NCBI GenBank assembly: GCA_020433835.1
Contig: JAGRBY010000012.1
Coordinates: forward strand, 1-32,747
Length of the DNA stretch: 32,747 bases
DNA from: Anaerolineae bacterium
GTDB taxonomy: Bacteria; Chloroflexota; Anaerolineae; 4572-78; J111
Direction: 5' to 3'
Under the pieces are notes generated by a model, which did not search any database, had not been told where the DNA came from, and saw only the letters and a program-made list of their open reading frames with translations. Made by a program: the position numbers and the translations under genes. Positions 1 to 32,747 of the stretch are shown here, piece by piece (position 1 is the first letter of the stretch; every line of letters begins with the position of its first letter).

Positions 1-101
1 GAATCTAGCGCCCTAAGACCGGTTGTCTGCCCGATAAAGACGTTCGGGCATGACCATTCCTTATTTCCTGGTTTAACCATAGGGGTGGCAACTTACGTTT
101 T

Positions 102-1130
102 TTAGGCAATAACGTCTAATGCGATGGAATAACGTCGGCTTTCGCCCGGATTGAGCCTGGGCAATTGTCCCATCTCTCGCGTGGATGTGCGTCCGCCTAT
201 TCCATTGCAATTCGCAGGTTCTACACCTACCACGTAGGCACCTTCACCCATCATTTTCCACTGCATGAGATAGGGGAGGGCAGCCGCATCGTATGTCCAA
301 CGCAACCCGATGCCCATTTGTGGATTATTTAACACCACCGTTATTTGCCCATCTTGATCAGCCGTGGGACGATGGATAAAAACCTGCTCGCGATAGCCGG
401 GCGAGGGTGTTTGGAAATGTTGCCAGTTTGCCACTCCCGCCTGGGCATCTGTATCGCGCGGTTCCGTTGACTCGGTTTGGATATGCAGATGTGTATGCTC
501 ACTAACTAGAGGAAAACCCAAATTGAAGTGGTAGAGCACCATATGTGGGGTTGGTTCAAAGCCATCATTGACAACCACATCATCAATGTGTAAGCGGTTT
601 GAGCCTAATTTTGTTGTTATCCGCCGCTGCAAAACCAGGTTTTCAAAAAAGATGGCCGTCTGCCGGATTTCTCCGCTGATTTCCATTTTGTAGTCATCGC
701 CATCCCAAAACGTGCGATAATTGACATGGGACGCGGGCAAATTGCTGATACGTCCATGCAGGCCGACCTCCACACCGTTATCTTGAGACGGCGAACCAAA
801 CTGATCTAACCCGCAAGTAACCAACAGTCCACCGGGAAATGAACGCAACCAGCCGAGACCCTGAGGCTCATAAAAAGCAGGGTGCGCATCTCCTGATGAT
901 GAGCGCCAGGCAAGCGGTATGCCTTTGAAGTCGCAGTTAGTGATATCCAGGGCGCGGTCGGCATTAACCTGGAAGCGGAAACCCGTCCCTGTCCAAACAT
1001 CCAACATACGGCAACCGCGCCCCGCACCGTCTCCTAACTCCACCATGCGAATACCGGCCACCTGATCCATGTGACCGACGCGGCGCAGCAATTCCGCTTT
1101 GCTCCATTCACGATTAAATAACAATGCCAT
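102..1130 (-). CDS. DUF4432 / aldose-1-epimerase-like protein
   Basis: A 342-aa protein resembling the DUF4432 branch of the galactose-mutarotase superfamily, which are beta-sandwich enzymes acting on free or phosphorylated sugars. Visible family features are the 'NADRALDITNCDFKGIPLAW' stretch near residue 55, the 'YHFNLGFP' segment near 200 and a C-terminal 'GVEPANCNGIGGR' segment. The start is an ATG preceded by AGGAGG at 5-nt spacing (plus-strand 'cctcct' at 1134-1139). It lies 23 bp downstream of the class II aldolase gene on the same strand, so the two very likely form one sugar-catabolism operon. The substrate cannot be read from the sequence. Family assignment is fairly firm; the reaction is inference. 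Confidence 0.8.
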   Translation of the reverse strand: MALLFNREWSKAELLRRVGHMDQVAGIRMVELGDGAGRGCRMLDVWTGTGFRFQVNADRALDITNCDFKGIPLAWRSSSGDAHPAFYEPQGLGWLRSFPGGLLVTCGLDQFGSPSQDNGVEVGLHGRISNLPASHVNYRTFWDGDDYKMEISGEIRQTAIFFENLVLQRRITTKLGSNRLHIDDVVVNDGFEPTPHMVLYHFNLGFPLVSEHTHLHIQTESTEPRDTDAQAGVANWQHFQTPSPGYREQVFIHRPTADQDGQITVVLNNPQMGIGLRWTYDAAALPYLMQWKMMGEGAYVVGVEPANCNGIGGRTSTREMGQLPRLNPGESRRYSIALDVIA

Positions 1131-1153
1131 AAAACCTCCTGGGTAATATTTTC

Positions 1154-2056
1154 TTAGATCACCTTCTCACGGAGATTTTCTAACTCGAAGTAATCGCTAA
1201 TTAACCATTTGGTGCGCTCGTAAACGGCATCTTGAGCCGCCGAGATGTTTTCCGTAGACTGCCAGGCTCGATCATACGCCTGCCGAATCTCGGTGCCAAT
1301 GTTAATTTTGGCAATCCCTTTCTTAAAAGCAGCAAGCACATACTTTCTGGGAATGCCTGAGCCTCCATGAAGAACCAATGGAACGCCGGTAGACTGGGCC
1401 AGAGTCTCCAGATGGTCCAAATTGAGGCGGGCCGCAACTTTTTTCTGGTCTTTGTATCCCTCTGAAATTGCGCCGTGGATATTGCCAATGGCGACAGAAA
1501 GCCAATCACAGCCGGTTTCAGCCACGAAACGGCGTGCTTCATCGACCTTTGTAAAGCCCTTACCCGAAGCAAACAGCTCTTCATAGGGTGGCGGTGGTCC
1601 GGCTTCGTGTCCCAAAACCGCGCCTAATTCGGCTTCACAAGGAACTCCGTGCTGGTGGGCCATAGTCACCACTTGACGCGTTGCTTCGATATTTTCTTCT
1701 AAGGGTAATCGCGAACCATCAACCATTACCGAATGATAGCCCAGATCGATAGCTTGCTTAATGACGGACAAATAATCAACCCGCTGATCGTCTTCATCAA
1801 TTACAGGTACATGATCAAGATGCAAGCGCACATGGTCAGGATTCTGCCAGCGGGCGAACTCCTCGGCGACAGCGTCGGGGCCACCGGCTTCAAACTTAAA
1901 CCACTCCAGTCGCGCTGTTTCGATCAAGGCAAAGCTGTTCAGATCGACCACAGCTCTCACAACGGGTTCAAGCATAGGCAAGTAAGGGACATTAAAGGCT
2001 GGTATCGCTACCCCTGCTTTTACTGCATTCTGGACAATGTTTTTGATTTCAGACAT
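1154..2056 (-). CDS. Class II fructose/tagatose-bisphosphate-type aldolase
   Basis: A 300-aa class II (zinc-dependent) aldolase of the FbaA/GatY/KbaY family, which cleaves a ketose (bis)phosphate into DHAP and an aldehyde. Visible motifs are 'LHLDHV' (zinc-ligand/active-site region), 'VMVDGSRLP', 'EAELGAVLG', 'AIGNIHG' with the second metal histidine, 'LHGGSG' (phosphate loop) and 'INIGTEIR'. I chose the ATG at 2056 because AGGAGGTG precedes it at ideal spacing; the reading frame extends 13 codons further upstream without support. It is transcribed ahead of the DUF4432 gene, and the pair is probably a catabolic unit for an unusual sugar. The exact substrate is unknown. It is the last host gene before the left end of the mobile element. 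Confidence 0.88.
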   Translation of the reverse strand: MSEIKNIVQNAVKAGVAIPAFNVPYLPMLEPVVRAVVDLNSFALIETARLEWFKFEAGGPDAVAEEFARWQNPDHVRLHLDHVPVIDEDDQRVDYLSVIKQAIDLGYHSVMVDGSRLPLEENIEATRQVVTMAHQHGVPCEAELGAVLGHEAGPPPPYEELFASGKGFTKVDEARRFVAETGCDWLSVAIGNIHGAISEGYKDQKKVAARLNLDHLETLAQSTGVPLVLHGGSGIPRKYVLAAFKKGIAKINIGTEIRQAYDRAWQSTENISAAQDAVYERTKWLISDYFELENLREKVI

Positions 2057-2245
2057 TTTACACCTCCTGTGTGTGGTCCAATAATATTGAAACAAGATGC
2101 TTTTAGGGTTTTCTTTGTGTATACGATGGTGACGCTAACGTGGTGATGACAACTATTCATGCCAACAGTCATCAAGAGATAGAGTATACATTTATCGTCT
2201 TTTTCTCCATAATTGAAGGCTAATACTCTGTCTGAGGTGTTACTT

Positions 2246-2263
2246 TTTTACTTCGTTTATTAG
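2246..2263 (+). repeat. Left 18-bp direct repeat (candidate attL core)
   Basis: TTTTACTTCGTTTATTAG, identical to 14057-14074. It lies in the intergenic region upstream of the aldolase gene, 58 bp before the end of the first element gene. It is not in a tRNA. The sequence just inside (AGTAATTTTTTAGAAC) differs from that just outside the right copy, as expected for attL/attR. Confidence 0.65.
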
Positions 2264-2287
2264 TAATTTTTTAGAACGAATGTTTCA

Positions 2288-2322
2288 GGGGTGCGGGTTG
2301 GTTTCGTACCCCGTTATTTTTT
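2288..2322 (+). terminator. Hairpin plus T-tract at the left end
   Basis: GGGGTGCG (2288-2295) pairs with CGTACCCC (2305-2312), 8 bp including one G-T wobble, followed on the plus strand by GTTATTTTTT. Read on the minus strand it sits directly after the XkdW-like gene but has an A-run rather than a T-run. It would therefore mainly insulate the element from plus-strand readthrough from the host side. Confidence 0.4.
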
Positions 2323-2887
2323 AATCAAAGTTTATGGATTGCTCTATAGCCTGAATTTCAGCCAACGTTTGGGCCGCATCAAGCGCATTTTCAATGCGAT
2401 CAAGTTCGGTCACAATGGCTGATATTCTCCCTTGGATGGTGCGCCAGCGGGTAAATAAGCTCTCTAGAGTATCGCGTAGGGGTAGTGCTCTCCGAGCGGC
2501 GATGGCTGCTGATATAACATATACATTAGCAGATGGGTTGGTTGGTCGTCCTGCCTGGGCGTAGTGGGTTATCTCTGTGTTGAGCATTATGGCCCGGACA
2601 TAGTTACCAGATATCAGATTGTCAATCTGGTTTTCGGCGTCCTGGGCTAGCTGCTGGGCGCGGCTCATAACAACGTTTTTTGCTCTGGTCAGAAGCGCAG
2701 CTTGAAACGCAGGGGATGAAATGTAAGTCTCAACCTGTTCAATCGTCGGCTGTGGATCGGGTAAATTCCAGGCAGTTATAACCGTGCTTGTTTCTCCGGT
2801 ATCGGGGTCTGGCACTTCCTCAATCACGAAATCAACCAGCGGTTGGGCGTTGTAGTAATGGGCAATGGCTAAGGCGATGTAGTTCAT
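2321..2887 (-). CDS. XkdW-like phage tail-associated protein
   Basis: A 188-aa protein. Its first 55 residues have the pattern of the phage XkdW-like / tail-fibre accessory N-terminal domain: a 'MNYIALAIAHYYNAQP' start, an acidic stretch, then 'ITAWNLPDPQPTIEQVETY'. The remainder is alpha-helical with coiled-coil character (residues about 80-188, rich in A, I, L, R, E). It starts 4 bp after the stop of the fibre gene, with AGGA about 11 nt upstream, and is the distal gene of the minus-strand virion operon. By position it may be a chaperone or accessory of the fibre. The XkdW resemblance is by eye and moderate. Confidence 0.6.
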   Translation of the reverse strand: MNYIALAIAHYYNAQPLVDFVIEEVPDPDTGETSTVITAWNLPDPQPTIEQVETYISSPAFQAALLTRAKNVVMSRAQQLAQDAENQIDNLISGNYVRAIMLNTEITHYAQAGRPTNPSANVYVISAAIAARRALPLRDTLESLFTRWRTIQGRISAIVTELDRIENALDAAQTLAEIQAIEQSINFD

Positions 2888-2891
2888 GCGG

Positions 2892-3908
2892 TTATATTCC
2901 TATTGTGGGGGTTGCCCCTAATCGTTCGACTTCAAGTAGTGACCTATCCAAAATGACCGTGCCACCCACATCACTATAAATCTGCAAATAAACATATTCA
3001 GTGCCGACCACCTCTATTGTTTTTTCAACGCTTACGGTAATCCTGCCGCCATTACTCAAAACATCTGATTGGCGAGTGAACCTACTAGGAATATCTTCAC
3101 TACCACCAACATTCAAACGGACTTGCAAGAGGTTACATGCTGATCCGGTATTGTTGTAGTAGTACACCTTTCCCACAACCCGGTAAACACCATCGTCAAG
3201 CATATTGATATTTGTATTATTGCTTGAAAATGCGTCATAACCACCCACGTCCTCATTTTTCGATCCGTTGGTATTGAAATTGACGACTGACCACCCCCCG
3301 CTCGATATGCTTTGATTACCACTACCGCGTATGCGATAGAAACCAACCAGACCAGCGAGCAGGGCATCAACCTCGCTTTCGGTGTAATAGCGGCTGTCGT
3401 GATTGTGGTTTGTGTCCGACTTACCAGCGAGCAGGGCATCAACCTCGGTTTCAGTGTAATAGCGGCTGTCGTGATTGTGGTTTGTGTCTGACTTACCAGC
3501 GAGCAACCCATCAACCTCAGTTTCGGTGTAATACCGGTCATCATGGTCGTGTCCAACGTCCGATTTACCCCCCAGCAGGGCATCAACCTCGCTTTCAGTG
3601 TAGTAAAGGTCATCGTGGTTATGTTCAGGCAAGCCACCCCAGTAGCCCAACTCATCCCAAGCAGTTACACCGTCACCCACCTTAAAAAGCTGCGTGTCTG
3701 TCTCCAAACCGATTTCACCAGCAGCCAAAACCGGGTTGCTAGCTGTCCAATTTACGGCCGTATCGCCGCGTGTTTGGACCGTGACCCCGTTGCCGTTGAT
3801 GGTTACGTACTGACTTTCCTTGTTGATGCCGTTGAGCATATCACGTAAGCGCCGCTCGGTGTAGAAATCACGCTGCAAGCAGGCTAAAAGCTTGTCGTAA
3901 TCGCTCAT
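2892..3908 (-). CDS. Tail-fibre / receptor-binding protein with 24-residue repeats
   Basis: A 338-aa modular fibre. Residues about 48-92 match the Mtd-type N-terminal module ('NPVLAAGEIGLETDTQLFKV', 'GDGVTAWDELGYW') common at the base of phage fibres. Residues 96-187 are four copies of a 24-residue unit of the form HxHDxxYYTExEVDxLLxGKSD, a known trimeric shaft-type repeat. Residues 188-338 form a beta-rich C-terminal head, presumably the receptor-binding tip. The ATG overlaps the stop of the upstream 591-aa gene (ATGA), implying translational coupling. This is the clearest evidence that the element encodes a particle that attaches to cells. The host receptor is unknown. Confidence 0.78.
   Translation of the reverse strand: MSDYDKLLACLQRDFYTERRLRDMLNGINKESQYVTINGNGVTVQTRGDTAVNWTASNPVLAAGEIGLETDTQLFKVGDGVTAWDELGYWGGLPEHNHDDLYYTESEVDALLGGKSDVGHDHDDRYYTETEVDGLLAGKSDTNHNHDSRYYTETEVDALLAGKSDTNHNHDSRYYTESEVDALLAGLVGFYRIRGSGNQSISSGGWSVVNFNTNGSKNEDVGGYDAFSSNNTNINMLDDGVYRVVGKVYYYNNTGSACNLLQVRLNVGGSEDIPSRFTRQSDVLSNGGRITVSVEKTIEVVGTEYVYLQIYSDVGGTVILDRSLLEVERLGATPTIGI
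3348..3623 (-). repeat. Four tandem ~72-bp units within the fibre gene
   Basis: The phrase CATCAACCTCG and the surrounding bases recur every 72 bp (e.g. at 3365, 3437, 3509, 3581), encoding the 24-residue shaft repeat. The two units nearest the C-terminal head are nearly identical in DNA, so copy number could change by recombination or slippage while staying in frame. Confidence 0.85.
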
Positions 3909-5680
3909 TCTGTGATCACCTTAACGCTATCTGTTTGGATGGTGGCATACTTCCCGAATGAGTTTGAGCCACGATAGTACTTAATTTGGATGTATCGAAC
4001 ATTTTGCATTGTTGCCAGGGGTATGATCCGTTCGTGCCAGTCTCCATCATCAAGATCACTGTTGTTCGTGTACGCTTCTCCACCACTTACCCAATCATCG
4101 TTTATATCCTCTTTGACGTTGACAGCGATTTTGTAAAACCTTCGGGTATAATCGGTGGGGCTGGTAACACGAATACGACAAACAACCTGGATAACATCAT
4201 TGTAAACCTGTCCAAAATCGGCGGCGATAACGGTAAATGTGTTGTTACCGGGGTCTTTGAGTTCCATGTACAGGTCATCTGGGGCAAGGAGCATATTATT
4301 TTGGTCGTAAATTAACGCAGGATCAGATGATCCTGGCGACAGATCTATATTGTCGATTGCTACCAAATAACCCTCACCGGAACCGCCAACACACTTATCA
4401 AGGGCATAATATGCTAGATCGACATCTTGGACAAAGAGTAAATCAAGTACGCCGTCACCATCAGTACGAGGCTTTATCAAAGCGTCCAGGGCTTGTAACA
4501 TCCAGCTTTTTGCATCTTCATCGGTTACGTTGGTTGTTATCCAATCTCTAAGGGGTTGAAGAGCCGTATAAGCTGCGGTGACATCGGATGCCGATGCGAT
4601 TGCAGATTGCAGGGTTGTATCATTGGCGTGGATGTATTGAGCAAAATCGTAAAATTCGGACATATCAGCCGTATGGACAAATAGCACAAATTCCGTGTAG
4701 GTGAATTCAGTCAGGGCGTTGAGGTAAGATTGATAGTTATAAGCGCGTTCCTTGATTTTGCGGGGTGTAGCAAGGTTATTTGATAGGTAGCGATATATGT
4801 CGGGTCGATCATTGTCAAACCAGTTGAAATTATACCAATAGCCACGTGTGGCATAAACCGCTTCCATCGCTACTGCAAGCTGATCAATGATGTACCAGGC
4901 CGCTTGACAACGCTCTTGACTTCCGGCTTGAATGTCTGCGTCTTGAGATACACCACCGCAACACACTGTTGTGATACCTGCCAGATAATCCTCATCGAAG
5001 GTCGGCCACACATCGGCTGTCCAGAAGAGAAGCCCAAGTAATTCACGTGGCATAAAGCCTAAAATGAGCGCTTCCTGCTCCGGGGTCAAGTCCGTTATCT
5101 GGTCATCGATAACATTCTGATATGCTTGTATCCCACCTTCAACCGTCGTTGCCCTGGATAGCTGACATATAATTTCACTCTGGTATACCCTGACTTTTGC
5201 TAAGGCATCTTGTAAAAGCGACTGCGTGATGAGTTCAGCATGAACCTGGGCTAGTGACGTGATCAGCGACGTAGCCATAGCATACGTCAAGAACGAAATC
5301 ACCGCGTCCGATGGATCGGGGCCGCCGATGAACAAGCCGAAAACACCTGCTACACCAGCAGCAGCTGGCTCCAAATAACCAGCCAACCACGGCACAGCGG
5401 CAATGATGTATTCCATATTTTGTATACCGCCCACGACAATTGAACCCTGGTACGTAGTTGCTAGCCATTCAAGCCAACCATCAGTCCAATCATACAGCCA
5501 AACAGATACTTTACACTGCCTATCCGATAAACCACTGGTAGGCGTAAAATAACCGCTTGGGGGGCCGCTGGGATCGTTCGGTCCACCTGATGGCCCAGGA
5601 GTGGTTGGCGTGGTTGGGGTAGGCGAACTAGTACTACCGCCACATCCACAATTTTTAATATTTATGGTAACATTACTCAT
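3905..5680 (-). CDS. Large putative virion protein with Cys-rich tip and Pro/Thr linker
   Basis: A 591-aa protein of no family I recognise. It opens with 'MSNVTINIKNCGCGG', then a Pro/Thr/Ser/Gly linker (about residues 16-45), a Trp-rich segment, a hydrophobic stretch (about 85-125), a long helical middle, a 'CCGG' motif near 245, and a beta-rich C-terminal region of about 140 residues that could be a carbohydrate-binding sandwich. The start at 5680 is chosen because GGAGG lies 9 nt upstream; the frame continues 19 codons further without support. It lies between the coiled-coil 213-aa gene and the fibre gene, and its stop overlaps the fibre start. A virion or host-attachment role is inference from context. 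Confidence 0.7.
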   Translation of the reverse strand: MSNVTINIKNCGCGGSTSSPTPTTPTTPGPSGGPNDPSGPPSGYFTPTSGLSDRQCKVSVWLYDWTDGWLEWLATTYQGSIVVGGIQNMEYIIAAVPWLAGYLEPAAAGVAGVFGLFIGGPDPSDAVISFLTYAMATSLITSLAQVHAELITQSLLQDALAKVRVYQSEIICQLSRATTVEGGIQAYQNVIDDQITDLTPEQEALILGFMPRELLGLLFWTADVWPTFDEDYLAGITTVCCGGVSQDADIQAGSQERCQAAWYIIDQLAVAMEAVYATRGYWYNFNWFDNDRPDIYRYLSNNLATPRKIKERAYNYQSYLNALTEFTYTEFVLFVHTADMSEFYDFAQYIHANDTTLQSAIASASDVTAAYTALQPLRDWITTNVTDEDAKSWMLQALDALIKPRTDGDGVLDLLFVQDVDLAYYALDKCVGGSGEGYLVAIDNIDLSPGSSDPALIYDQNNMLLAPDDLYMELKDPGNNTFTVIAADFGQVYNDVIQVVCRIRVTSPTDYTRRFYKIAVNVKEDINDDWVSGGEAYTNNSDLDDGDWHERIIPLATMQNVRYIQIKYYRGSNSFGKYATIQTDSVKVITE

Positions 5681-5863
5681 ATGTACAGACCTCCAAAAGA
5701 ACCAATTCAAAAACCAATAAATAGCAATACAGAGCAACCAAGCTTTGGTGAAAAGTTTATGGAAGCCGGAAAACGGGGCGCTGCAATTTTGTTCTGGATA
5801 CAGGTTGCAAAATGGATTTGGGACATGGTCTTTGATATCCTGATTGCAATTGCTTCGCGCTAA
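5681..5863 (+). CDS. Small plus-strand membrane protein wedged in the minus-strand operon
   Basis: A 60-aa reading frame with a Pro/Lys/Gln-rich N-terminus ('MYRPPKEPIQKPINSNTEQP') and a C-terminal hydrophobic, Trp-rich helix from about residue 35 ('AAILFWIQVAKWIWDMVFDI'). It fills the gap between two minus-strand genes exactly. Its ATG abuts, back to back, the ATG of the 591-aa gene, and its stop lies 17 bp before the stop of the 213-aa gene. The composition looks like a real holin-like or inhibitor peptide, and the minus strand here has no convincing gene. Against it: no Shine-Dalgarno sequence upstream and no obvious promoter. It could be leaderless or spurious. Confidence 0.45.
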   Translation: MYRPPKEPIQKPINSNTEQPSFGEKFMEAGKRGAAILFWIQVAKWIWDMVFDILIAIASR

Positions 5864-5880
5864 ACCGCCCCATTAACAGG

Positions 5881-6522
5881 CTAGCAATCCTCTTCATCGA
5901 TTGTGATCGTCTGTTCTTCCACGTCGCCACAATCACAATCCTCTTCATCACAGCAGCCGTTTATGTTGTTGACGTTGATAACCGTTTGAGCTTCTTTGAT
6001 GGCCGCTGCAATAACTTGCAAGTGCCTTTCAACGTCTGTTGTGTCGATATTGGTCACGCTCGACAATTCCAGCGCAGTGATCGCGGTTTCGATGTCGGTT
6101 AATTTTTGCTCCACACCGGACATATCGATATCGACATTGGTCACGCTCGACAATTCCAGGTCAGCAACCACAGCGGTTAATTCCCTGATCGCGGCTGCCT
6201 GGTCTATGGCTGCGTCTATAAATGCTTGTAAATCACATCCGCTCAAAAGCGTAGCCTCCAATTCTTCCACGAAATCTGTGATATCTTGCCAGGTTTGTTG
6301 TGTTGCCGCGTCCCAACCTGAGCGAGGCGAGGACAAGCCCCATACCCAGTGATATTTTGGAAACACCGCACACATCTCCCGTAACAGTGATAATTGACGG
6401 TGATCCAGGGCCAGCAGATAGCAAGAACCGGGATCGTCCAAAAAAATAGCGTGAAACTGTTTGCCGGGGTGAAATGTGTAATTTTCCCTATCACGCGATT
6501 TGTCATACTTGGGGTTTGACAT
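5881..6522 (-). CDS. Putative virion coiled-coil protein with acidic Cys-rich tail
   Basis: A 213-aa protein, family not recognised. The N-terminal ~90 residues look globular (Trp/Tyr-rich, 'KYHWVWGLSSPRSGW'). Residues about 100-180 are helical and contain two copies of 'LELSSVTN(V/I)D', suggesting an oligomeric stalk. The C-terminus is very acidic with a cysteine cluster ('GCCDEEDCDCGD') ending in 'DEEDC'. The ATG has GAGG about 5-8 nt upstream. It precedes the 591-aa gene in the virion-like cluster. The Cys cluster after an 'INVNNI' strand echoes the 'INIKNCGCGG' start of the 591-aa protein, hinting at interlocking ends. Confidence 0.62.
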   Translation of the reverse strand: MSNPKYDKSRDRENYTFHPGKQFHAIFLDDPGSCYLLALDHRQLSLLREMCAVFPKYHWVWGLSSPRSGWDAATQQTWQDITDFVEELEATLLSGCDLQAFIDAAIDQAAAIRELTAVVADLELSSVTNVDIDMSGVEQKLTDIETAITALELSSVTNIDTTDVERHLQVIAAAIKEAQTVINVNNINGCCDEEDCDCGDVEEQTITIDEEDC

Positions 6523-6550
6523 CGATCCTCAGATTTGACACAATATTTAA

Positions 6551-6568
6551 AATGCCCATATGGGCATT
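6551..6568. promoter_or_regulatory. Perfect 18-bp palindrome
   Basis: AATGCCCATATGGGCATT is perfectly self-complementary with no spacer, in the 85-bp gap between the 71-aa and 213-aa genes. Transcribed on the minus strand it is followed by TTTTAAAT, so it may act as an operator or as a weak terminator. A second 7-bp hairpin (6590-6596/6600-6606) lies next to it. Confidence 0.45.
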
Positions 6569-6607
6569 CGATTACCCTATCAATTCCTCTTGCTATGCTA
6601 TAGCAAC

Positions 6608-6823
6608 TTAAGGGCCGGTTAGTTCCTCGATGGCCGCTGTTAAAAAGTCCTCAGCTTCCGACCATTCACTATCACTCAATGGCTCAATGCCCTGCTGCCA
6701 GTTCTCGCGCTCCTCTGCTTTAATCAGGGCCGCCAGACACATGGCAATAGTAGCCGGAGACAATACCCGGATTACGGGGGTTGTTGGTTCATTGCGAAGT
6801 TGATCAAGATAAAAAGTTGGCAT
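6608..6823 (-). CDS. Small hypothetical protein
   Basis: 71 aa from the ATG at 6823 (MPTFYLDQL...), predicted mostly helical with an acidic C-terminus. A TTG 24 nt upstream would extend it into the terminator hairpin and is unlikely. No clear Shine-Dalgarno sequence is visible, because the start lies immediately after the U-tract of the terminator behind the 163-aa gene. Translation may depend on readthrough. The size and position (right after the putative major structural gene) recall small head-completion proteins, but no similarity is recognised. Confidence 0.5.
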   Translation of the reverse strand: MPTFYLDQLRNEPTTPVIRVLSPATIAMCLAALIKAEERENWQQGIEPLSDSEWSEAEDFLTAAIEELTGP

Positions 6824-6860
6824 AATAAAAAACAGGGGGAAGCACAAACGCTTTCCCCCT
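6824..6860 (-). terminator. Strong rho-independent terminator behind the 163-aa gene
   Basis: On the minus strand AGGGGGAAAGC (6860-6850) pairs with GCTTCCCCCT (6843-6834) around a 6-nt loop with one bulged A, followed by GTTTTTTATT. It lies 20 bp past the stop of the 163-aa gene. Strong termination there would make the 163-aa message the most abundant, with partial readthrough into the downstream virion genes. Confidence 0.82.
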
Positions 6861-6879
6861 TGCTATTTAAATTTTGTGA

Positions 6880-7371
6880 TTAACGGTTAACCTTGCCGGT
6901 TACCTTGTCATCTTCGTGCCAGGTTTCAGAAATTTCCTGACCATCAGACACATAGAAAGAGCCAGCAACGTTAGCAATACCCGCGCCATCGTCGAACCAT
7001 TCCAGAAATGCTTTAAGATCGGCATTAGCACCATTGACGTTATAACCGCTTTTGAGGGCTGCTTTAAGGGCCGGTAGGTTGAATGTGTAATAGCGACCAT
7101 CGCCTAATTTGACTTTAACGGATGCGGTTTCCGCCACGCTGGAATTGGTCTCGGCTGCGATTGCGGTGAAGGCTGTGCTGCGACGCGTGATCAGCAAGTC
7201 AACCACGGTTAATTGTGTGATTGCTTGCAAGTCATCAGCCAACGAAACACAATCAGCGTCAAGGATACCCGATTTCATTTCAAATTTCTTGGTGGTTTGC
7301 AAACCGTTAGCGTCTTCCAGAACGACGGTGCAATACCCAGCCGGTAAGGTTCCTGCTGGTCTGTCTGCCAT
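6880..7371 (-). CDS. Putative abundant virion (coat-like) protein
   Basis: 163 aa with no family I can name. It begins 'MADRPAGTLPAGYCTVVLED', is predominantly beta with Ala/Thr-rich segments ('DGRYYTFNLPALKAALKSG') and ends 'DDKVTGKVNR'. It has the best expression signals of the element: a TTGTCA-N17-TACAAT promoter, AAGGAG 7 nt before the ATG and its own strong terminator. A monocistronic, highly expressed small beta-rich protein upstream of fibre genes suggests a major structural protein. This is inference from context only; a secreted or immunity protein is an alternative. Confidence 0.65.
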   Translation of the reverse strand: MADRPAGTLPAGYCTVVLEDANGLQTTKKFEMKSGILDADCVSLADDLQAITQLTVVDLLITRRSTAFTAIAAETNSSVAETASVKVKLGDGRYYTFNLPALKAALKSGYNVNGANADLKAFLEWFDDGAGIANVAGSFYVSDGQEISETWHEDDKVTGKVNR

Positions 7372-7412
7372 GATAAAACTCCTTATTTACTAATAATAGG
7401 TTGGTTGATATG

Positions 7413-7458
7413 GAACGTACGTTCTAAAAATTGTACCAAGAGTTTGCAGGCATGACAA
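7413..7458 (-). promoter_or_regulatory. Promoter and GAAC-N4-GTTC operator of the 163-aa gene
   Basis: On the minus strand, TTGTCA (7458-7453), 17 bp, TACAAT (7435-7430, preceded by TGG), then the perfect palindrome GAACGTACGTTC (7413-7424) beginning about six bases after the -10 box, i.e. at the likely start site. This is a classic repressor position. The half-site pattern matches the GAAC-N4-GTTC core of Bacillus/actinobacterial LexA boxes. Confidence 0.7.
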
Positions 7459-7473
7459 TTGGAACCACCAAAT

Positions 7474-7752
7474 CTACGAAAACCAGCCAGATAGCCAACC
7501 AATTAGCAGGGCCGTGCTTATACCGGTAATGATTTTGAAGGCCCACATTCCTATGGCGTCGTGATCCTCAAGCGTGTCGAGGCGCTTTTCAAGGTCTTGT
7601 ATGCCCTCGGAAAGCGATGCTACCTGTAAGCGCAGCGTATCAAAGCGGGTTTTGTCAACCTGGTTGGTTGATATTGCATTCATTTCTTTCTCCAATGCCC
7701 TGAATTGAACTTCCAGAAATTCCTTTAGTGAGATGCGTTCGGTTTCGCTCAT
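7474..7752 (-). CDS. Coiled-coil protein with C-terminal TM helix (XhlA/holin-like architecture)
   Basis: 92 aa. Residues about 5-65 are a heptad-rich coiled coil ('LEVQFRALEKEMNAI', 'LSEGIQDLEKRLDTLEDHD'). Residues about 70-90 form one membrane helix ('FKIITGISTALLIGWLSGWF') ending in Trp-Phe-Ser. This order matches XhlA/haemolysin-type lysis accessory proteins and phage membrane anchors, so a lysis or membrane-docking role is plausible but not proven. The ATG has AGGA about 8 nt upstream. It lies between the 163-aa gene and the small-RNA/hicBA region, downstream of a terminator-like hairpin at 7863-7890. Confidence 0.6.
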   Translation of the reverse strand: MSETERISLKEFLEVQFRALEKEMNAISTNQVDKTRFDTLRLQVASLSEGIQDLEKRLDTLEDHDAIGMWAFKIITGISTALLIGWLSGWFS

Positions 7753-7854
7753 AATCCAGTCCTATAGCTCAAGTGTTCTAATATGGATTTTAGCCGATTT
7801 CAGCCGATATAGGTACTGTTGGTTATTTTTTTAGGTTAAAAGGCTTAGAGGGGC

Positions 7855-7890
7855 AAAATAAAAGCCCGTTGTTTGGGTGAACAACGAGCT
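7855..7890 (-). terminator. Rho-independent terminator downstream of hicBA
   Basis: On the minus strand AGC-T-CGTTGTT (7890-7880) pairs with AACAACG-G-GCT (7873-7863), with one internal mismatch, a hexanucleotide loop, and TTTTATTTT after it. It would end both the hicBA transcript and the shorter transcript starting near 7938. Confidence 0.7.
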
Positions 7891-7938
7891 GAACAAAGGA
7901 GGGAAATAAACACCCAGGCCAGGGGGTGTAAGGAACGT
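7855..7938 (-). ncRNA. Candidate ~84-nt small RNA with exposed anti-Shine-Dalgarno stretch
   Basis: An extended -10 promoter (TGC-TATACT, 7953-7945) points into a 190-bp gap and the transcript meets a rho-independent terminator 50-80 nt later. The predicted RNA has a 5' hairpin (7929-7910), then unpaired CCCUCCUUU (7903-7895), then the terminator hairpin (7890-7863) and U-tract. Two hairpins with a C-rich single-stranded linker is the usual form of sRNAs that mask ribosome-binding sites. It carries no open reading frame of note. Predicted only. Confidence 0.42.
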
Positions 7939-7944
7939 GAATTT

Positions 7945-7973
7945 AGTATAGCACAAATAGAACAAGAGTTCTA
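7945..7973 (-). promoter_or_regulatory. Extended -10 promoter overlapping operator copy 2
   Basis: TATACT (7950-7945) with an upstream TGC gives an extended -10. The -35 position (TAGAAC, 7973-7968) lies inside the palindrome TAGAAC-AAGA-GTTCTA (7958-7973), so a protein bound there would occlude polymerase. Confidence 0.5.
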
Positions 7974-7978
7974 TAGGC
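7953..7978. repeat. 26-bp direct repeat, copy 1 (contains GAAC-N4-GTTC)
   Basis: Identical to 8535-8560; the two copies flank the hicBA cassette. Each contains TAGAACAAGAGTTCTA, a 6-bp inverted repeat with a 4-nt spacer. It could be a shared operator, or a footprint of cassette insertion by recombination. Confidence 0.75.
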
Positions 7979-7998
7979 TTTTTTGGTTAGATGGGAAA

Positions 7999-8211
7999 TT
8001 ACTTGATGGGGCCAAACTCTTTGCGGTCGATACCTAACTGTTTCAGGATGCCGCGCACCGTTCCGGGGGGAATATCTTTGTTGCCATAATCCGATATGAC
8101 GGCCTTTTTGTTCGTTTTGGGGTTGAACCAAACTTCGTGACTACCGCTTGCCTGTCTTTCAAACTCACAGCCTAGATTTTTCAACTTCTTGACCATCTGT
8201 CGATAACGCAT
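7999..8211 (-). CDS. hicA: HicA-family mRNA interferase toxin
   Basis: 70 aa, the typical HicA size and pattern: 'MRYRQMVKKLKNLGCEFERQ', then 'ASGSHEVWFNP' with the catalytic histidine in GSH, 'AVISDYGNKDIPPGTVRGIL' and 'LKQLGI'. HicA has a double-stranded-RNA-binding fold and cleaves mRNA independently of the ribosome until bound by HicB. Its ATG overlaps the hicB stop (TGATG), so the antitoxin is made first, which is a less common order than hicA-hicB. On a mobile element the pair probably stabilises carriage or excludes competitors. Confidence 0.88.
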   Translation of the reverse strand: MRYRQMVKKLKNLGCEFERQASGSHEVWFNPKTNKKAVISDYGNKDIPPGTVRGILKQLGIDRKEFGPIK

Positions 8212-8474
8212 CAGGCAGGTACTAGCCCGTGAATGGGTACGATCATTTCAAGGTTGTTATCCTCAGATGGTTGTTGTAACGCTGCCGGTCTAGCCTCGCC
8301 GCGACTGTCGAGATAGCTCACTAAGGTCTCTATCGCGTCTTGGACATTCAGCACGATTTCACGTAGATCGTGACCGTAAGTGAATATCTCAGGCACATCA
8401 GGGCTGGTCACCGTATAAAACTGGCTGCCCTCATCCCACTCCACATTTAACCGAATTCGATATGTCGTTGCCAT
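8211..8474 (-). CDS. hicB: HicB-family antitoxin
   Basis: 87 aa from the ATG at 8474, which follows GAGGGG. It shows the degenerate RNase-H-like HicB fold: 'YRIRLNVEWDEGSQFYTVTS', 'PDVPEIFTYGHDLREIVLNV', 'QDAIETLVSYL'. The C-terminus is a short tail, with no recognisable ribbon-helix-helix or HTH domain, so autoregulation by this protein alone is doubtful. The operator-like palindrome upstream may bind another repressor. It is co-transcribed with hicA from TTGTTG-N17-TAAAAT at 8538-8510. Confidence 0.85.
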   Translation of the reverse strand: MATTYRIRLNVEWDEGSQFYTVTSPDVPEIFTYGHDLREIVLNVQDAIETLVSYLDSRGEARPAALQQPSEDNNLEMIVPIHGLVPA

Positions 8475-8509
8475 TGTTTTTCCCCTCGGCTTTGTATGAT
8501 TTGCCTGTA

Positions 8510-8538
8510 ATTTTACACCAAACGGCAATGCACAACAA
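8510..8538 (-). promoter_or_regulatory. hicBA promoter
   Basis: On the minus strand TTGTTG (8538-8533), 17 bp, TAAAAT (8515-8510, preceded by TG). Operator copy 3 (GAAC-N4-GTTC, 8542-8553) lies 3 bp upstream of the -35 box. Confidence 0.5.
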
Positions 8539-8560
8539 ATAGAACAAGAGTTCTATAGGC
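8535..8560. repeat. 26-bp direct repeat, copy 2 (contains GAAC-N4-GTTC)
   Basis: Identical to 7953-7978. Its right end runs into a 10-bp inverted repeat (8553-8562/8574-8583) that overlaps the plus-strand early promoter, so one site could control both divergent transcripts. Confidence 0.75.
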
Positions 8561-8594
8561 CGCTATTGACTTTCGGCCTATAGGGTGATAAGAT
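8553..8594 (+). promoter_or_regulatory. Early plus-strand promoter within a dyad operator
   Basis: TTGACT (8566-8571), 17 bp, TAAGAT (8589-8594). The -35 box sits in the loop region of a perfect 10-bp inverted repeat, CTATAGGCCG (8553-8562) / CGGCCTATAG (8574-8583). The predicted start is near 8601, immediately before the structured leader. Promoter quality and operator geometry are good; the binding protein is unknown. Confidence 0.68.
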
Positions 8595-8600
8595 TATTGG

Positions 8601-8773
8601 CAGTTTTACCCGCCAAAGTATGTACCTTTTTTGCGTTTAATCGCAACAAACATAATATCTAAACGCAGACAAAGCGCCTATGTTGTCCTGGGTACATACC
8701 TTGGCGGGTTCCTTACCTTTTGGACAACATAGGCGCTTTGTATTTATAAACATAATATAAAGGAACCCGCCAA
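8601..8773 (+). promoter_or_regulatory. Highly structured 5' leader with mutually exclusive hairpins
   Basis: Three long inverted repeats interleave. A: 8608-8626 with 8691-8709 (19 bp, one mismatch). B: 8669-8688 with 8722-8741 (20 bp, perfect). C: 8701-8714 with 8760-8773 (14 bp, perfect). A smaller D (8632-8639/8660-8667) sits inside A. A and C compete for 8701-8709, and B is interleaved with both. Helix C pairs AAGGA and every base up to the ATG of the first early gene, so C would hide the ribosome-binding site while A would free it. It is either an RNA switch or a DNA-level binding array. No known riboswitch class was recognised. Confidence 0.7.
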
Positions 8774-9046
8774 ATGTCCACAAACTTTTCTGTAAATGGT
8801 ACTAACGTACCAACGCACCTGAAACGTATGCACGCTAATGGTGCTAATGCAACAAAACGCCCCAGCGATGAGATCGACATTATGATCGCCTCGCTAACCC
8901 ACATCATTAAAATTTCCCCTGATCCCGACATTGCAGAGTATTACCGAGGCGCACTGACAGCCCTGCTGTGGGTGCGGCATCCCCTGTCCTACATCGAAGC
9001 CGGTCAAATGGCTAAGGAATTGATTAGGGGGTATCGCAATGTCTAA
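8774..9046 (+). CDS. First early-operon protein, unknown
   Basis: 90 aa, not recognised. The N-terminal 30 residues are polar (Asn/Thr/Lys-rich, 'MSTNFSVNGTNVPTHLKRMH') and the rest is helical ('DEIDIMIASLTHIIKISP', 'GQMAKELIRGY'). The ATG directly follows the helix-C segment of the structured leader, with AAGGA 9 nt upstream, so its translation is the one most exposed to that switch. It overlaps the next gene by 8 bp. Being first in the early operon, it could be a regulator or host-takeover protein; there is no sequence evidence for either. Confidence 0.65.
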   Translation: MSTNFSVNGTNVPTHLKRMHANGANATKRPSDEIDIMIASLTHIIKISPDPDIAEYYRGALTALLWVRHPLSYIEAGQMAKELIRGYRNV

Positions 9047-9374
9047 TTCTAATGCCCACAAGAAATTTATGGAATGGTTATCCTCTCAAGATGTAACCCT
9101 ATATGACTGGCAAAAATTAGCCGTAAACTCCATATACAGCCTGAGCGAAAAAGACGTCTGTGAACTGGTTTCTGCCTTAGCCGAATATGACAAATGGGGT
9201 GATGACTACACTCCAAACGAATTCGTTCACGAATACGGTATTGAACTTAATAGAAAGCAGGCAGAGATAGCAGATCACATCACCAGCCAAAAGCAATGCA
9301 CTGGAAAGACGGTTTTAATCAACTTGCTTTACCGCTACGTCTCCGAAGAAATAGAGGGGTGTAATGATGTCTAA
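9039..9374 (+). CDS. Hypothetical protein with helicase-like fragments
   Basis: 111 aa. 'YDWQKLAV' and 'ELNRKQAEIADHI' resemble Q-motif regions of helicases and terminases, and 'QKQCTGKTVLINLLYRY' resembles a Walker A motif, but the first glycine is absent and the protein ends soon after, so it cannot be a complete ATPase. It may be a shortened relic or an unrelated helical protein. GGGGG precedes its ATG, and it overlaps both neighbours (8 bp upstream, 11 bp downstream), consistent with coupled translation in the early operon. Confidence 0.6.
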   Translation: MSNSNAHKKFMEWLSSQDVTLYDWQKLAVNSIYSLSEKDVCELVSALAEYDKWGDDYTPNEFVHEYGIELNRKQAEIADHITSQKQCTGKTVLINLLYRYVSEEIEGCNDV

Positions 9375-9597
9375 ACGCAAACTAATCACACATTTTGAAC
9401 AGCAGGCCAACAATGCCATTGACGCGCTGTTCAACTGGCGCTCTCTGCTGCGCACGTGGCAAAACGATCCCCGCCTCATTCCCGATGATATGTTTATGGC
9501 CCATCTCGATGATTTAGCCGAAGTCGGTTTGCTCGAATTTGTTGACGGGTCCGATCTAGATCGTCTCCGCGAGTTAATGACCGGTCAGGAGGTGTAA
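9364..9597 (+). CDS. Small hypothetical early protein
   Basis: 77 aa (76 if the second ATG at 9367 is used), helical: 'KLITHFEQQANNAIDALFNW', then an acidic C-terminal half ('HLDDLAEVGLLEFVDGSDLD'). GAGGGG lies upstream. It overlaps the preceding gene by 11 bp and its stop shares one base with the next ATG. No family recognised; position suggests an accessory replication or anti-host factor. Confidence 0.6.
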   Translation: MMSKRKLITHFEQQANNAIDALFNWRSLLRTWQNDPRLIPDDMFMAHLDDLAEVGLLEFVDGSDLDRLRELMTGQEV

Positions 9598-10082
9598 TGA
9601 TGTCGCCTGAGCAAGAAACCGGATTGATTGGTGAACGCTGGGTTATAAAAGAGCTAAGGCGACGCGGGTACAAACCAGAAATTGACCCCGACTTTTTCAC
9701 AAAAAACTGTGATTTACGAGTGAATGGGCTGCCGATAGAAGTTAAGTACGCAAGGCCAACAACCCGCAAGCAGATTAGCACCAGCGGCAACGCCATATAC
9801 TTGACGCGCTGGCAATGGTCGATATCTGCAACCGCTGCTGAAATGCGCGGTGAGTGGGTTTGTATCCTGCTGGCCCAGACAGCCAAAAAGATTGTGCCTT
9901 ATGTGGTCCCAGGCTCTCAAATTGGCGAGCGGTCACACATCCAAATTACCAGTCACCCCGACAAATACAAGGGCTGGTTGAACCGGTATCGTAACGCCTG
10001 GGACGTGATCGACTACTTAAGCCAGTCAACCTATCTCGATGATGGGCCAACATACGAACAGTGGTCAAGGGTTGCAGCATGA
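9597..10082 (+). CDS. PD-(D/E)XK-fold endonuclease / resolvase-like protein
   Basis: 161 aa with the signature of the restriction-endonuclease-like fold. 'GLIGERWVIKELRRRGYKPE' supplies the N-terminal helix with a conserved glutamate. 'NCDLRVNGLPIEVKYARP' supplies the D...E-x-K metal-binding site (Asp in CDL, Glu and Lys in IEVK). Phage proteins of this shape act as Holliday-junction resolvases or recombination endonucleases. GGAGG precedes the tandem ATGs at 9597/9600. It is translationally linked to both neighbours in the early operon and presumably processes replication or recombination intermediates. Confidence 0.72.
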   Translation: MMSPEQETGLIGERWVIKELRRRGYKPEIDPDFFTKNCDLRVNGLPIEVKYARPTTRKQISTSGNAIYLTRWQWSISATAAEMRGEWVCILLAQTAKKIVPYVVPGSQIGERSHIQITSHPDKYKGWLNRYRNAWDVIDYLSQSTYLDDGPTYEQWSRVAA

Positions 10083-10324
10083 AACGGTCGATAACTGTAT
10101 CATCACAATTTGACACGGTTCATGTAACTGTAACCCGAAGCATCCATACAAAAAAGGGGGTCATGATGAACATGCGCCAATATCACCCCAAACGATCTAG
10201 CCTATTCCGTATTGAGCATATTCTCCACGGGAAAACACCGGTCTATCTACGCCTGACAAGAACAGGGGTAACCATCCTTTACGACGTGTCAAAAAATGGG
10301 GGGGGTAATGGGTCGCCGCGCTAA
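10079..10324 (+). CDS. Small basic hypothetical protein
   Basis: 81 aa from the ATG at 10079, which overlaps the upstream stop (ATGA); a GTG at 10061 would add six residues. It is strongly basic ('NMRQYHPKRSSLFRIEHIL', 'RLTRTGVTI') and ends in a Gly-rich tail encoded by an eight-G run that also serves as the ribosome-binding region of the next gene. Length variation of that G run would alter only this tail. Possibly a nucleic-acid-binding protein; no family recognised. Confidence 0.55.
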   Translation: MKRSITVSSQFDTVHVTVTRSIHTKKGVMMNMRQYHPKRSSLFRIEHILHGKTPVYLRLTRTGVTILYDVSKNGGGNGSPR

Positions 10325-11510
10325 ATCAGACAAATCACAATCAGAACTCATACAGGATGATTTGAAACAACTTGGCTACGATTTCAGGATAAACGATCTT
10401 GATGATGGGTTGGAATTTAGCTCAGTATCAATGGGGGGTAAGTGGCTCAGGCTCACAGACGTCTTTGAAGCCGTAATACGCACACAGTTACGTGATCAGG
10501 GCTACGGCAAAAAGGGCAAGCCCGGACTGGCAGCCGTTAGAGACACAATAACCACTTGGGCCAACCGTAACCGCTACAACCCCATAAAATCCTACTTTGA
10601 AACGCTGGCCAGCAAATATCAGCCCGTTGAAAGCGGTGCTTATGAAATCCCATCCATAGCCGTTTACTTTGAAAATCCGGACGGGATGTTCAAAGACTGG
10701 TTGTTCAAATGGATGGTGGGATCGATTGCCAAGCTTTTCGATGGGCAGCGAAACCCCATGCTCGTGCTGGTTGGTCCCCAAAATATGGGTAAGTCATTTT
10801 TCACAGAATGGCTATGCCCTGTTAAGGGTCACTTTCTGCGAGACAGTATCAACCCCGATGATAAGGACAGCCATATCCGGTTGACCGATGTTTTCTTGTG
10901 GGAAGTTGAAGAGCTTGGAGCGACAACCCGCCGCGCTGATATCGAGAGCCTGAAAGCCTTCATCACCCGCGATGAAGTAAAAAAGCGGCCAGCCTATGGG
11001 CGGCATAGGGTAGACAAGCCTGCTACGTGCAGCTTTATAGGTACGGTTAACCATGATGGGGCTGGTTTCCTGAATGACCCAACAGGCTCCACGCGCTTTT
11101 TGTCCTGTGAGATAAACGCTATCAACTTCGACTACAGCAAAGACGTGGACGTTAACAAGCTGTGGTCAGAGGCGTTTTGGTATTACAAGCATGTTCCAGG
11201 CTCATGGAAGTTGGATGAATGGCAGCGAGCCAAGCGCAATGAGATAAACGCGCTGTATGAGGTGCCCAGCGCCCTGGCTGATGTTATCAGCGACCTGTAC
11301 GAAGTCACTGGCAGCGGTCAAGACTTCGTTGCAACCCAGGAAATCAGGAGTGCAATAGATCTCCATTACAAAGTCAGCAACGAACAGCTATTCTACCGTG
11401 AGCTTAAGCGGGTTATGAAAAGGCTCGAAGTACAGGACGCCAGGGGGTCATATTCCAATGGTGATGAGCACCGGAGAGGGTATAAAGGCATAAAAAGACG
11501 AAGTATTTAA
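10308..11510 (+). CDS. VirE-family (PF05272-like) SF3-type helicase / replication protein
   Basis: 400 aa from the ATG at 10308. Walker A is 'GPQNMGKS' (residues 156-163) and Walker B lies in 'LWEVEELG' (197-204), followed by 'SLKAFITRDEVKKRPAYGR', 'GTVNHD' (sensor-1 Asn at 248) and 'LNDPTGSTRFLSCEI' with the arginine finger. This is the classic order of virulence-associated-E ATPases that act as helicases with a primase in phages, satellites and plasmids. The residues before 120 have no recognised primase motif; the separate CHC2-like gene may supply primase function. It is followed by an iteron-like array. It is the strongest replication gene of the element. Confidence 0.9.
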   Translation: MGRRAKSDKSQSELIQDDLKQLGYDFRINDLDDGLEFSSVSMGGKWLRLTDVFEAVIRTQLRDQGYGKKGKPGLAAVRDTITTWANRNRYNPIKSYFETLASKYQPVESGAYEIPSIAVYFENPDGMFKDWLFKWMVGSIAKLFDGQRNPMLVLVGPQNMGKSFFTEWLCPVKGHFLRDSINPDDKDSHIRLTDVFLWEVEELGATTRRADIESLKAFITRDEVKKRPAYGRHRVDKPATCSFIGTVNHDGAGFLNDPTGSTRFLSCEINAINFDYSKDVDVNKLWSEAFWYYKHVPGSWKLDEWQRAKRNEINALYEVPSALADVISDLYEVTGSGQDFVATQEIRSAIDLHYKVSNEQLFYRELKRVMKRLEVQDARGSYSNGDEHRRGYKGIKRRSI

Positions 11511-11519
11511 AAAGTTTGC

Positions 11520-11650
11520 TGGCATGCCGGTTTTGGTGGCATGAAGCGGCTTTTTCTGGTAAGTGCCGGCATGCGCTGGCATGGAAAAATGACAAGAAAA
11601 TAGGCGTCAGGGCTGCTAAGGGGGTTCATGCCAGCATGCCACTCATGCCA
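11520..11650. repeat. Iteron-like TGGCATG array, candidate replication origin
   Basis: TGGCATG occurs at 11520, 11537 and 11577 (with CGGCATG at 11567), and the inverse CATGCCA at 11627, 11635 and 11644: seven heptamers in 131 bp arranged as two opposing groups. The array starts 10 bp after the VirE gene stop. The surrounding 11511-11849 contains no convincing gene; the reading frames there have unnatural composition. An origin bound by the helicase or its loader is the natural reading. Confidence 0.55.
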
Positions 11651-11733
11651 CCAATTTTTAAACATTTCTTGGCATTTGCACCTTTTCAACAAAAAAGGCT
11701 CGAAAAATGGGGTTTTTGGTGGCTTATTTTGAC

Positions 11734-11756
11734 AGCCACTTACCCCCCATTGATAC
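11734..11756 (-). repeat. 23-bp inverted copy of a VirE-gene segment
   Basis: The reverse complement of 11734-11756 is identical to 10425-10447 inside the VirE gene (encoding 'VSMGGKW'), and the similarity continues imperfectly on the TTTAG-CTC side. The 13-bp core ACCCCCCATTGAT recurs at 11821-11833. It may be a protein-binding site or a relic of an inverted duplication. Confidence 0.6.
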
Positions 11757-11777
11757 CGAGCCTAAACCAACAAATAA

Positions 11778-11807
11778 AAAAAGCGCCCGGTAAACCGAAC
11801 GCTTTTT
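11778..11807 (+). terminator. Terminator/attenuator between helicase and zinc-finger genes
   Basis: AAAAAGCG (11778-11785) pairs with CGCTTTTT (11800-11807), with an inner CGGT/ACCG helix and an internal CC/AA mismatch, giving a T5 end. It may separate replication from downstream modification genes. It is nearly symmetric and could act in both directions. Confidence 0.5.
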
Positions 11808-11849
11808 CAGGGGCCAAATGACCCCCCATTGATGATAGGAGTATATCAC

Positions 11850-12146
11850 ATGTCGAAAGTCATTGCAATAAAAAACACGATTAAGATCGCGCCGTTTGTG
11901 GCACCTTACACGCTGGGGTTGAGACAGGGCCGCAATGAGCGATATTTCACCGGTTGGTGTCCGTTTCATCAGCCCAGCAAAGGGTTAAGGCGTCAATTCT
12001 GGGTGGATAGTCGTATGGGACTTTGTAACTGCTTCAATCCCCGCTGTGCTGCCCCCCTGCCTATGGATGTAATCAATTTCTACGCCCGTGTGAAGGGTAT
12101 TGCCTTACACGAAGCGATTGAGGAATTATGGGAGCAAGTGAAATGA
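11850..12146 (+). CDS. CHC2-type zinc-finger (primase-like) protein
   Basis: 98 aa from the ATG at 11850, which has AGGAG 9 nt upstream. 'FTGWCPFHQPSKGLRRQFWV' followed by 'LCNCFNPRCAAPLPMDVINF' gives the C-x2-H...C-x-C/x4-C zinc pattern of DnaG-type primase fingers, and 'DVINFYARVKGIALHEAIEE' matches the helix that follows in CHC2 domains. There is no TOPRIM or polymerase domain, so it is a stand-alone finger that probably cooperates with the VirE-type helicase for primer synthesis or template recognition. It overlaps the next start by 4 bp (ATGA). Confidence 0.75.
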   Translation: MSKVIAIKNTIKIAPFVAPYTLGLRQGRNERYFTGWCPFHQPSKGLRRQFWVDSRMGLCNCFNPRCAAPLPMDVINFYARVKGIALHEAIEELWEQVK

Positions 12147-12352
12147 GTAAGAGAAAAGCGATAATGGAATTTTTGGGCAAAGCAACAAATTCTTTTTACG
12201 TGTTTTGCTATAGGTGCAATGAATGGAGATCCTTGAGGGAATTAGTCAAAAACGTTTATGACAGCGGTGACGATCTTGCTTATTGTCCTGTTTGCAAGAG
12301 CTTGCTTTTTAGGGTTAATAGATGGGATAAGGAGACAGACAGTAATGATTGA
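12143..12352 (+). CDS. Small zinc-ribbon protein
   Basis: 69 aa from the ATG at 12143, which overlaps the upstream stop. Two CxxC pairs, 'FCYRCNEW' and 'YCPVCKS', 31 residues apart, make a zinc ribbon. The N-terminus is basic ('MSKRKAIMEFLGK') and similar in style to another start in the early operon (MSKRKL...). Likely nucleic-acid or protein binding; no precise family. It overlaps the next gene by 8 bp. Confidence 0.65.
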   Translation: MSKRKAIMEFLGKATNSFYVFCYRCNEWRSLRELVKNVYDSGDDLAYCPVCKSLLFRVNRWDKETDSND

Positions 12353-12926
12353 GAACGCCTACACTGACAAAATGCTAATGACCTTGCCTAATAAGCAGGT
12401 TGTAGAAGTAGAATTTTCGTTTCTGGTTGATGCTCATCGAGCGGCGATTGTGATCCGTGGCCCACATTTGATCTACTTGGAGATAAGAGCGCACCGGGAT
12501 GCAATGCTTGAAATGCTGGCCGAGGGTGCGAAACGCTTTGAACCGGTAACGGTATCAAAGGCTGCTGCCAGGGCAATGTCAATGCCGGATGAAATGGGCG
12601 ACCCTGAAACCGCATGGCCCTGGCTCTTGCGGAACATGCCTTGGATTTTCAAGGGCATTGACGTTAAACGCGAGCCATATGCCCATTATCTTGAGAAATC
12701 GCCGCAAATGGGGCAAAATGCGTCCCTGCTGGCCGATGTGAAAGCAGTTAGACACCTTGGACCTGATCCCAGCCTGGCAGACATTAGCGAGGTTTTGACA
12801 GGCAGCCGGCAGTATGGTGGGTCGGTCTACAAACGGGTAAAAGAGGTTAAAGAGCTGCTCGAAACTACTACTACTACTACCGAACAAGGGCGTGTAGTGC
12901 CGTTTGAAGAGAGAAAGGCAGCGTAG
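12345..12926 (+). CDS. Hypothetical early protein with Thr repeat near the C-terminus
   Basis: 193 aa from the ATG at 12345 (AAGGAG upstream); a longer frame from 12258 lacks a ribosome site. The N-terminal half is mixed alpha/beta ('VVEVEFSFLVDAHRAAIVIR'). The C-terminal half has a possible winged-helix-like stretch ('LADISEVLTGSRQYGGSVYKRVKEVKELL', quoted in part) suggesting DNA binding. Near the end an ACT repeat encodes a run of six threonines. It stops 1 bp before the methyltransferase ATG. No family is recognised; with its neighbours it may help modify or protect element DNA. Confidence 0.6.
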   Translation: MIENAYTDKMLMTLPNKQVVEVEFSFLVDAHRAAIVIRGPHLIYLEIRAHRDAMLEMLAEGAKRFEPVTVSKAAARAMSMPDEMGDPETAWPWLLRNMPWIFKGIDVKREPYAHYLEKSPQMGQNASLLADVKAVRHLGPDPSLADISEVLTGSRQYGGSVYKRVKEVKELLETTTTTTEQGRVVPFEERKAA

Positions 12927-12945
12927 TATGAGTAGTAGTAGTAGT
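12864..12945. repeat. Complementary triplet arrays, (ACT)n and (AGT)5, across the methylase start
   Basis: ACT repeats run from 12864 to 12880 at the end of one gene and AGT repeats from 12931 to 12945 at the start of the next. They are complementary over 15 bp, so the mRNA can form a hairpin that encloses the ribosome-binding site and places the methylase ATG (12928-12930) at the base of the stem. Confidence 0.8.
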
Positions 12946-13773
12946 TTTTTTGTGACAGGACCAGTGCAAAAATGTGTGACGTATCGAGGGCGGTTAGTCC
13001 TGTCTTTGTTCCCAGGCATTGGGCTTTTGGACCGTGCCTTTGAGGAATTAGGGTTTTGTGTTGTCCGTGGACCTGACTTGTTATGGGGCGGTGACATACG
13101 CCAATTTCACCCACCAGGTAATCTGTTTTGGGGGATTATAGGCGGTTCGCCGTGCCAAGAATTCAGCGGGTTAAGACGACTTCCGCCTACCGGTTACGGG
13201 ATAGAAATGCTGTCAGAATTCCTCCGGACGGTCACAGAAGCACAGCCCGAATGGTGGTTACTGGAGAACGTTGCCAGGGTTCCCAGCGTGACTGAGCTGA
13301 GCAGCAAGTTTTCTATCGAGGTCGGTCACACCTACGTTACCCAGCGCTTTGAAATTGATCAGGGATGGTACTGCAAAACGCGCCGGCTGCGTCACATTCA
13401 GTTTGGCAGCAAGTCTGGTCGGCTGTTAAATGTGTCTCGGCGACCGCTGAATTTAAATTGTGACCCAGCAGCCACGGCCAACGATGATCGCTCATTTCGA
13501 GAGCTGTGCAGGCTACAAGGGTTACCTGATGATTTTGACCTGCCTTTCAAGGTTTCAGACAAAAAACGGGTTGTAGGAAACGGAGTACCGTTGCAAATGG
13601 GTCGTGTCCTTGCGGTCGCAGTTTTGGAAACGTTCAGCAGCTCGGTCACAGATAACCAATCACGCTGCAAATGTGGCTGTGGTAGAATTGTGACTGGCCG
13701 GCGAAAGTATTCAGGTGCAGCCTGTAGGAAACGTGCCCAGAGAAAGCGTGACTTGGACAGGCAAGAAATTTAA
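12928..13773 (+). CDS. Orphan C5-cytosine DNA methyltransferase with C-terminal zinc finger
   Basis: 281 aa. Motif I 'LSLFPGIGLLDRAF', motif IV 'GGSPCQEFSG' with the catalytic Cys, motif VI 'LLENV', motif VIII-like 'KTRRLRHIQFG', 'RELCRLQGLPDDF' (IX region) and motif X 'VVGNGVPLQMGRVLA' are all present, so it should be active. The variable region is short. A C-terminal 'CKCGCGRIVTGRRKY...ACRKRAQRKR' finger may help DNA targeting. No cognate restriction enzyme is nearby, so it probably protects element DNA from host restriction. The N-terminus is a Ser-5 run from an AGT repeat that can pair with the upstream ACT repeat. Confidence 0.9.
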   Translation: MSSSSSFFVTGPVQKCVTYRGRLVLSLFPGIGLLDRAFEELGFCVVRGPDLLWGGDIRQFHPPGNLFWGIIGGSPCQEFSGLRRLPPTGYGIEMLSEFLRTVTEAQPEWWLLENVARVPSVTELSSKFSIEVGHTYVTQRFEIDQGWYCKTRRLRHIQFGSKSGRLLNVSRRPLNLNCDPAATANDDRSFRELCRLQGLPDDFDLPFKVSDKKRVVGNGVPLQMGRVLAVAVLETFSSSVTDNQSRCKCGCGRIVTGRRKYSGAACRKRAQRKRDLDRQEI

Positions 13774-13813
13774 TTTTCGTATAGTATACAACCCAGGCCA
13801 AAAAGGGGATACC

Positions 13814-14038
13814 GTGAAGAAGAAGCCAAAGCCAAAATACTACTTAAGGCGGTCATTTAACTATGACGACTGGTTCTGTATCTGTCAGGTGAGCAATAAT
13901 GTTATGGTTGCAGAGATACCGGAAAAGGTGGTTGCTGAATTGGTTTTGGACTTCCTAAACGACCTACCCAGGGGGATGATAGAACGGGCTAAGGTTGGGG
14001 TTATCTATAAACACATCAAGAAAAATAAACCGAAGTAA
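13814..14038 (+). CDS. Small hypothetical protein at the right end
   Basis: 74 aa from a GTG at 13814 with AAGGGG upstream; the open frame extends further 5' into the methylase end without a start signal. Basic at both ends ('VKKKPKPKYYLRRSF' and 'YKHIKKNKPK') with a hydrophobic middle ('VVAELVLDFLNDLPRGMIER'). It is the last gene of the early operon and its 3' end forms one arm of the hairpin with the right repeat. Given its basic nature and position next to the att site, a DNA-binding role (for instance in excision) is conceivable but unsupported by similarity. Confidence 0.55.
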   Translation: MKKKPKPKYYLRRSFNYDDWFCICQVSNNVMVAEIPEKVVAELVLDFLNDLPRGMIERAKVGVIYKHIKKNKPK

Positions 14039-14074
14039 AGCTTTTTTTTGAAATCATTTTACTTCGTTTATTAG
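14024..14074 (+). promoter_or_regulatory. Hairpin formed by the right repeat and an inverted copy (candidate folded att / terminator)
   Basis: AATAAAC-C-GAAGTAAA (14024-14039) pairs with TTTACTTCGTTTATT (14058-14072), 15 bp with one bulged C and an 18-nt loop containing T8. The left arm spans the stop codon of the last gene and the right arm is the att-core repeat. It may terminate the early operon, and could also make a double-stranded att site from single-stranded DNA. Confidence 0.55.
14057..14074 (+). repeat. Right 18-bp direct repeat (candidate attR core)
   Basis: TTTTACTTCGTTTATTAG, identical to 2246-2263. The bases beyond it (AGATTACCCG...) lead into the 3' end of the P450 gene, 35 bp away. 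Confidence 0.65.
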
Positions 14075-14108
14075 AGATTACCCGAAATAAAACTTGTTAC
14101 TATTGAGA

Positions 14109-15302
14109 TTATCCGTTTTTTATTACTAATTTACTGTAGCCTGGAAAACTTGTGTGTCTGGTGTATTTTCTGGCACTGATCTGAGGATTTGGGAAACGTG
14201 CAAACAATCTTTCATAAATGTACGAAAGTTCATGATGGGTTAATTGTGCGCCTAGGCAATAGTGTGGGCCGGCCCCAAACCAAAAAGCTCGGTATTGCGG
14301 CGGATATTGCCGCTCTAAGTTGTAATCCATCGCGTTTTCAAAATACGAGTCATTGCGAAGCATATTGACTAACATAATGAGAACTCGTCTATGCGCAATA
14401 AACTTCTTGTTGTTTACGGTGGTGTTTTGTTTGACACCATGGACAATGAGCGGCGCAGGTGAAGTGATTCTCAAACCCTCTGAGATAGCCTGTGGTAACA
14501 AATTTTGGTTTTGGGCAATGAAACGCCATTTCAAATCATCAATCATGATCGCGGCAATGCGAGGCATGGCGGAGGCAACGGTTTCAGTACCGGCAACAAT
14601 AAGGGTTACCAACAATGCTTTTGCTTCATCGAATGTCAAACCATCTTCTTTTAGCCTGCTCATAACAGAATTTTTCAAGATATGCTTACTTGTATAATAT
14701 TCTTCTATCAGTGAGCAGAATTTTTGATAGGCTTTTTCACCTTTCTTCTTCTGAGCAAGGGTTGGATAAATCTGGGTGATGCTCAACATTCTTGTCAATT
14801 CGTCACTTAAATCGGCGACCGTTTCAATTAGGGTTTCAAAACCTTTGTGCTTGTGAGACATTCCCATCATATGGCAGCTCAATCTACTCGTACACCTTTT
14901 TGCTAACCTGACCAAATCGACCTCTTTATCCTCCTTGATAAACTGAAACTCAGGTGCCAGAGCTTCCTCAACCATTTTCTGTAAATAGTGAGGCTGAAAA
15001 ATCAAGAGTAACGCGCGTCTGAGATCTCTGTGTTTTTTACCTTCCATGTTAAAGAGAGCCGGAGCCTCACGCCCCATTATCTCAGAGATCAAATACCCCA
15101 AGCCGCCGGCGTGAGCCAGACTGAAATTTTCAGTATCCAATAATATTTTCTTGGCAATTTCAATGTCATTGACAAAGTAAGTTTTGTTGAAGGGTAAATA
15201 GACAACTCGGCCGAAATAATGACTTGCCATGCCAATGAAATATTGTAAAGGATGGTTGTGCCAATAGAGGGCTACTTCGTGAAAGCGGGCTTTCGGAGTC
15301 AT
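14109..15302 (-). CDS. Cytochrome P450
   Basis: 397 aa, a complete soluble bacterial-type P450. The I-helix oxygen-activation motif is 'AGTET' (237-241), the K-helix ExxR is 'EGLR' (275-278), and the heme loop is 'FGAGPHYCLGAQL' with Cys349 as the thiolate ligand. Substrate is unknown. No ferredoxin or reductase gene is adjacent, so redox partners must be elsewhere. It is divergent from the sulfotransferase gene (77-bp intergenic) and opens an AT-rich cluster with GT-like enzymes, suggesting oxidation of a lipid or isoprenoid before sulfation or glycosylation. The start ATG lacks a strong ribosome site. Confidence 0.92.
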   Translation of the reverse strand: MTPKARFHEVALYWHNHPLQYFIGMASHYFGRVVYLPFNKTYFVNDIEIAKKILLDTENFSLAHAGGLGYLISEIMGREAPALFNMEGKKHRDLRRALLLIFQPHYLQKMVEEALAPEFQFIKEDKEVDLVRLAKRCTSRLSCHMMGMSHKHKGFETLIETVADLSDELTRMLSITQIYPTLAQKKKGEKAYQKFCSLIEEYYTSKHILKNSVMSRLKEDGLTFDEAKALLVTLIVAGTETVASAMPRIAAIMIDDLKWRFIAQNQNLLPQAISEGLRITSPAPLIVHGVKQNTTVNNKKFIAHRRVLIMLVNMLRNDSYFENAMDYNLERQYPPQYRAFWFGAGPHYCLGAQLTHHELSYIYERLFARFPNPQISARKYTRHTSFPGYSKLVIKNG

Positions 15303-15379
15303 GCGTCGTTCTTTGTATAGAGTAAACCAATTGTTTTCTTCATGCGTAAATCCTTATAAAAGGTGATTATAACACGTCT

Positions 15380-16321
15380 ATGTTAACAGCAACTGGTCGA
15401 TATTATCTTCAAAATTCACTAAGAACAGTAGCGGTAATGACAACAATACTTCCGAGAAAGACACTAAAAAAAGTACGCAATATAACCTATAACCCTAATA
15501 ATACGGTCATAATTTTCGGTGCCCCGAGAAGTGGCACGACATGGTTGGCTAACATAATTTCTAAGGCAACCCATAGCGAGGTTATTTTTGAACCTTTTTC
15601 ACCAATGGCAAAGGGTCTCTTTTTGCCAGTAAAATCTGCCACTTCAACGCATTGGGCGAAACCTTATGTTCGTAATAGTGACCAGCTTAATTCCTTATAC
15701 GATATCGATGCAATCTTAAATGGGCATAACTTAAAGCTTTGGTCAGAAATCGGCAATGTATCTATATTTCCCCGGCAGAACTTAGTTTTAAAGACAATTC
15801 ACGGTTCGCTTATAATTCCAGAAATATATCAACTGTACCAAAATAAGCTTATTTACATTGAAAGAAATCCCTATGCTGTTGTTTGTTCTCAATTGAATAG
15901 TTTTGGTGGAAAACAATACCAATATCTCAATGGGCTGCTTAAAAACCAGCTATTGGTTCAAGACTGGTTAAAACCGTGGTTGCGTGAATTATCTTCAATT
16001 CATTGTTTAGTTGAAGAGTATGCGGCAGTTTTGGCGATAGAGACATATATCACGAAAAATAAAATGAAAGGGATTCCTTATAAAAAGGTATCCTATGAAT
16101 CATTAGTTCTTGATCCTGAAAATCAACTAAAGACTATTCTGGATTGGGTTGCTAAGGCGTATCGATTAGACAATATCAATTTCAACAAACAAAGCTTCAC
16201 CAGCTTTACCCTCAAGAAGAAAAAACGTGATCTGCTAGACGGCTGGAAAACAACATTGAGTCGCTCGGAAAAAGCTTTAATCAAGAAGTGGCACAATAAT
16301 TTTGGTTTAGATAACCTCTAA
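15380..16321 (+). CDS. PAPS-dependent sulfotransferase family protein
   Basis: Up to 313 aa. The 5'-phosphosulfate loop is 'GAPRSGTTWL' (47-56) and the 3'-phosphate motif is 'YIERNPYAVVCSQLNSF', both typical of sulfotransferases using 3'-phosphoadenylyl sulfate. The first 20-30 residues are not conserved-looking, and an ATG at 15437 is an alternative start. It is divergent from the P450 gene and its 3' end overlaps the convergent hydrolase-like gene by 41 bp. The likely acceptor is a hydroxyl group, perhaps one made by the P450. Substrate is not deducible. Confidence 0.85.
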   Translation: MLTATGRYYLQNSLRTVAVMTTILPRKTLKKVRNITYNPNNTVIIFGAPRSGTTWLANIISKATHSEVIFEPFSPMAKGLFLPVKSATSTHWAKPYVRNSDQLNSLYDIDAILNGHNLKLWSEIGNVSIFPRQNLVLKTIHGSLIIPEIYQLYQNKLIYIERNPYAVVCSQLNSFGGKQYQYLNGLLKNQLLVQDWLKPWLRELSSIHCLVEEYAAVLAIETYITKNKMKGIPYKKVSYESLVLDPENQLKTILDWVAKAYRLDNINFNKQSFTSFTLKKKKRDLLDGWKTTLSRSEKALIKKWHNNFGLDNL

Positions 16322-16934
16322 TTATTTCTTTTACCCTTTCGTTTTTATAATAGTCCATATGACCGCAATCAACCCAGTAATTTACCCTCGTTTTGTCGAA
16401 TAATCGGGATATATAGTCAGGGCGACCTTTAATCGTGATAAGTTCCATGTTGTCTCTGCCCGGAATAGGGGCTGATGTTACCGGACCTAACGCAAAAACT
16501 GTGATTTTGCATCCACAATCTTGCCGCAGATAGATAAGGCTTTTGACCAGCATCTGCAACCCCAAACTTCCGGTTACGATATAAATTTGACTGCATTGAT
16601 TTACATAGAGAGACAAATGTTTATAAACCAACTCCCCATACGTTTTGTCTAACAGACTAAGCAGGTATTGATAGCCATTATTAACACTCGCTTGGACTAT
16701 ATTTGGCATTTCAGCCCCAGGATATTGGTGCTTCTTGTTATAGGGAAAATTGGTTTTTAAGGTTGGTATGCCAAAATTTTCAAAAATAGAGAGCAGCGCC
16801 CATTGCTCTTCTGTTAGTTCAGAATGCCGCAGAGAACTTTGGCCGGTTAGAATGAATGCGATACATTCCAATTTAGAGCAAGCGAAGCTGTCTTGAGGGT
16901 TTAGTGTTGAAAGCAACTTTTTATAGCGGTTCAC
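16281..16934 (-). CDS. Alpha/beta-hydrolase-like protein
   Basis: 217 aa beginning with GTG at 16934 (start uncertain). A plausible hydrolase/acyltransferase triad is visible: Ser123 in 'IVTGSLGLQML' after a beta strand, Asp173 in 'KGRPDYISRLF' and His192 in 'VDCGHMDYY'. The N-terminal 'IAFILTGQSS' fits the oxyanion strand. The nucleophile elbow is TGSLG rather than the canonical GxSxG. It could be an esterase or an acyl-transfer enzyme of the neighbouring lipid-type pathway. The gene is convergent with the sulfotransferase (41-bp overlap) and divergent from the glycosyltransferases. Confidence 0.65.
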   Translation of the reverse strand: MNRYKKLLSTLNPQDSFACSKLECIAFILTGQSSLRHSELTEEQWALLSIFENFGIPTLKTNFPYNKKHQYPGAEMPNIVQASVNNGYQYLLSLLDKTYGELVYKHLSLYVNQCSQIYIVTGSLGLQMLVKSLIYLRQDCGCKITVFALGPVTSAPIPGRDNMELITIKGRPDYISRLFDKTRVNYWVDCGHMDYYKNERVKEIIRGYLNQNYCATS

Positions 16935-16963
16935 AAATCTAATCCAAAGTCAGATAATCTACA

Positions 16964-18133
16964 ATGAAACCATTCATACTATTTTTACTCTGTTTTTTTC
17001 TGGTAAGTCGAGGGCTAAAATTTATAGCCATACTACGCTTCCTTCATACTGGCGAGAGTCCATCAACAGTTAACCCCTCACTGAGTTTGATTCAGCCTAT
17101 CTCTAGAGGAGCTACAAACTTGAAAAAAAACTTGGTTTCTCGTTTCAGACAAACAAAAATATCAAACATCCACCATCTTCTCGTTTGTGATGCCCTGGAT
17201 TTCGAATCAATTAACCTCTGCAAAAAGCTTCAAACTCAATATAACGACAAGCATATCACGCTTTTAATTTTTCCACGAGGAGAAAATGAAGTTGCATCAA
17301 AAATTTCTAAGATGAACCTCGCCCTGCAAGTAGCAAAAGGTGAAGTAGTTGGTTTCATTGATGATGACATCGAACTTTACGAGAACTGTCTATTTGATTT
17401 AGTCCAGAACTTGTTTGCCCACACGGATACAGGTGTTGTTTTTGGCTTGCCCATAGCCGTGAGCCAGGAAAATATCTGGTCAACGATAAATACAATGTTT
17501 GTAAACACGCAAGCCTTTTTTTTATATATCCCCCTAACCTATCTGATAAATCCGTTTACCATTACCGGCCATATATATTTGCTAAAAAGAGACATGTTTG
17601 ACGAAGTAGGCGGCTTTCTCGAAATGGACAATCAATTTCACGATGATAACGCGTTAGCAGTGCGATTAATGCACCATGGCTATACCTGTTTACAAACTAA
17701 AGTTACCTACAAAGTTCATAACTACTTAGCCACAATGGGCTTGCTGAACAAGCAACTAAAAAGATGGTTTATGATGCCCAGAAAATCGATCTTGCAAAAC
17801 GCCACAGCGTCTCAACAGATAGTTACGTCAATATTATCACTGGACTTCTTTATTCCCTTCTTGGCCCTAATATTGGCTATCACTTCTATGTCGCCTACGA
17901 CCATTACCAGTTTTGCTTTTATCCTGGCCATCTTTATTCTGATCGACCAAATCCATCTCAAATACAACCTTAAACTCCCCTTCAAAATACAGGATATCCT
18001 CCTCTACCCTTTCGTTGTTTGTATTATTCCCTTGATAGTATTGATGACCTTAATTACCCCTAACCCTCATGTCTATTGGCGTGAACAAAAAATAAAACTG
18101 AAAGACAAAGGGTTTTTTGAGGTTGTGAAATGA
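16964..18133 (+). CDS. GT21/GT2-type membrane glycosyltransferase (ceramide-glucosyltransferase-like)
   Basis: 389 aa. An N-terminal hydrophobic anchor is followed by a GT-A domain: 'SLIQPISRGATNLKKNL', 'HHLLVCDALD', DDD at 133-135 ('GFIDDDIEL'), 'GVVFGLPIAV', 'FTITGHIYLLKRDMFDEVGG', catalytic Asp pair 'FHDDNAL' (227-228) and QLKRW (264-268), the QxxRW motif. C-terminal membrane helices follow. This order matches ceramide glucosyltransferases and related bacterial enzymes that put a sugar on a lipid acceptor at the membrane. It overlaps the paralogous next gene by 4 bp. Sugar and acceptor are unknown. Confidence 0.82.
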   Translation: MKPFILFLLCFFLVSRGLKFIAILRFLHTGESPSTVNPSLSLIQPISRGATNLKKNLVSRFRQTKISNIHHLLVCDALDFESINLCKKLQTQYNDKHITLLIFPRGENEVASKISKMNLALQVAKGEVVGFIDDDIELYENCLFDLVQNLFAHTDTGVVFGLPIAVSQENIWSTINTMFVNTQAFFLYIPLTYLINPFTITGHIYLLKRDMFDEVGGFLEMDNQFHDDNALAVRLMHHGYTCLQTKVTYKVHNYLATMGLLNKQLKRWFMMPRKSILQNATASQQIVTSILSLDFFIPFLALILAITSMSPTTITSFAFILAIFILIDQIHLKYNLKLPFKIQDILLYPFVVCIIPLIVLMTLITPNPHVYWREQKIKLKDKGFFEVVK

Positions 18134-19284
18134 GCCTGCTGCTATCAGCCATTTTGATTATTTTAGAGATTTGTCGCTACTTACTCGTCGAGTTGTTCTT
18201 TTTTCGAAAAAAGACAAACACGACGCTCTCAGCGAGAGACACAATTTCGGTTCTCCAGCCCCTATTGAGTGGCGATGCAGAATTGTGGTCCAACCTAAGG
18301 CACAACGTAACTGTCGACCAAAACTTAAACACGGAATGGATCTGGTTAGTTGACGCATCGGACAGTAACGGTCTACAGGGCTGCCGGCAGCTAATCAACG
18401 ATTTTCCGAACAAGAAAATTCGCTTGGTAGTGTGTCCCGCTGCCCCGGAAAACGTTAACCCAAAAGTTTTCAAACTGAACATCGGAGTCCGCGCAACACA
18501 AGCAAAATACATTGCCGTCCTTGACGACGATACAATGATTACCCCGCAACTATTAACCGAAAGTATGGCGACGTTAAAATCGGAAGCAGCGGATTTAGTT
18601 TTCGGTTTACCCTACTACATCAGTAAATCGACCATATGGTCAAGATTAGTAGCGAGTTTTGTAAACAGCAGCAGCCTGCTGTCATACATTCCCTATACCT
18701 TCTTTTTGAAACCATTTACTATAAATGGCATGTATTATATGACCTCAAGACAAACGCTCGTCAGTAACGATGTCTTTAAACAAATCGAAAATGAGCTATG
18801 CGATGATTACGCTATTGCACAGTTCTATAGTCTTCGTGGCTTAAAACTCCACCAAACACCGCTGTTACATCCCTTAAACGCCAAAGTCGAATCATTTAGC
18901 CAGTTTAGCAAGCTTTTGCGTCGATGGTTCTTATTTCCGATGGTCTCACTGATACCGCAATTAAGCTTTCACCAACTTGCCGTGTTTTTATCATCTATCC
19001 TTGTGCCGGTATTTACTATGTGGACCGGCATCACCTTGCTCATTACCGTTCCAAAAACGTCAGCCAGGGTATCCGCATTTTTACTACTTCTAACAAAAAC
19101 AGGTATATTGGCTTTGGTTAATAAAAGATATCTCAACAATGTTGATTCCGTTTTATCTATGGTCTGTATGCAGCTCATAACACCACTCTACATTTTGTTG
19201 GCGTTGATAGGCCCCAGAGAAATCACATGGAGAGACAAACGCATCAAAGTGCTACCCTCAAATAAGATGAGAATAATTTCGTAG
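18130..19284 (+). CDS. Second GT21/GT2-type membrane glycosyltransferase
   Basis: 384 aa, a diverged paralogue of the preceding protein with the same layout: N-terminal TM helix, 'SVLQPLLSGD', 'WIWLVDASDS', DDD at 132-134 ('AVLDDDTM'), 'DLVFGLPYYI', 'PFTINGMYYMTSRQ', Asp pair 'LCDDYAI' (225-226) and 'LLRRW' where the usual Gln of QxxRW is Leu. Several C-terminal TM helices follow, ending 'ITWRDKRIKVLP'. The ATG overlaps the stop of the first gene (ATGA). The pair may form a heterodimer or add two sugars in turn. The missing Gln could mean altered or lost activity. Confidence 0.8.
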   Translation: MSLLLSAILIILEICRYLLVELFFFRKKTNTTLSARDTISVLQPLLSGDAELWSNLRHNVTVDQNLNTEWIWLVDASDSNGLQGCRQLINDFPNKKIRLVVCPAAPENVNPKVFKLNIGVRATQAKYIAVLDDDTMITPQLLTESMATLKSEAADLVFGLPYYISKSTIWSRLVASFVNSSSLLSYIPYTFFLKPFTINGMYYMTSRQTLVSNDVFKQIENELCDDYAIAQFYSLRGLKLHQTPLLHPLNAKVESFSQFSKLLRRWFLFPMVSLIPQLSFHQLAVFLSSILVPVFTMWTGITLLITVPKTSARVSAFLLLLTKTGILALVNKRYLNNVDSVLSMVCMQLITPLYILLALIGPREITWRDKRIKVLPSNKMRIIS

Positions 19285-19476
19285 GCGGCACTGAATCCAT
19301 ACAACCGGCACATTCTCTACCTTTAATTTTTTTCTATGTCGAAATACTATGCGAAATCTTCACCTCAAAGCAAATGGCATATTTCTACGCCCTGTGATAC
19401 AATTCCCTTTACCTTAATCCCCAATTCATAAAAACACGGGCACTCCCCGTTAAAAAGTATTAAAGAAAGAAAGTAT
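19285..19476 (+). promoter_or_regulatory. 192-bp intergenic region, promoter of the VUT-era-galK group
   Basis: The region marks a shift from the AT-rich cluster to GC-richer core genes. A -10-like TACAAT (preceded by TGTGA) is visible near 19400 with a weak -35, and 'AAAGAAAGAAAG' lies just before the ATG at 19477. Nothing else is evident. Confidence 0.35.
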
Positions 19477-20199
19477 ATGACCACAACCAACCGAGCTTAC
19501 AAATACTACGATTTTATCACCGCCTTGTTTGTCGCAGTGCTGCTTATCAGCAATATCGCCTCATCCGCCAAAATCATCGACTGGGGCATCTCGATTTTCG
19601 GGCTGCCACTTGCCTTTGACGCCGGCACCCTCCTCTTCCCCATCAGCTACATTTTCGGAGATATCCTAACCGAAGTCTACGGCTACAAAAAAGCCCGACG
19701 CGTTATCTGGTCCGGCTTTGGCGCGGCCCTGCTGATGGCGCTGACCTTCTGGATCGTCGGCTTGATGCCCGGCGAAGCCTTCTGGCAAGAATACGCCGGC
19801 CAAAACGCCTATGATGCTATCTTGGGCGGTGTGGCGACCGGCGGCATTGTCATCGCCAGTCTGGGCGCTTATTTTGCCGGCGAATTTTCAAACAGCTATA
19901 TTCTGGCCCGCATGAAGGTCGAGATGCAAGGCCGCCAACTGTGGGCGCGAACCATCGGCAGCACGATGGTCGGCGAAGGTGTCGACACCGTTATATTCAT
20001 TATTTTAGCCGCTCTGTTTGGCGTCTTCCCCTGGGAAATCGTCTCTAGCCTGATCATCGCCAACTACATCTTCAAAGTCGCTATCGAAATACTCTTTACG
20101 CCCATCACCTACGCTATCGTCGGCTTTTTGAAGAAATCCGAGCAGGAAGATTATTACGACCGCGAAACCGATTTCAATCCTTTTTCTCTGGCCTCCTAA
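19477..20199 (+). CDS. yhhQ: Queuosine precursor transporter (VUT family, YhhQ-like)
   Basis: 240 aa with about six membrane helices and VUT-family signatures: 'LFVAVLLISNIASSAKII', 'FDAGTLLFPISYIFGDILTE', 'VYGYKKARRVIWSGF', 'GRQLWARTIGSTMVGEGVDT' and 'YIFKVAIEILFTPITY'. The family takes up 7-deazaguanine precursors (preQ0/preQ1) or queuine for tRNA modification. Only 3 bp separate it from era, so they are probably co-transcribed. The charged tail 'EQEDYYDRETDFNPFSLAS' is cytosolic. Precise ligand is by family inference. Confidence 0.88.
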   Translation: MTTTNRAYKYYDFITALFVAVLLISNIASSAKIIDWGISIFGLPLAFDAGTLLFPISYIFGDILTEVYGYKKARRVIWSGFGAALLMALTFWIVGLMPGEAFWQEYAGQNAYDAILGGVATGGIVIASLGAYFAGEFSNSYILARMKVEMQGRQLWARTIGSTMVGEGVDTVIFIILAALFGVFPWEIVSSLIIANYIFKVAIEILFTPITYAIVGFLKKSEQEDYYDRETDFNPFSLAS

Positions 20200-20202
20200 C
20201 CC

Positions 20203-21234
20203 ATGTCTGATCCCTTTGAATTTCTTGAACAACTTGAACATGACGATGAAGAAGCCCCGCTGCTGATTGATGACTCGCTGCCTGAGAATCACCGTTCTGG
20301 CTTTGTGGCCGTGGTTGGTCGACCAAACGTCGGCAAATCAACCTTAATGAACCGGCTGCTTGGCCAAAAGGTAGCGATTGTCAGCCACAAGCCCCAAACC
20401 ACACGGAACCAACTGCTGGGTATTCTTACCCTACCCTCCAGCCTCCACCCCCACATCACCGCCCCCGCCCAAATAGTCTTTACCGATACACCTGGCATCC
20501 ACGTGCCGCATAACAAACTGGGCCAGTTTTTGGTCGATACCGCCCTCGAAACCATCCCCGATGCCGATGTTGTGCTCTGGCTGGTCGACGCCAGCGAGCC
20601 GCCCAGCGATGAAGATCGCCTGGTCGCGACGGCCATCGCCGAAGCGCAGGCCAAAATCACCCAACAAGGCGACTCCCCTACCCCGGTGCTCCTGGTTCTC
20701 AACAAGGTAGACCTGCTCTCCGCCGAACAGCGGCTCAACATCGAGCAGCCCTTCCTGGCTCTCGCTCCGGTCAACGACTGGTTGGTGACGTCAGCCATTC
20801 AGGCCGATGACATGAACAACGTCATTCGCTTGCTCATCGACCACCTCCCGCTTGGCCCGCGCTATTTCCCTGAAGACCAAGTTACTGACCAGCAAACCCG
20901 CTTTATGGTCGCCGAACTCATTCGCGAGGCCGCCCTGACCGTGCTGCACCAGGAAGTTCCCCACGCTCTGGCCGTTTATGTAACCGAATTCAAGCACCGC
21001 AGCGAAACGATGATCTATATTGGGGCTAATATTGTTGTTGAGCGTAAATCACAAAAAGGAATTGTTATCGGCAACGCCGGCCGCAACCTAAAGCAAATTG
21101 GCCAACTGGCCCGCACCCAGATCCAGGAGCTTGTAGGCACCAAAGTCTACCTGGAACTGTGGGTTAAGATCAGGCCCAAGTGGCGCAAGAAAGAGAACGA
21201 ACTGCGTTGGCTCGGCTATACAAAAAACACCTAA
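20203..21234 (+). CDS. era: GTPase Era
   Basis: 343 aa, an essential GTPase that binds 16S rRNA and helps 30S maturation. G1 'GRPNVGKST', G2 region 'PQTTRNQ', G3 'DTPG', G4 'NKVD' and a C-terminal KH domain ('SQKGIVIGNAGRNLKQIG', 'LWVKIRPKWRKKENELRWLGY') are all present. It carries an acidic N-terminal extension of about 30 residues ('DPFEFLEQLEHDDEEAPLL') beyond the usual Era start, a modest oddity. It sits between the VUT transporter and galK on one strand. Confidence 0.95.
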   Translation: MSDPFEFLEQLEHDDEEAPLLIDDSLPENHRSGFVAVVGRPNVGKSTLMNRLLGQKVAIVSHKPQTTRNQLLGILTLPSSLHPHITAPAQIVFTDTPGIHVPHNKLGQFLVDTALETIPDADVVLWLVDASEPPSDEDRLVATAIAEAQAKITQQGDSPTPVLLVLNKVDLLSAEQRLNIEQPFLALAPVNDWLVTSAIQADDMNNVIRLLIDHLPLGPRYFPEDQVTDQQTRFMVAELIREAALTVLHQEVPHALAVYVTEFKHRSETMIYIGANIVVERKSQKGIVIGNAGRNLKQIGQLARTQIQELVGTKVYLELWVKIRPKWRKKENELRWLGYTKNT

Positions 21235-21245
21235 AGGTAAGCCTG

Positions 21246-22394
21246 ATGACTCTGCGTGATAAAACCATCACCCTATTTAAGAAACATTTTTCAACCGACC
21301 CGCCCCATTGCTTTCGAGCACCCGGCCGCGTCAATCTCATCGGCGAGCACACCGACTACAACGATGGTTTTGTACTCCCCTGCGCCATCAACTACGAAAC
21401 CGTGGTCGCCGCCGAACCGCGCGACGATAACCAGGTAACAGTCGTCGCCGCCGACTTCAGAAACGAAGTCAGCACCTTTACTTTGGCTGATGACATCCCC
21501 CCCGATCCGGCTAAACCGTGGAGCAGCTATATCCGTGGTGTGGCCTGGGGGTTGATGCAGCGTGGCTACCCTCTACGCGGAGCCAACTTGGTGGTGGCCG
21601 GTAATGTTCCCCGTGGGGCTGGTCTCAGTTCGTCGGCTGCTTTGGAAGTGGTTATCGGGGCTGCGCTGGCTCACCTCAACGGTCTCGATCTGGATGGCAA
21701 AACGCTCGCGCTCAACGGACAGAAAGCGGAGAATGACTTTGTAGGCGTCAAGTGCGGCATTATGGATCAATTCATCTCGGCCTTAGGCCAGCCCGATCAC
21801 GCCCTCCTCATCGACTGCCGGAGTTTGGACTACCGGCCCGTGCCCATCCCGACCGGCACGGCCATCATCATCGCCAACAGCAATGTTCAGCGCGGGCTGG
21901 TCGACAGCGAATACAACACCCGCCGCCGTGAGTGCGAAACCGCCGCCGTCCATTTTGGCGTTCCGGCCTTGCGCGATGTCCCTGCCGACGTTTTCGCCCT
22001 GCATGAGGATGAGCTAGATGAAACGGTCGCCCGCCGGGCCAGACACGTTATCACCGAAAATGCCCGCACCGAAGCCGCCGCCGAAGCCCTGACACGCGGC
22101 GATCTGACCCTTATGGGCCGTTTAATGGCTGAGTCCCACGAGTCGATGCGCGATGATTTCGAGATTACCGTTCCGGCTATTGATGCTTTGGTGGAAATTA
22201 TGAGCGAGGTAATTGGCTCCACTGGTGGAGCACGTATGACCGGCGGCGGATTTGGCGGCTGTGCCGTGGGCCTGGCCCCTCAAGAGATGGTCACCGCCGT
22301 CGAGGTTGCCATCGCCGACCGCTACCCGACCGCCACCGGCTTGCAGGCTACCGTCTATGTCTGCCAGGCATCGGCCGGGGTTGGTCAATGTTAA
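21246..22394 (+). CDS. galK: Galactokinase
   Basis: 382 aa GHMP kinase phosphorylating galactose at C1 (Leloir pathway). The galactokinase signature 'APGRVNLIGEHTDYNDGFVL', the ATP loop 'PRGAGLSSSAALEV', 'GVKCGIMDQFIS' with the catalytic Asp, and 'TGGARMTGGGFGGCAVGL' are all visible. The ATG at 21246 is preceded by AAGGTAA; the frame extends 22 codons upstream into era but without support. It lies 11 bp after era. No other gal gene is in the window. Confidence 0.95.
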   Translation: MTLRDKTITLFKKHFSTDPPHCFRAPGRVNLIGEHTDYNDGFVLPCAINYETVVAAEPRDDNQVTVVAADFRNEVSTFTLADDIPPDPAKPWSSYIRGVAWGLMQRGYPLRGANLVVAGNVPRGAGLSSSAALEVVIGAALAHLNGLDLDGKTLALNGQKAENDFVGVKCGIMDQFISALGQPDHALLIDCRSLDYRPVPIPTGTAIIIANSNVQRGLVDSEYNTRRRECETAAVHFGVPALRDVPADVFALHEDELDETVARRARHVITENARTEAAAEALTRGDLTLMGRLMAESHESMRDDFEITVPAIDALVEIMSEVIGSTGGARMTGGGFGGCAVGLAPQEMVTAVEVAIADRYPTATGLQATVYVCQASAGVGQC

Positions 22395-22567
22395 CCTGGA
22401 TTATATAACCGTGTATAACGGCTAGAATCGTCACGGCTTGAAAAGTCAGCGTTTACAGAGTTATCCACAGATTTACACGGATAGTCACTGATTTTTATCT
22501 ACCCTTTAATAGCATCTGTGAGAATCTGTGTCCATCTGTGAACCCTTAAGGCTTTTAGAACAGGTTC
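22395..22567. repeat. Intergenic degenerate 'CACAGAT/ATCTGTG' repeat region
   Basis: 173 bp between convergent genes. Short imperfect inverted units (ACAGATTTACACGGAT ... ATCTGTGAGAATCTGTG) look like a dispersed genomic repeat. It includes a perfect DnaA-box match TTATCCACA at 22461-22469, probably incidental to the repeat. No gene is seen. Confidence 0.5.
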
Positions 22568-23182
22568 CTACCCCTCCCCCGCCGAGGCCGACCGCCGCCA
22601 CATATAAACACCGACCACAATCAGCAGAAAGATAAAGGGCAAACCTAGCCCAATAATAAGCCCCGTACTTACCCCGCCGGCAACCGTCTCCGTAAAGGCA
22701 ACCTCAGCCTCTCCCAGATCATCTTCGATAGTCACTTTGACATCCCAATTCCCGGTCTGTTGCACATCCAGGTGGGCCACATAATCGATGGCGTTGCCCG
22801 CATTTTGGTGGGTGGCCTGGCCCACAATCGGTTCGCCGCCGCCGCTGGGCGTCGCCTCAATCTGGACAACGGCATCGCGCAGCGCGGTCTCCCCCTTTGT
22901 ATCCATCACCCGCACCCACACGCTCATCTGCCCCACCGTAACCGGCAGCGGCGATGTCGCCACCAGCAGCATATAAGGACCGGCCGCCTCATTGTCGACC
23001 TGAATTTTACTACCGCCTGTGCCGGGGCCGGAGGCCAAAAGGGGCTGCGCCACCATCAAGAATAAAAGCGCAATCAGTACAACGCCTACCGTAGGGCGTA
23101 GTATATAGTGCGTAGTAATCCTTTTTACGGAATACGCACTACGCCCTACCGCTATCCCTCTATTATAAATAGGCAATCTCAT
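22568..23182 (-). CDS. Membrane-anchored Ig-like (FixH/YtkA-type) periplasmic protein
   Basis: 204 aa. After a non-conserved start there is a signal-like helix ('GVVLIALLFLMVAQPLLASG', about 33-52), a beta-sandwich domain with 'GPYMLLVATSPLPVTVGQ', 'VSVWVRVMDTKG'-like strands and 'DVKVTIEDDLGEAEV', and a C-terminal TM helix with 'YMWRRSASAGEG'. This is the shape of FixH/YtkA/CopC-like extracytoplasmic domains. It starts 12 bp after the polyferredoxin gene, so they likely work together in metal or oxidase assembly. Its first ~30 codons are formed by an inverted repeat; AAGGA supports the ATG at 23182, but a later start is possible. Confidence 0.6.
   Translation of the reverse strand: MRLPIYNRGIAVGRSAYSVKRITTHYILRPTVGVVLIALLFLMVAQPLLASGPGTGGSKIQVDNEAAGPYMLLVATSPLPVTVGQMSVWVRVMDTKGETALRDAVVQIEATPSGGGEPIVGQATHQNAGNAIDYVAHLDVQQTGNWDVKVTIEDDLGEAEVAFTETVAGGVSTGLIIGLGLPFIFLLIVVGVYMWRRSASAGEG
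23091..23149. repeat. Inverted repeat inside the 5' end of the Ig-like protein gene
   Basis: GTAGGGCGTAGT (23091-23102) pairs with ACTACGCCCTAC (23138-23149). Further GTGCGTAGT / TACGCACTACG repeats sit inside. It resembles the small palindromic repeats scattered in intergenic DNA, here recruited as codons for 'GIAVGRSAYSV...HYILRPTV'. Confidence 0.65.
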
Positions 23183-23194
23183 ACCTCTTATCCT

Positions 23195-24679
23195 TTATAA
23201 TCCAATAAACAACACGCTGCCCCGCATCTCCATCGGCTGGAGCATAATCCAGAACGCGAGCAGCAGCAGCAGCACCGCCAGCACAGCCCACGGGATAAAG
23301 GCCCGCAGCGCCACATGGCGATCTTTATAATGGTGCAGCGCAATCTGGAAGCCGGTAATCAGCGAGCCAAAAATGCCCAGATACAAAAAGATGGTTTGCA
23401 GGGGAAAAAGCCAGCCCGAAGGGACAATCGGCCCCAACTGCCACTGTGCTTCTCCGGCGTACAGGCCAACGTCATTAAGAAACGATTGTGCCACGGGGAT
23501 AATCGTCAGCGCCCCGGTTAAAAAATGAAAGGCATAATGCGACAGCCACACCCCAAAGCCCAGCGGCACCAGCGCATAACTAAAGCGGCGGATGACAAAG
23601 CCAAGCGACTCCTCCCGCCGACCGACCAGCAGCCGGCTGGCCTGCCCGGTGATGGCTAAGACCACCACCGGCACCACCAAAAAGCCCACCCCGAAGATAA
23701 TCAACAGGCTCGGCAGCTCCGAGGTGGTATTGAGCATGTCAGAAATGGCTTGTTGCAGCGCGTAAACCGGCGTAATCATACCAAAGGCGTTAAGATAAGC
23801 CGCGGCCACCAGCACCACCATCAAAGCCGTTAGATCCCAACGCTCGCTAAAGCGACCTAACCCCGCCCGGCGCGGATCAACCCACAACGTCTGCATCGGC
23901 AGTCCCACCTTAAGGCCAATGTTGTCGTGGGGGCAGGCATAGACACAGTCCAGGCAAAAGGTGCAGTCCATATTGCTGGACTTTTTCTCTTGAAACAGCC
24001 ACAGTTCGCAGCCGCGCTGGCCGGTGCGTTGATTACCGGCGATACAATCTTTAGTCTGGCAGCTCTGGCAGGTTTCGGCCCGCCGCACAGCGATTTCAGC
24101 CGGCGAGTTGAGCGAGCCGAAAAAGTTAAACTGCCCCAACGGGCAGACGTACTTGCAGAAGGCTGCCCCCTGAAAGAAGGTGTCGACCACCAGCGCCGTT
24201 AGAAAATAGCCCACGATAATCCAGGCCGTCAGCCACGGCGAAGCCCACAGATCAAAATATTCGTAGGCAATAAAAAAGATAATCAGCAGCCCCGCCGCCA
24301 GCCACTTGTTGCGCAGCGCTTTCGGCACGCTGCCCTGTCGCCCCAACTTGGCCCCCAGCCAGCGCCCAACCTCTCGCGGCAGCATAAACGGGCAGGCCAT
24401 ACAAAATAGATTACCGGCCACCAACAGCGCCAGCACCACCAGCCCCCGGTATTCGACCCAGGCCGATACCGTCGCCAGATTTTTGGGCGCTTGCTGCGGC
24501 CCGACCAAACCATCGAACACGATGAAGCCGGTGATAATCAGCAGCACCGTCTGCATCACCCGCCGCGAATAGCGCCAGCGCAAAAATGGCCCGATCAGGG
24601 GCCAAGTTAACACATCCTGCACCGTGCGGGGTGACCGACCGGGTTTTTCATTGAGTTGGATGACGATTTCCGAGGGCAT
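23195..24679 (-). CDS. Membrane polyferredoxin (NapH/CcoG-like 4Fe-4S protein)
   Basis: 494 aa from the ATG at 24679 (AAAGG upstream). About ten membrane helices carry two cytoplasmic Cys loops: 'CQSCQTKDC' followed by Cys in 'GQRGCELW', and 'CTFCLDCVYACP', the classic 4Fe-4S motif. Two further Cys-Pro motifs occur within membrane segments ('CMACPFML' and 'CKYVCPLGQ'), as in NapH/NosR/CcoG proteins that move electrons across or into the membrane. Followed by the Ig-like FixH-type gene and divergent from CoxB-like/ctaAB genes, it may serve copper or oxidase assembly (CcoG-like). Quinol-dehydrogenase function is the alternative. Confidence 0.78.
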   Translation of the reverse strand: MPSEIVIQLNEKPGRSPRTVQDVLTWPLIGPFLRWRYSRRVMQTVLLIITGFIVFDGLVGPQQAPKNLATVSAWVEYRGLVVLALLVAGNLFCMACPFMLPREVGRWLGAKLGRQGSVPKALRNKWLAAGLLIIFFIAYEYFDLWASPWLTAWIIVGYFLTALVVDTFFQGAAFCKYVCPLGQFNFFGSLNSPAEIAVRRAETCQSCQTKDCIAGNQRTGQRGCELWLFQEKKSSNMDCTFCLDCVYACPHDNIGLKVGLPMQTLWVDPRRAGLGRFSERWDLTALMVVLVAAAYLNAFGMITPVYALQQAISDMLNTTSELPSLLIIFGVGFLVVPVVVLAITGQASRLLVGRREESLGFVIRRFSYALVPLGFGVWLSHYAFHFLTGALTIIPVAQSFLNDVGLYAGEAQWQLGPIVPSGWLFPLQTIFLYLGIFGSLITGFQIALHHYKDRHVALRAFIPWAVLAVLLLLLAFWIMLQPMEMRGSVLFIGL

Positions 24680-24992
24680 AGCACAACCTTTTCGGGAGAT
24701 TATATCACGCCCACGGGGCGATGCCAAGGCCGTGCCCTCCCCTGCCGCCGTCCCACTCCGGTTTTTGACACACACCGGCCTTGCCGCTAGAATACTGGTG
24801 AAATTTTACACAACCTGACACCATTTCACTTTAAGTAAAGTTGTTTGCCAAATACCGGGCATGGGATACAATAGAATCGACTTGACCAAACCCCCGCTGC
24901 CGGGTTCAACCCGAACCCCGGCAACCGCCCGAAAACGGGCCACAGGTCACCGCCGATTACCAAGTCCAACTGCGTAAGCCTAACCAACAGGG
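24680..24992. promoter_or_regulatory. 313-bp divergent intergenic region
   Basis: No gene seen. On the plus strand TTGCCA (24845-24850), 16 bp, TACAAT (24867-24872) is a good promoter for the CoxB-like/ctaAB genes. It is followed by GC-rich hairpins (e.g. CGCCCG-AAAA-CGGGC near 24925) in the leader. On the minus strand ATATAATC-like bases lie close to the polyferredoxin start. Confidence 0.4.
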
Positions 24993-25217
24993 ATGTTGAT
25001 GACTTTCACTATGCTTCTCTTCATAGCCGCCACCGTTATCCTGGCTGTGGTCAGCCTCTTGCTGGGCCATTCATTGATTCGGGCCTACACCCAAATGGGC
25101 CGTCGCCAGGAACCTGACCATCATCTGCGCCCCAGCGTTGTTTTGGAAACCGTCTGGACGCTTATGCCCTTAGGTCTGCTGGTTGTGCTGCTTATTCTCA
25201 CCTATCAGGCCATCTAG
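24993..25217 (+). CDS. CoxB-like two-helix membrane protein (oxidase subunit II TM domain only)
   Basis: 74 aa with two TM helices and a polar loop. The second helix, 'PSVVLETVWTLMPLGLLVVL', closely resembles the membrane part of cytochrome c oxidase subunit II (ExxWTxxP). The copper-A domain is absent and no frameshift into one is visible, so this is a stand-alone TM piece. The ATG at 24999 is an equally good start. It lies 18 bp before ctaAB and is presumably co-transcribed with it, in line with an oxidase assembly or small-subunit role. Confidence 0.6.
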   Translation: MLMTFTMLLFIAATVILAVVSLLLGHSLIRAYTQMGRRQEPDHHLRPSVVLETVWTLMPLGLLVVLLILTYQAI

Positions 25218-25235
25218 CCTTATCACGGAGCTGCT

Positions 25236-27008
25236 GTGCCGCATAAATTAACGCTTGGTCGAAACCTACCCACCGTAACCGTTGCCTTTTGCCTGTGGCT
25301 GGCGCTGCTGGTCATTACCAGCACCATCGCCGGTCAAACAGATTATGCCGAAACCGCCTGGGCGGCGCTGCTGTACGGCGCTATCGACGGCGTAGCGGCT
25401 GTCGCCGTAACCACCGTGGCCTTTTTGGCCTGGCGTTACAACCACCGCTCCCGCTTTTCGATTATGGTCGCTCTGGGAGCAATAATCTTTGCCGCCGCTC
25501 AACTTTCACAGCGCTCCGTACCGCTCTGGAACTGGAGCCACCCTCTGGCGCTGGCTCCCCATCTGCTGGTAGCTATGCTGACGCTGGGCGTAGTGCTGGT
25601 TCTTATCACGGCCTGGCAGTTACCTACTGCTGCTACCGGCTCCAGCGGCCTGGATCGCAGCCACCGCTTCTTCTGGTGGTCGATTCTGCTGACCGGCCTC
25701 AGCTTCTTGATCGTAATTGTCACCGGCTCCGTGGTCACTAACACCGGGGCCGGCGTAGCCTGCCCGGATTGGCCTCTGTGCCGGGGTGAAATCTTCCCGA
25801 CTACGCCCACCACCGAGGTTATCATCAACCTGCTTCACCGCTTTATGACGGTTGCCTTTGGGGTACTGGTGGCTGCTGTTATTCTGCAAACCCGCCGCTA
25901 CTACAGCCGTTACCCGCTGATTGCTCGCTGGTCGACGATTTTAGGTTTTACCTTTGTCGGCCAAATTATCGCCGGCGGGCTGTATCCCCTGCTGGGCTAC
26001 ACGCCGCTATTAACCTTTATCCATTTGGGATTATCGGCTGCTATTTGGGGTAGTTTGGTGGTGCTGGCGACCGTCTGCGCCTTAACGCTCGATACGCCCC
26101 TGCCCGCCGAAATGGGGCCGACGGCCGAGGCCGGCATGCTCACCTTCAAACAAAAAGCCGGGGTTTACTTCAAACTAACCAAACCGTGGATTATGATCCT
26201 GCTGCTGCTGACCACCCTAACGGCGATGGTCATCGCGGCGAAAGGAATGCCCACCCTGCCGCTGCTGCTGCTGACCTTGCTGGGCGGCGCGTTGTCGTCT
26301 GGAGGAGCCAGCGTGCTCAACAGCTACGTCGACAGCGATATCGACCAACTTATGTCGCGTACCTCGCGCCGGGCCACGGTCACCGGGCTGGTGACACCCC
26401 ACGAAACGCTCATTTTTGGGCTGGTGCTCAGCACGCTATCGTTCCTGCTCTTTGCGGCGTTGGTCAACACCCTCAGCGCTATTTTAAGTACATTGGGCAT
26501 TCTCTACTACGTCTTCTTCTACACGCTCTACCTCAAGCGCAGCACCATCCATAACATCATCATTGGCGGGGCTGCCGGAGCCATTCCGCCGCTGGTGGGT
26601 TGGGCCGCCGTTAACAACAATCTGGAGTTAAGCGCCTTCTACCTCTTTGCCATCATCTTCTTCTGGACGCCGCCCCACACCTGGGCCTTGGCGCTGATGG
26701 TTGAAAAAGATTACGCCAAAGCCCGCGTCCCGATGCTGCCGGTGATGATTGGCGAAAGGGAGACCACCTACCAAATTCTGCTGTACAGTGCGCTGCTGAT
26801 TACCATTACCCTGCTGCCCTTTACTTTTGGTATGCTCAGTTGGTTTTATCTGGTGGTCGCTGCTTTGCTGGGCGCGCGCTTTATGCAGCTTGCCTGGCAG
26901 TTGTGGCGTAACTACAACAAGGCTCTTAGCCGCAAGCTGTACAAATACTCGCAGTCTTATCTGGCCGTGCTGTTCATCGTTATGGCCATCGACCGCGCCC
27001 TCTTTTAA
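25236..27008 (+). CDS. CtaA-CtaB fusion: heme A synthase + heme O synthase
   Basis: 590 aa starting with GTG (GGAG upstream). Residues about 1-285 are CtaA/COX15-like: helices with 'LAPHLLVAMLTLGVVL', the Cys pair C176/C182 in 'GVACPDWPLCRG', 'INLLHRFMTVAFG' and 'FIHLGLSAAIWG' heme histidines. Residues about 300-590 are protoheme IX farnesyltransferase (CtaB/COX10): 'KPWIMILLLLTTLTAM', the prenyl-diphosphate site 'NSYVDSDID' (from N362), 'RTSRR', 'WTPPHTWALAL' and 'DYAKARVPMLP'. Together they convert heme B to O to A for aa3-type oxidase. Such fusions are known in Thermus and, as far as I recall, in Chloroflexota. Confidence 0.93.
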   Translation: MPHKLTLGRNLPTVTVAFCLWLALLVITSTIAGQTDYAETAWAALLYGAIDGVAAVAVTTVAFLAWRYNHRSRFSIMVALGAIIFAAAQLSQRSVPLWNWSHPLALAPHLLVAMLTLGVVLVLITAWQLPTAATGSSGLDRSHRFFWWSILLTGLSFLIVIVTGSVVTNTGAGVACPDWPLCRGEIFPTTPTTEVIINLLHRFMTVAFGVLVAAVILQTRRYYSRYPLIARWSTILGFTFVGQIIAGGLYPLLGYTPLLTFIHLGLSAAIWGSLVVLATVCALTLDTPLPAEMGPTAEAGMLTFKQKAGVYFKLTKPWIMILLLLTTLTAMVIAAKGMPTLPLLLLTLLGGALSSGGASVLNSYVDSDIDQLMSRTSRRATVTGLVTPHETLIFGLVLSTLSFLLFAALVNTLSAILSTLGILYYVFFYTLYLKRSTIHNIIIGGAAGAIPPLVGWAAVNNNLELSAFYLFAIIFFWTPPHTWALALMVEKDYAKARVPMLPVMIGERETTYQILLYSALLITITLLPFTFGMLSWFYLVVAALLGARFMQLAWQLWRNYNKALSRKLYKYSQSYLAVLFIVMAIDRALF

Positions 27009-27020
27009 CGCTTGCCCTAG

Positions 27021-27452
27021 CTAGACCGAAAAGGGCAGCAAATGGGTGTGCAGCCCTATCATCTTCCACTGCCCGCTTTCTTTGCAAAACAAGCTGCTAA
27101 CCCGCAGAAAAACCTCCATGGGGTTCCCTTCGTCATCAAAGTTCTGGCCTTTGACATAGTTGCCGACAACGGCCAGGCTTTCATCGGCCACAATGTGTAT
27201 CTCTATCGGTTTAACCCAGCCTCCCAGCTTTTGAGCCGCCTGCTTAATCCATTCAGCCCGCACCTGCTGCCAGCCGATGCGGTACTCACCGCCGGTTCCT
27301 CGATAGAGGACATCACTGGTGTGCGACCAAATCGCTTCCATCGGTTTTAGGTCGCCGCTAAACATCGCGTTTAAGGCGGCGTGAAACTCAATTACGGCGG
27401 CTTTGACAGCGGCTTCATCTGGTGTGGTGTTCAGCACTGTATCGGCGGGCAT
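27021..27452 (-). CDS. SnoaL/DUF4440-like protein, copy 1
   Basis: 143 aa of the NTF2-like fold: 'EFHAALNAMFSGDLKPMEAI', 'WSHTSDVLYRGTGGEYRIGW', 'VRAEWIKQAAQKLGG' and 'SSLFCKESGQWKMIGLHTHL'. Family members act as ketosteroid-isomerase-like enzymes or ligand-binding proteins. No signal peptide is seen. AAAGGA precedes the ATG. It is a clear paralogue of the gene at 29483-29914, and the two flank the decarboxylase/binding-protein lipoprotein gene, all on one strand. The exact activity is unknown. Confidence 0.78.
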   Translation of the reverse strand: MPADTVLNTTPDEAAVKAAVIEFHAALNAMFSGDLKPMEAIWSHTSDVLYRGTGGEYRIGWQQVRAEWIKQAAQKLGGWVKPIEIHIVADESLAVVGNYVKGQNFDDEGNPMEVFLRVSSLFCKESGQWKMIGLHTHLLPFSV

Positions 27453-27491
27453 ATCACTATCCTTTCATCAATGGGCTTAACTGAGCGCTTC

Positions 27492-27540
27492 ACAGGGTGA
27501 CTGTCACGTAAAGGCGGGCGATATGTAACCGTCACCCTGT
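27492..27540. promoter_or_regulatory. 10-bp inverted repeat between copy 1 and the lipoprotein gene
   Basis: ACAGGGTGAC (27492-27501) pairs with GTCACCCTGT (27531-27540) around a 29-nt loop. It lies after the lipoprotein stop on the minus strand. There is no good T-tract, so it is a terminator-like or mRNA-stabilising hairpin. Confidence 0.45.
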
Positions 27541-27573
27541 TTGGTCTGCCAAGTGCGTAAGTCCTATCTCTAA

Positions 27574-29439
27574 TTAAGGGGCGGGGACGCTTTCCGGCAT
27601 AATTTGGCTTACAAACCGGTAGTTGCCCTGCTGTATCTCCAGAATGGTAACGGCCTTATTTGGAATGGGGTTTTCCGCGCTGAAGGACATCGTTCCGGTT
27701 ACGCCATCAAACTGCGTGATGGCAGCCAGGGCGCGTTGCACGTCTTCCGGGGCGGCGCTATCGGCCTTGGCCGTGGCCTGGATAAGCAGCCGAGCGGCGT
27801 CGTAGCCCAGGGCGGCGAAGGAATCCGGGGTACTGCCGGGATAAGCGGCGGCATAAGCGGCTCGGAAGGCCTGCACCTGGGGGTTGGGATTGTCTGCGCC
27901 CAGATAGGCGTGGGTGGTAAAGAAGACGTTATCCACGTCGGCGTACTGCTGCCACAAAGCGCCGGAGTCGAAGCCGTCGCCACCTATAATCGGCGCGGTG
28001 AAGAGGGTGCGCAGCCGGCGAGCGGCTTCGGGCGCGTCCTCCGGCCCGGCTGCGACAAAGATGATATCGGCCTCGGCCAGTTGGTCGATGGCCTGGCTCA
28101 TCGCCGCCAGGTCGCCGCTGGTGTAGCTCTGGCGGGAGAGGATTTGCCCCCCTAACGCCTCAAACCGGGTAGCGAAATAGCCTTGCAGCAGCCGGGTATA
28201 CGACATCGAGTCATCAAACAAAATCACTGCCGTAGCAGCCGATTGATCGTTGTAGGCCCACTCCGCTGCGGCTGCTGCCTGGACGTTATCGCCAAAGCAG
28301 GCCAGGAAGAGCGTGTGGGGCAGTTGGTCGGGCAGCTGTGGCGATGTCGCCCCCGAGGTCAGGAAAAGCCGCCCGTTTTCAGCCGCTACGGGCGCAGCGG
28401 CCAGCACCATATCGGTGTCTGACAGCCCTAGAAAGGCGGTAACGTCAGGCTGCTGGGCCATGATGGCGGCTGTCTTTTCGGCCAGGACGGTCGGGTTGCT
28501 TTCGCCATCGGCGGTGATGAGGTCTATCGGCCGCCCCAGCACCCCACCGGCCTGATTGGCCTCAGCCACAGCGAGCTGCGCTCCTTGCGCTGAGGGAATA
28601 TCTAACTGAGCTTGCGGGCCGGTCAGGTTGTAGAGTGCGCCGAGCACAACCGGTTCTGATGCTGTCGGCGGTAGGTCGGCGGGCTTAGCGTCGGCGTACT
28701 GCGTATCATTTTGGATGCCGTCTAGCCGAAATTGGTCGATGGTCTCGATCGCGATGGCCAGATTATCAGTTTGGCAGTCGAGGACGTGACCGCCCATCTG
28801 GCGATCGTCGCTAATAAAATGAAAATGGTAGCCGGCTACATTCAGCCCACCCATATAATCAGGCAGCCGAAAGCCGATCATATCGCCTTTAACGTTCGAC
28901 GTCTCAAAGACGGCCTGGTCGGCCAGAGCGTCGGCTAACTGGGGATACGGTTCGCTTTCTTTATGGGGCGCACGCACTGTGAGCTGGGCAAACGTACCGC
29001 TTGCCTTGATGGCATAAGGCACATTACCGGCCGGTAACAGCGTGTCCAGATAAGCCTGAAACTGGGAGCAGTCGAACGCCTCTTGCATTGTAAATTCCTG
29101 GTCGGCTTCAAAGAAGGTGACGGCCGCGAAGGGCGTTTGCATGGCATCGTCAGCCGGATAGGCCAGGCCATCATCTTTGATTTGATAGACCTGACCATCA
29201 ACCACAACCATTTCCCCGTCTAAAGCGTTGAAGGTGCCCAGGCCAAAATTGCCGCGCTGCTTTAATGCGCCGATGGTCATCGCCCCGTCATAGACGCCGG
29301 CTTGCAGCGCACTTAGGGTTGATGTCTGAAAGAGTGCTTTCTGATTGGCCTCTGTCATGAGCGGTTGGGAAATACAAGCGATCAACAGGGTGGTTAACCC
29401 CAGCAGCGCTGTAATAACTGAGAGTACTTTGTGAACCAT
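27574..29439 (-). CDS. Lipoprotein fusing an acetolactate-decarboxylase domain to a LivK-type binding protein
   Basis: 621 aa. The signal peptide ends in lipobox LIAC (Cys22). Residues about 36-245 match alpha-acetolactate decarboxylase (BudA/AlsD): 'RGNFGLGTFNALDGEM' (Glu76), 'TPFAAVTFF' and 'GYHFHFISDDRQMGGHVLDC' with the zinc histidines 205, 207 and 218. Residues about 263-615 are a Leu/Ile/Val-type ABC periplasmic-binding domain: 'VVLGALYNLTGPQAQLDIPS', 'GAQLAVAEANQAGGVLGRPI', 'FLTSGATSPQLPDQLPHTLF' and 'GYDAARLLIQA'. So a surface enzyme making acetoin or acting on a related acid is tethered to a ligand sensor. No permease or ATPase genes are adjacent, so sensing is as likely as transport. 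Confidence 0.85.
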   Translation of the reverse strand: MVHKVLSVITALLGLTTLLIACISQPLMTEANQKALFQTSTLSALQAGVYDGAMTIGALKQRGNFGLGTFNALDGEMVVVDGQVYQIKDDGLAYPADDAMQTPFAAVTFFEADQEFTMQEAFDCSQFQAYLDTLLPAGNVPYAIKASGTFAQLTVRAPHKESEPYPQLADALADQAVFETSNVKGDMIGFRLPDYMGGLNVAGYHFHFISDDRQMGGHVLDCQTDNLAIAIETIDQFRLDGIQNDTQYADAKPADLPPTASEPVVLGALYNLTGPQAQLDIPSAQGAQLAVAEANQAGGVLGRPIDLITADGESNPTVLAEKTAAIMAQQPDVTAFLGLSDTDMVLAAAPVAAENGRLFLTSGATSPQLPDQLPHTLFLACFGDNVQAAAAAEWAYNDQSAATAVILFDDSMSYTRLLQGYFATRFEALGGQILSRQSYTSGDLAAMSQAIDQLAEADIIFVAAGPEDAPEAARRLRTLFTAPIIGGDGFDSGALWQQYADVDNVFFTTHAYLGADNPNPQVQAFRAAYAAAYPGSTPDSFAALGYDAARLLIQATAKADSAAPEDVQRALAAITQFDGVTGTMSFSAENPIPNKAVTILEIQQGNYRFVSQIMPESVPAP

Positions 29440-29482
29440 TCGAATTCTCCGTTCTTATAACCGGCAGCTTGTCGGCCCATGG

Positions 29483-29914
29483 CTAGACTAAAAAGGGTAG
29501 TAAATCGGTATGCAGCCCGATCATCTTCCACTGCTGACCTTGTTTGCGGAACAGGCTGACGGCGCGAATGGAGACCTTCAATGGGTTTCCGGCCGCATCG
29601 TAATTTTCGCCTTTGACGTAGTTGCGCACAACGGCCAGGTTCTCGTCTACAGTAATCCGCGTTCGCACGGGTTGTACTGAGCCACCCAGCTTCATGGCCG
29701 CTTGTTTGGCCCAATCGGCACGCACTTCCTGCCAGCCGACCCGATACCCACCGGCGGGGCCACGGTAGACAATATCGTCGGTCTGTGACCAGACGGCTTC
29801 CATCGGCTTCAGATCGCCGGTAAACATCGCGTTCAACGCCACGTGAAACTCTGCTACGGCGGCTTCAACAGCGGCTTCGTCTAATGTGTTTTTCATAAGG
29901 GGATAGATTGACAT
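29483..29914 (-). CDS. SnoaL/DUF4440-like protein, copy 2
   Basis: 143 aa, the same fold and the same length as copy 1 ('EFHVALNAMFTGDLKPMEAV', 'WSQTDDIVYRGPAGGYRVGW', 'GQQWKMIGLHTDLLPFLV'). AAAGGAG lies 7 nt before the ATG. It is the first gene of the trio and lies 43 bp upstream of the lipoprotein gene, hence probably co-transcribed. The copies differ mainly in the middle strand, so they may bind different ligands. Duplication around the lipoprotein gene suggests a functional set, perhaps handling small keto/hydroxy acids; unproven. Confidence 0.78.
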   Translation of the reverse strand: MSIYPLMKNTLDEAAVEAAVAEFHVALNAMFTGDLKPMEAVWSQTDDIVYRGPAGGYRVGWQEVRADWAKQAAMKLGGSVQPVRTRITVDENLAVVRNYVKGENYDAAGNPLKVSIRAVSLFRKQGQQWKMIGLHTDLLPFLV

Positions 29915-30054
29915 AGTAAACTCCTTTAATCGTTACGAGAACCGTATCACGTCATTACTGATATAACCGTATCATAACAAATCCGGCGGAGTTTGTCTGT
30001 CGCACGATTTGAACAACTTTGTCATACAATCTGTACAAATGAGGGGAAAAGCGT

Positions 30055-30135
30055 AAGGCTGAGGCGAAGGCTAAGGCTAAGGCGAAGGCTGAGAAGAGGA
30101 ACGTAGGCTTAGCCTCAGCCTTCGCCTTTTTATAA
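30055..30135. repeat. Hexamer repeat forming a long hairpin
   Basis: AAGGCT/AAGGCG/GAGGCG-type hexamers run from about 30055. AAGGCGAAGGCTGAG (30079-30093) is exactly complementary to 30114-30128, with TTTTT following on the plus strand. It sits in the 250-bp gap 29915-30164, where no gene is visible; it probably ends transcription or is a dispersed repeat. Confidence 0.6.
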
Positions 30136-30164
30136 ACTGGATATTACAGCGCGGTATGACCTAC

Positions 30165-31187
30165 TTACTCAATAAGCCCGTGTTCGATGGCGAACTTAAC
30201 CAGGCTGGGTAAATCGGGTAGGTCGAGTTTGGTGCGGATGCGGCGGCTGTAGGTATGCACCGAACTGGGGGCGATATTGATAATATCGGCGATATCGTTA
30301 CCGCTTTTGCCTTGCACCAGCAGCTGCAGCACCTCGCGCTCGCGCTCGGAGAGCTTAATCAGCATATTATTGCTGATATCTTCCTCCTGGGGGGTGGGCC
30401 GCAGCAGATCGGTGGTTACGTGGCTAACATAGCTTTCCATTTGCGACAGAACTTGCAAGGCGTTCTCCAGATGGGTTACGCTGGGTTTATCGGCGGCGGA
30501 ATGGTGCAGCTCTTTCACAACGGTCAGGTCGGTCTGGATAACGCTAATGCGGCGGGCAATCTCATCACGCATATCAGAAGCCAATCCCTGCCGATTGGTT
30601 TGCTGGCTCTCGATGAGCAGCGTTGTTAAGTTGCGCACCTGTTCACTTTGCTGGCTAACCACATTAAAAAGGTTGTCTTTCTCTTGCTGGTACTGAATAC
30701 GGCGGTCGATTTCCCCTTGCAGTTTTTGGTTGGCCTCGGCCAGTTCCGCCGTTCGCTGCTGAACTTTCTCCTCAAGCGTTTCGTTGGTCGCTTCCAGCGC
30801 TTGCTGCAAATGGCGCACGCTTAAATGGGTTTCAATCCGGGCCAGCAGCTCCACCTCATGGAAGGGCTTAGAGACGTAATCGACGCCTCCCACCTGAAAC
30901 GCCTGTAGCTTATCAAAGACCTCATCCATCGCGCTCAAGAAGATAACGGGGATGTCATGGCTGGCTTCATGCTCTTTGAGCCGGCGACACACTTCAAAGC
31001 CGTCCATATCCGGCATTTTGATATCGAGCAAGATAAGATCGGGCGCTTCCTGCTGGGCTATCATCAAACCCTGAAAGGGATTGAGGATGGGGCGCACCCC
31101 ATAGCCTTGATTTTTAAGAATGTTGACCAGCAGCCGTAAACTGTCCTGCTGATCGTCAATAATAAGAATGGTTTCTGGTTTAGTCAT
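30165..31187 (-). CDS. Response regulator: REC, coiled coil, LuxR-type HTH
   Basis: 340 aa. The receiver domain (1-125) has the acidic pair 'IIDDQQD', phospho-acceptor Asp55 in 'LILLDIKMPDMDG', 'FLSAMD' and 'YVSKPF'. A coiled coil follows (about 125-190, 'LEEKVQQRTAELAEANQKLQ'), then a helical linker, then a LuxR/NarL HTH at 273-340 ('LSEREREVLQLLVQGKSGND', 'APSSVHTYSRRIRTKL'). The linker region (about 195-255) resembles a histidine-kinase dimerisation helix pair without a His box. Overlaps the upstream hybrid sensor gene by 8 bp, so both are one signalling operon. Confidence 0.9.
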   Translation of the reverse strand: MTKPETILIIDDQQDSLRLLVNILKNQGYGVRPILNPFQGLMIAQQEAPDLILLDIKMPDMDGFEVCRRLKEHEASHDIPVIFLSAMDEVFDKLQAFQVGGVDYVSKPFHEVELLARIETHLSVRHLQQALEATNETLEEKVQQRTAELAEANQKLQGEIDRRIQYQQEKDNLFNVVSQQSEQVRNLTTLLIESQQTNRQGLASDMRDEIARRISVIQTDLTVVKELHHSAADKPSVTHLENALQVLSQMESYVSHVTTDLLRPTPQEEDISNNMLIKLSEREREVLQLLVQGKSGNDIADIINIAPSSVHTYSRRIRTKLDLPDLPSLVKFAIEHGLIE

Positions 31188-32747
31188 CGTTTCTTCTCTG
31201 AACTACGGCAACAATGTGTAGGTAATCGAAAGCATCGGCCAGGCGGGCCAGGTAGGCGGCCAGGGCCGGTTGCAGCGACCGAATTTCCGCAATGGTGGTC
31301 TCAACCGCGTCAAAATCGCCTGATTGGGCCGCACCTTCAAGTTTCGCCCGCAGTGAGGCAGGAATGGCGGCTAAACCGGCAGCGAGCGCAGCCTCATCGA
31401 GCGCGGGAGCCGGGGCGGCGGTTGCGGCAGTGTTGGGTGGCGGCTCAAACACCCCTGCCCCATGCTGCCGCAGCACGGCCACAATATCCGCCTCGCCGAC
31501 GGGCTTGCGCACAATAGCATCGTAGCCGATATTGAGCAACTCGGCCCGCTTTTCGTCATAGCTGCTGGTTGATAAAACGATAATTTGGGGGGTCACGTTA
31601 TGGGCGGCGTTGGGTTCGGTTCTGATAATTCGCGCTGCTTCGTAGCCATCCATCACCGGCATCCGCAGATCCAGCCAGATGAGGTGCGGGGCAAAGGTCT
31701 GCCACAGCTCAACCGCTTGCTGCCCATTGTCCGCCTCCCGAAAGACAAACGCGCCTGGGCCGGACGGGCCAACCTTAACCAGCGCCTGGCGCAACTGCTG
31801 CCGGTTGGTGCTGTCGTCATCAACCAGCAGCACCCGACAGCGCCGATCATCGGCTCCGGCCAAGGGTTGCCCGGCCAAAGTTGGATCCGGCTCTTCCGTC
31901 GGCGCTGGAAGCACCGTTGAAAGGGATTGCGGCTGCTCATCATCGGCCGGCTCAAAAATCTGATTGATCAAAGCCAGCAGTTGTTCCCCACTGTGAATAA
32001 TCTCGCGCAAGTAGTTCTGCGTCTCGGCCGGCTGGGCGTCAGGATGCATGGCTAACTGCGAAAAACCGATGATGCCGTTGAGCGGTGTCCGCAGTTCGTG
32101 GCGAATATGGGCCAGCAGGGCGCTGTTGGTATAATGCCAAAAGTGCGGATAGCGGGGCGCACAATAGTTAACGCCCTTTGTCGTTGCTACCCACAGCCCC
32201 TGGCTGCGGTCTTCAAACAGCCCCACAATGCGGCTGCCCACTAGGCCGGTGGCGTTATCCGGGCCGGGCCGGTAATGGGTCACGCCGGGGCCGCTTTGAT
32301 CCAGCCGGTTGAGACCATCGGTTGTGGCGATCCAGAGCTGACCGGCCCGATCTTTCATAATATCGGTAACGTGGGGGTGGCTGAGCCGATAGGGGGCGTC
32401 GGCCTGAGGGTGGTAATGGCTAAAGACGGCTGTCGTCCGGTCGAAATGGAACAGCCCGGCCCGCTCGGTGCCGATCCACAAGCCGTCGGCCCGGTCACTA
32501 ACCAGCGCGGTAATCGTGCCATCGCCCAGCTGGTGAGGGGCATCCGGCAAAACGGTGTAACGATCAAACTGGCCGCGCTGCCGGTCAAAGCGGCTTAAAC
32601 CGCCGCCGTTGTACTGGCCTACCCACAGTCCGCCCGCTTCATCTTCCTGAATACAGGTAATGACGCCGGGGCCAACCGAGGCCGGATCGTTGGGCCGGTG
32701 CCGATGGCGGACAGCGGTGCCGTTAGACGGGTCAAACTGATCCAGTT
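31180..32747 (-). CDS. Hybrid sensor (Reg_prop propeller, HisKA, REC) apparently lacking HATPase; 5' end outside the window
   Basis: The reading frame is open to the window edge, so the N-terminus is missing. The visible part has three or four Reg_prop beta-propeller repeats ('GGLWVGQYNGGGLSRFDR', 'DGLWIGTERAGLFHFDR', 'GQLWIATTDGLNRLDQ', 'QGLWVATTKGVNY'). These pass straight into HisKA ('LLAHIRHELRTPLNGIIGFS', phospho-His codon at 32098-32100), then a Pro-rich linker, a REC domain ('VLLVDDDSTN', 'LIWLDLRMPVMDG') and a helical tail. The Y_Y_Y domain, TM helix and HATPase_c that normally follow are not present. It could therefore dimerise or relay phosphate but not bind ATP as a kinase. Confidence 0.85.
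   Translation of the reverse strand, partial: LDQFDPSNGTAVRHRHRPNDPASVGPGVITCIQEDEAGGLWVGQYNGGGLSRFDRQRGQFDRYTVLPDAPHQLGDGTITALVSDRADGLWIGTERAGLFHFDRTTAVFSHYHPQADAPYRLSHPHVTDIMKDRAGQLWIATTDGLNRLDQSGPGVTHYRPGPDNATGLVGSRIVGLFEDRSQGLWVATTKGVNYCAPRYPHFWHYTNSALLAHIRHELRTPLNGIIGFSQLAMHPDAQPAETQNYLREIIHSGEQLLALINQIFEPADDEQPQSLSTVLPAPTEEPDPTLAGQPLAGADDRRCRVLLVDDDSTNRQQLRQALVKVGPSGPGAFVFREADNGQQAVELWQTFAPHLIWLDLRMPVMDGYEAARIIRTEPNAAHNVTPQIIVLSTSSYDEKRAELLNIGYDAIVRKPVGEADIVAVLRQHGAGVFEPPPNTAATAAPAPALDEAALAAGLAAIPASLRAKLEGAAQSGDFDAVETTIAEIRSLQPALAAYLARLADAFDYLHIVAVVQRRNDD

Follow-up and report, generated by a model that had tools for sequence, protein, structure and literature searches.

The closest described counterparts of the element reported here are the Vibrio IMEX phages VGJ-phi, CTX-phi and TLC-phi, which, as described in parts of PMC4246890 and PMC5357621, have no integrase of their own and use dif-like sites, as this element does. 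According to the same parts, the exchange of VGJ-phi rests on XerC, with no homology on the XerD side, and the second arm of TLC-phi is degenerate. These Vibrio elements, from gammaproteobacteria, are either filamentous ssDNA phages or satellites, whereas ours belongs to Chloroflexota, encodes a VapE helicase together with a fibre of tail type, and shows no second P-loop ATPase motif. Near it in size are NO16, of the proposed Asemoviridae, and other tailless Vibrio prophages, which are non-tailed and span roughly 10–15 kb; portions of PMC9966536 and PMC11630473 propose dif-like sites for NO16 and report that the tailless prophages are missed by prophage tools. Their capsid protein is a double jelly-roll, and NO16 also has a packaging ATPase; neither feature was recognised in our element. 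LME-1 of Legionella, as presented in part of PMC9765430, is likewise phage-like and entered dif by means of a short identical att, after which one dif site is altered, but differs in its host, its 22-bp att and its single XerL system.

The window, that is, the whole stretch of DNA analysed, comprises 32,747 nt of an Anaerolineae bacterium (Chloroflexota; GCA_020433835.1, contig JAGRBY010000012.1, forward strand). An 11.8-kb virus-like block at 2246–14074 is flanked by exact 18-bp direct repeats and consists of two divergent arms, one leftward (2321–8528) and one rightward (8774–14038), whose frames are open and overlapping or closely spaced; an earlier note made from the letters alone had described the repeats, the arms and the frames in these terms, and all three descriptions hold. 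We read the block, with modest confidence, as an integrated, apparently intact small temperate virus-like replicon of Anaerolineae that is Xer-integrated and carries an adsorption arm. Its features are as follows.

2246–2263, forward: left copy of the 18-bp direct repeat, TTTTACTTCGTTTATTAG, exact
2250–2277, forward: attL, dif-like, with a good left arm ACTTCGTTTAT, centre TAGTAA and a degenerate right arm TTTTTTAGAAC, the element-derived half
2321–2887, reverse: 188-aa XkdW-like or tail-fibre-assembly-like protein (PF09636, E 4e-8; PHROG 8746, E 2.8e-4)
2892–3908, reverse: 338-aa fibre with an Mtd_N domain (PF18454, E 1.6e-13) and 24-aa (72-nt) repeats
3905–5680, reverse: 591-aa adsorption-type protein with a Cys/Gly N-terminal motif, a helical middle and a C-terminal galactose-binding/CBM32-like sandwich
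5881–6522, reverse: 213-aa protein, internally repetitive and rich in Cys at its C-terminus, no family match above cut-off
6608–6823, reverse: small ORF of low confidence (79 aa in the ORF list, which starts it at a TTG at 6847)
6880–7371, reverse: 163-aa conserved protein with 32 homologues, leading coat candidate (AF2 pLDDT 92.6)
7474–7752, reverse: 92-aa coiled coil with a C-terminal hydrophobic stretch (hydropathy), weakly holin-like or scaffold-like
7999–8211, reverse: HicA-like toxin of a toxin-antitoxin pair (PF07927, E 1.5e-18)
8211–8528, reverse: HicB-like antitoxin (PF15919, E 4.2e-6; PHROG 497)
8774–9597, forward: three small early ORFs of 90, 111 and 77 aa, from the ORF list
9597–10082, forward: 161-aa protein, PD-(D/E)XK-nuclease-like by eye only
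10296–11510, forward: 404-aa VapE-like helicase (PF05272, E 8.1e-35)
11829–12146, forward: 105-aa stand-alone, primase-type CHC2 zinc finger (PF01807, E 5.7e-7)
12258–12926, forward: 222-aa protein without assigned function, scanned also from 12348 (192 aa)
12904–13773, forward: 289-aa orphan C5 cytosine methylase (PF00145, E 3.1e-15)
13715–14038, forward: 107-aa basic protein from the ORF list, the last ORF before attR
14057–14074, forward: right copy of the 18-bp direct repeat, TTTTACTTCGTTTATTAG, exact
14061–14088, forward: attR, a dif-like 11-6-11 site, ACTTCGTTTAT-TAGAGA-TTACCCGAAAT, with a host-derived right arm

The Pfam matches listed bear out the four phage-type genes named in the earlier note (Mtd_N fibre, helicase, CHC2 finger and C5 methylase). 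Its statement that integrase, portal, terminase and recognisable capsid genes are missing is also confirmed, as scans of 20 proteins taken as genes (a few extra ORFs, such as 11516–11821, were left out) against Pfam and PHROGs gave none above the curated cut-offs and no recombinase family. Thus the terminase, portal and HK97-type capsid of Caudoviricetes and the integrase of P4- or PICI-type satellites were all lacking among the scanned proteins, and the lack of an own integrase agrees with IMEX. A strict Walker-A scan of the six frames found a single motif, inside the VapE-like helicase, leaving no packaging ATPase of Tectiliviricetes type; with the family scans, it likewise yielded no Zot/pI-type ATPase of the kind that marks Inoviridae. 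The 161-aa protein matched no family, and nothing useful in the PDB.

The 18-bp pair is the only exact direct repeat of at least 18 bp in the window with copies more than 600 bp apart, and no repeated 18-mer arose in 300 Markov-1 shuffles of the window, so a chance origin of the end repeats is not expected. The possibility, raised in the earlier note, that they are chance copies is contradicted by these shuffles and by the overlap with dif-like sites. The note was right about the exact bounds and missed the dif-like nature of the repeats, each of which is part of a longer dif-like site: the repeat spans the left arm of an 11-6-11 Xer site plus three bases of its centre, all identical at attL and attR.

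The attR site scored 22.3 bits with a matrix built from eight sites of related genomes, the next unrelated window position scoring 5.9. These eight were chosen by us, as the nearest to the ACTTCG...CGAAAT form, from 14 distinct sites obtained by reading part of the loci of 37 pattern hits. Because they were hand-picked, the ranking was repeated with all 14, all 37 and the three synteny-placed sites, and attR came first each time (with the last, 22.0 against 11.7 bits); removing the site of one relative, G001, from the eight-site matrix gave 19.2 against 9.4 bits. The attL site scored 3.4 bits (rank 14 of 65,440). Its poor second arm is expected for an IMEX and equally for a weak site. The attR site is also the sole place in the window within three mismatches of a dif-like pattern, with 0.13 expected window-wide, the pattern having been drawn up after attR and the 18-mer matches had been seen. 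In the related genomes, 37 forward hits of this pattern compare with 29 of its control, suggesting that many of the 37 are background, and the 18-mer (up to two mismatches) matched 5 of 25 genomes, no richer than the reversed-pattern control. The exact 28-bp attR had no match in IMG/VR.

A search of related genomes for an unoccupied site gave a partial answer. In G001 the single 18-mer hit (up to two mismatches) is an unoccupied dif-like site without the element. It adjoins a P450-like gene that is orthologous to the one on the right in the window, with 80.4% identity over 638 bp. The site's left neighbour is unlike that of the window and the spacing to the P450-like gene is off by about 450 bp; the G001 site is therefore common to one side only. 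A longer prophage extending rightward is disfavoured, since the P450-like gene occurs in G001 without the element. In G001, G112 and G208 a dif-like site lies upstream of the same HAD-hydrolase-like gene, and these sites are read as chromosomal dif; the arm in G001, ACTTCGTTTAC, equals that of the repeat at 10 of 11 bases. A TIGR02225 (XerD-family) match was present in all five relative genomes tested at 292–305 bits, below the curated cut-off of 329.6, with the control positive in 7 of 14 known genomes.

The rank of attR, the shared arm and the G001 site agree with insertion at a dif-like site common to both junctions, and from this anatomy and comparison the element is very probably Xer-integrated and IMEX-like. 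The insertion site looks like one used to untangle chromosomes, and the host's own enzyme probably carried out the insertion. The host Xer recombinase would join the element's dif-like site to a chromosomal one at the common left arm and the three centre bases next to it. Of the two resulting junctions, the host-derived attR would be a good site and the element-derived attL a degenerate one, the pattern seen in IMEX. The missing integrase would then be explained by the dif-like nature of the repeats, the element being proposed to mimic the host dif site and use the host Xer. Judging from their families, the VapE-like helicase and CHC2 finger may carry out replication.

The element is one of a group of small elements that has drawn little notice. 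For its helicase, 282 homologues were found; among the best 120 listed, which include the window's own, all 119 others (45–82% identity) lie on contigs of ≤12,542 bp. Seven exact contig sizes in bp link relatives of the 163- and 591-aa proteins to those of the helicase or to each other (shifted control mean 0.36, maximum 3, in 582 shifts); this linkage rests on equal sizes of the relatives' contigs and suggests small replicons. As exceptions, the contig is 490,890 bp long for one 163-aa relative and 18,235 bp for one 591-aa relative. Genomes of the group are probably about 8–12.5 kb and mostly extrachromosomal. The small-contig helicase relatives and the seven common sizes uphold the earlier suggestion of an undescribed group, which is unnamed in the family libraries used, and more than 100 such helicase relatives point to a sizeable one. 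A literature search found no description of this element, which does not prove its absence from print.

Sequence searches of IMG/VR and a phage collection returned no relative of the 163-aa or 591-aa protein, and a single helicase query returned none in IMG/VR. A helicase alignment query found 15 IMG/VR loci at 24–39% identity; among the three at 38–39%, the terminase and portal scan covered L012, which has both, and L014, which has a portal, with L013 left out. In Chloroflexota genomes, the helicase matched 2 of 400 at E 1e-30 (G001:C473 and G981:C57), and in the 20 kb around these matches no other element protein was matched at E 0.01. Relatives of the 163-aa protein were found in 0/8, 0/396, 0/25, 0/400 and 0/396 genomes, counts that show rarity at most because the samples overlap, few candidates were scored and there was no positive control: the two 396-genome samples are largely the same (with the same 19 genomes listed after the centre), the 25- and 400-genome samples overlap them, and in the 396-, 400- and 396-genome searches many listed genomes had only nine candidates scored. 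Seventy pattern stretches in genome contigs likewise held no relative of the 163-aa family.

The leftward arm would supply an adsorption apparatus made up of the 591-aa protein, whose carbohydrate-binding tip would be exchangeable, and of the Mtd_N fibre with the XkdW-like protein as partner. The 591-aa protein has 11 relatives besides itself, whose alignment keeps the core while the C-terminus differs, and its predicted structure and fold search give a helical protein with a C-terminal carbohydrate-binding-like sandwich. The Mtd_N stretch of the fibre also matches PHROG 697, a family of the head-and-packaging category (E 1.4e-13). Two matches fell below their cut-offs: Potyvirus coat in the 213-aa protein (E 0.0013, 18.8 bits where the cut-off is 27) and Phage_scaffold in the 92-aa protein (E 0.0026, 18.2 bits where it is 35).

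The coat question reduces first to one protein, the 163-aa one. In the alignment of relatives it is conserved along its whole length; it is modelled with confidence as alpha/beta, and fold searches of the PDB returned nothing convincing. The earlier note had called it a small beta-rich protein; the model is alpha/beta and not beta alone. The jelly-roll coat that the note had hoped for was not seen, and no coat fold was recognised in either the 163-aa or the 591-aa model. Against PHROGs the 163-aa family gave only weak matches, in the best of which (E 7e-4) 2 of 33 members hit an unnamed family. Its model matched the unnamed BFVD entries A0A345BPF5, A0A345N1Y2 and A0A345N5L4 at E <0.001 (TM 0.74/0.71, 0.69/0.68 and 0.51/0.50), despite about 20% identity, and A0A345MV62 more weakly (E 0.01, TM 0.45/0.43); the accession next after the latter, A0A345MV63, was weakly matched by the 591-aa model (E 4.8e-4, TM 0.12/0.14). 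This accession block may be that of the circular-DNA-virus survey PMC7000223. A literature search on six A0A345 fold-match accessions found no paper, and the modelled kinship is a lead only. The 163-aa protein is possibly, and as its best candidate, the coat of a tailless particle built without a recognisable packaging ATPase; it could instead be another structural or a non-structural protein. More speculatively, the group might be an overlooked large lineage of autonomous tailless, Xer-integrating Chloroflexota DNA viruses of about 8–12.5 kb, with a new alpha/beta 163-aa coat, no packaging ATPase, tail-type fibres and exchangeable carbohydrate-binding spikes. If particles form, Chloroflexota would gain a virus group with an unrecognised coat.

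The main rival to such a coat and an autonomous particle is helper dependence: a satellite that replicates and integrates itself, is packaged in the capsid of a helper phage and sets its host range through its own fibre and adsorption proteins. P4- and PICI-type satellites are of similar size, with a primase-helicase module and incomplete head genes, all as in this element, and they carry integrases, whereas none was found here and no helper-hijacking gene was recognised. The absence of a recognised capsid, portal, terminase or packaging ATPase fits a satellite, as do the tailed-phage type of the fibre, XkdW-like and Mtd_N parts and the precedent of TLC-phi, presented in part of PMC4246890 as an Xer-integrated satellite with a replication module and no virion genes. 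We nevertheless consider a satellite rather unlikely, though a serious contender. Satellites usually have few virion genes as well as an integrase, but here seven leftward ORFs besides hicA-hicB look virion- or adsorption-related, the 163- and 591-aa proteins are conserved in relatives, the 163-aa family has only the weak PHROG matches given above, and no helper was seen. If these are satellites, a capsid-less element can retain its own adsorption machinery; under either reading, such elements may be discoverable via dif-like sites rather than integrases.

It is improbable that the locus is a plasmid-like mobile element which has no virion stage and whose borrowed phage fibre genes serve for surface adhesion or for killing. 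Plasmids often carry HicA/HicB pairs, orphan methylases and Xer sites, and particles are unproven; yet the fibre, the XkdW-like protein, the coiled coil with its hydrophobic end and the two conserved proteins of 163 and 591 aa are all encoded in one arm, Pfam scans of the element gave no relaxase or partition family, and the 163-aa protein had no match in a plasmid collection at E 1. Least probable of all is a tailed-prophage remnant bounded by a fortuitous repeat, for although its fibre, XkdW and Mtd_N families are those of tailed phages and its distant helicase relatives include L012 and L014, the frames are open, the repeats are non-chance and coincide with a dif-like site, the helicases among the 119 listed are on small contigs, and the P450-like gene past the right repeat is present in G001 without the element, all in line with the earlier suggestion that this may not be a degraded tailed prophage.

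The 18-bp direct repeat was found in two exact copies, and it is the only exact direct repeat of at least 18 bp in the window with copies more than 600 bp apart; a repeated 18-mer occurred in none of 300 Markov-1 shuffles. The block between the copies is made of one leftward and one rightward arm, with open and tightly packed frames, which bears out the identical bounding repeats and the divergent, intact arms described in the earlier note. The features are as follows:

2246..2263, first copy of the 18-bp direct repeat
2250..2277, attL, element-derived half
2321..8528, minus strand, leftward arm
3905..5680, minus strand, 591-aa protein
5881..6522, minus strand, 213-aa protein
6880..7371, minus strand, 163-aa protein
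7474..7752, minus strand, 92-aa protein
8774..14038, plus strand, rightward arm
10296..11510, plus strand, VapE-like helicase of 404 aa
14057..14074, second copy of the 18-bp direct repeat
14061..14088, attR, with the host-derived right arm

Pfam and PHROGs named an Mtd_N fibre, an XkdW-like tail protein, HicA and HicB in the element, and a VapE-like helicase, a CHC2 finger and a C5 methylase in the rightward arm, so that the fibre, VirE-family helicase, finger and methylase recognised earlier by inspection were confirmed. Integrase, terminase, portal and capsid families were above the curated cut-off in 0 of the 20 scanned proteins, in agreement with the claim that no such recognisable gene is present. 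NCBIfam, applied to 10 of the 20 proteins, added matches that all fell below its cut-offs, including dnaG and dcm, and a six-frame scan detected a single strict Walker-A motif, in VapE. Sub-threshold matches of the 213-aa protein to Potyvirus coat (E 0.0013) and of the 92-aa protein to Phage_scaffold (E 0.0026) are treated as chance or coiled-coil similarity. The group to which the element belongs is unnamed in every family library used.

Among 25 genomes of the order of the related genome G001, the 18-mer with at most two mismatches matched in five, which is not above the reversed-pattern control. The one match in G001 belongs to an 11-6-11 site, ACTTCGTTTAC-TGGCAT-TTATGCGAAAT, which attR resembles (ACTTCGTTTAT-TAGAGA-TTACCCGAAAT). 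A dif-like search pattern, designed after attR and the 18-mer matches were known, gave 37 forward matches in 15 of the 25 genomes against 29 in the control, and many of its matches are therefore background; in the window, attR is the sole position within three mismatches of the pattern (0.13 expected per window). With a matrix of eight sites, hand-picked by us out of 14, position 14061 came out top among 65,440 (22.3 bits, with 5.9 for the next unrelated position), and did so again without the G001 sites (19.2 vs 9.4). Because this selection was our own, the ranking was redone with other site sets, and attR was top with all 14 sites (18.6 vs 5.3), all 37 pattern matches (16.1 vs 9.7), three synteny-placed sites alone (22.0 vs 11.7) and two synteny-placed sites with G001 left out (15.5 vs 12.8).

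Contig C472 of G001 carries a dif-like site and, after it in the same orientation, the orthologue of the P450-like gene in the window; no element separates the two, and CGAAATAAAA stands after the site in both G001 and the window. To the left, G001 has a short-chain-dehydrogenase-like gene where the window has the aldolase, and the distance from site to P450-like gene differs by ~450 bp, which makes the C472 site a one-sided empty site: the single unoccupied site sought in relatives was obtained with its right gene, but not with its left neighbour. Another such site precedes one and the same HAD-hydrolase-like gene by ~160–300 bp in G001 and two other related genomes, G112 and G208 (L052:9910, L054:7251 and L059:10001), with a peptidase-like gene next after it in two of the three and ~3 kb further in the third; both genes were named by eye, and their homology across genomes comes from blastn. 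Judged from sequence, this site would be the chromosomal dif of this Chloroflexota order. The presumed dif arms vary by genome (TTTAC in G001, CATAA in G112 and G208), and the G001 arm ACTTCGTTTAC is identical to the arm of the window's repeat at 10 of 11 bases. G112 has another site, with centre GTCAGA, in common with the related genome G326. TIGR02225 (XerD) matched at 292–305 bits in all five genomes tested, below its curated cut-off of 329.6. On contig C489 of G001, a dif-like site lies directly behind a gene resembling a tyrosine recombinase by eye (L053:6890-7942), and the two may belong to a further mobile element located at a Xer site.

The two junctions are identical over 18 bp, which take in the left arm plus the three centre bases next to it, and they diverge from there on; attR has both arms intact, and the right arm of attL is degenerate. 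This anatomy suggests a Xer-type exchange, which would occur at the common left arm and the adjoining three centre bases. Excerpts of PMC4246890 and PMC5357621 describe VGJ-phi integration as relying on XerC, with no homology on the XerD side of the centre, and degenerate second arms in TLC-phi and the gonococcal island; the window's junctions are like the VGJ-phi/TLC-phi pattern, and are comparable to the one intact and one altered site of LME-1 of Legionella (excerpt of PMC9765430). Presumed use of Xer at a dif-like site would explain why the gene set is free of an integrase.

Homologues numbered 32 for the 163-aa protein, 11 besides itself for the 591-aa protein and 282 for the helicase, of which 120 were listed (119 without the window's own). 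For all 119 listed helicase relatives the contig is 12,542 bp long or shorter; 48 lie on at least 8 kb and 13 on at least 10 kb, and contig sizes peak at 2–4 kb and 8–10 kb. Contigs of identical size were shared by helicase and 163-aa relatives (9450, 9535, 3770), helicase and 591-aa relatives (10463, 10581) and 163- and 591-aa relatives (10475, 7119), and two more pairs are one base apart. These seven coincidences, where shifted controls (n = 582) averaged 0.36 and never exceeded 3, suggest that the two arms move as a unit on small contigs. Exceptions are a 163-aa relative in an Anaerolineales MAG, whose contig measures 490,890 bp, and a 591-aa relative on an 18,235-bp contig. Sequence searches of IMG/VR and phages gave no relatives of the 163- and 591-aa proteins beyond partial matches (30–31%, E 0.03 to 3), and none of the 163-aa family was found in plasmids, GTDB contigs and genome samples. 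The closest IMG/VR helicases have 38–39% identity and come from contigs of 19–33 kb; terminase and portal genes are both present on L012, and a portal gene on L014. The element and tailed phages thus have a distantly related helicase module in common.

We interpret the element as a small, virus-like replicon of Chloroflexota, probably circular, resembling the integrative mobile elements exploiting Xer (IMEX) and presumably having a role in adsorption. The repeats, the anatomy of the site, the one-sided empty site and the relatives on small contigs are seen in the sequences themselves; Xer catalysis, the circular replicon and the adsorption role are inferred. Two readings are to be taken seriously, a tailless virus that is autonomous and a satellite that brings its own fibres, and the 163-aa protein is an unproven candidate coat. 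The fibre gene contains 72-nt tandem repeats (3279–3623) encoding 24-residue repeats, whose copy number may vary and change the fibre length. At its Cys-rich end (NINGCCDEEDCDC), the 213-aa protein is similar to the motif NIKNCGCGG at the N-terminus of the 591-aa protein, and these motifs may serve to bind a partner or a metal. The hicA-hicB cassette lies between exact 26-bp direct repeats (7953–7978 and 8535–8560), each with the palindrome ATAGAAC-AAGA-GTTCTAT inside it; these repeats are either copies of an operator or marks left when the cassette was inserted.

As for the host neighbourhood, in which gene names were assigned by eye, the aldolase-like protein encoded on the left side of the element has 88% identity to one from Anaerolineae MAG HKST-UBA12 that lies in G001, and the P450-like gene to the right has 80.4% identity over 638 bp to its G001 counterpart. 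A low-GC stretch (~38–43%; 14109–19284) right of the element carries P450-like, sulfotransferase-like and glycosyltransferase-like genes and is probably a separate acquired island. Two similar 143-aa SnoaL/NTF2-like proteins (27021–27452 and 29483–29914), apparent paralogues, enclose a substrate-binding-protein-like gene.
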